Positions 1 to 64,000 of a stretch of DNA of 64,000 nucleotides are shown piece by piece. Where the stretch lies: positions 47,151,001 to 47,215,000 of the forward strand of contig CM069876.1 of NCBI GenBank assembly GCA_036172665.1. Direction: 5' to 3'. Made by a program: the position numbers and the translations under genes. This stretch comes from Prosopocoilus inquinatus (taxonomy: Eukaryota; Arthropoda; Insecta; Coleoptera; Lucanidae). Within the stretch, counting starts at the first letter, position 1. Each line of letters opens with the position of its first letter. Under the pieces are notes generated by a model that was not told the origin of the DNA, searched no databases, and saw only the letters and a program-made list of their open reading frames with translations.

Positions 1-173
1 GTTGTGACGTCTGCGATTATAAATGTGGAGGGAAAGGAACTTTAGATGACCACATGTTAATCCACGTAGAAGAAAAACCATTGGTTTGTGGCGTTTGCGA
101 TTACATGTGCCTGGATATCGATCAATTAAAACTGCACATGCTTAACACGCATATGGATGCCAACAACGCCTAA
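1..173 (+). CDS. E1: 3' end of a C2H2 zinc-finger terminal exon (partial)
   Basis: The reading frame is open from base 3 to the TAA at 171-173, and its 5' part lies outside the window. Two fingers are visible: CDVCDYKC... with a H-x3-H end, and LVCGVCDYMC... ending in H-x4-H. The tail is MDANNA. The helix residues (-1,2,3,6) are G-G-T-D and D-D-Q-K by the usual C2H2 spacing. The CDYKC framework is shared with every exon downstream, so this is a member of the same array, but the sequence resembles neither of the two main end types closely. The likely role is sequence-specific DNA binding in the nucleus, which is known for the family and inferred here. No AATAAA is obvious nearby. Confidence 0.85.
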   Translation, partial: CDVCDYKCGGKGTLDDHMLIHVEEKPLVCGVCDYMCLDIDQLKLHMLNTHMDANNA

Positions 174-367
174 AAGACCGCACAGAATTGTAAGGCGAGG
201 CACAAACCAGAGCGGAAACGAGCGCGGTGGCGGATTTATATGTTCTTCTTATGGCTACCGCGCCCGCCACCGCGCCGTTTCCGCTCTAGTGTGCGCCTTG
301 CTTAACTCTAACGAACCGCGCAATGAACCGCTTAGCGAACCGCGCGGCGGATGCTTCCATGGACGTT

Positions 368-627
368 TTAGGGTACGAGCGTGCCGAAGATGCCTCGCTG
401 TTCACCCTCGATGTTTAAGTCGCGCTCGATACCGCGATATCACGTCGATGTAAAACAAACGTACAGTTTTAAATAGAACCGTGCATATCGAAGGTGAATG
501 GGAGCGCGCTTCTGTGACATGCACGATTTCATTTAAATCTATGCGTTTGTTTTATATCGATCTATCGAGCGCGACCTAAACATCGAAGGTGAACAGTGAG
601 GCATCTTCGGCATGTTCATAACCTTAA
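368..627. mobile_element. MITE with ~60-bp terminal inverted repeats, copy 1
   Basis: The left end TTAGGGTACGAGCGTGCCGA is matched in inverse at the right end (…ggcatcttcggcatgttcat), with about 60 bp of arm. A second copy lies at 1852-2055. No coding capacity is seen. Confidence 0.7.
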
Positions 628-660
628 AGTCGCGTTCAAGGTGTTCGCGGCAACATCGGC

Positions 661-1535
661 GACGCGGTTCGCTGCGTGCAGTGTTGCCAACTACCATCAA
701 ATTAATCCGCCAGATAGAGCATGCAAATCCGCCAAATTTTGAATAAATAAGCTATATGTAAGTTGTAATACGGGCGTTTTCTGTAACTTTTTAGCGGACT
801 GTTAAAATTCAGAGGTCCTTTAAAATTTAAAATACAATTCCATGATTGGTTATTACCATAGCAACAAAATTTAACACCCCTTTAAATTTAACGGTTTTGA
901 TACAGAATAGACCCCATAAGCCTTTAAATCATTTTACATTTAGCAGTTGCTCAATCCACCTCATTAGTTAGTTACTGCCAACAAGTTATTTAATGAAAAA
1001 AAAAAAATCAATTTTCAAGTTCTGTAAACGGCTAGGCACACATCAGACTTGCCTCATTTATCGTAAGAGGGTCACAATCACTGGTTAAAAATCGCTACTA
1101 GAGATAAGTTTGTCAAGATGGCAACATTGCTTAGGAATCTTAAAACAAATGCTTGTCATTATGCCATCTAACTTTTGTAACTTCTGATGTCCTGGAATAG
1201 TTTCTAACAGATTCTAACTTTCTAGGAGAGTCTCTAACATTCTAGGATAGTTTCTAAACTTGTAGGACATCATAGTTGAAATAGATAAGTCATTGCTTGT
1301 CAATTCTAACTTTGTTACTATCATTTATTTTTTTTTTTATAAAATTTACAAGTCATATGAATTTTTTATAACATTTATAAGTCGTATTTCTGCTGAACAA
1401 AACGCGAAAATAAGAAAATCCGCCAGCAGCTAGATGGAAAATTCTGACTCCAGATATGATTTCAACTAAGCTAGAACTAGCGGGAAATTCGCTAAGTTGG
1501 CAACACTGGCTGCGCAGTTGGCTGCGCGGTTCGTT
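661..1535. mobile_element. Possible inverted-repeat element
   Basis: A GCGGTTCGCTGCGTGCAGTG-type end at 661-690 is matched in imperfect inverse at about 1497-1535. The interior is AT-rich and non-coding. It holds a block at about 785-930 (…acagaatagacccc) that recurs, diverged, at 4198-4345 and 56605-56690. Confidence 0.4.
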
Positions 1536-1851
1536 ACTTGGCGCATTTACAACTCCGTACGGTCTTTTATTTTAAATTAGTTCTTGCAACTTTAATTGCG
1601 GCGTTGTGTGTAATGTGATTTCCACTTATTACAATTAGCCTGTATGTTAGGGTACCTATAGTATGCGGAACAGTGTCTTTATAGTGTTACGAATTTGAAG
1701 TTTTAATAAATCGCTGTGTGCATTAGTGTTGGAACGTTACTTTAGGAACCTTTCTTTTGTAACGTTACATACAGGGAACGGATTGTCGTCGCGCTCCTCA
1801 ATACCAAAAAATAACGCGTTCCACGTGGAACGATATTTCAAAAATTACCTC

Positions 1852-2055
1852 TAAGGGTGCGGACGTGTCGAAGATGCCTCGCTGTTCACCATCGATGTTT
1901 AGGTCGCGCATGATGATCAAAGATGAATAGCAGCGCGCATCTTCGTCATGCACGATTTCATTTAAATCTATGCGTTCGTTTTGTATCGATCTATCGAACG
2001 CGATCTAAACATCGAGGGTGAACAGTGAGACATCTTCGGCATGTTCGTACCCTAA
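1852..2055. mobile_element. MITE with ~60-bp terminal inverted repeats, copy 2
   Basis: Same family as 368-627. The ends read TAAGGGTGCGGACGTGTCGA and …TGTTCGTACCCTAA, and the interior (catgcacgatttcatttaaa) is shared with copy 1. Confidence 0.7.
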
Positions 2056-3086
2056 TACGGAAAAACGCCGTCGCTGATTCAGCGCGATGTAAAATAGCTA
2101 GAATGGTGAAAAATTAAAAGGTATTTAATTTAAAAAAAAAGAAAATTAAAGAAATAATTTTTGACTGTTGTTCGTCAGAAATATTCGTTGGTGCGTTGCA
2201 TCTTTTGTTGCTCCGAAAATTTACCGTAGTTTTAATTTTCCTGCAGTTAAGACAACATAGATACGTGAGAAATTAATCAGTTGATGTTCGTAGTGTGTAA
2301 TTTAAGTTACTGTAATGGCTGACGCTGGTACTAATAAGCGGCAAATGTCCATTTTTCTTTTTATTTTCCGAAGGTCACTGGACCAAGAATCATTTATGCA
2401 AACTCTGTATAAATGCGGCCAACAGTCGAAAGCAAAAAAGTAGAAAAAAACAGTTTCCTGTAATTTTAAATTTATTTATTTTCTTTAGTAAATACGATTT
2501 CACAGATTTATAAAAATAATAATAATAATAATAATAACAGCCTTTATTCCCACCACCTAATTTGATATTTAAACTCCTTTTAAATTTGACAGACAAGTTT
2601 AAAACTTTGAGAATTTTGTTGTTCGAGGTGGTTTTGAGGTCAAAAACCTTTTAAATTTGACAAGTTTAAAACTTTGAGAAGAGAATTGTGTTGTTTGAGG
2701 TTTTGAGGTCAAAAAGCGATGGCAAGGTGTCGCTGGTTAAACTTTGGGAAAAATCCGTGCAGTCGTCTTTAATCAAAACCATTTTGAGAAAGGACTATAT
2801 TACTAAACTTAAACGTCTTAAAGAGCTATACTTTTTTGAATACTACTTTTTTTTTGCTTTCGTCTGTCTATGAGAGTCTAATCCAGTATGTTTCAGTCGC
2901 GTGTGGTCTTAGTCTTAACTGTTCTAGGATAGTTTCTAATTTTCTAGGATAGTCTGTAACTGTATCTATCATACACTGTGTCCACGGATTGGGTTAACAA
3001 TAGGAAAAAGTTTTTTTTTTTAAATTTTTTGAGTTTTTGAAAAAAAAGTCATTCTTTACAAAAGTTTTTGCCTGTCCTAAAACCCC
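2056..3086. other. Gap without recognisable genes
   Basis: AT-rich sequence with a short (AAT)n run at about 2515-2537 and a diverged two-copy repeat (ttttaaatttgacaagttta) near 2577-2670. Short open frames here have no family signature and are not called as genes. Confidence 0.5.
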
Positions 3087-3785
3087 CAAACTTGTTTTAA
3101 AACGTAGTGAATTCGGGTTGATAGCCCAAGAAAAATTGAAAGTTCTATTTTGACTTTCAAAAAAAAAAAAAAAAAATGCAAAACGTGTCTTCTTACATTA
3201 TCAAACATACCACACAACCTGCTGTTTTTTCTCTCTTTTTTCCTCTGTTTAAGAGTCCGTTTAATTCTCTAAATATCACATAAAAATATTTATCTGTTGC
3301 ATAAGAAAATTTTGGAGGAAATAACGTTTGAATGAAAAAGTTAGGAAAAATGTTTTTTTTTTTGTTGATATTCAACAAAAGTAGTAGTTTTAACAAAACA
3401 AACTAGAAGGCCACAAGATTGTGGGCTATTTCTGGGGTAGAACTAAAAAAAAGTTAAGTTTTAATAAAAGTTACCTTAAAAACACGAAAACAAATGCGGA
3501 ATATTGACGTAAAGCATTTTTCCTAACTTTTTCATTCAAACGTTATTTTCTCCAAAATTTTCTCCTGCAATAGACAAACTTTTTTATGTGGTCATTTAGA
3601 GAATTAAACGTACTCTTAAACGGAGGAAAAAAGAGAAAAAAAAACAGCAGGTTGCGTGGTATGTTTGATAATGTAAGAAGACGCATGTTTTGCATTTTCT
3701 TTTTTTTTTGGAGAAAGTCAAAATAGAACTTTTAATTTTTTTTTGGCTATCAACCTGAATTTACTACATTTTAAAACATGTTTGG
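3087..3785. mobile_element. Large foldback element with ~270-bp arms
   Basis: The left arm (3087-3352) reads in inverse as the right arm (3511-3785). For example, CAAACTTGTTTTAAAACGTA pairs with the block ending at 3785, and tttttcattcaaacgttatt occurs at the inner edge of the right arm. The spacer is about 160 bp. A transcript across it would fold into a long hairpin. No protein-coding signal is seen. Confidence 0.75.
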
Positions 3786-3932
3786 ATCTCAGAAACAAGA
3801 CGCAGATAAACAATTGAAACAAATTGACACTATAGGTCTTGTTGTCTTTAAATCACACACCAAATTTCAGACAGATACGTCAAACAGTTTCCGAAATAAT
3901 AAGCCGGTTCTCTACTTTTGCTCTTCCCTGTA

Positions 3933-4110
3933 TGTATTATCGTGGAAATTCGATCCCATCCCCCATCTCCATCTGAGCTAGGGAAGTTAGCCATGTATTA
4001 TCGTTTAAGTTCGACCCCATTCCCCATCTCCATCTGAGCTAGGAAAGTCAGCCATGTATTATCGTGGAAGTTCGACCCTATACCCCATCTCCATCTGAGC
4101 TACGGAAGTC
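3933..4110 (+). repeat. 61-bp direct repeat, 3 copies, of a dispersed family
   Basis: The unit contains tattatcgtggaagttcgac and ctccatctgagctagg. Single relatives lie at about 7585, 7772, 8146, 8511 and 9845, so it is part of a dispersed repeat. Confidence 0.7.
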
Positions 4111-4197
4111 AGCGTATAACTAAGCATATTTCTTGCTACTTTCTGTTTTCGTGACGAATTTTCAAGTGAGGCAAGAAGGATGCAGCAAAGTTATGGG

Positions 4198-4345
4198 CCT
4201 AGTCTGCATCCAAAGCATTAAATTTAAAGGGCTGTTAAATTTTGTCGCTACGGTAACAACCAATTATAGAACTGCATTTTAAATTTTAAAGGACCTCTAA
4301 ATTTTAACGGCCCGTTAATAAGAGTTACAGAATACGCCCCTTAAT
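4198..4345. repeat. Dispersed repeat fragment
   Basis: Diverged inverted copy of the block at about 785-930. Shared words include ggtaacaaccaatta and acagaatacgcccc. Confidence 0.45.
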
Positions 4346-4812
4346 TGCGTAAAGTTAAACAGAAACGTGTGGTACGCAAAAAATGTACTCTTATTATTTT
4401 TTCTTTGATTTTTTTTTTTTGTAAATTTAAACTAAAATTTAAATATTGGTTTTTACGCATCACGTCAAAAGTTAGCTCTGCGGTACAAATTTACCGTGTC
4501 CACGGATTAAGTTTACTATAGAAAAACTTTTTTTTATTTTTGCGTTTTAGAGAAAAAAAAAATTGGTTGCCCTAAATCTGGTATTGCCTGCGTTATGAAT
4601 TAAAATATCTGTTCTCAGAATGTACATAAAAAATTCTAAAGTTCCAATTAAAAAAAAAAAAATGTCATAAACTGCTTGAAATAAATAGGAGTATTTCATT
4701 GCAAAGGCAAGTGAAGTGTTACGGAAGCCACTGGCGCACTGGAATAATAATAACGTCATGATGAATCTTTTTTTTTCATTTACCCCGGCACAGCAGGAAA
4801 TGTTAAAGAACT

Positions 4813-5155
4813 CTCTCGATGGGGTTTTTAATGAAATAAGACCTGCTGGTGTAGCATTGTAAGTAAGGTCAAGCGACTTGGATTTTATTTGTCAGCATGG
4901 GATTTCCTCTATTGAAGCGTTAATTTTGAATACCGAAAAGAATTTTTATCTGCAGCTAAGCAGACGTTGGCAATTCTTGCTCTCAATGGGGTTTTCAATT
5001 AAATAAGATCTGCTGGTGTAGCATTGTAAGGTCAAGCGACTTGGATTTCATTTGTCAGCATGGGATTCCCTTTATTAAAACATTAATTTTGCGTACCGAA
5101 AAGAATTTCGATCTTCCAGCTAAGCATACGTCGGCAATTCATGCTAGACGATTAC
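4813..5155 (+). repeat. Two tandem copies of a 168-bp repeat
   Basis: The units start at 4813 and 4981 and share gcattgtaaggtcaagcgac and accgaaaagaattt. An open frame running through the second copy is a repeat artefact. Confidence 0.65.
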
Positions 5156-5343
5156 GTTTAGAGATCATCAGATGGCCTTGCGTCGCAAACTTACCACTTC
5201 CAGGCCGACGTTTCGTCCTTTCTCGGTTTCGTCCCTTCGCAAGAAAGAACGAAACGTCGCGTGGGCATGAAAGAAGATTTGCGACGCAGTTCATAAACTT
5301 GGCAAAGCAGAAATTGTTGTTTTATCTGTTGCATGTTTTGTAT

Positions 5344-5460
5344 GTACTATGACGCTCAACTGAAATGATACTCCTGCATGCGAACCACGCCCTTAAGAAC
5401 ACTCAACGTAAGAGTCACGAAACTGTCAAATGGTATCATTTCTGGTGAGCGTCATAGTAC
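5344..5460. mobile_element. 117-bp MITE just upstream of E2
   Basis: The terminal inverted repeat GTACTATGACGCTCA at 5344 matches TGAGCGTCATAGTAC ending at 5460, and the inner match aaatgatac/gtatcattt extends it. It ends 34 bp before the E2 exon start. Confidence 0.75.
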
Positions 5461-5494
5461 GTTCAGAAAACGTTAAAATCCCGTTTTATTTCAG

Positions 5495-6419
5495 ATGTTT
5501 TAAATCAGTAAGGACATCCGCCGAGCGTGGCGGTTTCGATCAGTTCATACCCAAATACAACACGCTGTCATCCGAAGGCGTCAAACTGTTCACTTGCGAC
5601 CTCTGCGATTACAAATGCCGACGAATCGGTCACATAAAGCAGCACATGAAGATCCACTCGAGCGAGAAGCCCTTCACCTGCGAGATTTGCGATTACAAAT
5701 GCCGATTCGCCGGCAGCCTGCGAAAGCACGCGTTAATACACACCGACGAGAAGCCGTTCGTGTGCGACCGTTGCGGTTACAAGTGCCGCGCGACCGACGG
5801 CCTCAAGCAGCACATGCGAAAGCACACGGGCGAGAAACCGTTCGCTTGCGACGTGTGCGGTCAGAGGTGCCAGAATTCCGGAAACTTGGGCAGGCACAAG
5901 CTGACGCACACCCGCGACAAACCGTTCGCTTGCGAATTCTGCGATTACAGCTGTCGCCGTCCGGAATACCTGAACCGACACATGCTGAGGCACACCGGCG
6001 AGAAACCGCTGCAATGTGACCTGTGCGATTATAGATGCGCGCTGCCCGCGCATTTAAAACGGCACATGCTGACGCACACCGGCGAAAGACACTTCAAATG
6101 CAATCTCTGCGCTTACGAAGCCAGCGTGGCCGGAAACTTGAGGCTGCACTTATTAAAGCACACCGACGAGAAGCCGTTTAAGTGCGGGCGTTGCGACTAC
6201 GTCAGCAAATCGGCCAGATATTTAAAGATACACATGCGAGTACACTCGGATGAGAAACCATTTAAGTGCAAGCTCTGCAAATACGCGTCCAAATTTCAAG
6301 GTAATCTACAGAAACATATGACAACGCACGACGAGAAGCTGCTCAAGTGTAAAGCGTGTGAATACACTTGTAAATCGACCAAAGACTTAAAAAGGCACGC
6401 GTCGTCTTCACACGTGTGA
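5495..6419 (+). CDS. E2: C2H2 zinc-finger terminal exon, class A, 10 fingers
   Basis: The exon opens after the acceptor TTTTATTTCAG (AG at 5493-5494). One base completes an upstream codon, then 307 codons run to TGA. A ~30-residue linker ends in EGVKLFTC. Ten C2H2 fingers follow at 28-residue spacing. Helix residues -1,2,3,6 are RGHQ FGSK ADGQ NGNR REYR LAHR VGNL SRYI FGNK SKDR. Finger 10 ends H-x4-H. Fingers 8-9 are the conserved class A module. Poly(A) signal AATAAA lies at 6495-6500. Expected role: nuclear DNA-binding domain of a transcription factor or chromatin protein, with the N-terminal domain supplied by an upstream exon outside the window. A reading extended upstream through the acceptor is intron read-through. 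Confidence 0.92.
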
Positions 6420-6589
6420 GGATTTTTCTTAAGGTACGAAACACGTTATAACCGGAAGAGCTGCATTTTATGCAAAGTTTGGAAGTGAAAGCTAAATAAA
6501 AAAAAAATCTACGCGTAGTTTTTATTTTATTTCTCTACGCCCCTGTCATTTTGTAAAAGTGTTTCTTTACGCTTAAGCCTACTTGATTC

Positions 6590-7225
6590 GAGCTTTGGAA
6601 TACGTTCGGCAGACGAAAAAAAAATTGAATAAAAGGTTTTGCTGCGTAGGGGCTTTTGCAGTATGCATGCAGTTGAGCTGAGCGATTCAATTAAGCGCGT
6701 TTTGCTGCGTAAGGGGTTTGCAGTATGCAATGCGCCTCCACCGAAAAAATAAAGTAAAGGGTTTTGCTGTGTAAGGACTTTTGCAGTGTGCGGTTAAGTA
6801 ATCCAATGAAGCCTTTTGCTGGGGTTTACAGTTGGCAATGCGTCTCTACCGAACAAATAAAATAAAATAAAAGAGTTTTGCTGCGTAAGGGCTTTTGCAG
6901 TATGTAGCTGAGCGATCCAATTAAGCTTTTTGCTAGGTAAGGGGTTTTGCAGTATGCAATGCGCCTCCACCGAAAGAATAAAGTAAAGGGTTTTGCTGTA
7001 TAAGGGCTTTTGCAGTATGCAGTTAAGTGATCCCATAAATCCTTTTACTGCGTAAGAGGTTTTGCAGTACGAACTGAGCCTCAACCGAAAAAATAAAAAA
7101 AATAAAATGGTTTTGCTGCGCAAGGGGGTTTTTGTAGTCTGCAATTAAGTGATCCTGAAGCCTTTTATGGCGTAAGGGGTTTTGCAGTATGCAGTTCGCC
7201 TCCACCGAAAAAATAAAATAAAAGG
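6590..7225. repeat. ~118-bp tandem repeat, about 6 copies
   Basis: The unit carries gttttgctgcgtaaggggtt, gcagtatgcaatgcgcctcc and ccgaaaaaataaa. Unit anchors lie near 6721, 6833, 6950, 7070 and 7190. Minus-strand open frames across it are repeat artefacts. Confidence 0.75.
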
Positions 7226-7306
7226 GAAGCAAGGAACACTCAACGTTTCACTACCGCTTGATTGACTTCAATGAAACGTTATTTTAGTTGAATTTTTCTT
7301 TTTTCT

Positions 7307-7312
<6 letters not shown>

Positions 7313-7349
<37 letters not shown>
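7313..7349. repeat. (GA)n microsatellite
   Basis: An uninterrupted GA dinucleotide run. Confidence 0.95.
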
Positions 7350-7355
<6 letters not shown>

Positions 7356-7483
7356 AAGGCGGTAAAACGAAAATTGTTGTTGTTTTTCTTTTACTGTGAA
7401 ATACTCTCACACCAAACAATTTCACGAATACGAGAATTAACTGAAATAAATTGCAGTTAAACTGACTATTCATTAAATATTTG

Positions 7484-7496
7484 CCCCCCCCCCCCC
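7484..7496. repeat. 13-base C homopolymer
   Basis: A run of 13 C within AT-rich sequence. Confidence 0.9.
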
Positions 7497-7973
7497 TCGC
7501 CACCTCTTTCTTACGAAATAAGCGCCGCGGATTGTTAAGGATTACCGTTGGATAATTATTTCTGGCGCCCGTAAATAAATAAGCGTTCAAATTCGAGTCC
7601 CCACCCCTATCTCCATCCGAGCTAGGGAACCCGCATTTAGCTACATGTACTCATATTTTTTTGCTATTCTTCACTTTCGTGTCGAGTTTTGGGGTGAGTC
7701 GGAGAGGGTGCGGCAAATTTAATCGCGTAATTTTAAATGAAAACGCCTTGTAAATAAAAAAATATATAAATATTATCGTGGAAGTTCGACCCATCCCCCA
7801 ACTTCCATCTGAGCTAGGGATTCTCGCGTATAACTAAACGCATTTCTTGCTACTCTCCGTTTTCGTGACGATTTTTCAAGTAAGTCAGGAATGAGTGTGG
7901 CAGAGTCAGTTGCGTACATTTAAAAAGAAACGCCCTGTATGTGTGTATTGTTTTTTTTTCTTGAATTTTGCAG

Positions 7974-8141
7974 AACTAAACTAAACCCAAACAAATGAGT
8001 TTAAAAGCCCTTCAGGGTGACTACTATTCCGTCAAGTTTCGGCGGAAACTGAAGCTGCACATTGTGATATACGCCGGCGAAAAGCACATTGTCGTTTGAG
8101 ATCATTGCGGTTGTAAATGCCACGCGGCTTCAATTTTGAAA
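7974..8141 (+). pseudogene. Decayed zinc-finger exon relic 1
   Basis: After a retained acceptor-like tract (ttgaattttgcag, AG at 7972-7973) the sequence translates in part as KFRRKLKLHIVIYAGEK, then HIVV-stop-DHCGCKCHAASILK. This is the C-terminal half of one finger, a linker (AGEK) and the start of the next finger interrupted by TGA at about 8097. Upstream of this the frame is not maintained. It is flanked on both sides by the tattatcgtggaagttcgac repeat. It is a dead copy of an array exon, and its age is unknown. Confidence 0.7.
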
Positions 8142-8343
8142 CAAATTATCGCGGAAGTTCGACCCGTCCCCCACCTCCATCTGAGCTAGGTAATCCCAGG
8201 TATAACTAAGCGTGTTTCTTGCTTGTTTTCTGTTCTTGTTTTCGTCAAGAATTTTCCAGTGTGGCAAAGCCAATTGCGTAAAGTAAAAAAAAAAACGCCC
8301 TGTATGTATATACGTATTGTTTTTTTTTTCTTGAATTTTGCAG

Positions 8344-8499
8344 GACTAAACCAAGACAAGTTTCTTTAAAAGCTCTTCAAGGTTACTACAATTCTGATAA
8401 GCTTCGGCGGAAACTTAAGGCTGCACATGGCGACGATACACGCCGGTGAGAAGCACGTTGTTTGAGATCATTGCAGCTGTAAATGAGTGGCGTCAATTA
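8344..8499 (+). pseudogene. Decayed zinc-finger exon relic 2 (duplicate of relic 1)
   Basis: It aligns with 7974-8141 along its length: the same cag|gactaaacc start, cttcggcggaaacttaag, gctgcacatggcgacgatac and acgccggtgagaagcacgtt, followed by TGA. It has an extra base in ctTAAGG that shifts the frame inside the finger. With its upstream repeat it forms a tandem duplication with unit spacing of 370 bp. Confidence 0.7.
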
Positions 8500-8679
8500 A
8501 AAAAAAAAAATTATCGTGGAAGTTCGACCCATCGCCCCACCTCCATCTGAGCTAGGGAATCCCGTGCTTAACTACGCATATTCCTCGCTACGCTCCATTT
8601 TTTCTATGTAACATTTTTAAATGGACGTTCTGTAATACACACGGCCATATTAAACTACAGTTTTAAGTTCTCCAACTGC

Positions 8680-8729
8680 TCTTCTGCTGATGAGGCCCCT
8701 AATTAGGGCCGAAATAGCTATACATAGGA
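8680..8729 (+). ncRNA. Candidate hammerhead ribozyme, sense to the exons
   Basis: The core CTGATGA lies at 8687-8693. Stem II is GGCCC (8694-8698) with GGGCC (8706-8710), followed by GAAA at 8711-8714. A minimal stem III forms from ATAG (8714-8717) and CTAT (8718-8721), and the cleavable A is at 8722. Stem I pairs 8680-8686 with 8723-8729, with one mismatch and one wobble. A palindromic 4-bp stem III is typical of hammerheads in Penelope-like retroelements, which are thought to act as dimers. It lies about 80 nt upstream of the E3 acceptor, in the strand of the pre-mRNA. Activity is unproven. Confidence 0.6.
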
Positions 8730-8807
8730 TGCCTGAAAACTCCAATCATTTTTACATTTTTTGTAGTTGTAGATTAAGCAGCAGTATTAAAGCCGCTTTC
8801 ATTTCAG

Positions 8808-9750
8808 ATGCTCCGACGTTTCTAAACCTACGTTTTCGAACTGGACGTCCTGGGAACCCGATAATTCCGAAGATCTCGTATACGTCACAGTGTGGCATAA
8901 CGGTGAGAAGCTGTTCGTCTGCGACCTCTGTGATCACAAATGCAAGCGAAAGTACGCAATGAAACAGCACCTGAAGACACACTCCGAGGAGAAGCCTTTT
9001 TTCTGTACGCTCTGCGAGCACAGAAACCGATCGGCCAAGGGTTTGAAGAAGCACTTGATAAGACACAGCGACGATAAGCAGGTCGTCTGCGATCGGTGCG
9101 GCTACGAATGCCACACGGTCGGGATGTTGAAGCAGCACATGCGAAGGCACACCGGCGAGAAGCCGTTCGCTTGCGACCTGTGCCCCCAGAGATTTCGCCA
9201 GTCTTCGAACCTGAGGAGGCACAAGGTGACGCACACCACCGAGAAGCACTTCAGCTGCGAGTTCTGCGGCTACAAGTGCTTAACCGAGGAGTACCTGAAG
9301 CGTCACTTGATAATACACAACGGCGAGAAACCGTTCAAGTGCACCTTCTGTGATTTTAAGTGCTCGCAGGCCGCGTATCTGAAGCGGCACGTCTCGAGGC
9401 ACACCGGCGAGAAGCCGTACAAATGCGACGTTTGCGGTCACGAATGCAACCGTCCCGAAAACTTAAAGCTGCACATGCTGACGCACACCGACGAGAGGCC
9501 GTTCAAGTGCGGACGCTGTGAGTACGCGAGCAAGACGGCGAGGTATTTGAAACTGCACATGCGGGTGCATTCGGACGAGAAGCCGTTCAAGTGCGACCTT
9601 TGCAAGTACGCGTCCAAGTTTCAAGGTAACTTGCAGAAACATATGACGACGCACGAGGATCTTCTGCGATGTAATGTTTGCGAATACACGTGTAAATCGG
9701 CTAGGGATTTGAAAAAGCACGTGTCATCACACGCCAGTGAGAATTCTTAA
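8808..9750 (+). CDS. E3: C2H2 zinc-finger terminal exon, class A, 10 fingers
   Basis: The exon starts after GCTTTCATTTCAG (AG at 8806-8807) in the shared phase and runs 313 codons to TAA. The linker begins CSDVSKPTFSNW and ends HNGEKLFVC. Ten fingers have helix residues RYAQ SKGK TGMQ QSNR TEYR QAYR RENL TRYL FGNK SRDK. Finger 2 lacks the framework Cys (EHRN), and finger 4 is a canonical Phe-type finger (PQRF). The stop is followed 16 bp later by a CAGGGTGT element (9767-10000), so the 3' UTR runs into it. No canonical AATAAA was found close by. The likely nuclear DNA-binding role is inferred from the fold. Confidence 0.92.
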
Positions 9751-9766
9751 TGTCACTGAAATTGCA

Positions 9767-10000
9767 CAGGGTGTCCCGAACATGTTGTCAAGAGATAATT
9801 ACTGAAGATATTTACAGAAAAAGTGTCGACCCAATTTTACAAATTGTCATAGAAGTTCGACCCCCGCCCCCCATCTCCATCTGAGCAACGTTCAACTACA
9901 GTTTTATGTTGTAGATCTTGAAAGTTGTTTTTTTTTCTTACTTACAGTAGTATCGATATATTGTCCGAAAATATTCCCATAGCATGGGAACACCCTGTAT
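9767..10000. mobile_element. ~234-bp CAGGGTGT-type inverted-repeat element
   Basis: The left end CAGGGTGTCCCGAACATG matches …CATGGGAACACCCTG at 9984-9998. It contains one copy of the ttcgacccccgcc / ctccatctgagc repeat. Confidence 0.65.
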
Positions 10001-10206
10001 AATAATACATTTTCAGATGTTTACCTATACAACTAGGCGTCTAAGTATGTGTATATTTCCAAGTAATGCAGGGCGGCACCAACCGATTAAAATTCCACGT
10101 TAATTAATTTAATTAATTAATTAAAGATTAATTGATTAGATTTTTAAATTAAAGGTGCGTTGGTGTTAATTAATTAATTAATAATTTAGCACAAGGGGAA
10201 TCACTA

Positions 10207-10319
10207 ACAATCTGCCGCCGTCAGCGCAACTCGAACCCGCAGCGTCAAGGTTTCATGCCAAGCCGCTCTAACCATTAAGCTATGACGACACTAGCATTAA
10301 GCTACGACTACATCGGAAG

Positions 10320-10356
<37 letters not shown>

Positions 10357-10475
10357 GTTTTTCTATTTAATATTAAATCAACAAACTCGAACTGCCGTTC
10401 TCGTCTTAGCTTAATGCTAGAGCGACTTGGCTTGAAACCTTGACGTTAGGGATTCGAGCATTCGAGTTTTTTTTT
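10207..10475. repeat. Inverted pair of tRNA-derived repeats around a (TTA)n run
   Basis: On the minus strand 10207-10290 reads like a tRNA 5' half (TAGCTTAATGGTTAGAGC, A-box-like) followed by GGGTTCGAGT (B-box-like). A plus-strand relative lies at about 10400-10475 (TTAGCTTAATGCTAGAGC … GGATTCGAGC). Neither forms a clean 7-bp acceptor stem, so they are better read as SINE or foldback pieces than tRNA genes. (TTA)n occupies 10324-10357. Confidence 0.55.
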
Positions 10476-10693
10476 GTGCTTTATTAATTAGTGTTTCCGC
10501 TCGAATTAAATTATTAATTGCATTATATTTTGCTACTGATTAGATTAAGTGTATGTTCATCGATTAAGTTATTAATTAAATTTATGATTAGAGCAGGCCG
10601 TGACTTGAAGTGCGCATTTGGTCTGTCGCTGTTTGACGCATATTGAGCTGTCAAGATTTGACAGTTCTTCCTTATAAGAGTACACAAAATAAA

Positions 10694-10875
10694 TCTCTAA
10701 TTTGAGGTTAGATTTAAACAAAACAACTCTCTAATTTGAGGTTAGACTTACAACTCTCTAATTTGAGGTTAAACTTGTGTCTGTTAGACAGAGTTTTAGA
10801 CATATAAGTCTAACCTCAAATTAGAGAGTTGTTTTCTTTAAGTCTAACCTCAAATTAGAGAGTTGTTTTGTTTAC
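10694..10875. repeat. Foldback of a TCTAACCTCAAATTAGAGAG motif
   Basis: Three plus-strand copies of tctctaatttgaggttag (10694-10772) face two inverted copies (10808-10865), giving a long imperfect hairpin. Confidence 0.75.
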
Positions 10876-11029
10876 TCAGGCATACCAACTGCGTAAAAGT
10901 AAAAACATCACGGCCAAGCAAGTAAGCCGGAGGTGGTTCGAATCTTTTCTTCGCTATGTTTTTGTTTTTAATTTAATTTAATTTAATTTGTTTTTTTTTT
11001 TCATTAAAGGACGATTTCTAACAAATGAC

Positions 11030-13240
11030 AAACGTTGTTTTATTTGAATTTTTCAAATTAAATAAAAAAAAGGCGGGGTAAAACAAAAATTAAATAAATG
11101 AAAACGGATTGCGATAAAAAGAGCGGGGGGACGAAGAAATCTGTAAAGTAAAAACCTGCAAGACTTTTTTTTTCGCAATTTACAAACGTTATTTTTATTT
11201 TATTTAAATTTTTCTGTGCTTTTTGAAAGAGAGTAAGAGAGAGAAGGGGAGAGGGGGAGAAAAATGAAAAAGGCGGTAAAAATTAAATAAGTGAACCGAA
11301 CCGTGACAAGGTGAGAAGAGGGACGAAGAAATCTGTACACTTTTTAAAGCCTTTGTTGGCTTGTATTTTTTTTTAAGCTGCCTTTTATTGTATTGGAATT
11401 TTTCTTCGTTTTCTTTTTATAGAAATAGAGAGGGAGAGAAAAAAAATGAAAAAGGTGGCGAAACAAAAATTAAGTAAGTGAAACGGTTTGCAATAAAGAG
11501 AGAAAAGAGACGAAGAAATCTGTACGCTTTTTAAAGCCTTTTTTGGCTTGTATTTTTCTTTTAAGCTGCAACATTGACCGACCTGTATATATCTTTAGTA
11601 CACTTTATTTACTTTTTATAAATGTTATTTTTATTTTATTTCAAATTTTCTTTGTTTTTTTTTTTGATAAAAATAGAGGAGAAAAAAATTGAAAAATGTG
11701 GCGAAACAAAAATTAATTAAACGAAACGGACTGCGATAAAGAGAGAAGAGGGACGAAGAAACCTGTACACTTTTTAAAGGTTTAAAGCTTCTGTTTTTTT
11801 TTTTTTTTTTGAGTTGCAACATCGACCGACCTGTATATTTTTTTTGGTACACTTTGTTTACAATTATTTATGAACGTTATTTTTAATTAACTTGAGTTTT
11901 TCTTTGTTTTGTGATACAAAGAAACAGAGAGACAGAGGGAGGAGGGGGGAGAAAAAATGAAAGAGGCGGTGAAACAAAAATTAAACAAATGAAAATATGT
12001 TGCGATAAAGAGAGCGAAAGGACGAAGAAACCCGTAAGACTTTTAACAATTTACAAATGTTATTTTTATTTCATTTGCAATTTTGTTTGTTTTTTGATAG
12101 AGAGAGGGGAGGAGAGAGAAAAGAAAATGAAAAAGGTGACAAAACAAAAATTAAATAAATAAAACGCGTTGCGATAAAGAGAGAAGAGGGACGAAGAAAT
12201 CTGTACATTTTTTAAAGCCTTTCTCAGCTTCTACTTTTTTTAAACGGTAACATCGACTGGTCTGCACGTTTCTTTGGTACACTTTATTTAAATTAAAACA
12301 AAAACGAAACTAGAGAAAAATTGACTGATAGAAAATTCAGAACAGAATTCGACGAGACAAAATTAAGACACGATTTCAAGTCATGTTCGGAATTGGGCTC
12401 TTCTCGTACCCCGCAAGTGTTCAATGTCTTGCTTTATGTCACGTGGTGGGTTTCTGTCAGCCCATGTCCTATGAGTCATTTCTGAATAACAAAACGCATT
12501 TTTTGGAGACGCATTCCGTTGCAAAAGTGTTTTGTTTTTAAACTCTAGGCAAACGTCTGATGATAGTGATCTAATTTCCTGTGATTTTTGATACGTTTGT
12601 AATTAATTTAAGTGTACAAAAATCTGAATTCTTGCAAAAATTTAATCGTTGAAAAGAAACGAGACAGATTGCGATGAAGAGAGGAGAGGGACGGAGAAAT
12701 CTGCACACTTTTTTAAAACCTTTGTCAGCTTCTGTTTTTTTTTTTTTTAAACTGCGGCAATTTTATTTTTCTTAATACACTAGATTTTAAAATAAAACAA
12801 AAACAAAACCAAAACAATTGACTGACAGAAAATTTAGAATAGTTCCCGAGGAGAAAATTAAATTTATTTGCGGTAGCAAGTAACAAAGTCACGTGACGTT
12901 CATGTCAGCCTATGTCCCATGAATCATTGCTGAATCTTAAAACGCATTTTCTTGCTGAAGCGTTGCGTCACACGGCGTGTTTTGTTTTTAAACTCGTCTG
13001 CGAATGTGTGATCTAATTTCCTGGATTTTTTAGTGAATAAGTTTTCGTTGTGTAACGTTGATGATTCACCTGTTCCATAACATATTTCAGTGTTGCGTCA
13101 CATCGCGTTTTAATTTCTAATTTGTGCTTAATTTAAGTGTAGAAAAATCTGAATTCTCGCATAATTTTGGCTATTAAAATTAAACGAGACGGGTTGCGGT
13201 AAAGAGAGAAGAGGGACGAAGAAACCTGTACACTTTTTAC
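11030..13240 (+). repeat. AT-rich tandem repeats (about 190-260 bp, later ~500 bp units)
   Basis: The anchor gagggacgaagaaatctgta recurs near 11131, 11321, 11509, 11752, 12020, 12189, 12689 and 13213. Each is usually followed by tttttaaagcctttg and, in several units, an acatcgaccgacctgtat block. From about 12290 a longer unit including tgactgacagaaaatt is repeated, with a further relative near 13740-13830. Poly-T runs and imperfect GA tracts are embedded. No coding signal is seen. Confidence 0.65.
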
Positions 13241-13490
13241 GGTGAGTACTCCCGCAGACGCACCGACGCCCTTTTTAGTTTTATTTATTTTTTAACATAA
13301 ATTATAAAGTGATCGTTTTTTTTTAACAAAATAGAAAAATTGTAAGCCACGCGTGAGTACTCCCGCCGACGCCCTTTTTAGTTTTATTCATTTTTTAACA
13401 TAAATTATAAGGATCGTTTTTTTTTTTAACAAAATAGAAAAATTGTAAGCCACGCGGGAATACTCCCGCAAACGCGCCGACGCCCTTTTT
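13236..13490 (+). repeat. Three copies of the satellite core also found at 15.2-17.6 kb
   Basis: Units with gtgagtactcccgc, gccgacgccctttttag and cataaattataa are spaced about 105 bp. They are diverged founders or offshoots of the large array downstream. Confidence 0.75.
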
Positions 13491-13929
13491 TTGGACTTTT
13501 TAAACAGTTTCACATATTTACAGTTAACATTTATGTCATACAACTTACTGTACGATGTTCTTGTTCTTATCCCCTCTTCTCTCTTTACCGCAGCCTGTTT
13601 CCTTTGTTTTTAATTCCCAAAATTATGCGAGAATTCAGATTTTTCTACACTTCAATTAACCACAAATTAGAAATTAAATCGCGATATGACTACAATAATT
13701 TTGAAACTTACTTCCCACGGTTTTTTTTCTACTACGCAGATCTGTACACTTCTCTGGTACACTATATTTAAATTAAAACAGAAACAAAACGACAAAAATT
13801 GACTGACAGAAAAATTTTCATTGGCGGTTCGTAGGCAAAGGGTTAATTTTTAATTTGGAAAGGAAGTCATCTAATTTAGAACTAATTAATTGGTCATTGC
13901 TCGGATTGTACAAAATGTTTTTGAACTCT

Positions 13930-14165
13930 TTAAATGCATCATTTATTTCCTTTACGGCGATTCGCAACCTCTTATACGGATATTAGTACCATCATCGGCG
14001 TAACATTCGAAGATGTGTTATTAACTGTTATTAATGCACGCGACAAACAGAAGTGGCCCCAAAGTGCTGCCTTGGGGCACTCCAAAATCAATACGTTCTG
14101 CAAATTCGGTTGCTCGCTCCGTCGAAAATCAATTTTTAAATCGAACTTGCTCAGGTCTCTCTCGT
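13930..14165 (-). mobile_element. Degenerate non-LTR reverse-transcriptase fragment
   Basis: The minus strand encodes ERIDFGVPQGSTLGPLLF at about 14045-14100 and, in a shifted frame, YADDGTNIR at about 13979-14000. These are the fingers/palm GVPQGS and catalytic YADD motifs of LINE reverse transcriptases, in the right order. An in-frame stop and a frame change lie between them, so the copy is dead. It is antisense to the array and ends about 50 bp before the E4 acceptor. Confidence 0.75.
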
Positions 14166-14212
14166 CAGTTCACGACGGACGGGAAACATTAAAGTCAAAT
14201 TTTATTTTTCAG

Positions 14213-15086
14213 ATTCTCCGAATTTCGTACGCCTGCAATTCCCGAACACGTCCGAGCCGTTCCCGACCTTGAATCTCCCGAATACGTGCTGTTAAATAAC
14301 GGCGCGAAGCGATACTTTTGCGACCTCTGCGATTACAAATGCGAACCGCTCGAAAGCATGAGACAGCACTTGAGGATCCACTCCGGCGAGAAGCCCTTTT
14401 CCTGCGCGATCTGCAATTACAAGTGCAGATTCCCCGCAAGTCTGAAACAGCACGTGCTGATGCACACCGACGACAAGCAGTTCGTCTGCGACCGCTGCGG
14501 TCACGCGTGCCGCGAGGCGGGTACCTTGAAGAAGCACATGCAGAAACACGCCGGCGAGAAGCTATTCGGCTGCGACCGGTGCGAGCTGAAGTTTCAGCAC
14601 TCCGGAAACTTGAGCAGGCACATCCGCGAGAAACACACCGGCGAGAAGCAGCCGTTCGTGTGCGAGCTTTGCGATTACAAAACTCGCCGCTTGGCAACTC
14701 TAAAGCGCCACATGTTCAAACACGAAGACGGTTACGAGAAGCCATTCAAGTGCGAGCTCTGTGATTACCGGTGCGTGCAAGCTGCGTGTTTGAAACGGCA
14801 CGTGCTGACGCACACCGGCGAAAAGAACTACAAGTGCCACCTTTGCAGTTACGAGTGCAATCGGGCGCCGAATTTGAGGTTGCACTTTTTGAAGCACACC
14901 GACGAGAAGCCATTCAACTGCGAACGTTGCGACTACAAAGGCAAAACGGCCAGGCATTTACAAATGCACATGCGAGTACATTCAGAGGAGATACCGTTTA
15001 AGTGTAAAGTTTGCAAGTACGCGACTAGGTTTTCAAGTAACTTACAGAAACACGTGTTAACACATAAGAAGCAGCTGCCCAAATGA
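14213..15086 (+). CDS. E4: C2H2 zinc-finger terminal exon, class A, 9 fingers
   Basis: The exon follows TTTATTTTTCAG (AG at 14211-14212) in the shared phase and runs 290 codons to TGA. The linker begins FSEFRTPAIPEH and ends NNGAKRYFC. Nine fingers have helix residues PESQ FASQ EGTK HGNR RATR QACR RPNL TRHM FSNK. Finger 4 ends H-x4-H, and the linkers before fingers 5 and 6 are lengthened (TGEKQPF and EDGYEKPF). The two conserved class A fingers are drifting here (TRHM, FSNK) and the tenth finger is absent; the protein ends KKQLPK. AATAAA lies at 15135-15140. The intron end (gggaaacattaaagtcaaat) resembles that of E8. Confidence 0.92.
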
Positions 15087-15177
15087 ATCGGTCAAGGTGT
15101 TATGAAGAACCATAAAACTACTCACAGAATACAGAATAAAAATTACATGTTATTAATAATATAATAAATTATAAAGT

Positions 15178-17580
15178 GGTCGGTTTTTAACAAATATGAA
15201 AAATTGTAAGCTGCGCGTGAGTACTCCCGCATACGCACCGACGCCCTTTTTAGTTTCATTTATTTTTTGACATAAATTATAAAGTGATCGTTTTTTTAAC
15301 AAAGAAGAAAAATTGTAAGCTACGCGTGAATACTCCCGCCGACGCCCTTTTTAGCTTTATTCATTTTTTTATCATAAATTATAAAGTGATCCTTTTTTTA
15401 ACAAAGAAAAAAAATTGTAAGCTACGCGTGAATACTCCCGCCGACGCCCTTTTTAGCTTTATTCATTTTTTTAACATAAATTATAAAGTGATCCTTTTTT
15501 TAACAAAGAAGAAAAATTGTAAGCTACGCGTGAATACTGCCGCCGACGCCCTTTTTAGCTTTATTCATTTTTTTAACATAAATTATAAAGTGATCCTTTT
15601 TTTAACAAAGAAGAAAAATTGTAAGCTACGCGTGAATACTCCCGCCGACGCCCTTTTTAGCTTTATTCATTTTTTTATCATAAATTATAAAGTGATCCTT
15701 TTTTTAACAAAGAAGAAAAATTGTAAGCTACGCGTGAATACTGCCGCCGACGCCCTTTTTAGCTTTATTCATTTTTTTAACATAAATTATAAAGTGATCC
15801 TTTTTTTTAACAAAGAAGAAAAATTGTAAGCTACGCGTGAATACTGCCGCCGACGCCCTTTTTAGCTTTATTCATTTTTTTAACATAAATTATAAAGTGA
15901 TCCTTTTTTTAACAAAGAAGAAAAATTGTAAGCTACGCGTGAATACTCCCGCCGACGCCCTTTTTAGCTTTATTCATTTTTTTAACATAAATTATAAAGT
16001 GATCCTTTTTTTAACAAAGAAGAAAAATTGTAAGCTACGCGTGAATACTCCCGCCGACGCCCTTTTTAGCTTTATTCATTTTTTTAACATAAATTATAAA
16101 GTGATCCTTTTTTTAACAAAGAAGAAAAATTGTAAGCTACGCGTGAATACTCCCGCCGACGCCCTTTTTAGCTTTATTCATTTTTTTATCATAAATTATA
16201 AAGTGATCCTTTTTTTAACAAAGAAGAAAAATTGTAAGCTACGCGTGAATACTGCCGCCGACGACCTTTTTAGCTTTATTCATTTTTTTAACATAAATTA
16301 TAAAGTGATCCTTTTTTTTAACAAAGAAGAAAAATTGTAAGCTACGCGTGAATACTGCCGCCGACGCCCTTTTTAGCTTTATTCATTTTTTTAACATAAA
16401 TTATAAAGTGATCCTTTTTTTAACAAAGAAGAAAAATTGTAAGCTACGCGTGAATACTCCCGCCGACGCCCTTTTTAGCTTTATTCATTTTTTTAACATA
16501 AATTATAAAGTGATCCTTTTTTAACAAAGAAGAAAAATTGTAAGCTACGCGTGAATACTCCCGCCGACGCCCTTTTTAGCTTTATTCATTTTTTAACATA
16601 AATTATAAAGTGATCCTTTTTTTAACAAAGAAGAAAAATTGTAAGCTACGCGTGAATACTCCCGCCGACGCCCTTTTTAGCTTTATTCATTTTTTTAACA
16701 TAAATTATAAAGTGATCCTTTTTTTAACAAAGAAGAAAAATTGTAAGCTACGCGTGAATACTCCCGCCGACGCCCTTTTTAGCTTTATTCATTTTTTTAA
16801 CATAAATTATAAAGTGATCCTTTTTTTAACAAAGAAGAAAAATTGTAAGCTACGCGTGAATACTCCCGCCGACGCCCTTTTTAGCTTTATTCATTTTTTA
16901 ACATAAATTATAAAGTGATCCTTTTTTTAACAAAGAAGAAAAATTGTAAGCTACGCGTGAATACTCCCGCCGACGCCCTTTTTAGCTTTATTCATTTTTT
17001 TAACATAAATTATAAAGTGATCCTTTTTTAACAAAGAAGAAAAATTGTAAGCTACGCGTGAATACTCCCGCCGACGCCCTTTTTAGCTTTATTCATTTTT
17101 TAACATAAATTATAAAGTGATCCTTTTTTTAACAAAGAAGAAAAATTGTAAGCTACGCGTGAATACTCCCGCCGACGCCCTTTTTAGCTTTATTCATTTT
17201 TTTAACATAAATTATAAAGTGATCCTTTTTTTAACAAAGAAGAAAAATTGTAAGCTACGCGTGAATACTCCCGCCGACGCCCTTTTTAGCTTTATTCATT
17301 TTTTTAACATAAATTATAAAGTGATCCTTTTTTTAACAAAGAAGAAAAATTGTAAGCTACGCGTGAATACTCCCGCCGACGCCCTTTTTAGCTTTATTCA
17401 TTTTTTAACATAAATTATAAAGTGATCCTTTTTTTAACAAAGAAGAAAAATTGTAAGCTACGCGTGAATACTCCCGCCGACGCCCTTTTTAGTTTTATTC
17501 ATTTTTAACATAAATTATAAAGTGATCGTTTTTTTAACAAAAAAGAGAAATTGTAAGCCACGCGTGAGTACTCCCGCTGA
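15178..17580 (+). repeat. 102-bp satellite array, about 23 copies
   Basis: The unit contains gatcctttttttaacaaag, aagaaaaattgtaagctacg, cgtgaatactcccgccgacg and ccctttttagctttattca. Most units are 102 bp (34 codons), so plus-strand frames stay open across several units. These are artefacts, because single-T indels break them and the implied peptide matches no family I know. Variant bases (cTCCcgcc against cTGCcgcc; tAACata against tATCata) and a near-exact 507-bp shift (16610 against 17117) show higher-order organisation. Edge units (15178-15290, 17480-17580) are the most diverged. Confidence 0.93.
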
Positions 17581-17757
17581 CGCTCTTTTTTGAACCTTTT
17601 AAACAGTTTCACATATTTACAGTTAACGTTTATGTCATACAACTTACTGTATGATGTTCTTGTTCTTATACTACAATAATTTTCAAACTTACTTCCGACG
17701 GTTTCTTTTTTTTTCATTAGTTTAGTGTAAGAAGTGTTGAAGTCCATTTTGTTTCAG

Positions 17758-18694
17758 ATGGCCTAAATCTCCAATTCTAAGCACAACCGAATACAACAGG
17801 AAAGGTGCCGAATACGTACTGAATTACAAGCTGTTAAGTAACGGCGTGCGGCTGTTCGTTTGCGATCTTTGCGATTACAAATGCGAACCGGTTAGCAGCA
17901 TAAAGCAGCACATGAAGACCCATTCCGACGAGAAACCGTTCGCCTGCGAGATCTGCGATCACCGATCTCGATTCGCCGGGAGCCTAAAACAGCACATGTT
18001 AACGCACACCGACGAGAAGCTTTTCGTCTGCGATCGTTGCGCTTACAAGTGCCGCACGGCGTCTAGCTTGAAACAGCACATGCGAAGACACGACACGGAC
18101 GCGAACCCGCTCAGCTGCGACCTGTGCGATCAGAAATTTAGATACGCCGAGAATTTGAAAAGGCACAAGCTAAAACACACCGGCGAGAAGCCTTTCACCT
18201 GTGAAACCTGCGATCGCAAGTTTCTACGCTTGGACTATCTGAAATGCCACATGCTGAGACACAACAGCGAGAAACCGATCAAGTGCGCCCTGTGTGATTT
18301 TAAGTGCGCGCAGCTTGCGTATTTGAAACGGCACATGTTAACTCATACCGGCGAGAAACGTTACAAATGCCACCTTTGCAGCTACGAATGCAGTAAATCG
18401 TTCAATATGACCTTGCACGTGTTAAAGCACAGCGACGAGAGGCCGTTTAAGTGCGACCGTTGTGAATACGCGAGCAAAACGCGGAGATACTTGAAACTGC
18501 ACATGCGCGTGCATTCGGACGAGAAACCGTTCAAGTGCGACCTCTGCAAATACGAGTCCAAGTTTCAAGGTAACTTACAGAAACACATGACGACTCACGA
18601 GAATCTACTCAAGTGTAATGTCTGCGAGTACACGTGTAAGTTGGCAAGGGATTTAAAAAGACATGTAACATCACATTCAAAGGATAATACGTAA
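17758..18694 (+). CDS. E5: C2H2 zinc-finger terminal exon, class A, 10 fingers
   Basis: The exon follows CCATTTTGTTTCAG (AG at 17756-17757), is in the shared phase, and runs 311 codons to TAA. The linker begins WPKSPILSTTEYN and ends SNGVRLFVC. Ten fingers have helix residues PSSQ FGSQ TSSQ YENR RDYC QAYR KFNL TRYL FGNK LRDR. Between fingers 3 and 4 the linker is DTDANP instead of TGEKP. Fingers 4 and 5 have Phe at the framework position (DQKF, DRKF). AATAAA lies at 18869-18874. First-finger and linker sequence is closest to E7 (CEP/CQP, SSIKQHM). Confidence 0.92.
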
Positions 18695-18970
18695 TGCACT
18701 TGTTTTTTTTTTTCTGACAACAAAAAAGGACAAGCTTTTGTTGAAAAGAATCTGAAAGCAATTGAACTAACAGATTTTGTTCGCTCTTAGAAATTAAGTC
18801 TGTCGTTTGTTGGCAATTCTGATAAAACATGCTTTACCCTATTTATGTACTGTATATTGAAAAACAAAAATAAATAAATGCCCTAATTTTGAATCCAATG
18901 AAAAAAAAGTTTCAACGAAAGCGAGAAAAAAAAATAAGGCGCCAAGCAGCGCTGTTAATTACAGGGTTAA
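18695..18970. other. 3' flank of E5
   Basis: AT-rich 3' flank with the poly(A) signal noted under E5. No other feature is seen. Confidence 0.5.
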
Positions 18971-19125
18971 AACATACCTGTTTAAATTAAACAGTTCGTT
19001 TAGATTACAACATACCTGTTTAAATTAAACAGTTCGTTTGGATTAAAACATACCTGTTTAAATTAAACAGTTCGTTTGGATTAAAACATACCTGTTTAAA
19101 TTAAACAGTTCGTTTGGATTAAAAT
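18971..19125 (+). repeat. 38-bp tandem repeat, 4 copies
   Basis: The units start at 18971, 19009, 19047 and 19085. Each includes the palindrome CTGTTTAAATTAAACAG followed by ttcgtttggatt. Confidence 0.95.
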
Positions 19126-19310
19126 GCGATTTAACGCCTTAGAGGACACGACGAGTCGATCAAATTCCCGATGAACTGTTTGTATTCAATTGTGAAACAC
19201 ATTCAGACAAGTATACAATAGTTATTTATTAGATAATTTTTTTAAATTACAAAAAAAAAGTAAAAAAATATTTTTTTTAAAGACTTTTATTACTGTTCGT
19301 TTGGTTTCAG

Positions 19311-20412
19311 ATGCTTTGGGATTTCTAAGTCTGCAATTCCAAACATAGGGAAAATTGAACATGCCTTATTGGCTTCTGATTTTAAATCTCCTGAAAACCT
19401 ACTGTCAAATGACAACGACTTGAAGCATGACTGCGAAAGCACAGCGCAGAAAGCTCAACGCAAGAAGATCCGTTCCAAACAGAAGCCGCTCAACTGTGAG
19501 ATTTGCGAGTACAAATGCCGATTGCCGGGAAAATTTGAGCGACACATGTTGAGACACACCGACGCGAAGCCCTTCACCTGCGAGACTTGCGATTACAAGA
19601 GCCGATTCTTCGGAAAATTAAAGCGGCACATGCTGAAACACACCGCGGCAAAGCCGGTCGTCTGCGAGCGTTGCGACTACAAATGCAGAGACCGCTCAAC
19701 TTTAAAACGGCACATGCTCCAACACACCGGCGAGACGCCTTACAGCTGCGCGATTTGCCCTTACAAGTGTCGCTCCGCCGGAAGTTTGAAGCAACACGCC
19801 GCGTCGAAGCACACCGGCGACAAGCCGTTTATTTGCGACCGCTGCGGTCAGAAATTCCCCAGGGAAGGTGCCTTGAAGCAGCACATGCGCACGCATTCCA
19901 GCGAGAAACCCTTCACTTGCGATCTATGCCCGCAAAAATTCAGAGATTCCGGAAAACTGAAACGGCACAAGCTGACACACTCGGGCGTGAGACAGTTCAG
20001 CTGTGACCACTGCGATTTTAAACTGCAACGCGCGTCGGATCTGAAACGCCACATGCTGACCCACAAAGGCGAGAAACCGTACGAGTGTGCGCTCTGCGAT
20101 TTTAAATGCGCGCACTCTACGTACTTGAAGCGGCACATGATGAGGCACACCGGCGAGAGAAAATTCAAGTGTAATATTTGCGGCCACGAATGCAATCAGG
20201 CTTCGAATTTGAGGTTGCACTTGTTGACGCACACCGACGAGAGGCCGTTTAAGTGCGGACGTTGCGAATACGCGAGCAAAACGGCGAGGTATTTGAAATT
20301 GCACATGCGAGTGCATTCGGATGAGAAGCCTTTTAAGTGTAAGCTTTGCAAGTACGAGTCTAAGTTTCAAGGTAATTTACAAAAACACGTGTCGACACAC
20401 GGGAAGTTGTAG
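19311..20412 (+). CDS. E6: C2H2 zinc-finger terminal exon, class A, 11 fingers
   Basis: The exon follows TTCGTTTGGTTTCAG (AG at 19309-19310) in the shared phase and runs 366 codons to TAG, the longest class A exon here. The leader is long (CFGISKSAIPNIGK … to KQKPLNC) and lacks the NGVKLF motif of its class. Eleven fingers have helix residues LGKR FGKR DSTR SGSQ RGAQ DGKR RSDR HTYR QSNL TRYL FGNK. Finger 4 ends H-x4-H (AASKH). It keeps the conserved last two class A fingers but has no extra terminal finger and ends GKL. AATAAA lies at 20427-20432. An internal methionine could start a shorter reading, but the open acceptor-phase leader argues for splicing. Confidence 0.92.
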
Positions 20413-20934
20413 AAAAGTAAAGAAATAATAAATTAGAGAATGTGAGAATATTTTCCGAGGTTTTAAAAATATATTTCTGTACGTGAACATTATTTTTTCA
20501 AAGGACGGAATTATACCGAGACATTAAAAATAATTTTGGTCGAGGGCGGTCATGAAAAGGAAAGCGACTGTCTATTAACAACAAGTGAAACCGAGGCTTT
20601 AAAATCCTTGACTACCCTTGACCAAAATAATTTTTGATGTCAAAGTATTTTTCATGTAAATGAAATTAAATTGTTGTATGTCAGGTTGCAGAAAAGCAAA
20701 ATGCATTTTCTGTGCAATTAAAGAAGAAACATCGAAAATCATCTTTTTGTGACTGTTTCTGCATGATTTCTGTAGAAGTTGTTAGTACGATTCCCCATGA
20801 CAATGAATTTTTTCGTATGTTTCTCTCGTGTCATTATCAAGGGCCAGTCATGCTGATCTCCTGTGTTCCGGATTGAAAATGATCACCGGGTAGAACGATC
20901 CTTCGTACGATTTTTGGTGGCGGTCGCGGAACGA

Positions 20935-22800
20935 CGTGTTTGCAGACCTATTTTTCGTAATTTTTTTCGACCCTTAAACGTCATCCTAGCGCCAAAATAA
21001 TTTTCACGTAGGCGGTGCGCAAAAGTACGAGGAACGCGACGCCGCTGGTTGTTTCGCGCTCGGTCGCCCGAGAGAGCGGGCGCAGGGCCGGATTTCGAAA
21101 AATATCATTTTTTCCACATTAAAAAAAATCCAGGGGTCGCGTGTTTAGTCCAATCGAGACGAAATTTGGAGAGCGAACGCGGGGTGTTGGAGGGGGAGGG
21201 GGGGGCCTGCCGGAGGGCGAATCCGAGTTCGGTCACCGCCTGAAAGACACGATTTTCCAGCTTTTTAGAAAACGGTACAGGGTCTAGTCCTGCAGATTAA
21301 TTTTCCGGAATTTTTTTCGACCCTGAAACGTCGTCCTAGTGCCAAAATAATTTTCATGTAGGCGGTGCGCAAAAGTACGAGGAATGCGACGCCGCTGGTT
21401 GTTTCGCGCTCGGGCGCCCGAGAGAGAGAGCGCAGGGCCGGATTTCGAAAAATGTCACTTTTTCCACATTAAAAAAAATTTCAGGGGTCGCGTGTTTAGT
21501 CCAATCGAGACGAAATTTGGAGAGCAACTTGCAGGGGGGGGGGGGGGGGGGGTCTCGCCTGCCGGAGATCGAATCCGAGTTCGGTCACTGCCTAAAAAAC
21601 ACGAATTTCCAGCTTTCCAGAGTCTAGTCCTGCAGACTAAATTTCCGGAATTTTTTTCGACCCTTAAACGTCGTCTTAACGCCAAAATAATTTTTACAAG
21701 GGCGATGCCCAAAAGTACGAGGAATGCGACGTCGCCGGCCGTTTTGCATTTGGGTGGCCGAGAGAGCAGGCACAGGCCCGGATTCAGAAAAATGAACCTT
21801 TTTTCCACGTTAAAAAAAAATCTAGGGGGTAGACGTATCGAGATGAAATTTGGAGAAAGGGCGCGGGGCTTCTCGCCCGCCAGAGGTCGAATCCGAGTCC
21901 GGTCCTGCAAACAAATGGCCCACCTCTCAAAAGACGCGATTTTCGAGTTTTTTCGAAAACGATACTGCTTCTAGTTCTGTAGACCAATGCGACACCGCCG
22001 GCCCTTTCGAGTTTGGGCGGCCGAGGGAGCGGGCACAGGCCCGGATTCAAAAAAATGTCCTTTTTTCCACCTTAAAAAAAATCTAAGGGCTGTGTGTTTA
22101 GACGTATCGAGATGAAATTTGGAGAACGGGCGCGGGGCTTCTCGCCTGCTAGAGGTCGAATCCGAGTCCGGTCCTGGAAATGGCCCACCGCCCGAAGGAC
22201 GCGATTTTTCAGTTTTTGTCGAAAACGTTACTGGTTCTAGTTCTGAAGACCAATTTTTCGGAATTTTTTTCGACCCTTAAACGTTGCCCTAGCGCCGAAA
22301 TAATTTTTACAAGGGCGATGCGCAAAAGTACGAGGAATGCGACGCCGCCGGCCCTTTCGCGTTTGGGTGGCCGAGGGAGCGAGCACAGGCCCGGATTCCG
22401 AAAAATGTCCTTTTTTCCACGTTAAAAAAAAATCTAGGGGCTGCGTGTTTAGTCGTATCGAGATGAAATTTGGAGAAAGGGCGCGGGGCTTCTCGCCTAC
22501 CAGAGGTCGAATCCGAATCCGGTCCTGGAAATGGCCTACCGCCCGAAGGACGCGATTTTTCAATTTTTTTCGAAAACGTTACTGGTTCTAGTTCTGAAGA
22601 CCAATTTTTCGGAATTCTTTTCGACCCTTAAACGTCGCCCTAGCGCTGAAATAATTTTTACAAGGGCGATGCGAAAAACTACGGGGAACACTATGCCGTC
22701 GACCGTTTAGTTCTCCGAAGAGCGAGAGGGCAGGTGCAAGCCCGAATTCCGAAAACAGCCCTTTTCCCACATTAAGAAACGCCCGCGATTTTGGCAAATA
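20935..22800 (+). repeat. GC-rich ~350-bp tandem repeat, about 6 copies
   Basis: The anchor ttttcgacccttaaacgtcg recurs near 20965, 21317, 21656, 22268 and 22619. The region between 21656 and 22268 holds two shortened units. Other shared words are aagtacgaggaatgcgacgc, aaaatgtccttttttccac and cgagatgaaatttggag. A run of about 18-19 G at 21533-21551 interrupts one unit. Long open frames on both strands here come from high GC, differ from copy to copy, and have no family match. Not coding in my view. Confidence 0.8.
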
Positions 22801-23281
22801 CGCACAAGTCTTGAAAATGTTAATGCTATTTAAAAACTGCGTATTTGCTAAAGCTCCATCTCTCGATAGATAACTAGACTTTACTTATCGCAGATTTTCA
22901 ATTTCGCGAAATGCGAAATTTTTTGTTTTGTTCTTCAGAAACTCGTCGTCTCTTACATCGGGGCTGTTATATTTTTTTATTTTGCCGTCTTATTTTAAGG
23001 TTGCCATCTAACCTTATTCCAAGGTCGCCATCTCGTGGTGAGTAACACGAAACATTTGTTATATTTCGTCTTTTGTGCGTCCCTTCTCTTGCAAACAGCA
23101 ATACTTTCTTTGTTGCATTTTTTAAGGAAACAGTTTCATTTTTTAAATAAATTATTAAATTATCAATAAAAATATATTTAATAATACCGTGTGTTTTACT
23201 TTTCTGAATTAGCGACGGAGCGTTATTCATAATAAAATTCCCTGGCCAACTGGACTTTTATTAATGCCAATTTCATTTCAG

Positions 23282-24161
23282 ATTGTCTGAATTTTGTGAA
23301 CCTCCCATTTTGGGTTTGAAGAAAACCGAGCACGGCCAAAGCGCTCTCGAATACGTACCGAAATACGTATTATTAAATAACGGCGTGAGGCTGTTCGTTT
23401 GCGAACTGTGCGATTACACGTGCCAACCGATGAGCAGCATAAAACAGCACATGAGGACCCATTCCGACGAGAAACCCTTCGTCTGCGAGATCTGCAATCA
23501 CAGAACTCGATTCCCGGGAACCCTGCAAAAGCACATGATGACGCACAGCGACGAGAAGCCCTTCGTCTGCGACCGTTGCGCTTACAAAACCCGCACGGCG
23601 TCAACCTTGAAGATGCACATGCGAAGACACACCGGCGAGAGACCGTTTACTTGCGATCTGTGCGAGCAGAAATTTCAACAGTCCGGACATTTGAAGAGGC
23701 ACATGTCGACGCACACCGTCGACAAGCCGTTCAGCTGCGAACAGTGCGATTATAAATGCCGACGCATGGATATTCTCAAACACCACATGATCGTGCATAA
23801 GAAAGAGAAGCCGATAGAATGCGCCCTTTGCGATTACAAATGCGCAAATCCCGTGTATCTGAAGCGGCACATGCTAACCCACACCGGCGAGAGACCCCAG
23901 AAATGCCATCTTTGCAGTTACGAGTGCAATCGGAGCGAAAACTTAAAGTCACACTTATTAACGCACACCGACGAGAAGCCGTTTAAGTGCGAACATTGTG
24001 AATACGCAAGCAAATCGGCCAGGTATTTGAAATTGCACTTGCGAGTGCATTCGGATGAGAAACCGTTTAAGTGCGACGTCTGCAAATACGCGTCCAAGTT
24101 TCAAGGTAATTTACTGAAACATAAGACGACGCACGAGAAACTGCTCAAGAACTCTTCCTGA
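23282..24161 (+). CDS. E7: C2H2 zinc-finger terminal exon, class A, 9 fingers
   Basis: The exon follows CCAATTTCATTTCAG (AG at 23280-23281) in the shared phase and runs 292 codons to TGA. The linker begins LSEFCEPPILGLK and ends LLNNGVRLFVC. Nine fingers have helix residues PSSQ FGTK TSTM QGHR RDIH NVYR RENS SRYL FGNK. It ends EKLLKNSS with no tenth finger. E8 is its tandem duplicate: fingers 3, 4, 5, 8 and 9 have identical contacts and the 3' UTRs align (acgtacttgaa…tttgttattttt). No canonical AATAAA was seen just downstream, only AATAAT near 24191. Confidence 0.92.
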
Positions 24162-24227
24162 GTTTTAATACTTATGTAAACACGTACTTGAATAATTTGT
24201 TATTTTTAATTTAGTTTAAGAAAAAAA

Positions 24228-25415
24228 AAATTGTTTGTAGGAGTAGTATAGCTGACGGGGTTCTGGGACACTTTGATCTCGGAAAATTGCGGATGGCATG
24301 TGTCCTTCCCAAGTGAAGATCATTGAAGGTAATTCCGTAGGCGAGGGGTGGTTGAACGGGTGAAGAAGTAACCCTTTTAGATGATGATAACCCGTCGCCT
24401 ATCGAGAAGTCAGATTTCATTTTTTTTAAAAACACATTTTTTTGCATATCTTACAGAAAAAAAATGTTATTTTACTTCTGATTATTTTCTTTTTAACTTC
24501 AAATTCGAGTCTGATATCCACAGTACCTGTTTTCAGCGTTTCGTTCTGTCGTCTGCAATCGACAGCGACTATGGGCGCTAATTCTTTCAATTTTGAAAAA
24601 GAAAGACACGGTTCGCCTACAGATTTATAATAGTAAGGTTGTTGAAATTGAGTGTACGTTTCACATAAAACTGCAAATTAGTGTTTGTCGAAAATGAAAT
24701 TTAGATTGTCACAAGGGTAGACTTCTGAATTTAAGTATAATTTTATGTTTTTTTTTTAAGTCACAATGATCAAATTGACTGATCTTTTTTAGAGAATCTT
24801 TTTTTTCTACTAGGTTGAAAATCGACAATAACGAAACGTGGTTTTTCTAATTGACTGCCGGCTTTCATGTTCCAGGTGTGTCTCAGGGTTTGCTGTAGGA
24901 GAGGTAACTCGTGCAATTCCCAGTTTCTCAACGCAATTTCGAAATCCATATTCCATAGTATTTTTAAAAATTCGTTTCGCATTTTTTTTTAGCTGCCAAG
25001 GGGAAGCCAGGCGATGACTCGCCTTCTAAAAACCAGCCAGCAACTCGCCTCACCTACGCCACACACATTTTTTTTTCTTTTTCAACAACCTCTGGTAAAA
25101 TTGCGTCAATTGCGTCGTTTCCGACATTTCTTCTCCTTCAAGAACCGAAGTGGTTACTTACAACACGCGGCTGACGTCAGTTCTTTAGCTTCAGAAACCT
25201 AATTTCAACGGCCACCTTTGGTCATTGTCCACTCTCTGCGCACACTTCTTCACCTAAAGGGGTTACTTCTTCCCCTGTTCAACCACCCCTTACCTACGGA
25301 ATTACTTTCAATGATGGTCACTTCGGATGGACACATGCCTTCCGCAATTTTCCAACGTCGAAGTGTCCCAGAATCCCGCAAGCTATACTACTTGTAGGAA
25401 TCAACAATTCAAAAC
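24228..25415. mobile_element. ~1.2-kb element with ~150-bp terminal inverted repeats
   Basis: 24230-24382 and 25258-25412 are inverse copies. For example, ccgtaggcgaggggtggttg is matched by caaccaccccttacctacgg, and ggacacatgcc occurs in both arms. The interior of about 880 bp has no transposase motif I can recognise. It sits in the E7-E8 intron. Confidence 0.75.
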
Positions 25416-25955
25416 TTTGAACCTGTAAGTTTCACAAATAAATGCTTCTTAATTAAAATTTTTTTCAAGCTTGATTACTTACGTTGTTAAATAAGCACAG
25501 GTACACAGGGTGTTTGGATACAATGACCCAGGTACGCCTTCGATTGTATCGATTTCTTCAATGGCCCCTTAATTATTAATAATAAAAGAAAATGTACGTA
25601 ATATCACTTACGTGATGTACAAGAGCGTACACTTATGCTGCAATTTTGAGATCGATCGTAAGCATCGTAAGGGACTTACGACCTGTACTTCTAAATGGCG
25701 CGATAATACCTTACGATGCTTACGATCGAGCTCAGAATTGCAGCATTCCGCTCCATTATGAAATGATCTGGTCTGGCTACGGACCTTCGATATTTATATG
25801 ATTCGAGTGACCTAATTTCCGCGAGATCGTCCAGATGTTCACTTGAGCTTTAGGCGTTGATTCTCGGAAAATTCTAACGACTCACCCCATGCTGCGCCTT
25901 ACCATTTACCAATTTTGTTTGTATAAGGGAAACATTAATGCCAATTTTATTTCAG

Positions 25956-26826
25956 GTTTCCTGAATTTTCCAAACCTACAATTTCGAATTTGAAGACAAG
26001 CGAACGCGGCCTCGAATACGTACCGAAATACATATTAAATAACGGCGTGAAGCAGTACATTTGCGAACTTTGCGATTACAAGGGCCCCAGCGTGAGCAAC
26101 GTAAAGCGGCACATGAGGTGCCATTCCGACGAGAAGCCCTTCGTCTGCGAGATTTGCAATTACCGAACTCGTTACCCGGGAAGCTTGAAACACCACATCT
26201 CGACGCACAGCGACGAGAAGCTTTTTGTCTGCGACCGCTGCGCTTTCAAATCCCGCACGGCGTCGACCTTGAAGATGCACATGCGAAGACACACCGGCGA
26301 GAGACCGTTCAGTTGCAACGTGTGCGAGCAGAAATTTCAACAGCCCGGGCACTTGAAGAGGCACATGTCGACGCACTCGGTCGAGAAGCCGTTCAGTTGC
26401 GATCTGTGCGATTATAAAACCCGACGTATGGATATCCTCAAACACCACATGGTCGTGCATAAGAAAGAGAAACCGATCCAGTGCGCCCTTTGCGAGTTTA
26501 AGTGCGCGGATCCCAGGTACCTGAGGAAACACATGCTGACGCACACCGGCGAGAGACACTTGAAATGCCGCCACTGCGATTACAAGAGCAATCAGATCGG
26601 GAATTTAAGGCTTCACTTGTTAACGCATACCGACGAGAGGCCGTTTAAGTGCGAGCTTTGCGAATACGCAAGCAAATCGGCCAGGTATTTGAAGTTGCAC
26701 ATGCGAGTGCATTCGGATGAGAAGCCGTTCAAGTGCGACATCTGCAAATACGAGTCCAAGTTTCAAGGCAATTTACTCAAACATAAGACGACGCATGATA
26801 AAGTCCCCGCCAAGAATTCTTCTTGA
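25956..26826 (+). CDS. E8: C2H2 zinc-finger terminal exon, class A, 9 fingers (duplicate of E7)
   Basis: The exon follows CCAATTTTATTTCAG (AG at 25954-25955) in the shared phase and runs 289 codons to TGA. The linker begins FPEFSKPTISNLK and ends LNNGVKQYIC. Nine fingers have helix residues SSNR YGSH TSTM QGHR RDIH DRYK QGNL SRYL FGNK. Compared with E7, contacts differ in fingers 1, 2, 6 and 7 and are identical in 3, 4, 5, 8 and 9. This is a good example of which fingers change after duplication. The framework Cys is lost in fingers 1, 2, 3, 5 and 7. It ends in KNSS like E7. Confidence 0.92.
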
Positions 26827-27035
26827 GTTTTAATGCTTATGTACATGTGTACGACACGTACTTGAACAATTTGTTATTTTTCATTTAGGTTAAAAACAAA
26901 ATATTTTTAATGGGAAGAGTAGTTTGAATCAACTGTACAAAAAACTTTCAATTTCCTGAAATTAACGCTTCTAATTAAAAAAAGAAAAAAAAATTTGTTC
27001 CAAATCGTTTTTGATTGCAGAGAAAACCTCGAGCA

Positions 27036-27084
27036 GCCTCTGTACAGCTGTTTCAGCCCTGTTTGGGGCTTCATCAGCAGAGAC
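27036..27084 (-). ncRNA. Candidate hammerhead ribozyme, antisense to the exons
   Basis: Read on the minus strand, stem I GTCTCTG (27084-27078) pairs with CAGAGGC (27042-27036) over 7 bp with one G-T wobble. The core CTGATGA is at 27077-27071. Stem II is AGCCC with GGGCT around a CAAACA loop, then GAAA, then a palindromic stem III ACAG/CTGT, with the cleavable A opposite 27043. All core positions are present. This is the best ribozyme candidate in the window and fits the minimal-stem-III type of Penelope-like elements. No PLE reverse transcriptase is seen beside it. Confidence 0.8.
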
Positions 27085-27254
27085 GTTGCAATGTCAGGTC
27101 AAAAAGCGATCGTAGGATGTCGCTGTTTTATCTAAAAAAAGAAAGGAAAACTTTTTCGAGGCTTGATGATTTAGTTAAGCTAATTAAGCACACAGGGTGT
27201 TATTAATTAATTAATTGTAAAAGAAAATGCTTCTGCGCAAGTCATCACTGCAGG

Positions 27255-27385
27255 ACGGAATTATATATTTTGTTCTGTTTATTTCGAACGAGGCGGCAAA
27301 GAAAGCGTCGCTGCAGCGTTTTACCTTTGCCGCCTCGTTTGTATTTAATCGAACAAAATACATAATTCCGTTTCCTGGTTATCAC
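27255..27385. mobile_element. Foldback element with CGGAATTATATATTTTGTTC ends
   Basis: caggacggaattatatattt … aacgaggcggcaaag is mirrored by ctttgccgcctcgttt … acataattccgtttcctg. Relatives with the same ends occur at 35521-35873, and a single end occurs near 59985. Confidence 0.75.
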
Positions 27386-27419
27386 CAAAAACACAGACAC
27401 ACATAAACACACATGATAC

Positions 27420-29000
27420 ACAGCGTGTTCTAAAAGTTGGGGTAGTCACTAAATATACTTTATTGAATGGAATGCGCTATTTTTGTTGCACATTTCGATT
27501 TTTTTTGATAATTTTTTTTTTGCCTCAAATTTTTGCCCCCTTGGATTGAATCAAAGTGTCATTACGCTGGCCGCAGGAAAATAACGGAATTTTGACGTTT
27601 TTTTGAAGCAAATATGTACAGCGTGTTCCTAAAGTGTTTTATTCAATAAACTCATATTTTTTATTGCACGTTTCGATTTTTTTGACAATTTAATTTTTTT
27701 TTTGCCTCAAATATTTGCCCCCTTGGACTGAATCGAAGTGTCATTAGACTGGCCGCAGGAAAGTAACGGAATTTTGACGTTTTTTTGAAGCAAATGTATA
27801 CAGCGTGTTCCAAAAGTGATTTATTCAATAAACTCACATTTTTTTATTGGACGTTTCAATTTTTTTTGACAATTTAATTTTTTTTGCCTCAAATTTTTGC
27901 CCCCTTGGATTGAATCGAAGTGTCATTAAACTGGCCACAGGAAAGTAACGGAAATTTGACGTTTTTTTTAAGCAAATATGTACAGCGTGTTCCTAAAGTG
28001 ATTTATTCAATTTTTTTATTGCACGTTTCAATTTTTTTGACAATTTAATTTTTTTGCCTCAAATTTTTGCCCCCTTGGATTGAATCAAAGTGTCATTACA
28101 CTGGCCGCAGAAAAATAACGGAATTTTGACGTTTTTTTTTGAAGCAAATATGTACAGCGTGTTCCAAAAGTGATTTATTCAATTTTTTTATTGCATGTTT
28201 CGGTTTTTTTGACAATTTAATTTTTTGCCTCATATTTTTGCCCCCTTTGGAATGAATCAAAGTGTCGTTAGACTGGCCGCAGGAAAGTAACGGAATTTTG
28301 ACGTTTTTTTGAAGCAAATATGTACAGCGTGTTCCTAAAGTGATTTATTCAATAAACTCATATTTTTTTATTGCACGTTTCGATTTTTTTGACAATTTAA
28401 TTTTTTTGTGTCTCAAATTTTTGCCCCCTTTAGAGTGAATCAAGGTGTCATTAGACTGGCCGCAGGAAAATAACGAAATTTTGACGTTTTTTTTTGAAGC
28501 AAATATGTACAGCGTGTTCCAAAAGTGATTTATTCAATTTTTTTATTGCACGTTTCGGTTTTTTTGACAATTTAATTTTTTGCCTCATATTTTTGCCCCC
28601 TTTGGAATGAATCAAAGTGTCGTTAGACTGGCCACAGGAAAGTAACGAAATTTTGACGTTTTTTTGAAGCAAATATGTACAGCGTGTTCCTAAACTGATT
28701 TATTCAATAAACTCATATTTTTTTATTGGACGTTTCGATTTTTTTTGACAATTTAATTTTTTTTGTCTCAAATTTTTGCCCCCTTGGATTGAATCGAAGT
28801 GTCATTAGACTGGCCGCAGGAAAATAACGGAATTTGACGTTTTTTTGAAGCAAATATGTACAGCGTGTTCCAAAAGTGATTTATTCAATTTTTTTATTGC
28901 CCGTTTCGATTTTATTGACAATTTAATTTTTTTGTCACAAATTTTTGCCCCCTTGGACTGAATCGAAGTGTCACGATACCGGACACAGGAAAGTAACGGA
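27420..29000 (+). repeat. 170-186 bp satellite, 9 copies
   Basis: The anchor tacagcgtgttc recurs near 27420, 27618, 27801, 27982, 28154, 28324, 28510, 28680 and 28861. Shared words are ttgcacgtttcgattttttt, tttttgcccccttgga, gactggccgcaggaaa and cggaattttgacg. Long and short units differ by an ataaactcatat block. An inverted diverged fragment lies at 60029-60180. Minus-strand open frames are artefacts. Confidence 0.9.
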
Positions 29001-29421
29001 ATTTGACGCTTTTTGAAGAGCCCTGCACAGGTCAGATGAACACTGAAATTATTTGGAGGTCGACGCGAAACGATCGAAGTATGATTCACCTTTCCCATTC
29101 AGATGTTTGCAGTTATTTTCGTGTCACCGTACAAGGTTGCAACCTTGAAGGAAGAACATTTTTATTTTTGCTAGCCTCACGGGGCTCCTTTTGCTGTCGC
29201 TTACATTTCTGCATAATTGATCTTGGCAGGTACATTTCGTGAGTCAATCCGCACTTGTCAAGGACGGCTTTGCGTAATTTTTACGTCTCTTGCATTTCTT
29301 CATATAGGGCTTGTTCATACTATGCGCTTTTTATTTTTGTATTTGGTCCGAAGTGACACCAAACGTTCAAATTATTTGATTAGGCCGAGAATACGAAATA
29401 GTAAAGTGAGTTTCGTTTCAG

Positions 29422-30415
29422 ATGCTCCGGATTGTCTAAACACACAATTCCGGAACATGACACACACGGCGACGAACAAATCAAATCTCCCGCTCAACAC
29501 ACCCCCAAATACGTACTGACGTTCAACGGGGTGAAGACCTTGAAGCTCTTCGTTTGCGACCTCTGCGATTATAAATGCAAGCGCAAGAGCAGCATGAAAC
29601 AGCACGCCAAGGTGCATTCCGACCAGAAGCCCTTCAGCTGCAAGCTCTGCAGCTACAGGTGTCGATTCCCCGGAAGTTTCAAGTATCACATGTCGACGCA
29701 CACCGCCGAAAAGCAAATCGTCTGCGACCGTTGCGGCCGGAAGTTCTACACCGAAGCGTCCTTACGTACGCACATCGCCACGCACGCCAACGAGAAACTC
29801 TTCGGCTGCGACCTCTGCCCCAAGAGATTCAACCTATCCGGAAATCTGAGGAAGCACCAGCTGACGCACACCGGCGAGAAACCGTTCAGCTGCGACTTCT
29901 GCGACTTCAAGTGTCGCGAGTCGGGAAGCTTGAAGCGCCACCTGACCATACACGACAGTCGAAAGCCGATCGAGTGCGGCCTCTGCGAGCTAAAATTCGC
30001 GCGGCCCGCGTACTTAAAGCGGCACATGCTGACGCACACCGGCGAGAAAAAATTCAAGTGCCACCTTTGCAGTCACGAATGCAACCAGCTTGCAAACCTT
30101 AGGTTACATTTGTTAACGCACACCGACGAGAGGCCTTTTAAGTGCGGGCGTTGCGAGTACACGAGCAAGACGGCCAGGTACTTGAAATTGCACATGCGAG
30201 TGCACTCGGATGATAAACCGTTTAAGTGCGAGCTCTGCAAGTACGCGTCCAAATTCCAAGGAAATTTATTAAAACATAAGACGACGCACGACGAGAAGTT
30301 CCTCAAGTGTCACGTTTGCGAATACACGTGCAAGTTGGCCAAGGATTTGAAGAGGCATGCGTCGACACATGCAGGTGACAAGCCGACGTTTACTTCGAAA
30401 AAAGGGAAAACGTAA
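29422..30415 (+). CDS. E9: C2H2 zinc-finger terminal exon, class A, 10 fingers
   Basis: The exon follows GTTTCGTTTCAG (AG at 29420-29421) in the shared phase and runs 330 codons to TAA. The linker begins CSGLSKHTIPEHD, contains TPKYVLTFNGVK, and has a small TLK insertion before LFVC. Ten fingers have helix residues RSSQ FGSY TAST LGNK EGSR RAYR QANL TRYL FGNK LKDR. Fingers 3, 4 and 6 are Phe-type. A basic tail follows finger 10 (AGDKPTFTSKKGKT), longer than in other class A exons. AATAAA lies at 30506-30511. Confidence 0.92.
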
Positions 30416-30544
30416 GCAAGGAACAGAATTGCATTTGGTGAGGAGACGACGTAGAGTAAAGAGAATTCGATGTATGTAGGTAATTTTCGTTTCGATGTAA
30501 ATTGTAATAAATGCTTTGTTTTTGGTGGGGCCGTTTTTAAATCG

Positions 30545-30622
30545 TAGGCAACCCGGCAATCAGAAATTCAGAAATAACTTCGTTTGCGTTTTTGTTACTT
30601 CAGAGTTGAATGGGTTGCCTAG
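30545..30622. mobile_element. Mini-element with TAGGCAACCC ends, copy 1
   Basis: taggcaaccc … gggttgccta flank an interior with aaataacttcg. Copy 2 is at 30924-31001. Confidence 0.6.
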
Positions 30623-30703
30623 TTTTAAGGCGTAAGGTTAATTCCTATGAAGTGGGTTGTTTTAATTTAAACTCAAATTTCTATTCGCCTAATAATTATT
30701 AAC

Positions 30704-30838
30704 TTAAGCCCGATCTTACCGCCTCCTGTTAACTTTAACCGTTGGTTAATATCCTTGGAAACCTTTGTGCCGATAATGGTTTCCTAGGATATTAACCAAC
30801 GGTTACATTTATCAGGAGGTGGTAAGATCGGGCCTTAA
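30704..30838. mobile_element. Hairpin MITE (CCCGATC ends), copy 1
   Basis: Near-perfect foldback: cccgatcttaccgcctcctg … and its inverse ending at gatcgggcc, with a loop around gtttcctaggat. Related foldbacks lie at about 31745-31875, 32050-32150, 44908-45040 and 53993-54122. Confidence 0.75.
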
Positions 30839-30923
30839 ACGGTTTGGGAGTAATATTAATTGCGCTCGTTTAAATTGAACAAAAAAAAAAATTAATTTAA
30901 ATCGTGAGTCCGAAGAGTAGCAG

Positions 30924-31001
30924 TAGGCAACCCATCAAACAAATCAGAAATGACTTCGGCTTCTCAAATTTGCACTGAAAGCACCTAAGTAGAATGGGTT
31001 G
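30924..31001. mobile_element. Mini-element with TAGGCAACCC ends, copy 2
   Basis: Same ends and an aaatgacttcg interior, as in copy 1 at 30545-30622. Confidence 0.6.
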
Positions 31002-31322
31002 CCTATTTTCAATTTTTTTGGGGGCGTCACGATTTAAAATGGAGTGGAATAATGAGATACAGGATGTACCAATGAAATTTGTAGACGGCGCAAAACAGGC
31101 CAGTATTATTTAATTTGTTCCCCAAAGAAGAAGGTTCAGCATTTTACTATCACGTTAAAAATAAATGAAAAAAAAAAACTGATCTTTTTTTACTCACAAT
31201 TTCCACTATATTAAAATGTATATTTTTTTACAACTACGTCTACGTTTAAATGGATTTCCACCACGTATCGACCAAATCAGTCAAAAAATAAATGAGGTAA
31301 ACATGGATAAAAATTAAAAACA

Positions 31323-31350
31323 AAAGAAGAAGAAGAAGAAGAAGATGAAG
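31323..31350. repeat. (GAA)n microsatellite
   Basis: Seven or so GAA units, slightly degenerate at the 3' end. Confidence 0.8.
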
Positions 31351-31744
31351 TAGAAGGATGAGTGAGGATGAGGAAAGAACCAGCGAGATAGTGATTTTTG
31401 CCCGTTTCATGTCTAATATAAATTTTTAATAAAAATATTACAATCATAACCTCAAATGTTTTTGTTTTTAATTCGTTTGTTACGTACGAAAGAATGAATT
31501 GAATTTTTTCGTTCTTTTTTCAATCATTGCCTGTTATTTCCCTGTTAACTATATTTAAAAATAAAAAATAAAATAATTTAAATACATCGTCAGTTACCAT
31601 ATTAGCTAATGCGTTAACCGATTTTAAAATTCCGGCAATTATTTTATAAAAAGGTTTAATTTCTTTTTTTTTTTTTTTTAGTTTCAGTTTTTAATGTTTT
31701 GTTGTTTTAAATTTTTTCAGATTTTACTAAGTTCTATTTTTAAT

Positions 31745-31875
31745 GTTTAGTCCCGAACTTTCCGGTCGCTTGTAAATTTATGTGTCTTGTAATCCTTGGA
31801 AACCATCGACGATGCAATTATTGTCTCCAGATGGTCGATAAATTTACAAGGAGGTGAAAAGAGCAGGCCTTACAA
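31745..31875. mobile_element. Diverged hairpin MITE, copy 2
   Basis: The arms cgcttgtaaatttat / ataaatttacaagg flank a ccttggaaaccatcgacgat loop. Same organisation as 30704-30838. Confidence 0.55.
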
Positions 31876-31999
31876 TTTTAATTTTTCGTGTTAATTTAAT
31901 TTTTTGAGTTTTGATTTTTTTTTTTGAGTTTCTTGTTTTTTAATTTTCATCTTTTCTTTCTTATTTTTGGATTGAATTGGATTGGTCGGCCTTAATTAT

Positions 32000-32575
32000 G
32001 CTAATAAAATCAATTATTTTAGGTTTAGTTTATCTATTTTCAGTTTTAATGTTTGGAGCCGGTCAATCCATCTCCTTATAAGTTCATGCCTTATAATAAT
32101 TGTCTCCAAGAGTGGATAAATTTGTACGGAGATGAAAAGATCATGTCATAAAATGTTATTTTAAGTTTTAATTTCTTCAATCTTCAGTTTTTTTTTTTAA
32201 TTTACTTTAATTTTTTTTTATTGTTTGAATTGGGTTGGTCTGGCTTGTGTCAGACTTAATCGATCGATTTTTGCCTTGAGTGATTTTTTAGCTTTCATTA
32301 TTTTCATTTTTAATTTATTTGTTGAGCTAAGTACAATTGGGTTGGGTTGAGTTGGATTAACCTTTAATTTATTTTAATCTTTCACTTTTTACTCGGGCTA
32401 ATCACTATTAGATTCGACTGAGCTAGATTAAGCTCCATTAAAACGGCTTTTATTTTCGAGTTTATTTTGAGGTTTTTGAGTTTCGAGTTTTAATTTTTTA
32501 ATTTTAACGTTTCGGGTTTCAATCTTAACCCGGATTTGTATTCTTACTTCTGTTGTATTCTTCTGTTTCTTTAAA
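32000..32575 (+). repeat. T-rich intronic sequence with a diverged hairpin
   Basis: The sequence is dominated by T-runs and gttgg/gattgg words, resembling the T-rich repeats at 60.2-63.1 kb. A diverged hairpin-MITE relative lies near 32050-32150. No coding signal is seen. Confidence 0.45.
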
Positions 32576-32677
32576 TTTTAGTGACGTTTTCATGTAATAT
32601 TAATATTAAAAATTTTATACTTATTTTCTCATGTTTGTTATACAGTATGAGAAAAATTAAAGCGATTTTTATTTCAG

Positions 32678-33479
32678 ATGCCCCGACGTTTCAAGAATTA
32701 AAATTCCGGACGCAGAGACGCCGCCTGAAAACAGTTCGGGTTCTCAAACTCCTGAATATATTCCCAAACAAGTGCTGTCACCTACCGGCGAGAAGCTCTT
32801 CGTTTGCGATTATTGCGACTTTAAATCCCATCGAATCGCCAACACGAAGCGGCACGTGCTGACTCATTCCGAAGCGAAGCCCTTCAGCTGCACGATATGC
32901 GATTACAAATGCCGATTCGCCGATTACCTGAAAAGACACGCGGCGACGCACACCGGCGAGATGCGCTTCATCTGCGACCGTTGCGGCTGCAGGTGCCGCG
33001 AAGCGTCGGGCCTGAGATCGCACATGCGGAAGCACATCGAGGAGAAACAGTTCGCTTGCGACCTGTGCCCTCGAAAATTCACGCGCGCGGAAAATTTGAA
33101 AAGGCACTCGCTGATCCACACCGGCGAGAAGCCCTTCGCCTGTGATTTTTGCGGCCTGAGAAACCGACGTCTATCGGATCTGAAAATGCATATGCTGACG
33201 CATAAAAGCAAAAAATCGATGATCGAATGTGACGTTTGCGATTTTAAATGCTCGCGACCCGAATACCTGAAGCGGCACATGGTGAAGCACGCCGGCGAAA
33301 AGAAAAACTTCAAATGCCATCTCTGCGGCTACGAATGCAATCAGGCCGCGAATTTGAGGTCGCACGTGGTGACGCACACCGACGCGAAGCCGTTTCGTTG
33401 CGGACATTGTGAATACGCCTGCGAAAGTGTCAAGTATTTGAAAATGCACATGCGAACGCATTCGGATGAGAAGTCCTAG
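32678..33479 (+). CDS. E10: C2H2 zinc-finger terminal exon, class A, 8 fingers, C-terminally truncated
   Basis: The exon follows GATTTTTATTTCAG (AG at 32676-32677) in the shared phase and runs 266 codons to TAG. The linker begins CPDVSRIKIPDAE and ends SPTGEKLFVC. Eight fingers have helix residues RANR FDYR ESGS RENR RSDM REYR QANS SKYM. The protein stops in the linker (HSDEKS), just where sister exons continue into the F-G-N-K finger. Bases after the stop (tttcgagaaggtaaccttac) still resemble that finger's DNA, so the last one or two fingers were lost by a small deletion plus stop. Linkers before fingers 6 and 7 carry insertions (KSKKSM, AGEKKN). AATAAA lies at 33624-33629. Confidence 0.9.
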
Positions 33480-34271
33480 TTTCGAGAAGGTAACCTTACA
33501 CAAACAAATGACGGCTGTCTCCTCGTGTTTTATTATGGGTTCATAATTCCACTAGAGTGTTACAGCCCTCATAATATATTCAAATTCTTTGGGAACCTTA
33601 TCTATCTGCTCTTTTTTTTAAATAATAAAAGATTTTTTGGTAGTAGCCTGGTCTTTCTCTTTGCCCTATCCCGTTTCCCACTCCTGTCCCGATTTAGAGC
33701 TTCGTAATTATGGTAAGCCTATTGATTGTTTCAATTATTAATAATAATAATAATAATAATGTGAAGTTTGACGTTTGTTCTCTTGACAAGTATGTTGTGC
33801 GCATGTCGGATCGAAACGGTTTCAATTCGAACTGAGACGCTGTCATGCAAACAGTATAGATTTTCGAAGTGGATTGAAAGACGATCGTAATCAAATCGAT
33901 ATGTGAACAAGGTAATTAAAAATTGCAAAAAAATAGAACAAAAAGATGTGTTTATTGTCTTCATTTCTGGCGAGGTAATAAATAGATACTACAGCAAGAA
34001 TTTGTTACGTAACATCAGCTGCATCACGTTGTGAGTGCAAGCTCTCTCACAACCACACCCTGAGCTAGGTTTTGGGCCCAAGGATTTGCCAGGAAAACAA
34101 AACAAACGCGCCCGACTGTACAAACTAATACGCCCCTTCGCTTGTTAAACTAACAACAAATACAAGACATACCGGTCGTTGTAATAAAACGAGTACGCAG
34201 TGCAATACAACAGAGGAAAACGCGTCGGAATTTACTTGAACTTGTTTTATATTATGAAAGAAAAATGTATC
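33480..34271. other. Gap without recognisable genes
   Basis: It contains a short (TAA)n run at about 33739-33762. The segment 34155-34271 (gacataccggtcgttg…) is duplicated at about 36849-36960 as part of the E11/E12 duplication. No gene is seen. Confidence 0.5.
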
Positions 34272-34778
34272 TATACAGGGTGTAATTTTAATGAGGGGCC
34301 AAAATTTAAGGGTCAGTTCCTCACACCGAAATATGAAAGAAAGTTTATATAAACATGGGTCCGCAAACGCATAGTTTCTGAGATATAACAAAAATCACCG
34401 TAGGCAGTCACGATTTCATATTTGAAATCTTGTAACATTCCCGAACAACTTTCCCAAATCACATTTCCGCGTATCTTGCAAAATAAAGGTACTTTACTCT
34501 TACGTCGATTTCAAACATTTCGATTTCCTCGGTATATGACGATAGATATTCAGATTTTGGCAAGCGTGTTTTAGGTTTGGGAGGATGCGGAAACTTCCAT
34601 AAAGAATTAATTTTTCTGAGAAATCGATAACAAAAAAGTTTCCCAATTTTTTTTGCGGACCCTGTATCTCGGAAAGTATGCGCTTGCCGACATATGTTTA
34701 TATGAAGTTTTTTTCATAATTCGACGTGAAGAACTAGCCCTTGACGTTTGTCGCGTCAAAAAGGTTACACCCTGTATA
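34272..34778. mobile_element. 507-bp long-TIR element, copy 1
   Basis: The ends TATACAGGGTGTAA and TTACACCCTGTATA begin inverted arms of about 110 bp (shared: ccgaaatatgaaagaaagtt; gtccgcaaacgcatagtttc). The interior is non-coding. Four full copies and one fragment occur in the window, all within introns of class B exons. Confidence 0.85.
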
Positions 34779-35004
34779 ATCCTTTTTGGGTGGTCAAAAT
34801 ATTGTAATAATAATTTGTTAAAAAAATTATTTATTAGGTTAATTAAATTATTATGTCGCATAAATATTTAGAATTTTGTTAAGTTTCCTCTCGTAGACTA
34901 ACTTTAATTTTTTTTGCTTTTCTTATTTCCCTCGAATTGTAACGAACCGCGAATTAACTTGCAAGTTGTTGTAAATGAGGATTTAAAGTGACTTTTTGTT
35001 TCAG

Positions 35005-35497
35005 ACGTCAGCGAACCCCCAATACCGAAACAATGAATAAGAATACAGTTCCTAAAGCTGGGAGACGGAAAAAGAAAACAGTCGAATGCCGAATATGTGA
35101 TTCTAAATTTAAATCTCGCAGTTGTTTGCGCTGTCATATTTTAATACATGCCGACATGAAACCGTTCAGTTGTGAACTTTGCGATTTTAAATGTCGAACC
35201 GTTGGTAATTTGAGAAGGCACGAATTAACACACACCGACGAAAAACCGTTCAGCTGTGATCTTTGCGACTATAAGTCTCGACAGGCCTGCAATTTGAAAA
35301 ATCACTCATTAACACACACCGACGAGAAACCTTTCAGTTGTGATCTTTGCGATTATAAATGTCGACGGCTCGCTTGTTTGACAAGACACAAATTAGGACA
35401 CACCGGCGAGAAACCGTTCGTCTGTGATCTTTGCGATCGCAGATTCCGTCACCGTGTAACACTGAAACGGCACATGTCAGTACACGTCAAAGAATAA
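35005..35497 (+). CDS. E11: C2H2 zinc-finger terminal exon, class B, 5 fingers
   Basis: The exon follows GTGACTTTTTGTTTCAG (AG at 35003-35004) in the shared phase and runs 163 codons to TAA, the shortest class B exon. The leader is RQRTPNTETMNKN … RRKKKTVEC. Five fingers have helix residues SSCC TGNR QCNN RACR HVTR. Finger 1 is the Phe-type CRICDSKF finger that opens class B exons. Fingers 2-3 correspond to fingers 4-5 of E12 (TGNR, QVNN), so E11 looks like a shortened sister of E12. AATAAA lies at 35615-35620, inside a transposon end. Confidence 0.9.
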
Positions 35498-35520
35498 AAA
35501 GTTGATACCTTTGTTGTAAT

Positions 35521-35873
35521 CAGGGAACGGGATTATATATTTTGTTCGGGTAAATACAAACGAGGCGGCAAACTTATGTATAACACTGCACAATGTGCTA
35601 AAGCACATACTATCAATAAAGTTGATTCTTGTCCGATGAAAATTGTAAGTAAACAGTTTTTTCTTTTTATCTTGAAACGAACAAAATTATTTTTTACTCC
35701 TGACCATGCTATTAATCAATAGTAGCGAAACGTTGATTGTTTTTGTCTTCGTAATTTTGTCCGTTTCAAGAGTAAAAAAAAAAAAAACTGTTTACTTGCT
35801 CGCACTACCGTTGACGCCTCGTTCGAAATAAGCCAAAGAAAATAAATAATTCCGTCCTGTAGTGATAATAATT
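35521..35873. mobile_element. Element with CAGGGAACGG/CCGTCCTG ends
   Basis: The ends gggattatatattttgttcg and aaataaataattccgtcctg are inverse. Inside, aaacagttttttctttttat is mirrored by aaaaaaaactgtttacttg. It is related to 27255-27385 and supplies the likely poly(A) signal of E11. Confidence 0.65.
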
Positions 35874-36738
35874 TATTTTGGGAGTCGGGAATTGGTTTTC
35901 ATACGATTCTTTGGTTGAGTAACTGAGTATAATTATTGTAGTTGGTGTACATTAGTATTACAGTCGGTTTTATTGGGTTTGTGTCCAGTCTATTTTACTT
36001 CTAATAAATAACAACAATTTACGCCTTTTTTAAATTATTTTCAAGCATATATAGGGTGTGAACAAAAGAAAAGACTGTACGCTGAGACACACATACTATA
36101 TGGCGAAGAAGTTGAGGCTTTCTTTATCGTTATACCGTTTTTTACCAGTTTACCATAGCAGTCAGGTCTGATGGTGATTTTACATGGGTTGGGTTGAGCA
36201 GCATAAAAGTATAAAAAAACATAACTACGAGATGGCTTATCTGCAACCAACTGCTTTACATAAACTAAACCGAACATTTATTCCATAATTATATCCTGCT
36301 GAAATTAGGTCACTCGAATCATATGCATATAAATGGCGGTCTTTCCTAATATCTAATCTATAATTGGTACTATAAACATTTACTTTAAAATAAATTTAAA
36401 TTATTTTAAATATTAAACAAGAAAATTAGGGACATTTCTCTCCAATTCTCATATCTTGCAATTGCAATTGGCATTTTGTTGTTGGTTACAATGAATAAAC
36501 TGAAACTAGGTTATTCGAATCATGTAAATACCGCCGCGCGCCGGCTGTATTACATAAGACAAATCGAACATGTGATGTTCCATAATTATATCCCAATGAA
36601 ATTAAGTCACTCGAATAATATAAACAGCGGTGTTTTCTGTCTTCTAATCTGTTCGACAAGTCCTTGGGATGCCTGACGTCGAATTCCATATTAATCGACT
36701 CGAGTAACTTGATTTATATTACGCAAGGAAAATGTATC

Positions 36739-36850
36739 TATACAGGGTGTAACTTTAATGAGGGGCAAAAATTTAAGGGCCAGTTCCTCACACCGAAATA
36801 TGAAAAAAAGTTTATATAAACATAGGTCCGCAAACGCATAGTTTCCGAGT
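36739..36850 (+). mobile_element. Long-TIR element, left-end fragment
   Basis: It matches the first ~110 bp of 34272-34778 (TATACAGGGTGTAA …) and stops abruptly at the E11/E12 duplication junction. Confidence 0.75.
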
Positions 36851-36960
36851 ACAAGACATACCGGTTGTTGAAGTAAAACGAGAACGTAATGCAATACAAC
36901 AGACGGAAACGCGTCGGAGTTTACTTGAACTTGATTTATATTATGAAAGAAAAATATATA

Positions 36961-37467
36961 TATACAGGGTGTAATTTTAATGAGGGGCCAAAATTTAAAA
37001 GCCGGTTCTTCGCACCGAAATATGAAAGAAAGTTTATATGAACATGGGTCCGCAAACGCATAGTTTCTGAGATATAACAAAATCATCGTAGGCAGCCACG
37101 ATTTCATATTTGAAATCTCATAACATTCCCGAACAATTTTCCCAAATAACATTTCCGCGTATCTTGAAAAATAAAGGTACTTTACTCTTACGTCGATTTC
37201 AAACATTTCGTTCTCCTCGGTATATGACGATAGATATTCAGGTTTTGACAAGTGTGTTTTAGGTTTGGGAGGATGCGGAAACTTTCATAAAGAATAAATT
37301 TTTCTGAGAAATCCATAACAAAAAAGTTTCCCAATTTTTTTTTGCGGACCCTGTATCTCGGAAACTATGCGCTTGCCGACGTATGTTTATATAAACTTTT
37401 TTTCATAATTCGACGTGAGGAGTTAGCCCTTGACGTTTGTTCCCTCATAAAAGTTGCACCCTGTATA
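36961..37467. mobile_element. 507-bp long-TIR element, copy 2
   Basis: Same length, ends and interior as copy 1. It lies at the equivalent place upstream of E12, so it was duplicated together with the exon rather than inserted independently. Confidence 0.85.
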
Positions 37468-37682
37468 ATCCTTATGGCGTCCTTTGTTATAAAAATTGTT
37501 TATTAGTATAATTAAATTATTATGTCGCATAAATTTTGTTAAGCTCTCTCTTGAAAGCTAAGTTTAATTTTTTTTGCTTTTCATATTTCCCCTGAACGCG
37601 CACATTTATTTGAGTTATAATGAACAGCGAATTAACTTGCAAGTGGTTGTAAATCGGGATTTAAAGTGGCTTTTTGTTTCAG

Positions 37683-38556
37683 ACTTCAGCGAACCCCCAG
37701 TGCCGAAACAGCGAATGAGATGAAGACAATCCTTAAGGTTGAGACACTGAACGAGAAAACAATCGAATGCCGCATATGTGATTCTAAATTTAAATCTCGC
37801 GGTTGCCTGCGCCGTCACATTTTAATACACGCCGGCATGAAACCGTTCAGCTGCGACCTTTGCGATTATAAATGTCGACAGCTCGGTTGTTTGAAAAGGC
37901 ACAAACTAACACACCTCGACGAGAAACCGTTCAGTTGTAGTCTTTGCGATTACAAATGTCGGAACCTCAACAATTTAAGAAGGCACAACTTAACACACAC
38001 CAGCGAGAAACCGTTCGGTTGCGATCTCTGCGATTATAAATGCCGGACCCCCGGTAATTTGAGGAGGCACAAGTTAACACACACCGACGAGAAACCGTTC
38101 AGTTGTGACGTGTGCGATTATAAATGTCGACAGGCCGTCAATTTGAAAAATCACTCGTTAATACACACCGGCGAGAAACCGTTCAGTTGCGGTCTTTGCG
38201 ATTACAAGTGTCGACAGCTCGGTGATTTGGGCAAGCACAAGCTAACACACACCGATCGGAAGCCGTTTAGTTGTGACCTGTGCGATTATAAATGTCGACT
38301 GCTCGCTAGTTTGAAGAAGCACAAGTTAACGCACCTCGACGGGAAGCCCTTGAGTTGTGCATTTTGCGATTATGAATGCCGACGGGCCGACAGTTTGAGA
38401 CGTCATATGTTAAAGCACGCCGGCGAGAAGTCATTCAGTTGTGATCTTTGCCGTTATGAATGCCGATCTCCCGAGTATTTGAAAAAGCACATATTAACAC
38501 ACACCGACGAGAAGCCATTCAGTTGCGATGTCCCTTGCACCCTCCATCTTCAGTAA
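37683..38556 (+). CDS. E12: C2H2 zinc-finger terminal exon, class B, 9 fingers
   Basis: The exon follows GTGGCTTTTTGTTTCAG (AG at 37681-37682) in the shared phase and runs 290 codons to TAA. The leader is LQRTPSAETANEM … LNEKTIEC. Nine fingers have helix residues SGCR QGCR NNNR TGNR QVNN QGDK LASK RDSR SEYK. A tenth finger is cut after its first Cys: FSCDVPCTLHLQ-stop. E13 ends the same way (ISCDVPCTLRL). The upstream intron, leader and last fingers align with E13, and the intron with E11, so E11-E13 are a duplicated trio. No close AATAAA was seen. Confidence 0.92.
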
Positions 38557-39242
38557 TGGAAACTTGTTTTACACACCAATTCATTAACACAGAGCTTGCG
38601 CAGATAAGAAGAAAAGAAGAAGAAGCAGAAGTCAGAGACGAAAAGTTTGCTGCAACGGCCCCCCTCCCCCCTCACTCTCCCCCGCCCACCCGCCCGCGAT
38701 CATATTAGGTTGAAACGACCGGCCTATACATTTTGATTGAATATAGGCACCTAACTTCTGGTTTTTCGTTGTCACGCTGAATATTATTAATATAAAGGTT
38801 GTGTTACGATCCAATTATCAAGATACCTGAACTTCAAGAACAAACATTATCGATGTGACAAGTGACAGCAGACCCCTGACAAGTGCTGTGTATTAATAAG
38901 AAAGCGGAGCGCAGCCTTGCCAGATCTCAAATGCATGAATCAGTTGCACAGGCAACTCGAAAACGCATTGTTGGGACACCCTATATAATCCTTCTTGCGC
39001 CAAAATATTGTAACAATAATTTCGTTTCATGTCGTAATAAAATAATAACATAAAAATTGTTTTTTAGGATAATTAAGTGAATTATTATGTCGCAAAATTA
39101 GAATTTTCTTAAGTAAACTAAGTTTAAATTTTTTGCTTTTTGTATTTCCCCCGAATGCGCACATTTACTTAAATTATAATAAACAGCGAATTAATTTGCA
39201 ACTTGCTTGTAAATGAGGATTTAAGGAGGCTTTTTGTTTCAG
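38557..39242. other. E12-E13 gap
   Basis: It begins with a 3' UTR alignable to that of E13 (gaagaag… gaaaagtttgctg), then a C-rich stretch (38659-38698). The last ~240 bp aligns with the introns of E11 and E12 (attaattatgtcgc… ttgcttttt). No separate gene. Confidence 0.55.
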
Positions 39243-40287
39243 GCGTCAGCGAATCCAGAGTGCCGAGACAGTGAATATGAAGACGATTCCCAAGACTGAG
39301 ATGCTGAATGAGAAAACAATCGAATGTCGGATATGTGATTCTAAGTTTCTGTCTCGCAGAAATTTGCGCGAGCATATATTAATACATACCGGCGAGAAGC
39401 CGTTCGGTTGTGATTTTTGCGATTACAAAAGCCGGCACCTCAGTAGTTTGAGAAAACACAAATTGACGCACACCGACGAGAAGCCGTTCAGCTGCGATCT
39501 TTGCGCTTACACGTGTCGATATTCCGAAAATTTGAAAAAGCACAAGGTGAAACACAGCGACGAGAAACCGTTCGTCTGCGGTCACTGCGATTATAAATCC
39601 CGACGGCTCGATCTTTTGAAACGCCATAATATGCTAATGCATACCGGCGAGAAGTCATTTAGTTGCGACCTTTGCGATTATAAATGCCGGCAGCTCGGTA
39701 AATTGAGAGAGCACCGATTGATTCACACGGACGGAAAACCGCTCAGTTGTGATCTGTGCGACTTTAAATGCCGACGTCACGGTATTCTGAGAATGCACAA
39801 GCTAACGCACACCCACGTGAAAGTGTTCGGTTGTGATCTTTGCGATTACAAATGCCGACAGCTTCGAGGTCTGAAGAGGCACAAATTAATACACACCGAC
39901 GAGAAGCCGTTCACTTGTGATCTCTGCGATTACAAAAGCCGCCAGCTTCGAGATCTGAAACGGCACAAATTAACGCACACCGACGAGAAACCGTTCAGTT
40001 GTGATCTTTGCGATCATAAATGTCGGCAGATGATTAATCTGAAAAAGCACAAGTTGACACACCTCGACGAGATGCCCTTAAGTTGCGACCTTTGCGATTA
40101 TAAATGCCGACGGGCTGACTCTTTGAAACGTCATATGTTAAAGCACACCAACGAGTCAACCAAGTCATTCAGTTGTGATCTCTGCCATTACAAATGCTCA
40201 TCTTCCGAATATTTGAAGAAGCACATATTAACACACACCGACGAGAAGCCCATCAGTTGTGATGTCCCTTGCACCCTGCGTCTGTAA
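39243..40287 (+). CDS. E13: C2H2 zinc-finger terminal exon, class B, 11 fingers
   Basis: The exon follows GAGGCTTTTTGTTTCAG (AG at 39241-39242) in the shared phase and runs 347 codons to TAA. The leader is RQRIQSAETVNMK … LNEKTIEC. Eleven fingers have helix residues SRNE HSSK YENK RDLR QGKE RGIM QRGR QRDR QINK RDSR SEYK. Finger 4 ends H-x4-H (RHNMLMH), and the linker before finger 11 is extended (TNESTKS). The last two fingers are as in E12, as is the aborted final finger (CDVPC). The only AATAAA noted is far downstream (41139). Confidence 0.92.
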
Positions 40288-40499
40288 TTTTTACAAACCT
40301 AGTTTATTATAAATTCACTGAAACACATCTTGGTCAGCGGAAAAGAGGAAGAAGAGAGAGGCGAAAAGTTTGCTGTTCTTGTCACATATACAAGAGAATT
40401 AGGGCCAATCCCTCTTCTCATGTCGTGCGATTAGGATTTTGCTGTTGGTTATAATGAGTAAACTGAAACTAGGTCACTCGAATCACGTAAATACCGGCC

Positions 40500-41090
40500 G
40501 TATTACACAAGCTAAATCGAACATCTGGATATTCCACTCGAATTAGGTCACTCGAATCATGTAAATAGCGGTCTTTACTGACGTCTGATCTGTTTGACAA
40601 GTCCTAGAGATGTGAGTTATCGAATTCTTTCCTAACCGAGTGCAGGTGTGGTTTCTAACCGATTGCAGGTGTGGTTCATAACCATGTGGTTGGATTACAC
40701 AAGCTAAATCGAACATCTGGATATTCCGCTCGAATTAGGTCACTCGAATCATGTAAATAGCGGTCTTTACTGACGTCTGATCTGTTTGACAAGTCCTAGA
40801 GATGTGAGTTATCGAATTCTTTCCTAACCGAGTGCAGGTGTGGTTTCTAACCGATTGCAGGTGTGGTTCATAACCATGTGGTTGGATTACACAAGCTAAA
40901 TCGAACATCTGGATATTCCGCTCGAATTAGGTCACTCGAATCATGTAAATAGCGGTCTTTACTGACGTCTGATCTGTTTGACAAGTCCTAGAGATGTGAG
41001 TTATCGAACTCTTTCCTAACCGAGTGCAGGTGTGGTTTCTAACCGATTGCAGGTGTGGTTCCTAACCGATTGCAGGTGTGGTTCCCAAAC
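40500..41090 (+). repeat. 192-bp tandem repeat, 3 copies
   Basis: The units start at about 40509, 40701 and 40893 (aagctaaatcgaacatctgg) and include aggtcactcgaatcatgtaa and a short internal repeat aaccgattgcaggtgtggtt. A diverged relative lies at about 36480-36670. Confidence 0.9.
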
Positions 41091-41339
41091 GTTTGCGGGT
41101 ACGGCCTTTGTTGTCATGCAAGTTGTTACGGTACATTCAATAAACGTCTCTAATTTGTTTTAAGTGACTGATTAAATCCGCGCCCCTCAACCCCAAAATT
41201 ACCCCCAACATTTTGGCAAAGGCTGCCGAAAATCCTGATTCTGTATTAAACGCGCATTTTAACACCAAATACTACTTAAGCATTTGATTTTTTTGTCATT
41301 ATTTAGTGTTTTTCATTTTATACTGTTTGATTACCTACG

Positions 41340-42110
41340 TGGTCTTCGACCGATAGCGCTTTCGTGAAGAGAAACAAAGAGCATGTGTAGACAATCGGTT
41401 GACAAGTGTGATTCTGTGAAGAGTAACAAAAAGATGTGGTTTCGTGAAGAGTAACAAAGAATATATGTAGGCGATCGGTTAAAAATAGTGATTTCGTGAA
41501 GAGTAACAAAGAGCAGGTGTAGACAATCGGTTGACGAGAGTGATTCCGTGAAGAGTAACAAAAAGATGTGGTTTCGTGAAGAGTAACAAAGAATATATGT
41601 AGGCGATCGGTTAAATATAGTGATTTCGTGAAGAGTAACAAAGAGCATGTGTAGACAATCGGTTGACGAGAGTGATTCCGTGAAGAGTAACAAAAAGATG
41701 TGGTTTCGTGAAGAGTAACAAAGAATATATGTAGGCAATCGGTTAAAAATAGTGATTTCGTGAAGAGTAACAAAGAGCATGTGTAGACAATCGGTTGACG
41801 AGAGTGATTCCGTGAAGAGTAACAAAAAGATGTGGTTTCGTGAAGAGTAACAAAGAATATATGTAGGCGATCGGTTAAATATAGTGATTTCGTGAAGAGT
41901 AACAAAGAGCATGTGTAGACAATCGGTTGACAAGAGTGATTCCGTGAAGAGTAACAAAGAGATGTGGTTTCGTGAAGAGTAACAAAGAATATATGTAGGC
42001 GATCGATTGAAAATAGCGATTCCGTGAAGAATAACAAAGAGCATGTGTAAACAATCGGTTGAAAGAGGGTAACAAAGAGTATATGTAAGCAACCGGTTGA
42101 AAAGAGACGG
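41340..42110 (-). repeat. 132-bp tandem repeat, about 5.5 copies
   Basis: The unit contains gtgaagagtaacaaagagca, tgtgtagacaatcggttgac and gaatatatgtaggcgatcgg, with sub-repeats of gtgaagagtaacaaa. 132 is a multiple of 3, so two long minus-strand frames stay open through it. They are artefacts of periodicity with no family match. Confidence 0.9.
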
Positions 42111-42402
42111 ATAAAGCATATTTGTTTCGATTGGAGTACGCAAACGAATGAATCGAAACAATCGCATCTCGTAATTTTAATGTTTTATAATAACATAATA
42201 ATAATTATTCATAAATATTACTTTCATCTCCTGGATGTACATAACACGTGATCGCTACTACTCACGTTAAGATGGCCATTTCTTTTTAACTTTTTAACAA
42301 TCGCGTGCTCTTCGTTGCTCTTGATGAAACAGCGCGCGCGCTAACATTACTAAACGCGCCGATCTGTACATTTTGTTTTAAATCGGAGTGACACTTTTAT
42401 AA

Positions 42403-43035
42403 TCAGGGAAAAGAATTCGGGCCGCTTGTTTTGCGAATGGCACGAAAATTTACTGTATCAGCCACGCCCACGACGTGCGAACGATTGCCCGCCTGCCCCT
42501 CCCACTCAATAGTAGCAATTCGACGCACCGCATCGCAAGCCGCGGAAATGTCATTATAACAAAAAATTAATAATAAATTTTGCCGTTACGGACGCTTTTT
42601 ATTTATTATAACCAGGGAAAAGAATTCGGGCCACTTGTTCCGCGAACGCTACGAAAATTAGTACCTACTCGGACTGTATCGGTCTCGCCCGCAACGTGCG
42701 AACGCTCGCATTGTGCACTCCTTTCCCTCCCACTCAATAACAATTCGATGCATTGTTTTGGAGGCCGTAGAAAGATGGCAGGGACCCTATAATAAGAGTC
42801 TGGACAATTCGTAACTTAGTTTTGATTAGCGACGCTTATGTCATATGACAAATTGAAGCTTGCCAACTGTCAAACGTAACAGGCGAGAAGCTAACGCCTA
42901 CTTTTCTTCCCTCCCAATCATAGCTAATTGTTGTGAAATAACATTGGCGGTGCTATCCAGACTCTAATTAAAGGGTCTATCATTCGGCGTAAACAGCGTC
43001 CAACATTAAGCGGCCTGAATTCTCTTCCCTGTTTA
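42403..43035. mobile_element. Element with CAGGGAAAAGAATTCGGGCC ends
   Basis: The left end cagggaaaagaattcgggcc (42405) is repeated directly at 42610, and its inverse ggcctgaattctcttccctg is at about 43012-43032. Interior: a diverged duplicate pair (cgtgcgaacg, ccctcccactcaata). Non-coding. Confidence 0.7.
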
Positions 43036-43089
43036 TAGCGTTTAACGAAGCAATAAAAGAAATGTCACAGTAAACTTCATTTATTTCAG

Positions 43090-44014
43090 GTGGTCCGCGG
43101 TTTCTAACTTCCTACTTCCACCTGAAAAAGTCGACTTCACATCCGCCGAGTATAAACCCAAACACGTGCTGTCATCTGACGGCAAGAAGCTGTTCCTCTG
43201 CGACCTCTGCGATTACAAATGCCCGAAAGCCTGCAGAATGAAACTGCACCTGAGGACGCACTCCGAAGAGAAGCCTTTCGCCTGCGAGCTTTGCAATTAC
43301 AGGTGCCGATTCCTGAAGTGTCTAAAAACTCACATGGGAACGCACACCGACGAGAAGCGCTTCATCTGTGACCGTTGCGGCTACATGTGCCGGGCGTCCT
43401 CGTCTCTGATCGTGCACATGATTACACACGAGGATGGAAAACCGTTCGACTGCGATCTGTGCGGGCAGAGCTTCAAGCGCGCGGCGAATTTGAAGCGGCA
43501 CGCGCAAGCGCACGCCGGCGAGAAGCCGCTCGCCTGTGATTTCTGCGAGTACAAGTGCCGACGGCCGGAGTATTTACGACAACACATGGTGACGCATCAG
43601 AACGAGAAACCGATCAAGTGTACGCTCTGCGATTTCAAGTGCTCGCGCCGCATGTACCTGCGACGGCACATGTCGAGGCACACCGGCGAGAAGCGCTTCA
43701 AATGCAACCGCTGCGGTTACGAGTGCAACGAGACGACGCACTTGAAGTTGCACATGCTGACGCACACCGACGAGAGGCCTTTTAAATGCGGGCGTTGCGA
43801 GTACGCGTGCAAGACCGCGCGGTATTTAAAGATGCACATGAGGGTGCATTCGGACGAGAAGCCGTTCAAGTGCGACCTCTGCGAATACGCGGCCAAGTTT
43901 CAGGGCAACTTAATAAAACACATGACGATACACGAGAAACTGCTCAAGTGTAACATCTGCGAGTACAAATGCAAGTCGGAAAAGGATTTAACGAAACACG
44001 TATCGTTGCATTAA
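43090..44014 (+). CDS. E14: C2H2 zinc-finger terminal exon, class A, 10 fingers
   Basis: The exon follows TTCATTTATTTCAG (AG at 43088-43089) in the shared phase and runs 307 codons to TAA. The linker begins WSAVSNFLLPPEK and ends SSDGKKLFLC. Ten fingers have helix residues KCRL FKCT ASSV RANR REYQ RMYR ETHL TRYM FGNK SKDK. It is a class A exon isolated among class B exons (E11-E13 before, E15 on after), so the classes interleave. AATAAA lies at 44088-44093, followed by a CAGGGTG-type sequence at about 44104. Confidence 0.92.
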
Positions 44015-44907
44015 TAACAACAGAAACAGATTAAACAGCAACATCCTACGGATCGCTTTTTGATTTGCAACAAATTTTTTGAAAAATAATAAAGTATGTT
44101 ATACAGGGTGCGTCATGACTTGTCCTGTCTTCTAGTTTCGTGCGTGTAATTTGAACTCCGATGCGCCTGCACGCGAAGATTTCAATTTGAACTGTTGCAG
44201 AGGATTTGAACCAAATAAAAAAAACTTTTTAAAAACAAATAAAATAAATAAATAAAATATCCTCTGCAACTCTCACGAGCAACAACCATCCGAAAATTGA
44301 ACTGTTGCGTTAGCTTTTTTGCGGTGCGCAACAAAAATCGAGTCGTAGTGGCATGTATCGCGATTCTCATTTCACTTCGTACATGACATCTCATTACGTT
44401 ACGGTAAGTTATTGTTTACACGCTGGTTTTTTTCTTAGACCCGCGATAATAAATATGATTAAAGTGTTTTTTGTTTGTTTTTGTTTGCCGTTAGGAAATT
44501 CGTAACTGTACAAACATGTAAGTTGCTTGTAAACTTTTCTTTGTTTTCTTGGCGGACGTTGCCGGTGACGGTTAATAAATTGATGACGACACGAAATCCG
44601 CGACGCGTGCTTTGATCTACTACAAGAAAAAGAGCCCGCCTTCTGGTTACTATTTTCATTTATTCATAGTTTCCTGTGCTGATGAGGCAATAATACATCG
44701 CGAAATATCATATCATTACGAATCATTAGCGTTTCTTTTTTTTTGTGACAAAAGACGATCAAAATTAGCTTCCCTTGACAACTCGGATGACAGAAGATGA
44801 AGAATCAAACGCCCAAAATTTTAAGAGAAGGTTTTGTCCTCTGTCGTTTCATTGGAATTACTTAATCTCAACTTACTTTGATGTTTACGTTAGTTGATGT
44901 GTTAAGT
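44015..44907. other. E14-E15 gap, first part
   Basis: It holds an imperfect inverted repeat near 44190-44290 (gaactgttgcagaggat… / atcctctgcaac). Beyond that, AT-rich sequence with no gene seen. A ctgatgag…gaaa string near 44677-44705 was examined and rejected as a ribozyme. Confidence 0.45.
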
Positions 44908-45040
44908 AGGCCCGATTTTTTTCACCTCCTGATAAATTTATCTGCCAGATATTATCTTTGGTAACCATTGTATCGATGGCAGTTTCCGATGATATTACCT
45001 GGCAGATAAATTTATCAGGAAGTAAAGAATAATCGGGCAG
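44908..45040. mobile_element. Hairpin MITE (CCCGATT ends), copy 3
   Basis: The arms cctgataaatttatctgcca and tggcagataaatttatcagg form a near-perfect hairpin. The loop gtaaccattgtatcgatgg is shared with 53993-54122. Confidence 0.8.
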
Positions 45041-45195
45041 TAGTCAAGAACGTAACATGTTTCTCACTATGTCAAATCAAAGCCAACTTCAAACCTTATT
45101 GACTTAAAACTGTCAATCAGAATCAGCAACCAGTTTATGATTTCTAACTTTCAATTTGAAAATGCCTGGAAATTTAAAGAAATCTTTTGTTTCAG

Positions 45196-46039
45196 GCCGT
45201 TCAGTTGTGATCTGTGCGATTCAAAATGCCGCCACCTCAGAAGCTTGAAAAGGCACGAGCTATCTCACACCGGCGAGAAGCCGTTGACTTGCGATCAGTG
45301 CGATTATAAATGCCGAAGGACCGAACACTTGAGAAAGCACATGTTGAAGCACACCGACGAGAAGCCGTACGGTTGCGATCTGTGCGATTATAAATGCCGA
45401 CAAGTCGGAAACTTGACTCGGCACAGGTTGGTGCACACCGGCGAGAAGCCGTTCGGTTGTGATCTTTGCGATTCTAAGTTCCGACGAGTGGAGAACCTGA
45501 GAAGGCACGAGCTGACGCACACCGACAGGAAGCCGTTCACTTGCGACCTATGCGATTATACATGTCGACGATTTTCGGACTTGAGACGCCACAAGTTAAC
45601 ACACGCCGGCGAGAAGCCGTTCGCGTGTGATCTGTGCGATTTGAAATTCCGAAAAACCAAAGATCTGACGAGGCACAGGTTAACGCATACCGAGCGGAAG
45701 CCGTACAGTTGCGACCTGTGCGGTTATAGATGCCGGCAAAGTGGAAACTTGAATCGGCACAAGCTGGCGCACACCAGCGAGAAGCCGTTCAATTGCGACC
45801 TGTGCGATCTGAAATTCCGACAAGAGGTACACCTGAAAGAGCACGTGTTAACGCACACCGACGAAAAGCCGTACGGTTGCGATCTGTGCCATTACAAATC
45901 TCGACGAGTTTCGGATCTGAAACGACATAAGTTGAGACACACCGGCGAAAGGCCGTTCAGCTGCGATCTGTGCGATTATAAATGCCGGCAAATCGTCAGC
46001 TTGAAGCTGCACAAGTTAAAGCACAGCGTTCAAGCTTGA
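45196..46039 (+). CDS. E15: C2H2 zinc-finger terminal exon, class B-like, 10 fingers, no leader
   Basis: The exon follows AATCTTTTGTTTCAG (AG at 45194-45195) in the shared phase and runs 280 codons to TGA. Uniquely, the acceptor abuts the finger array: one base, then PFSCDLC. The class B leader and CRICDSKF finger are missing. Ten fingers have helix residues HRSR REHK QGNR RENR RSDR KKDR QGNR QVHE RSDR QVSL. Fingers 4, 6 and 8 are Phe-type. The contact set is Arg/Asp-rich and unlike neighbouring exons. AATAAA lies at 46071-46076. The phase still fits the shared donor, so the exon could be used, joining the upstream domain directly to a finger. Confidence 0.9.
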
Positions 46040-46307
46040 AACAGCTGAACATTAATTATTAGGTATTTTAAATAAATAATTAAGTACATACAGGTAATTT
46101 CATATCAATAAAGAGCTCTTAACGAGTCGGATACTTATTTTGAATCACCCTATACGTGGTAGGCAAATAGTATTTGACTGGACCGTTGTTAGGCATTTGT
46201 TGTTTTTTCATTTTATTTTCCACGAAATAAATTTATTATTATGAACTTGGGGTACATTTTTGTGAATTTTTAACTATGTGGTGGCTACTAAAATATTTTC
46301 TTTTGCC

Positions 46308-46558
46308 TTCACTTGAATCGATGAGTGCATGCATAACCGTGTTCAGTCCAAATTTACTGTGTTGAGAAAACAGCAAATATCTTTTGCTAGATTTTTATTT
46401 TAAGTGAATTATTGGCTTAAAATTCTTTCAGATGAGGATAACTGAAGCCTCCTGAGGCCAATAATTACTCAAAATAAAAAACTAACAAAAGTTATTTGCT
46501 GTTTTCTCAACACAGTAAATTCGGACTGAACACGGTTATGCACTCATCGATTCACTTA
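46308..46558. mobile_element. ~250-bp foldback element
   Basis: The arms cgtgttcagtccaaatttac and gtaaattcggactgaacacg plus actgtgttgagaaaacagca extend about 100 bp. The centre holds a short cagatgaggataactgaagc segment. Confidence 0.8.
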
Positions 46559-46689
46559 CATCTTAATGTTGAAAGACGAACAATAATTGCATTGCTCTAT
46601 TGTTATTATTTATTCTGCGCATTATTTTTAATTTTGTTTGACTTGTGAAAGTTCCGTGCGTCTTAATTTAAAGGCACTCTTTGTTCCAG

Positions 46690-47239
46690 GCGTAAACGGA
46701 TTTCGAAAGAAAAAAGCGCAGATGAAAAGACAACCGAATGTCGAATATGTGATTCGAAATTCGCATCTCGTCAATCTTTGCGAAAACACATTTTGATACA
46801 TACCGGCGAGAAGCCGTACAGTTGTGACGTTTGCAATTATAAATGTCGACACCTTAGCAACTTGAAACAGCACAAGTTAATTCACACCGACGAGAAACCG
46901 TTTAGTTGTGATCTATGCGATTACAAATGCCGATATCTCTTTGGCCTGAAGCAGCACAAGTTACAGCACAGCGACGAGAAGCCGTTCGGCTGTAATCTTT
47001 GCGATTACAAAAGTCGGCGAATGCAATTGCTGAAGCAGCACAAATTAATTCACACCGACGAGAAGCCGCTGAGTTGTAATCTTTGCGATTTTAAATGCCG
47101 ACACCCCTTTAGCTTGATCCAACACAAGTTAAAGCACACCGACGAGAAGCCATTCACTTGTGATCTATGCGATTATAAATCCCGATATCTCTTGAGTTTG
47201 AAACGTCACAGGTTAAAGCACACCGGCGGGAAAGCGTAG
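46690..47239 (+). CDS. E16: C2H2 zinc-finger terminal exon, class B, 6 fingers
   Basis: The exon follows GGCACTCTTTGTTCCAG (AG at 46688-46689) in the shared phase and runs 182 codons to TAG. The leader is RKRISKEKSADEKTTEC. Six fingers have helix residues SQSK HSNQ YFGQ RQLQ HFSQ YLSR. Fingers 4-6 match fingers 13-15 of E19 in order (RQLQ, HFSQ, YVSR), so E16 resembles finger 1 joined directly to the last block of an E19-like exon. It ends TGGKA. AATAAA lies at 47394-47399. I chose the start from the acceptor; an internal in-frame start would lose the leader. Confidence 0.9.
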
Positions 47240-47442
47240 AGTTCTGTGATCTGGCACGAGTTAAGGGCACGTTTAAATTAATCCGAACTGCAAAAGATAA
47301 TATTGTTACGAATTGTGTCGTTTTATTTCAAATCATTTTAATTCAAACAGTCCCTCCACACCATAAATAAGGAGCTGTAGCGCTTATTTAACAAATAAAA
47401 CTTCCGTGTAGAGTGCAGTTCTGTTCTTACGCCCGTTCATGT

Positions 47443-47973
47443 TATACAAGGTGTTTCCTAAAAGGTGGAAGAAAATTGAAATATCATGTAGATAATCTCA
47501 TTTTAAGTTAAAATGAAAGAATAAAAAAGTTTCGATTTTTGCTTAGTTTCGGAGTTACATGAACTTAAAGTTAGATAATCGGGAAAAGTATTTAATGAAT
47601 GAAAACGTTGAACAAAAACATTAAAATATTACACAAAATTAGATGAAATTATAAAAAATTATTCGAAGCGTCCGCTTTTATGACGTGTACAGGGAAAATC
47701 TGTCTGCTCTGAATGTCTTGAACAGTAAAAATTAAAAAAAAAAAAAAATTGACATTACATTGATATACTTTTTTTCCTAACTAAAGTTTTAATAAGTTAC
47801 TTAAATTATTTCTGTTAATAATTAAAAAATTATTTCACTTTCTATTTTCAAACTCAGATAGCTCCGAAACTAAGCAAAATTTGATTTTTTTTTATTCTTT
47901 CATTTTAACTTAAAACACGATTCTCTACATGATAATTCATTTTTTTGTCACCTGTTATGAAACACCCTGTATA
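47443..47973. mobile_element. ~530-bp element with ~110-bp inverted ends
   Basis: The left end tatacaaggtgtttcctaaa … taagttaaaatgaaagaata is mirrored by tattctttcattttaactta … gaaacaccctgtata. The interior is AT-rich and non-coding. Confidence 0.8.
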
Positions 47974-48074
47974 TTACAGATTAATATCTATTATACTTAT
48001 ATTCATGAAATGTGAAAATTCCTCTTATTAGGTACTGAAACCGACCGGATCTTTAAACAGACTTTTTGTTTCAG

Positions 48075-49464
48075 ACGTGAACGGATTTCGAAAGCTGGAA
48101 CTCTAAACGGAAAGACATTCACCTGTCGCATATGTGATTCGGACTTTACGACTCGTCAATCTTTGCGAAGTCATGTATTGATACATACTGGTGAGAAGCC
48201 GTTCAGTTGTGATCTTTGCGGATATAAATGCCGACAAATCGGATACTTGAAACTGCACAAGCTAACGCATACCGGTGAGAAGCCGTACAGTTGCGATCAA
48301 TGCGGTTTCAAGTGCCGACACCTTGGAATTTTGAAGAAGCACAGGTTAATTCACAACGACGAGAAGCCGCTGAGTTGTGATCTATGCGATTATAAATGCC
48401 GGCAAATTGGGCACCTGAAGCTGCACAAGTTAAAACACACCGACGAGAAGCCGTACAATTGCGATCTGTGCGATTATAAATGCCGACAAATGCAAATGCT
48501 GAAGCGGCACATGTTAAGTCACACCGGCGAGAAGCCGCTGAGCTGTGATCTTTGCGATTACAGCTGCCGACAGAGTGCAGGTTTGAAACGTCACAAATTA
48601 ACGCATACCGGTGAGAAGCCGTTCAATTGTGATCTATGCGATTTTAAATGCCGAGATTTTGGAATCTTGAAAAGGCACATGTTAACTCACACCGACGAGA
48701 AGCTGGTGAGTTGTGATCTATGCGATTATAAATGTCGGCAAGTTGGATACTTGAAGCAGCATAAATTGAAGCACACCGGCGAGAAGCCGTTCACTTGCGA
48801 TTTGTGCGCGTTTAAATGTCGACACATTGGAATCTTGAAGAGGCACAGGTTAATTCACAACGACGAGAAACCGCTGAGTTGTGACCTGTGCGATTACAAA
48901 TGCCGGCAAATTGAACACCTGAAGCTGCACAAGTTAAAGCACACCGACGAGAAGCCGTTCAAGTGCGATCTCTGCGATTATAAATGCCGAGGAGTTTCAA
49001 ACTTGAAACGACACAAGTTGAAACATACCGGTGCGAAACCGTTCAGTTGCGATCGTTGCGATTACAGATGCCGACAGAGTTCAGGCTTGAAACGACACAA
49101 ATTAACGCATGCCGGTGAGAAGCCGTTCAATTGTGATGTATGCGATTTCAAATGCCGACGCATCGGAATCTTGAAGAGGCACAAGTTAACTCACACCGAG
49201 GAGAAGCTGGCGAGTTGTGATCTGTGCGATTATAAATGCCGAGGAATTTCAAACTTGAAACGACACAACTTAAAACATACCGACGCGAAGCTGTTCAATT
49301 GCGATCTTTGCGATTATAGATGCCGACAGAGTGGGGGATTGAAGCGACACAAATTAACGCATACCGATGAGAAACCGTTCAGCTGTGACCTGTGCGATTA
49401 TAAATGCCGATACGTCTTTAGTTTAAAACGGCACATGTTAACGCATGCCGCCGAGAAGCCGTAG
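48075..49464 (+). CDS. E17: C2H2 zinc-finger terminal exon, class B, 16 fingers
   Basis: The exon follows CAGACTTTTTGTTTCAG (AG at 48073-48074) in the shared phase and runs 462 codons to TAG. The leader is RERISKAGTLNGKTFTC. Sixteen fingers have helix residues TQSS QGYL HGIK QGHL QQMR QAGR DGIR QGYQ HGIR QEHL GSNR QSGR RGIR GSNR QGGR YFSR. Internal repetition is clear: the H-G-I, Q-x-H-L pair occurs twice (fingers 3-4, 9-10) and the Q-x-G-R, x-G-I-R pair occurs twice (6-7, 12-13). It ends AAEKP. AATAAA lies at 49475-49480. E20 has the same length, and E18 is a six-finger relative. Confidence 0.93.
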
Positions 49465-50033
49465 AGTTCACACAAATAAAGGCATATTCAAATTAAAGGC
49501 AATGCAATGGTCCGCTATTAATTATTGCTGCACTCATCGCGTAGATTGCATGAGGAAATGACGCGATCAACTGAGACAAGGATTTTTTAATCCTCGCTTT
49601 AATAACGACGATGGACAACACCAGTCACGTGATTTCCATATTTGTGCCCATAAAAGGAGAAATTCTTCATTTGTTTCCTTTGATTGGGTGTTACTTATTA
49701 CATTATATGACGAAATGACGCGATAAACTGAGATAAGGACTTTTTAATCCTCGCTTTATTAATAATTTTTTGTGCTTTTAGAGATTTAAAACCTCTTTCA
49801 CTGAAATATTTTCAAATCAGGAAGAATCTCGAATGTCCGAGGATTCGCTCGCTGTGTTGTTAAAATAAAAAAAAATTATACGTCAAATAATAAATTCATT
49901 CGTTTTATTATTTGGTTTTAGTATGTTAATGACTTGTTTGTGTTTCTGCAATTTTGAGTCAGATGATGATTTATATCTGAAAATTTTCCCAGTAATTTCA
50001 CGTCACAAAAATTCGTAATTGAAGTGAAAACAT

Positions 50034-50077
<44 letters not shown>

Positions 50078-50241
50078 TTTTATTGGCCAATCAACAATTT
50101 TGACAATTACAATATTAACAAAAGATTTTTATTTTGTAATTGATGACCAAAGGTCCTGAATCAGCTATTCTGCACTTTATTCACGCAATCCAAGTCACGT
50201 TCGCAATCTTAAGGAATAATTTTTCATTTCCGACCCGAGGT
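49465..50241. other. E17-E18 gap, first part
   Basis: It holds a two-copy repeat (aaatgacgcgat… ttttttaatcctcgcttta) at about 49554-49610 and 49712-49765, and (AAT)n at 50036-50077. The segment about 49955-50035 aligns with about 51788-51865 of the next intron. No gene is seen. Confidence 0.55.
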
Positions 50242-50747
50242 TATACAGGGTGTATTTTTAATAAGTGGCCAAACTTTAAGGGCCAATTCCTCCCACCGAA
50301 ATATGAAAAAAAGTTTCTATAAACATAGGTCCGCAAACGCATAGTTTCCGAGATATGATAAAATCATCGTAGGCAGCTACGATTTCATATTTGAAATCAC
50401 ACAATTTCCCTGAACAACTTTCCCAAATAACATTTCCGCGTATCTTGAAAAATAAAGGTACTTTACTCTTACGTCGATTTCAAACATTTCGATCTCCTCG
50501 GTTTATGACGATAGATAATCAGATTTTGGCAAGTGTATTTTAGGTTTGGGAAGATGCGGGAACTTTCATAAAGAATAAATTTTTCTGAGAAATTGATAAC
50601 AAAAAAGTTTCTCAATTTTTTTTGTGGACCCTATATCTCGAAAACTATGCGTTTGCCGAGGTATGTTTATATGAACTTTTCTTCATAATTCGATGTGAGG
50701 AACTAGTCCTTGACGTTTGTCCCCTCATAAAAATTACACCCTGTATA
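50242..50747. mobile_element. 506-bp long-TIR element, copy 3
   Basis: TATACAGGGTGTAT … ACACCCTGTATA, with the same arms and interior as 34272-34778. The flank cgacccgaggt is shared with copy 4. Confidence 0.85.
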
Positions 50748-50939
50748 ACAAAAGTGGCTTATTTTAGTCTCAATTACTTATCCTAGCAATTTGACAAATG
50801 AATTTTTCAACACCCTGTATATTACCTATTGATATCTATTAGATATATTCATACACTTGTGTGAAAATTCCTGTGAAATCTGTATCTTATTAATTAGTAT
50901 TGAAATTGATTGGATATTTAAAGGGACTTTCTGTTTCAG

Positions 50940-51489
50940 ACGTGAAGGAATTTCGAAAGCTAGAACCCTAAGCGGAAAGATATTCACCTGTCGCATATGT
51001 GATTCGAAATTTACAGTTCGTCTATCTTTGCGACGTCATATATTGATACATACCGGTGAGAAGCCGTTCAGTTGTGACCTTTGCGATTACAGCTGCCGAC
51101 AGAGTGCAGGCTTGAAACGACATAAATTAACGCATACCGGTGAGAAGCCGTACAATTGTGATCTATGCGATTTTCAATGCCGAGACAATGGGATCTTGAA
51201 AAGGCACAAGTTAATTCATACCGACGAGAAGCTGGTGAATTGTGATCTATGCGATTATAAATGTCGGCAAGTTGGATACATGAAGCAGCATAAATTAAAG
51301 CACACCGGCGAGAAGCCGTTCAATTGCGACTTATGCGATTACAAATGCCGAGTAATTTCAAACTTGAAACGACACAAGTTGAAACATACCGGTGCGAAAC
51401 CGTTCAGTTGCGATCTTTGCGGTTATAAATGCCGAAGCGTCTCTAGTTTAAAACGGCACATGTTAACGCATGCCGCCGATAAGCCGTAG
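50940..51489 (+). CDS. E18: C2H2 zinc-finger terminal exon, class B, 6 fingers
   Basis: The exon follows GGGACTTTCTGTTTCAG (AG at 50938-50939) in the shared phase and runs 182 codons to TAG. The leader is REGISKARTLSGKIFTC. Six fingers have helix residues VLSR QAGR DGIR QGYQ VSNR SSSR. In order these correspond to fingers 1, 6, 7, 8, 11 and 16 of E17, so E18 looks like an E17-type exon that lost ten fingers in whole units. It ends AADKP like E17 (AAEKP). AATAAA lies at 51578-51583. The intron before it is duplicated before E19. Confidence 0.92.
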
Positions 51490-51668
51490 AGTTGCGATCT
51501 GGCACATTTAAATTAATTTGAAATGCAAGCATAATATTGATGATGATTAATATTCAATTCAAATACTCTCCTTACACAATAAATTTACAAAAGTAAGAGG
51601 CTGTAACGCATATTTAATAAATAAAAGTTGTATAGAATACAGGTCTGTTCTTATGCCCGTTTATGTTA

Positions 51669-52512
51669 TATGGGGTGTTAAAAAATTCGTCTGCCAAATT
51701 GCCAGTACAACTAAATGAGACTAAAGTAAGTCATTTTTGTCATATAACCTATGGTCAGAAATTAACCATTTCAATTTCAAAATGCAAAAGTGATTTATAT
51801 CTGAAAGTTTTCCGACTAATTTCACGTCAAAAAAATTCATAATTGAAGTGAAAACATTTATTTCACGTTATTCACGCAGCCCAAATCACTTTCGCAACCT
51901 TAAGAAGTAATTTTTCATTTCCGACCCGAGCTTATACAGGGTGTATTTTTAATGGGGGCGCCAAACTTTAAGGGTCAATTCCTCACACCGAAATATGAAA
52001 AAAAATTTTTATAACCATGGGTCCGCAAACGCATAGTTTCTGAGATATAACAAAATCATCGTAGGCGGCCACGATTTCATATTTGAAATCACACAATTTT
52101 CCCGAACAACTTTTCCAAATAACATTTCCGCGTATCTTGAAAAATAAAGGTACTTTACTCTTACGTCGATTTCAAACATTTCGATCTCCTCGGTATATGA
52201 CGATAGATATTCAGATTTTGAGAAGTGTATTTTAGTTTTGGGGAGATGCGGGAACTTTCACAAAGAATAAATTTTTCTGAGAAATCGATAACAAAAAAGT
52301 TTCCCAATTTTATTCGGGACCCTGTATCTCAGAAACTATGCGCCTCCCGGCATTTGTTTATATGAACTTTTTTTCATAATTCGACGTGAGGAACCAGCCC
52401 TTGACGTTTGTCGCCTCATAAAAGTTACACCCTGTATAACAAAAGTGGCTTATTTTAGTCTCAATTACTTATCCTAGCAATTTGGCAAATGAATTCTTCA
52501 ACACCCTGTATA
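51669..52512. mobile_element. CAGGGTGTTaAAAAATTC-type element split by a nested long-TIR element
   Basis: The left end gggtgttaaaaaattcgtct … ccaaattgccag is mirrored by gcaatttggcaaatgaattc … aacaccctgtata ending at 52512. The long-TIR element 51933-52438 lies inside it. A further left end alone is at about 54270-54340. Confidence 0.65.
51933..52438. mobile_element. 506-bp long-TIR element, copy 4 (nested)
   Basis: Same family as 34272, 36961 and 50242. The shared flanks with copy 3 show that both were carried by duplication of the E18/E19 intron. Confidence 0.85.
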
Positions 52513-52623
52513 TTACCTAATAATATCTATTATTATACACTTGTGTGAAAATTCCTGTGAAATCTGTATCTTATTATTAGGGACCGAAATTGACTGGAGA
52601 TTTATAGAGACTTTTTGTTTCAG

Positions 52624-53929
52624 ACGTGAAGGGATTTCGAAAGCTAGAACTCTAAACGGAAAGACATTCACCTGTCGCATATGTGACTCGGTATTCACAA
52701 CTCGTCTTTCTCTGCGACGTCATATATTGATACATACTGGCGAGAAGCCGTTTAGTTGTGATCTTTGCGGATACAAATGTCGACAATTTGGATACTTGAA
52801 ACTGCACAAGCTAACGCATACCGGTGAGAAGCCGTACAATTGTGATCTATGCGATTTTAAATGCACGGTCATTGGAAACTTGAAAAAGCACAAGTTGATT
52901 CACATCGACGAGAAACCGCTGAGTTGTGATCTATGCGATTATAAATGCCGGCAAACGGGACACCTGAAGCTGCACATGTTAAAGCATACCGACGAGAAGC
53001 CATATAGTTGCGATCTATGCGATTATAAATGCCGGCAGACGCGAATGCTGAAGCAGCACAAGTTAATTCACACCGGCGAGAAGCCGTTGAGTTGTGATCT
53101 TTGCGATTACAGATGCCGACAGATTGCGTACTTGAAACGACACAAACTAACGCACACCGGTGTGAAGCCGTTTAACTGTGATCTGTGCGATTTTAAATGC
53201 CGAGAAAATCGAATCTTGAAACAACACAAATTAGTTCACATCGAGGAGAAACCGTTCAGTTGTGATCTGTGCGATTATAAATGCCGACGTCTCTTCAGTT
53301 TAAACCAACACAAGTTAAAGCACACCGACGAGAAACTGTTCACTTGCGATCTATGCGATTATAAATGCGGGCAAATCCAAATGCTGAAGCAGCACATGTT
53401 AATTCACACCGGCGAGAAGCCGCTGAGTTGTGACCTTTGCGATTATAGATGTCGACAGATTGCAAGCCTGAAACGACACAAATTATCGCATACCGGTGTG
53501 AAGCCGTTCAGTTGTGATCTATGCGATTTTAAGTGCCGGGACAATCGAAACTTGAAACAGCACAAGTTAATTCACACCGACGAGAAACCTTTCAGTTGTG
53601 ATATATGCGATTATAAGTGCCGGCATCTCTTTAGCTTGAAGCAGCACAAGTTAAAGCACACCGACGAGAAGCCGTTCAGATGTAATCTTTGCGATTACAA
53701 AAGTCGGCGAATGCAGCTGCTGAAGCAGCACAAATTAATTCACACCGACGAGAAGCCGCTGAGTTGTAATCTTTGCGATTACAGGTGTCGACACTTCTTT
53801 AGTTTGAACCAACACAAGTTAAAGCACACCAACGAGAAGCCGTTTACTTGCGACCTGTGCGGTTATAAATTCCGATACCTCGTGAGCTTGAAACGTCACA
53901 AGTTAACGCATACCGACGAGATTCTATAG
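52624..53929 (+). CDS. E19: C2H2 zinc-finger terminal exon, class B, 15 fingers
   Basis: The exon follows GAGACTTTTTGTTTCAG (AG at 52622-52623) in the shared phase and runs 434 codons to TAG. The leader is REGISKARTLNGKTFTC. Fifteen fingers have helix residues TLSR QGYL VGNK QGHL QRMQ QAYR ERIQ RFSQ QQMQ QASR DRNQ HFSQ RQLQ HFSQ YVSR. Fingers 5-8 and 9-12 form two similar four-finger blocks (QRMQ QAYR ERIQ RFSQ against QQMQ QASR DRNQ HFSQ), a direct duplication of a 336-bp unit. Finger 9 has CGQ in place of CRQ. It ends TDEIL. AATAAA lies at 53982-53987, next to a hairpin MITE. Confidence 0.93.
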
Positions 53930-53992
53930 AGTTGTGACTCCGGCCCAAGTTAAAAGCACATTCCAATTGGTTCGAATTGCAAATAAACATAT

Positions 53993-54122
53993 GCCGGATT
54001 AATTCACTTTCTGATAAATTTATCTGCCAGGTATTATTCTTGGAAACCATTGTATTGATAACAGTTTCCGAGGATATTACCTGGCAGATAAATTTATCAA
54101 GAGGCGGAAAAATCGGGCCTTA
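53993..54122. mobile_element. Hairpin MITE, copy 4
   Basis: The arms ctgataaatttatctgccag / ctggcagataaatttatcaa and loop ggaaaccattgtattgat are close to 44908-45040. Confidence 0.8.
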
Positions 54123-54384
54123 ATGTTGTTACGAATTGAGTCATCTTATTTCAAAACATTTCAATTAACTCACGCTTTAAACAATAAATTTGCAAAAATA
54201 AGGAACTGTATCGCTTATTTGACAAATAAAACTTCTATGCAATACTTGTTTGTTCTTGTACCCGTTAGTGTTATACAGGGTGTTAAAAAATTGGTCTACC
54301 AAATTGCCAGTATATCTAAATGAGACTAAAGTAACATACAGCCTTCATTATTATTATACACTTATATACCTCTTATAGTGTATA

Positions 54385-54567
54385 CTACAGGGTGATTCAG
54401 AATAAGTGTCCGATCCGTTAGGAGACTGGATAGGAAAATCTTCAATGTATTCTATCTTAAAATCTGTGCATATTACATCCTTTATGCATAGAGACTTTTT
54501 GTTTAGATTTTTTTCGCGTACTGTCTGTGGTTAACGGATTGGAACTTAATTTGAATCACCCAGTATA
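54385..54567. mobile_element. ~180-bp element with CAGGGTGATTCA ends
   Basis: cagggtgattcagaataagt … gtccgatccgtta is mirrored by taacggattggaacttaatt … tgaatcacccag. A lone right-end relative (tattttgaatcaccctatac) is at about 46136. Confidence 0.7.
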
Positions 54568-54660
54568 CCCATGCACCCACGACATGTGAAAATTCCTATA
54601 GAATGTGTCTCACCAATAAATTACTACTGTGCGGACGTTTAAAGAGACTCTTTGTTTCAG

Positions 54661-56050
54661 ATGTGAACGGATTTCGAAAGCCAGAACTGTAAACGGAAGA
54701 ACAATCGAATGTGGAATATGCAATTCGAAATTCACGACTCGCAGCTCTTTGCGAAGTCATGTCTTGATACATACCGGTGAGAAGCCGTTCAGTTGTGATC
54801 TTTGCGAATACAAATGCCGACAAGCCAGTACTTTGAAGAGCCACAAGTTAAACCATACCGACGAGAAGCCGCTAAGTTGCGATCTATGCGATTATAAATG
54901 CCGACGAATTGCACTGCTGAAGCAGCACAAGTTGAAACACACCGGCGAAAAGCCTTTCGATTGTGATCTATGCGATTTTAAATGCCGAGACGTAGGAATC
55001 TTGAAAAGGCACCAGTTAATTCACACCGACGAGAAGCCGCTGAGTTGTGACCTTTGCGATTATAAATGCCGGGAAGTCTCGAACTTAAAACGACACAAAT
55101 TAACGCACACCGGTGTGAAGCCGTTCAGTTGTGACCTATGCGATTATAAATGCTGGGAAGTTGGACGCTTGAAGCACCACAAGTTAAGGCACACCGACGA
55201 GAAGCCGTTCAATTGCGATCTCTGCGATTTTAAATGCCGAGACATTGGAATCTTGAGAAGGCACAGGTTAATTCACATCGACGAGAAGCCTCTGAGTTGT
55301 GATCTGTGCGATTATAAATGCCGGCAAATTGGGCACTTGAAGCTGCACATGTTAAAGCACACCGACGAGAAGCCGTACAGTTGCGATCTGTGCGATTATA
55401 AATGCCGGCAAATGCAAATGCTGAAGCAGCACAAATTAATTCACACCGGCGAGAAGCCGCTGAGTTGTGATCTTTGCGATTATAGATGCCGACAGAGTGC
55501 AGGCTTGAAACGTCACAGGTTAACGCATACCGGCGAGAAGCCCTTCAGTTGTGATCTATGCGATTTTAAATGCCGAGGCATTGGAGTCTTGCAAAGGCAC
55601 AAGTTAATTCACACCGACGAGAAGCTGGTGAGTTGCGACCTATGCGATTATAAATGTCGGCAAATCGGGTACTTGAAGCAGCATAAATTAAAGCACACCG
55701 GCGAGAAGCCGTTCGGTTGTGATTTGTGCGATTTTAAATGCCGGGACAATCGAAACTTGAAAACGCACAGGCTAATTCACAGCGACGAGAAGCCGTTCGG
55801 TTGCGACCAATGCGATTATAAATGTCGGCGAATGCAACTGCTGAAGGAGCACAAGTTAATTCACACCGACGAGAAGCCGTTGAGTTGTGATGTTTGCGAT
55901 TATAGGTGCCGACAAATTTCAGGCTTGATACGGCATAAGTTAACACACACCGATGTGAAGCCGTTCAGCTGTGATCTGTGCGGTTATAAATTCCGACACC
56001 TCTTGAGTTTGAAACGGCACAAGTTAACGCATACCGGCGAGAATCCGTAG
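54661..56050 (+). CDS. E20: C2H2 zinc-finger terminal exon, class B, 16 fingers
   Basis: The exon follows GAGACTCTTTGTTTCAG (AG at 54659-54660) in the shared phase and runs 462 codons to TAG. The leader is CERISKARTVNGRTIEC. Sixteen fingers have helix residues TSSS QSTS RALQ DGIR ESNR EGRH DGIR QGHL QQMQ QAGR GGVR QGYQ DRNT RQLE QSGR HLSR. It mixes blocks seen in E17 (QGHL QQMx QAGR … QGYQ) with blocks seen in E19 (DRN, RQL, final xLSR), suggesting unequal exchange between exons. Finger 6 has CWE replacing CRx. AATAAA lies at 56182-56187. Confidence 0.93.
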
Positions 56051-56336
56051 AGTTGCGGTCTAGCATCTAGTTAAGGGCACATTTAAATTAATTCGAGCTG
56101 CAATTAAAAATAATATTGCTAGGCATACACAGTAAATTTAAGCTGTAACATTTATTTATCGAATAACTTAATAATAAGTTAAATAAATTAGAAGTGAAAA
56201 TAATCGCTCTTTTCATTCGCCAGACGTTAACTGTTCTAGTTCTGTCTAGTCTGAGTGGTTACAGTTGCGCAATGCTTAGACCCACGCCATTCGTCCCCCG
56301 AAGCAACCTCTGACCCTTACCTCTTACCCACGGTAA

Positions 56337-56508
56337 GTAATCTCGAGCAGGGTTCGAACCCACGACCTTACAAAGTTTGTTCCAAGGCCGGTCTCTTATT
56401 CACTGGATCGTTACGCACGGTAAGTGGGTAATGACGATCCAGTGGTAAGGGACCGGCCTTGCAACAAAATTTTGTAAAATCGTGGGTTCGAACCCCGCTC
56501 GAGATATC
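56337..56508. repeat. Inverted pair of tRNA-like sequences
   Basis: The right copy reads gatccagtggtaagggaccg (A-box-like) … gtgggttcgaaccccgc (B-box). The left copy is its inverse (gggttcgaacccacgac … cactggatc). Acceptor stems are not convincing, so this is a SINE-type or foldback element, not functional tRNA genes. Confidence 0.65.
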
Positions 56509-56784
56509 CTCTGGGGTGGTTTACTCACTTCAGGCACCCTTCATCCCGCAAACTGTGTGGCTAGCTAGAGTTTCTCTAAAATTTTTGCAATATTCGCGTT
56601 ATTAACTAACAAAATAATTTAAAGGCCTTCTAATTTTTAATGGCCTCGAAGTTTCAACGGAAAGCCTTACAGAATAGACCTCTATACCTTTCGGTTTGCC
56701 TATAAATTTTTATATGCACCGCGTTTCATTACGAGCGGCGTGCGATATCGTCCGTTATTTTCTATTTTTTTTTGTATATACCAC

Positions 56785-56995
56785 CTGTGTGTAAGCCTAC
56801 ACCTGAGTATCCCCACAGACACGCCGACGCCCTTTTTTTTGTAATCCTACGCCTTAGTACTCCCGCAGACACGCCGACGCCCCTTTTTTTGTAAGCCTAC
56901 GGTAGAGTACTCCCGCAGACACTCCGACGCCCTTTTTTTTGTAAGCCTACGCCTGAGTACTCCCGCAGAAGCGCCGACGCCCTTTTTTTTAGCCC
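56785..56995 (+). repeat. Short tandem copies of the satellite core
   Basis: Four units of about 55 bp: gtaagcctacgcctgagtac, tcccgcagacacgccgacgc and ccttttttttg. This is the CG-rich half of the 102-bp satellite at 15.2-17.6 kb. One more copy is at about 59268-59310. Confidence 0.85.
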
Positions 56996-57319
56996 TCGTA
57001 TGAAACCTCAGTTATATTTACCAACCCATTCACGGGCTTGCCTCTGTGACACATTACTTATCGTTACAGAATAGACGCCTACATCTTTTAGTTTGCATGT
57101 AAATTTAATTTCTTCACTTGATTACCTAACTGTTTTTGTTTTGTTGTGAACTGTGATTAGATACTAAAATGTTTTTGAACTCTCGTATTGACTCAGAAAA
57201 ATGTGACAAGAAGTTACCACAATAATTAACATTGCCATTATTATTTTATTTTTTATTGCAATATGTGCTCGAGCTATCTTTCAACTTGACAGTGAATTTA
57301 AAGAGACTCTTTGTTTCAG

Positions 57320-58466
57320 GCGTGCATGGATTTTGGAAGCCGGAACTCTAAAGGGAAAGTCATCCGAATGTCGGATTTGCGATTCTAGATTTGCATCTCG
57401 CACAGCTTTGCGAAATCATATCTTGATACATACGGGTGAGAAGCCGTTCGGTTGTGATCTTTGCGATTACAAATGCCGACAAATTGGATACTTGAAAAGG
57501 CACCGGTTAACGCACACCGACGAGACTCCGGCGGCGCCGCTGAGTTGTGACGTATGCGATTATAAATGCCGACGAATTGCACTGCTCAAGCAGCACAAGT
57601 TAAAGCACTCGGACGAAAAGCCGTTCGGTTGTGATCTATGCGATTTTAAAAGCACAGTCTTTGCAAGTTTGAAAAAGCACAAGTTAATTCATACCGACGA
57701 GAAGCCACTGAGTTGTGACGTATGCGATTATAAATGCCGGCAAACTGCACACTTGAAGCTGCACAAGTTAAAACATACCAACGAGAAGCCGTTCGCTTGC
57801 GATCTGTGCGATTATAAATGCCGGCAAATGCAGATGCTGAAGCAGCACAAATTAATTCACACCGACGAAAAGCCGCTGAGTTGTGATCTTTGCGATTATA
57901 GATGCCGACTGGTTGCATACTTGAAACGACACAAATTAACGCATACCGGCGTGAAACCGTTCGGTTGTGATCTATGCGATTTTGAGTGCCGGGACAGTCG
58001 AACCTTGAAACAGCACAAGTTAATACACACCGACGAGAAACCGTTTAGTTGTGATCTATGCGATTATAAATGCCGGCACCTGTCTAGTTTGAAGCAGCAC
58101 AAGTTAAAACACACCGACGAGAAGCCGTTCAGTTGTGATCTATGCGATTTTAAATGCACACTCATTGGAAACTTGAAGACGCACAAGTTAATTCACACCG
58201 ACGAGAAGCCGCTGAGTTGTGACATGTGCGATTATAAATGCCGGCAAATCGGACACTTGAACCTGCACAAGTTGAAGCATACCGACGAGAAGCCGTACAG
58301 TTGCGATCAGTGCGGTTATAAATGCCGGCAAATGCAAGCGCTGAAGCGGCACAAATTAACGCACACCGATGAGAAACCGTTCAGTTGTAACCTGTGCGAT
58401 TACAGATGTCGAATAATTGGAAACTTGAAACGGCACAAGTTAACACACACCGGCGAGTTGCCGTAG
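57320..58466 (+). CDS. E21: C2H2 zinc-finger terminal exon, class B, 13 fingers
   Basis: The exon follows GAGACTCTTTGTTTCAG (AG at 57318-57319) in the shared phase and runs 381 codons to TAG. The leader is RAWILEAGTLKGKSSEC. Thirteen fingers have helix residues STAN QGYR RALQ VASK QAHL QQMQ LAYR DRTQ HSSQ LGNT QGHL QQAR IGNR. The linker between fingers 2 and 3 is lengthened (TDETPAAP, from a ggcggcgccg insertion). Finger 4 has Ser in place of the framework Cys. It ends TGELP. A candidate AATAAA lies at 58738-58743, beyond a MITE. Confidence 0.93.
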
Positions 58467-58525
58467 AATTACAAGTTAAGAGCACATCCATATTTATATT
58501 ATTTCAACACTCTTTAATGGTAACG

Positions 58526-58694
58526 TTGGGCCGTATTCTCATCTCATGATTAAAGATGGCCGTCGCTAATTAAAGCCGTGATTAAAATAAACATAAACGA
58601 TGTAGCTTTATGCGAGTATGTCATGAGCAAGACAGTGAGAGAGAATTTTTTCACGGCGTTGCTAAATTAAAGACGAGGTGAGAATACGGGCCAA
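58526..58694. mobile_element. 169-bp MITE with TTGGGCCGTATTCTCA ends
   Basis: TTGGGCCGTATTCTCATCTC is mirrored by GAGGTGAGAATACGGGCCAA at 58675-58694. Confidence 0.85.
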
Positions 58695-59381
58695 TGTCGT
58701 GTTAAAATATAAGCATCTATAACGAATTACGCGCACAAATAAAAAAAATGTCTGTCTTTAAAACGTTAATATAATTTAAATTTGAGACTTTAATTTAATT
58801 ACTTTGAATTCCGACGCTTCGACCATGTCGCCTTAAGTTGTTAAGGTGTCAGCCTCATTTAGCCCTTGCTCAATTTGTTCTCTGCAAAATGCTCTTAATT
58901 GCCTCATTCCTAATTGGCGCATGTAAACATACACGCTTACATTCTGTAGCGTTTGCATGATTTGTGCAATGCGGAATGCGAGCGTGTATAACGCGCTTGA
59001 CCTGCTGAAACCTTTACTGGCTGCTGATACCGCCTAACTTTGTAATGCACATAATCTCAATAATTGATGAGTAATTACATTTATTTAATTAAAATTATGA
59101 ATCTAATTTACTTTTTGCCAAATAACAATATGTAACAAATTTTAGCCACGCAAGACACAGCGGTTCTAAAACAACTTAACGACTTTGAGGTGTGTTTTCT
59201 TCACGATTTTCAGAGGGCGTTATTAAAATATGTTGCAGAGGGCATTTTTCTGTACATACCACGTATGTGTAAGCCTAACCGTGAGTACTCCCGCAGACGC
59301 GCCGGCGCCCTTTCTTCTTGGGCCTCGTAACTAACTTCGCTTATATTTACCAACCAAATTCAAACGGACTTTTTGTTTCAG

Positions 59382-59952
59382 GCGTGCACGGACTACGAAA
59401 CCTGGAATCGTAAAACGAAAGACATCCGAATGTCGGATATGCGACGCTAACTTTGCGTGTCGTAAATCCTTGCGAAATCATATCTTGATCCATACCGGCG
59501 AGAAGCCGTTCAGTTGTGATCTTTGCGGATACAAGTGCCGACAACTCGGAAACTTGAAATTGCACAAGAAGACGCACACCGGTGAGAAGCCGCACAATTG
59601 TGATCTGTGCGATTATAAATTCCAACGCGTCGGTCACTTGAAAAGGCATCGGTTAACGCACACCGACCGGAAGCCTCTAGGTTGCGATCTGTGCGATTAC
59701 AAGTGCCGGCAAATTTCAGACCTGAAACGGCACAAGTTAGTACACTCCGGCGAGAAGCCGTTCAATTGCGGGGTGTGCGATTATAAATGTCGGCAAACCG
59801 TGGACTTGAAACGGCACGTGTTAGTTCACACCGGCGAGAAGCCGTTCAGTTGTCTTTGCGATTTTAAATGCCGGACAACTTACGACTTGAGGAGGCACAA
59901 GCTGAGGCACACTGATGAGAAGCCTGTAGAATATCGTGGAGTTTTACATTAA
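59382..59952 (+). CDS. E22: C2H2 zinc-finger terminal exon, class B, 6 fingers (last one defective)
   Basis: The exon follows CGGACTTTTTGTTTCAG (AG at 59380-59381) in the shared phase and runs 189 codons to TAA. The leader is RARTTKPGIVKRKTSEC. Helix residues are CKSN QGNL RGHR QSDR QVDR TYDR. In finger 6 one codon is missing between the zinc cysteines (SCLCDFKC, so C-x-C instead of C-x2-C). After it the usual stop (KP-stop) is bypassed by one extra base, giving the tail TDEKPVEYRGVLH. Zinc binding by finger 6 is doubtful. No AATAAA is present close to the stop; one lies at 60113 inside a repeat fragment. Confidence 0.9.
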
Positions 59953-59984
59953 AATTTAATTTTTGTAAATAATTTCATGTATTA

Positions 59985-60200
59985 CCAGGGAACGGAATTA
60001 TATATTTTATTCGACTTTCCTGTGTCCGGCATCGTGACACTTTGACTGAATCCAAGGGGGCAAAAATTTGAAATCAAAAACTTAAAGTGTCAAAAACAAA
60101 ATCGAAATGTGCAATAAAAATGAATGCATTCCATTAAAAAAAAAGTATAAGTTTATTGAGTAAATCACTTTTGGAACAGGTGATAACCAGCGAACGGAGT
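59985..60200. repeat. Transposon end plus inverted fragment of the 27.4-29.0 kb satellite
   Basis: cagggaacggaattatatat (59987) matches the ends of 27255-27385. 60029-60180 is an inverted diverged satellite unit (tccaagggggcaaaaattt, aaatcgaaatgtgcaataaa). A second relative of the transposon end follows at about 60183-60210. Confidence 0.7.
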
Positions 60201-60239
60201 TACATAGTTTGTTTGTTTTTTTTTTAATTCGTCAATTAT

Positions 60240-61300
60240 TAAATAAATTCGATTTAATTTTGTACTCTATATTTTTTAACTTTATCAGCATCTTTTATTA
60301 TTATTTTTTTAATCCTTTAAACCCTTTTATATCATTCCACTTTAATTTTTGCTTTTTTATTTTTTCTTTTGTTTGATTTTATTTGACACGATTTTATTGT
60401 TTTAGTTATCAATTGATTGTCTTTAATTCTATTTTTTTTTGTTTACTTGATTTGATTTCATTTGACACTTAAATCCCGTCGATTGATCGCCCTTTTTGTT
60501 TTCTCTCTTGTTCGATTTGATCTTATTTTCTTTTTTAATACGTCAATTTTTGAATCAATTTGACTTTTATAATGTACAATTTTTATTTTTATTCTATTTT
60601 TTCAATTCTTTAAGTCCTTTTAATCATTTGACTTTATTTTATTTTATTTGTATTTTTGTATGAATAGATCAACTGATCGACCTTTGTTTCTTCTTTTGAT
60701 CAAATTCATTTGTTTTGTTTCTATTTCTTATTGTCAATTGATCATTTTGCTTTTTGTTTTCTTTTCCTTCGGTTTGATTTTATTTAAATGTTTTTTTTGC
60801 TTTTTAATAATTGTCAGTTGATCGTCTTTTATTTTTTTGTTTTAACTCGATTTAAGTTTATTCTACTTTATATTTTAAACTCGTCGATTGATCGCCATTT
60901 TTGTTTTATTCCTTTGATCCTAACTTTATCATCTTTTGTTTTTTTTAAATTTTTTAAACTTTTTTAATCATTGGACTTAATTTTATTTTAATACGAATAT
61001 GATCAACTGATCGACCTTTGTTTCTTCTTTGAATCAAATCTTATTTGTTTTGTTTCTGTTTTTTTTTAATAATCAATTGACCATCTCGTTTTTTAATTTT
61101 TTTCTTTGGTTTGATTTTATTTAACACGATTTTTTTTGTATTTTTTAATAATTGTTAGTTGATCGCCTTTTATATTTTTCTTTTACTCGATTTAAGTTTA
61201 TTTTATTTTCCATCTTATTCTCGTCGATTGATCGCCTTTTTTGTTTTTTTGTTTTTTTAATTTTATTCGATTTGACTCTATTTTATTTTTTTTTAATCCA
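60240..61300 (+). repeat. T-rich ~345-bp tandem repeat, about 3 copies
   Basis: Shared words: gatcaactgatcgacctttg (60666, 61010), tcgtcgattgatcgcc and actcgatttaagttta. Strong T-over-A asymmetry. A short open frame near 61241 is low-complexity and not a gene. Confidence 0.7.
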
Positions 61301-61572
61301 TTAAACGGACCGTCTCTTTTCTTTATCTTCTTCCAAGTTGCTATTACATTCTTTTTTCATCTGGAGAGACGCGACGGTAAGTACGGCATCTACCTTTTTT
61401 TTTGTTACCTTAACCTTAACTTACCAACAATCTAATACTTTCGATGCTCTTTAATAAAACAAATAAAATCAGGTTAAACTAAAACTTCATTTTGTTTCAG
61501 TTTTTGTCTTAAATATTTGTTTATTTTCTTTATTTTAAATGCCTTTAATCTAAACATACTCTTTGTTTCCAG

Positions 61573-62152
61573 GCTTGGATGGATTTCAAAAGATGAGGGA
61601 ACACAACTCAAGCAGCACAAGTTAATGCACGCCGACGAGAAGCCGTTCGCTTGCGACCTCTGCGATTACAGGTGCCGACGAACGCAACACTTAAAAAGGC
61701 ACGTGCTAACGCACACCGGCGAGAAGCCGTTCGGTTGCGATCTCTGCGATTACAGATGCCGACTCCTGGAAGGCCTGAAAAGGCACAAGTTGACGCACAC
61801 CGGTGAAAAGCGCTGGGGTTGCGATCTATGCGATTATAAGTGCTGGAGAACTGAAGACTTGAAAAGGCACAAATTAACGCACACCGACGAGAAGCCGTCG
61901 AGTTGTGACCTATGCGATTATAGGTGTCGGAGAATTTCGGACTTGAAGCGACACAAGTTGACGCACACCGACGAGAAACCGTTCAGCTGTGATCTTTGCG
62001 ATTTTAAATCTCGATACGTGACAAGTTTGAAGCAGCACAAGTTAACGCACACCGGCGAGAAGCCGTACGGTTGTGATCTGTGCGATTATAAGTGCCGACA
62101 AGTGGCACATTTGAGACTGCATAAAGCGACAATTTCACATCATATCAGTTGA
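61573..62152 (+). CDS. E23: C2H2 zinc-finger terminal exon, class B, 6 fingers plus a half finger
   Basis: The exon follows CTCTTTGTTTCCAG (AG at 61571-61572) in the shared phase and runs 192 codons to TGA. The leader LGWISKDEGT runs straight into QLKQHKLMH, the second half of a finger. The CRICDSKF half with both cysteines is deleted. Six complete fingers follow: helix residues RQHR LEGR REDR RSDR YTSQ QAHL. The last ends HKATISH (H-x5-H) and the protein ends HIS. Variant poly(A) signal ATTAAA lies at 62252-62257. Confidence 0.9.
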
Positions 62153-62276
62153 GTGCAAATGCGAGCGATTGTGCCTGTTTGATGGGCGTGGCTGGACTGT
62201 CACGTGCTTTAAATGATTTTGATCGCAACTGAGTATAATAGTTATAACAAAATTAAATTTTTCTTTTTTTTTTTTT

Positions 62277-63105
62277 GTTTTTATCTTTTACTTGGATTAA
62301 ATAGATTTGAGTTGTTTTTGGAGCGAGTTTGATTGACCTTTGAAATAGTACGGACTGCCTTCTAATAGTTTTTTAATCTTTTTATTGTTTTGTTTTTTAA
62401 TTTTTAATTTATTTGGATTGAATAGAATCGAGTTCAGTTGTTAGGTCGACCTTGACTTTGGTGGAAATTCGCTTTAATCGCCTTTTAATATTTTTGCAAT
62501 TTTATTTCTTACTTCAATTGAATACACTTAAGTAGAGTTCAGTTGAATTGAGCTGACCTTGAGATTTTTTTAACTTGACCTTACTTTTCATTCTTTTAAT
62601 ATTTCTTTTCCTGAATTTTTTACTTGGGTTAGATCGGCTAGATATTGATATTTTTCTTAAATTTTTATCTACTTCAATATTTTAAATTTTAATTTTTTAG
62701 TTTTTTTAGTTTTTATCTTTGGCTTGTATTAAATAGAGTTGAGTTAAGTTGTTGAAAACAATTGGTTGCCCTTGAGATAGTTTGAACTGCCCTCTAATGG
62801 CGTTTTGATATTTTTATTGTTTTTTTTTTTTATTTTTAATTGTTTTTATTTTGGTTGAATAGAAACGAGTTGAGTTGTTGGGTTGACCCTGACATTGGAC
62901 AGTGGAAATTCGCTTTAATTGTTTTTTTTTTAAATTTTTTTGCATTTTCAATTTTTGCTTCAATTGATTACAATTAAGTTGAGAGCATTTGAATTGCGCT
63001 GACCTTCAGATTTATTAATCTTCATTTCTTTTTACTTTTAATTTTTTTTAATATTTCTTTTCCTGAATTTTTTACTTGAGTTGGATTGGTATATTTTTTT
63101 TTTTA
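62277..63105 (+). repeat. T-rich ~438-bp tandem duplication
   Basis: The copies at about 62277-62710 and 62715-63105 share aaatagagttgagtt, ggaaattcgctttaat, tttcttttcctgaatttttt and acttgagttggat. Confidence 0.75.
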
Positions 63106-63282
63106 TTTTTTTATTTGAAGTTATGAGTAAAAACATACTTTCTCACTATCTCGACTCACGGCTATCTCCAGATGTGAATCCACTTTATAAATGAATATGC
63201 AATTGACAATAATTTCATTAACTTTTTTTAATTTTTAAATTGAAAGTGTACCGAAATTTAACCAGACTGTTTTTTTTTTCAG

Positions 63283-64000
63283 GCGTGAATGGATTTACAA
63301 GCAAGCTGAAACCGCTGACAGGAAAACGTGTGGGATATGCGATTCTAAATTTGCATCTCCTCAGTCCCTGCGACGTCATATCATGATACATACTGGTGAG
63401 AAGCCGTTCAGTTGTGATCTTTGCGAATTCAAGTGCCGACACCCTGGAAACTTGAAACACCACAAGTTAACCCATACCGGCGAGAAGCCGCTCTGTTGTG
63501 ATCTCTGCGAATATAAATGCCGATTAATTGGACGCTTGAAACAGCACCAGTTGACGCACACCGGCGAGAAACCGTTCAGTTGCGACCTATGCGGCACTAA
63601 ATTCGGAAGAATCCTAACTTTGAAAAGGCACAAGTTAACTCACATCGATGCGAAACCGTTGAGCTGCGATCTGTGCGATTATAAATGTCGAAGAACTGAA
63701 CAGTTGAAGAAGCACAAGTTAAAGCACACCGATGAGAAGCCGCTGAGTTGTGACCTATGCGATTTTAAGTGCAGGAGAATTGGTAACTTGAGAAGGCACA
63801 AGTTAAGCCACACGGACGAGAAGCCTTTCAGTTGTGACCTGTGCGATCACAAATGCCGTGTATTTGAAAACTTGAAGAAGCACAAGTTGACGCACACCGA
63901 CGAGAAGCCGTGCAGTTGCGATCTATGCGATTATAAGTGCCGAACGGTTGAAAACTTGAAGCAACACAAGTTAACGCACACCGACGAGAAGCCGCTTAGT
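63283..64000 (+). CDS. E24: C2H2 zinc-finger exon, class B, at least 8 fingers (cut by window end)
   Basis: The exon follows AGACTGTTTTTTTTTTCAG (AG at 63281-63282) in the shared phase and stays open for 239 codons to the last base. The leader is REWIYKQAETADRKTC. Eight fingers are complete, with helix residues SQSR HGNH LGRQ RLTR REQK RGNR VENK TENQ; the next begins at TDEKPLS. Finger 1 has CGICDSKF, as in E20. Finger 4 is Phe-type with GTKFG. The stop and poly(A) signal lie beyond the window. Confidence 0.92.

Follow-up and report, generated by a model that had tools for sequence, protein, structure and literature searches.

The window analysed here, a stretch of 64 kb of contig CM069876.1 (C8, positions 47,151,001-47,215,000), contains 24 C2H2 zinc-finger exons (Table 1). 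All of them lie on the + strand, as the first-pass annotation had noted, and the array is larger than it appeared at first: inclusion of 200 kb upstream gives a stretch of 264 kb with 74 finger exons, again all on the + strand. The range of 5-16 fingers per exon given earlier holds for the window exons with a visible acceptor but not for the first exon of the window, which has 23 fingers. An Rfam search of the window gave 0 matches.

Table 1. Zinc-finger exons of the window (positions are those of the window, from its first nucleotide)
Feature	Position	Strand	Remarks
3' end of 23-finger terminal exon	1..173	+	exon start upstream at C8:47149178
Finger exon, 10 fingers	5495..6419	+	phase-2 acceptor
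Finger exon, 10 fingers	8808..9750	+	phase-2 acceptor
Finger exon, 9 fingers	14213..15086	+	phase-2 acceptor
Finger exon, 10 fingers	17758..18694	+	phase-2 acceptor, re-chosen by hand
Finger exon, 11 fingers	19311..20412	+	phase-2 acceptor
Finger exon, 9 fingers	23282..24161	+	phase-2 acceptor
Finger exon, 9 fingers	25956..26826	+	phase-2 acceptor
Finger exon, 10 fingers	29422..30415	+	phase-2 acceptor
Finger exon, 8 fingers	32678..33479	+	phase-2 acceptor
Finger exon, 5 fingers	35005..35497	+	phase-2 acceptor
Finger exon, 9 fingers	37683..38556	+	phase-2 acceptor
Finger exon, 11 fingers	39243..40287	+	phase-2 acceptor
Finger exon, 10 fingers	43090..44014	+	phase-2 acceptor, re-chosen by hand
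Finger exon, 10 fingers	45196..46039	+	phase-2 acceptor immediately ahead of finger 1
Finger exon, 6 fingers	46690..47239	+	phase-2 acceptor
Finger exon, 16 fingers	48075..49464	+	phase-2 acceptor
Finger exon, 6 fingers	50940..51489	+	phase-2 acceptor
Finger exon, 15 fingers	52624..53929	+	phase-2 acceptor
Finger exon, 16 fingers	54661..56050	+	phase-2 acceptor
Finger exon, 13 fingers	57320..58466	+	phase-2 acceptor
Finger exon, 5 fingers	59382..59952	+	phase-2 acceptor
Finger exon, 6 fingers	61573..62152	+	acceptor set by hand at 61573; second in-phase acceptor-like site at 61501
Finger exon, at least 8 fingers	63283..64000	+	phase-2 acceptor; truncated by the window end

Each of the 23 window exons whose 5' end is visible follows an AG, and its first base completes an upstream codon (phase 2), in agreement with the earlier claim; the frame is open from there to the stop or, in the last exon, to the window end. 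In the stretch of 264 kb a phase-2 acceptor has been assigned to 67 of the 74 exons by an automatic pick weighted towards pyrimidine-rich sites, with a bonus for TTTCAG, and to all 74 after correction by hand. Eleven acceptors were re-chosen by motif and reading frame, 7 being out of phase and 4 in phase but misplaced; the top listed site is phase 2 for 9 of the 11, one of these 9 being then shifted to a second in-phase site, and the acceptors of two near-identical duplicates (47117448 and 47125823) were re-chosen by eye. The acceptor is rigid across subfamilies, with TT at -6/-5 in 74 of 74, A at -19 in 58 and at -18 in 59, and a purine as first exon base in 71. The preference of the picking for T-rich, TTTCAG-like sites accounts for part of the agreement in the last six bases, but not for the A pair or the purine. 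A generic acceptor score does not single these sites out: the chosen site is the best AG of its 450-bp stretch in 42 of the 74 and beats the best AG of the opposite strand in 41. Matches to the branch-point pattern YTNAY are at the level of shuffled sequence (47 versus 46.9).

The exons have a start motif in common (xxISKxxT / xxQASKRQ) and are paralogs. Phase 2 is also the acceptor phase of four minus-strand units, all complete, at C8:44.87 Mb and of exons in L002, L004 and L007. Because the exons are paralogs, their common phase is not independent evidence, and the step from one phase to one gene that had been taken in the first-pass annotation is invalid by itself, descent from one exon being sufficient to account for it. 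Of the earlier statement that the exons end in their own stops, usually with AATAAA, the part on the stops stands and the part on the signal is weaker. AATAAA occurs within 400 nt of the stop in 16 of the 22 window exons tested and in 52 of 73 exons of the larger stretch, against 53% in background spacer DNA; within 150 nt the count is 33 of 73 (45%) against a background of 27%.

The DNA read on C8 comprises 294 contiguous kb and small samples elsewhere, and the wider extent of the array has been assessed with an exon-start query against the whole genome. Of its best 150 matches, 149 are on C8 and 141 are on the + strand at C8 46.73-49.85 Mb, and they represent at least 140 distinct + strand exon-start frames; the query recalls 10 of the 74 exons in the fully read stretch. 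If the density of one exon per 3.6 kb applied throughout, several hundred exons would lie in the occupied + strand stretches, a total size that is an extrapolation only. The acceptor pattern matches 21 known acceptors and no other site on either strand of the 294 kb, and genome-wide it has 113 matches on the forward strand and 69 on the reverse, where the reversed control has 68 and 63, the matches listed being outside C8. In protein searches (best 120 matches of each), finger proteins at 28-57% identity are among the matches listed. Finger exons arranged on one strand in this manner may serve a single common gene, or a few such genes, as alternative endings, on a scale far beyond that of the known fly examples.

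Among 28 close pairs of exons, which are not independent of each other, dN/dS ranges from 0.14 to 0.35 with a median of 0.24. The zinc ligands are nearly invariant (0.002), and the DNA-contact positions change faster (0.465) than the framework (0.214). Such selection shows that the finger exons are functional. All 74 listed frames are intact, in a scan that takes open frames with fingers and so under-counts broken copies. Ahead of the first finger, as far back as the upstream stop, 23 of the 74 frames have an in-frame ATG and the other 51 have none; with the zinc ligands so strictly kept, translation of these 51 should start in another exon. The exons could be intronless genes with unused acceptors and translation starting within the frame, as the 23 frames with an ATG would permit, or copies of which most are silent. 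Against the 51 frames that have no such ATG, the intact frames and the constraint on them, and the fact that it is at the acceptor that the spacers have kept their similarity, we consider this very improbable.

The main rival of a shared 5' region is an ordinary tandem array of finger genes, in which every gene has two exons and a promoter to itself and the first exon is tiny, diverges fast and ends in a weak donor. The same strand, the same phase and the rigid acceptor could all be passed on from one such gene by tandem duplication. In KRAB and FiNZ genes a domain exon precedes the finger exon, according to the account in PMC10547256; the ZAD genes of this genome have local upstream exons; and large C2H2 expansions are known in insects, such as the ZF271-like/APEZ genes of Oncopeltus and aphid in clusters of 4-8 genes, as described in PMC6444547. 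If the array were of this kind the spacers should contain first exons. Collinear similarity between spacers, measured with queries that took in 40 bp of exon, amounts to 551 HSP counts in the 50-bp bin adjoining the acceptor, 99 in the next and 54-69 per bin farther out, back to -750. Thus paralog similarity drops within 100 bp of the acceptor, beyond which little spacer sequence is common apart from repeats and recent duplicates. The 197 collinear islands found more than 120 bp upstream of acceptors were judged by eye, without a systematic mask, to be such repeats or duplicates, and no conserved exon-like island common to the spacers was seen by collinear similarity. A single control, a ZAD gene pair at C2:52541101-52551100, is positive: islands with 91% and 75% identity are found upstream, and the ZAD-side exon is similar too.

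Donor sites give a similar picture. Of 11 donors that could be recognised by eye elsewhere in this genome's genes, 8 are GTRAGT, so that local first exons should add about 50 occurrences; the 72 spacers (164.5 kb) have 60 in sense and 62 in antisense. Candidates running from an ATG to a phase-2 GTRAGT number 9 in sense and 16 in antisense, and a slight sense lean is present in some counts (39 versus 33 spacers with at least one GTRAGT; 140 versus 124 for GTAAG). No usable donor and no GTRAGT is found in the five shortest + strand spacers (431-650 bp) and in one minus-block spacer of 471 bp; the best ATG/phase-2 candidate in these six fits 2 of the 4 variable donor bases. A k-mer strand test of the spacers recovers the acceptor when it is left in and yields no donor-like motif. 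The k-mer GCTTTTTA is biased to the sense strand beyond the null (14 versus 0 spacers) and is not donor-like. A test with a donor matrix also gave no sense excess (mean best score 3.74 versus 4.19) and was set aside, because real donors of this genome score low on it; the GTRAGT counts were relied on instead. Sense GTRAGT sites ahead of the minus-block units (6 versus 2 antisense in 10 kb) looked suspicious and were rejected, as they are not alike and lie partly inside finger exons.

The spacers show neither a conserved 5' exon nor an excess of donors, and the shortest of them lack a usable donor, so that a separate 5' exon in the gap beside each finger exon, which had been named in advance as the outcome that would speak against a shared 5' region, is not what is seen. 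That no local first exon was detected, and that 51 frames have no ATG of their own, is stronger evidence than the common phase. A first exon that is very short and has a weak, diverged donor could escape all the tests used, and on balance we regard separate two-exon genes as rather unlikely.

A common donor exon was not found in the 294 contiguous kb and the small samples of C8. The first-pass annotation had suggested looking upstream for a BTB or other N-terminal exon; 75 BTB matches are present in the genome and none of them falls in C8 35.24-51.19 Mb, a result with which a distant donor acting in trans would be compatible. Two matches at C8:51.2 Mb were considered as donors and rejected, belonging to genes that we take, from their sequence, to be germ-cell-less-like and ARMC5-like. 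The donor-domain search took in BTB, ZAD and THAP; ZAD gave 54 matches in the genome and none on C8, and THAP none at C8 45.16-51.1 Mb among the best 150 of 448 candidates. The strongest donor-like + strand site in the spacers is a CAG|GTAAGT at C8:47034844, in phase 2 after an in-frame ATG, which sits in a gap ahead of a block of finger exons. It encodes only 9 residues and could be a chance occurrence or a piece of another transcript.

The array is interrupted at C8:47013757-47037803 by ordinary genes on both strands, which argues against a single transcription unit, and minus-strand finger blocks lie near C8 44.75-45.16 Mb and 51.04-51.10 Mb, so that a single cis-spliced gene cannot hold every copy. 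These splits and strand changes would suit a series of lola-like genes, in which each same-strand block has its own common 5' exon at its head; this is one form of the shared-5' reading and, in our judgement, quite a possible one. The position of the C8:47034844 site ahead of a block points the same way, its 9 residues the other. A gap of 1.18 Mb between the matches of one query would also fit, although a few matches of another query fall inside it. Also on the opposing side, the left end of the + strand array lies beyond the DNA read, the 5 kb sampled there still having finger exons.

The finger exons are thus paralogous, of one strand and one phase, under selection and devoid of a detectable local first exon. 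The reading that we lean towards, at slightly better than even, is that a 5' region common to many units is joined to them in cis or in trans and that local first exons do not exist. The lola- or mod(mdg4)-like organisation proposed earlier has survived tests that could have eliminated it; its positive half, the common donor exon, has not been found. Each unit begins with an acceptor and a leader that is short and variable (often xxISKxxT), continues with 4-23 C2H2 fingers and ends in its own stop; it would be joined to a 5' region outside the spacers. In the cis form a long transcript would have alternative last exons, as in lola; in the trans form, on the model of mod(mdg4), the transcripts of the units and the donor RNA would be made separately and then spliced together. 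Start codon and effector domain would come from the common part, and the DNA-reading domain, different each time, from the finger exon. The common 5' region, its identity, the joining in cis or in trans and the choice between one and several loci are what we infer from the sequence.

In its fullest form the proposal is of a megabase-scale, receptor-like diversity locus for DNA recognition, in which hundreds of alternative terminal exons of 4-23 fingers, all on one strand, and one or a few shared 5' exons, joined in cis or in trans, would let one gene or donor RNA give rise to hundreds of long and rapidly diversifying DNA-binding proteins; we put this at a little short of an even chance. If the shared donor is right, a single promoter and a single effector domain could serve hundreds of DNA-reading domains. 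Each of these could evolve freely through tandem duplication, with no regulatory sequence of its own to carry along, and diversity of the kind built in vertebrates from separate KRAB or FiNZ genes would be attained by a new route. The targets and the effector of insect finger expansions would become testable through the shared exon, and the locus would put models of alternative last-exon choice or trans-splicing to a severe test. Should the shared donor be wrong, what remains is an extreme one-strand expansion of finger genes.

The 3' exons of Drosophila lola have one or two fingers each, whereas the array described here has 4-23 fingers per exon and 74 exons in 264 kb and has yielded no BTB exon. 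Among the best-ranked titles and abstract openings, mostly of openly accessible papers, no described comparable case was recognised. As in the present array, many alternative C2H2 3' ends are found in lola, where they sit on one common 5' part; 20 isoforms are reported, 17 of them with different C-terminal C2H2 fingers (PMC11426971). In mod(mdg4) of Diptera and Lepidoptera a common 5' BTB exon is joined to at least 31 variable 3' regions, some on the opposite strand, and the same account (PMC4667647) gives 24 acceptor genes over 550 kb in the monarch and, as a separate figure, donor-acceptor distances of 0.95-1.28 Mb. Unlike those of the present array, the 3' ends of mod(mdg4) are mostly FLYWCH rather than long C2H2 arrays and their BTB donor is known. 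Same-phase 3' exons with their own stops are common to these systems and to the present locus (its last exon being cut by the window end); the BTB 5' exon is not found here.

With KRAB, FiNZ and ZAD clusters the array shares tandem paralogs, fingers in a terminal exon and contact residues that diversify faster than the framework. KRAB and FiNZ genes, as described in PMC10547256, and the ZAD genes of this genome differ from it in having their own upstream domain exon, none being detectable here, where ZAD was the domain model searched. The likeness to the ZF271-like/APEZ genes of Hemiptera is one of description only: these form a lineage-specific expansion with 3-45 tandem fingers, clusters of 4-8 genes and differing gene structure, in the account of PMC6444547. 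Among 13 finger proteins of Nilaparvata lugens, a single pair has a near-identical N-terminus; the other matching pairs are 27-89% alike in that region, the paralogs there differing in their N-termini as separate tandem genes would. The single pair, P0264/P0309, known as gene predictions only, has a 342-aa N-terminus that is 99% alike followed by different finger arrays, which is the pattern that alternative finger 3' ends would give.

The array of finger exons on one strand and in one acceptor phase, described in the first-pass annotation, is confirmed and is found to be much larger than the window. It lies on C8, the 51.5-Mb chromosome contig CM069876.1 of the 650-Mb assembly of Prosopocoilus inquinatus (173 contigs). 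The presence of ZAD-type genes and of a germ-cell-less-like gene points to an arthropod, and probably to an insect. The window encodes 24 finger exons, all on the forward strand, and the 264-kb stretch analysed as one (the window and the 200 kb to its left) encodes 74, again all forward, with 4-23 fingers each (mean 10.05). All 74 exons start after an AG acceptor, one base ahead of a codon boundary, 67 of them by automatic pick and the total with 11 acceptors re-chosen by motif and frame, of which 7 were previously out of phase. Each is open to its stop, the last one to the end of the window. Acceptors within the window include those at 5495, 8808, 14213, 17758 and 19311. The median spacer between neighbouring exons of this stretch is 1.7 kb long; the shortest measures 431 bp and the longest 24 kb.

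Additional forward finger exons have been identified in the next 30 kb leftward and in a 5-kb sample (46726001-46731000). A 58-residue exon-start query gave 6212 first-look candidates genome-wide; 149 of the best 150 of these are on C8, 141 on the forward and 8 on the reverse strand, and the forward matches among this best 150 represent 140 distinct frames, spread over 46730890-49851180 and interrupted by a single gap of 1.18 Mb. Among the matches listed for a second query, from another subfamily, all are on C8 and a few fall within that gap. Among those listed for a third query, at 46728095, none is on the forward strand further left and one is off C8. Fingers on the minus strand of C8 occur at about 44.75-45.16 and 51.04-51.10 Mb, and four complete minus units have the acceptor phase of the forward array and a similar exon start. 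A THAP-domain match on the forward strand (C8:44714872) adjoins a minus-strand finger block. Phase-2 acceptors, in which one exon base completes the upstream codon, are also present at exons of three C8 loci (47.40, 50.57 and 50.67 Mb). A crude scan of six loci on other contigs (L001, L003, L005, L006, L008 and L034) revealed no array-type acceptor, with some in-phase sites like TTCCAG, TTTCAG or TCTTAG listed. Repeats, duplications and other features within the array are collected in the table.

Features located within the finger-exon array of C8
Feature	Position	Strand	Remarks
Three long adjacent frames	C8:46926442-46931655	-	735, 473 and 594 aa (L031-L030); look like a retroelement inserted between finger exons
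Ordinary genes in a 24-kb gap	C8:47013757-47037803		by recognition of sequence taken to be CUB-like (+), PTGES2-like (-) and GAR1 (-)
Recent tandem duplication of two neighbouring finger exons	C8:47117448-47120618 and 47125823-47129161		first pair (47117448/47125823) 98% identical, second pair 82%
Two-copy array	window 13263-13469		unit resembles the 102-bp satellite
102-bp satellite	window 15238-17590		separates two finger exons; about 23 copies with 97% matches
Spacer tandem repeat	window 20941-22688		period about 350 bp
Spacer tandem repeat	window 27480-29018		period 182 bp
Spacer tandem repeat	window 40502-41067		period 192 bp
Spacer tandem repeat	window 41353-42062		period 132 bp
Element of about 508 bp in four spacers	window 34272-34779, 36961-37468, 50242-50748, 51933-52439		inverted ends of about 115 bp; copies about 89-90% identical

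The exons have a common start motif (xxISKxxT or xxQASKRQ); they are therefore descendants of one ancestral exon and have inherited its single phase. The acceptor pattern is more telling than the phase. The last 25 intron bases approximate YTAAWG-N4-TTTTRTTTYAG followed by a purine and are kept across subfamilies, the final bases being partly a product of site picking. Similarity between spacers is concentrated in the last 50 bp (551 counts, against 99 in the next bin and 54-69 per bin thereafter). Counting against this, the array sites are not set apart by a generic acceptor score, and YTNAY matches at the acceptors equal those of shuffles.

For 28 exon pairs at least 70% identical, which have members in common and so are not independent, the median dN/dS is 0.24 (range 0.14-0.35). 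The pooled ratio is 0.002 at the zinc ligands, 0.21 in the finger framework, 0.27 in the linkers, 0.465 at DNA-contact positions and 0.61 in the leader ahead of the first finger. The low ratios and near-invariant ligands make production of the array proteins very probable. The fastest-changing residues of the fingers are those that read DNA, which is the behaviour expected of a diversifying family.

An in-frame ATG ahead of the first finger is absent in 51 of the 74 frames, which therefore need an upstream coding exon. Comparison of paralogous spacers gave 197 collinear islands more than 120 bp from the acceptor; on visual inspection these consist of repeats and recent duplicates, with no common exon among them. 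In the one control pair, two ZAD genes of the P. inquinatus genome that both have their own exon upstream of the fingers, this type of comparison brings out strong islands. Among 11 donors chosen by eye in other genes of the genome, 8 are GTRAGT (additional probing yielded either a repeat or nothing clear); at that rate local first exons should contribute about 50 additional sense sites. The 72 spacers counted, with the 24-kb gap left out, have 60 sense versus 62 antisense sites; 39 versus 33 spacers have at least one, and 9 versus 16 have a candidate running from ATG to a phase-2 GTRAGT. The five shortest forward spacers and one minus-block spacer lack GTRAGT, and their best ATG/phase-2 candidate has 2 of the 4 variable bases. 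The exons at C8:46994665, 47047344 and 47103656 are examples of those that follow the shortest spacers. No sense-biased donor-like k-mer was found in the spacers, the one sense-biased 8-mer not being donor-like.

These spacer tests make local first exons unlikely, and to that extent the proposal of a giant alternative-3'-exon locus stands; the common donor it calls for was not found. Ordinary tandem genes, each with an undetected tiny first exon, could agree with all four tests if that exon were very short and its donor weak and diverged, and we consider them the less likely reading. The array is read, with somewhat better than even confidence, as a set of alternative 3' exons served by one shared 5' region or by several. 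A cis locus would need its exons to be on a single strand, as they are here for more than 3 Mb, yet tandem duplication produces the same arrangement; the ordinary genes within the array and the minus blocks speak rather for trans-splicing, or else for several loci joined in cis. Several block-wise loci, a form of the shared-5' reading and counted within it, are a tentative possibility.

A search for BTB, ZAD and THAP domains gave no match within the array stretch of C8, and the BTB exon that the first-pass annotation named as one to look for was not recovered there. The strongest sense donor-like site of the forward spacers (CAG|GTAAGT, 47034844, phase 2 after an ATG) sits between the ordinary genes of the 24-kb gap and the next finger block. 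It would contribute only MRCLLGSSH and carries little weight as a candidate donor. The expected place for a cis donor is the interval at 45.16-46.73 Mb, which separates the minus block from the left end of the forward array.

Joining in cis and in trans are both known in insects, from lola and mod(mdg4). For lola, 20 isoforms are described, of which 17 differ in their C2H2 ends (PMC11426971), and for mod(mdg4) at least 31, with some of the acceptors on the opposite strand, with 24 acceptor genes across 550 kb in the monarch and reported donor-to-acceptor distances of 0.95-1.28 Mb (PMC4667647). Both have a BTB donor, which was tested for and not found in the P. inquinatus array, and the array is therefore not classed as a member of either. 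Two predicted proteins of Nilaparvata lugens (P0264 and P0309) have a 342-residue N-terminus common at 99% and differ in their finger arrays, and possibly represent an independent gene with alternative 3' finger exons. If the reading of a shared 5' region is right, the P. inquinatus array would work like lola and mod(mdg4).
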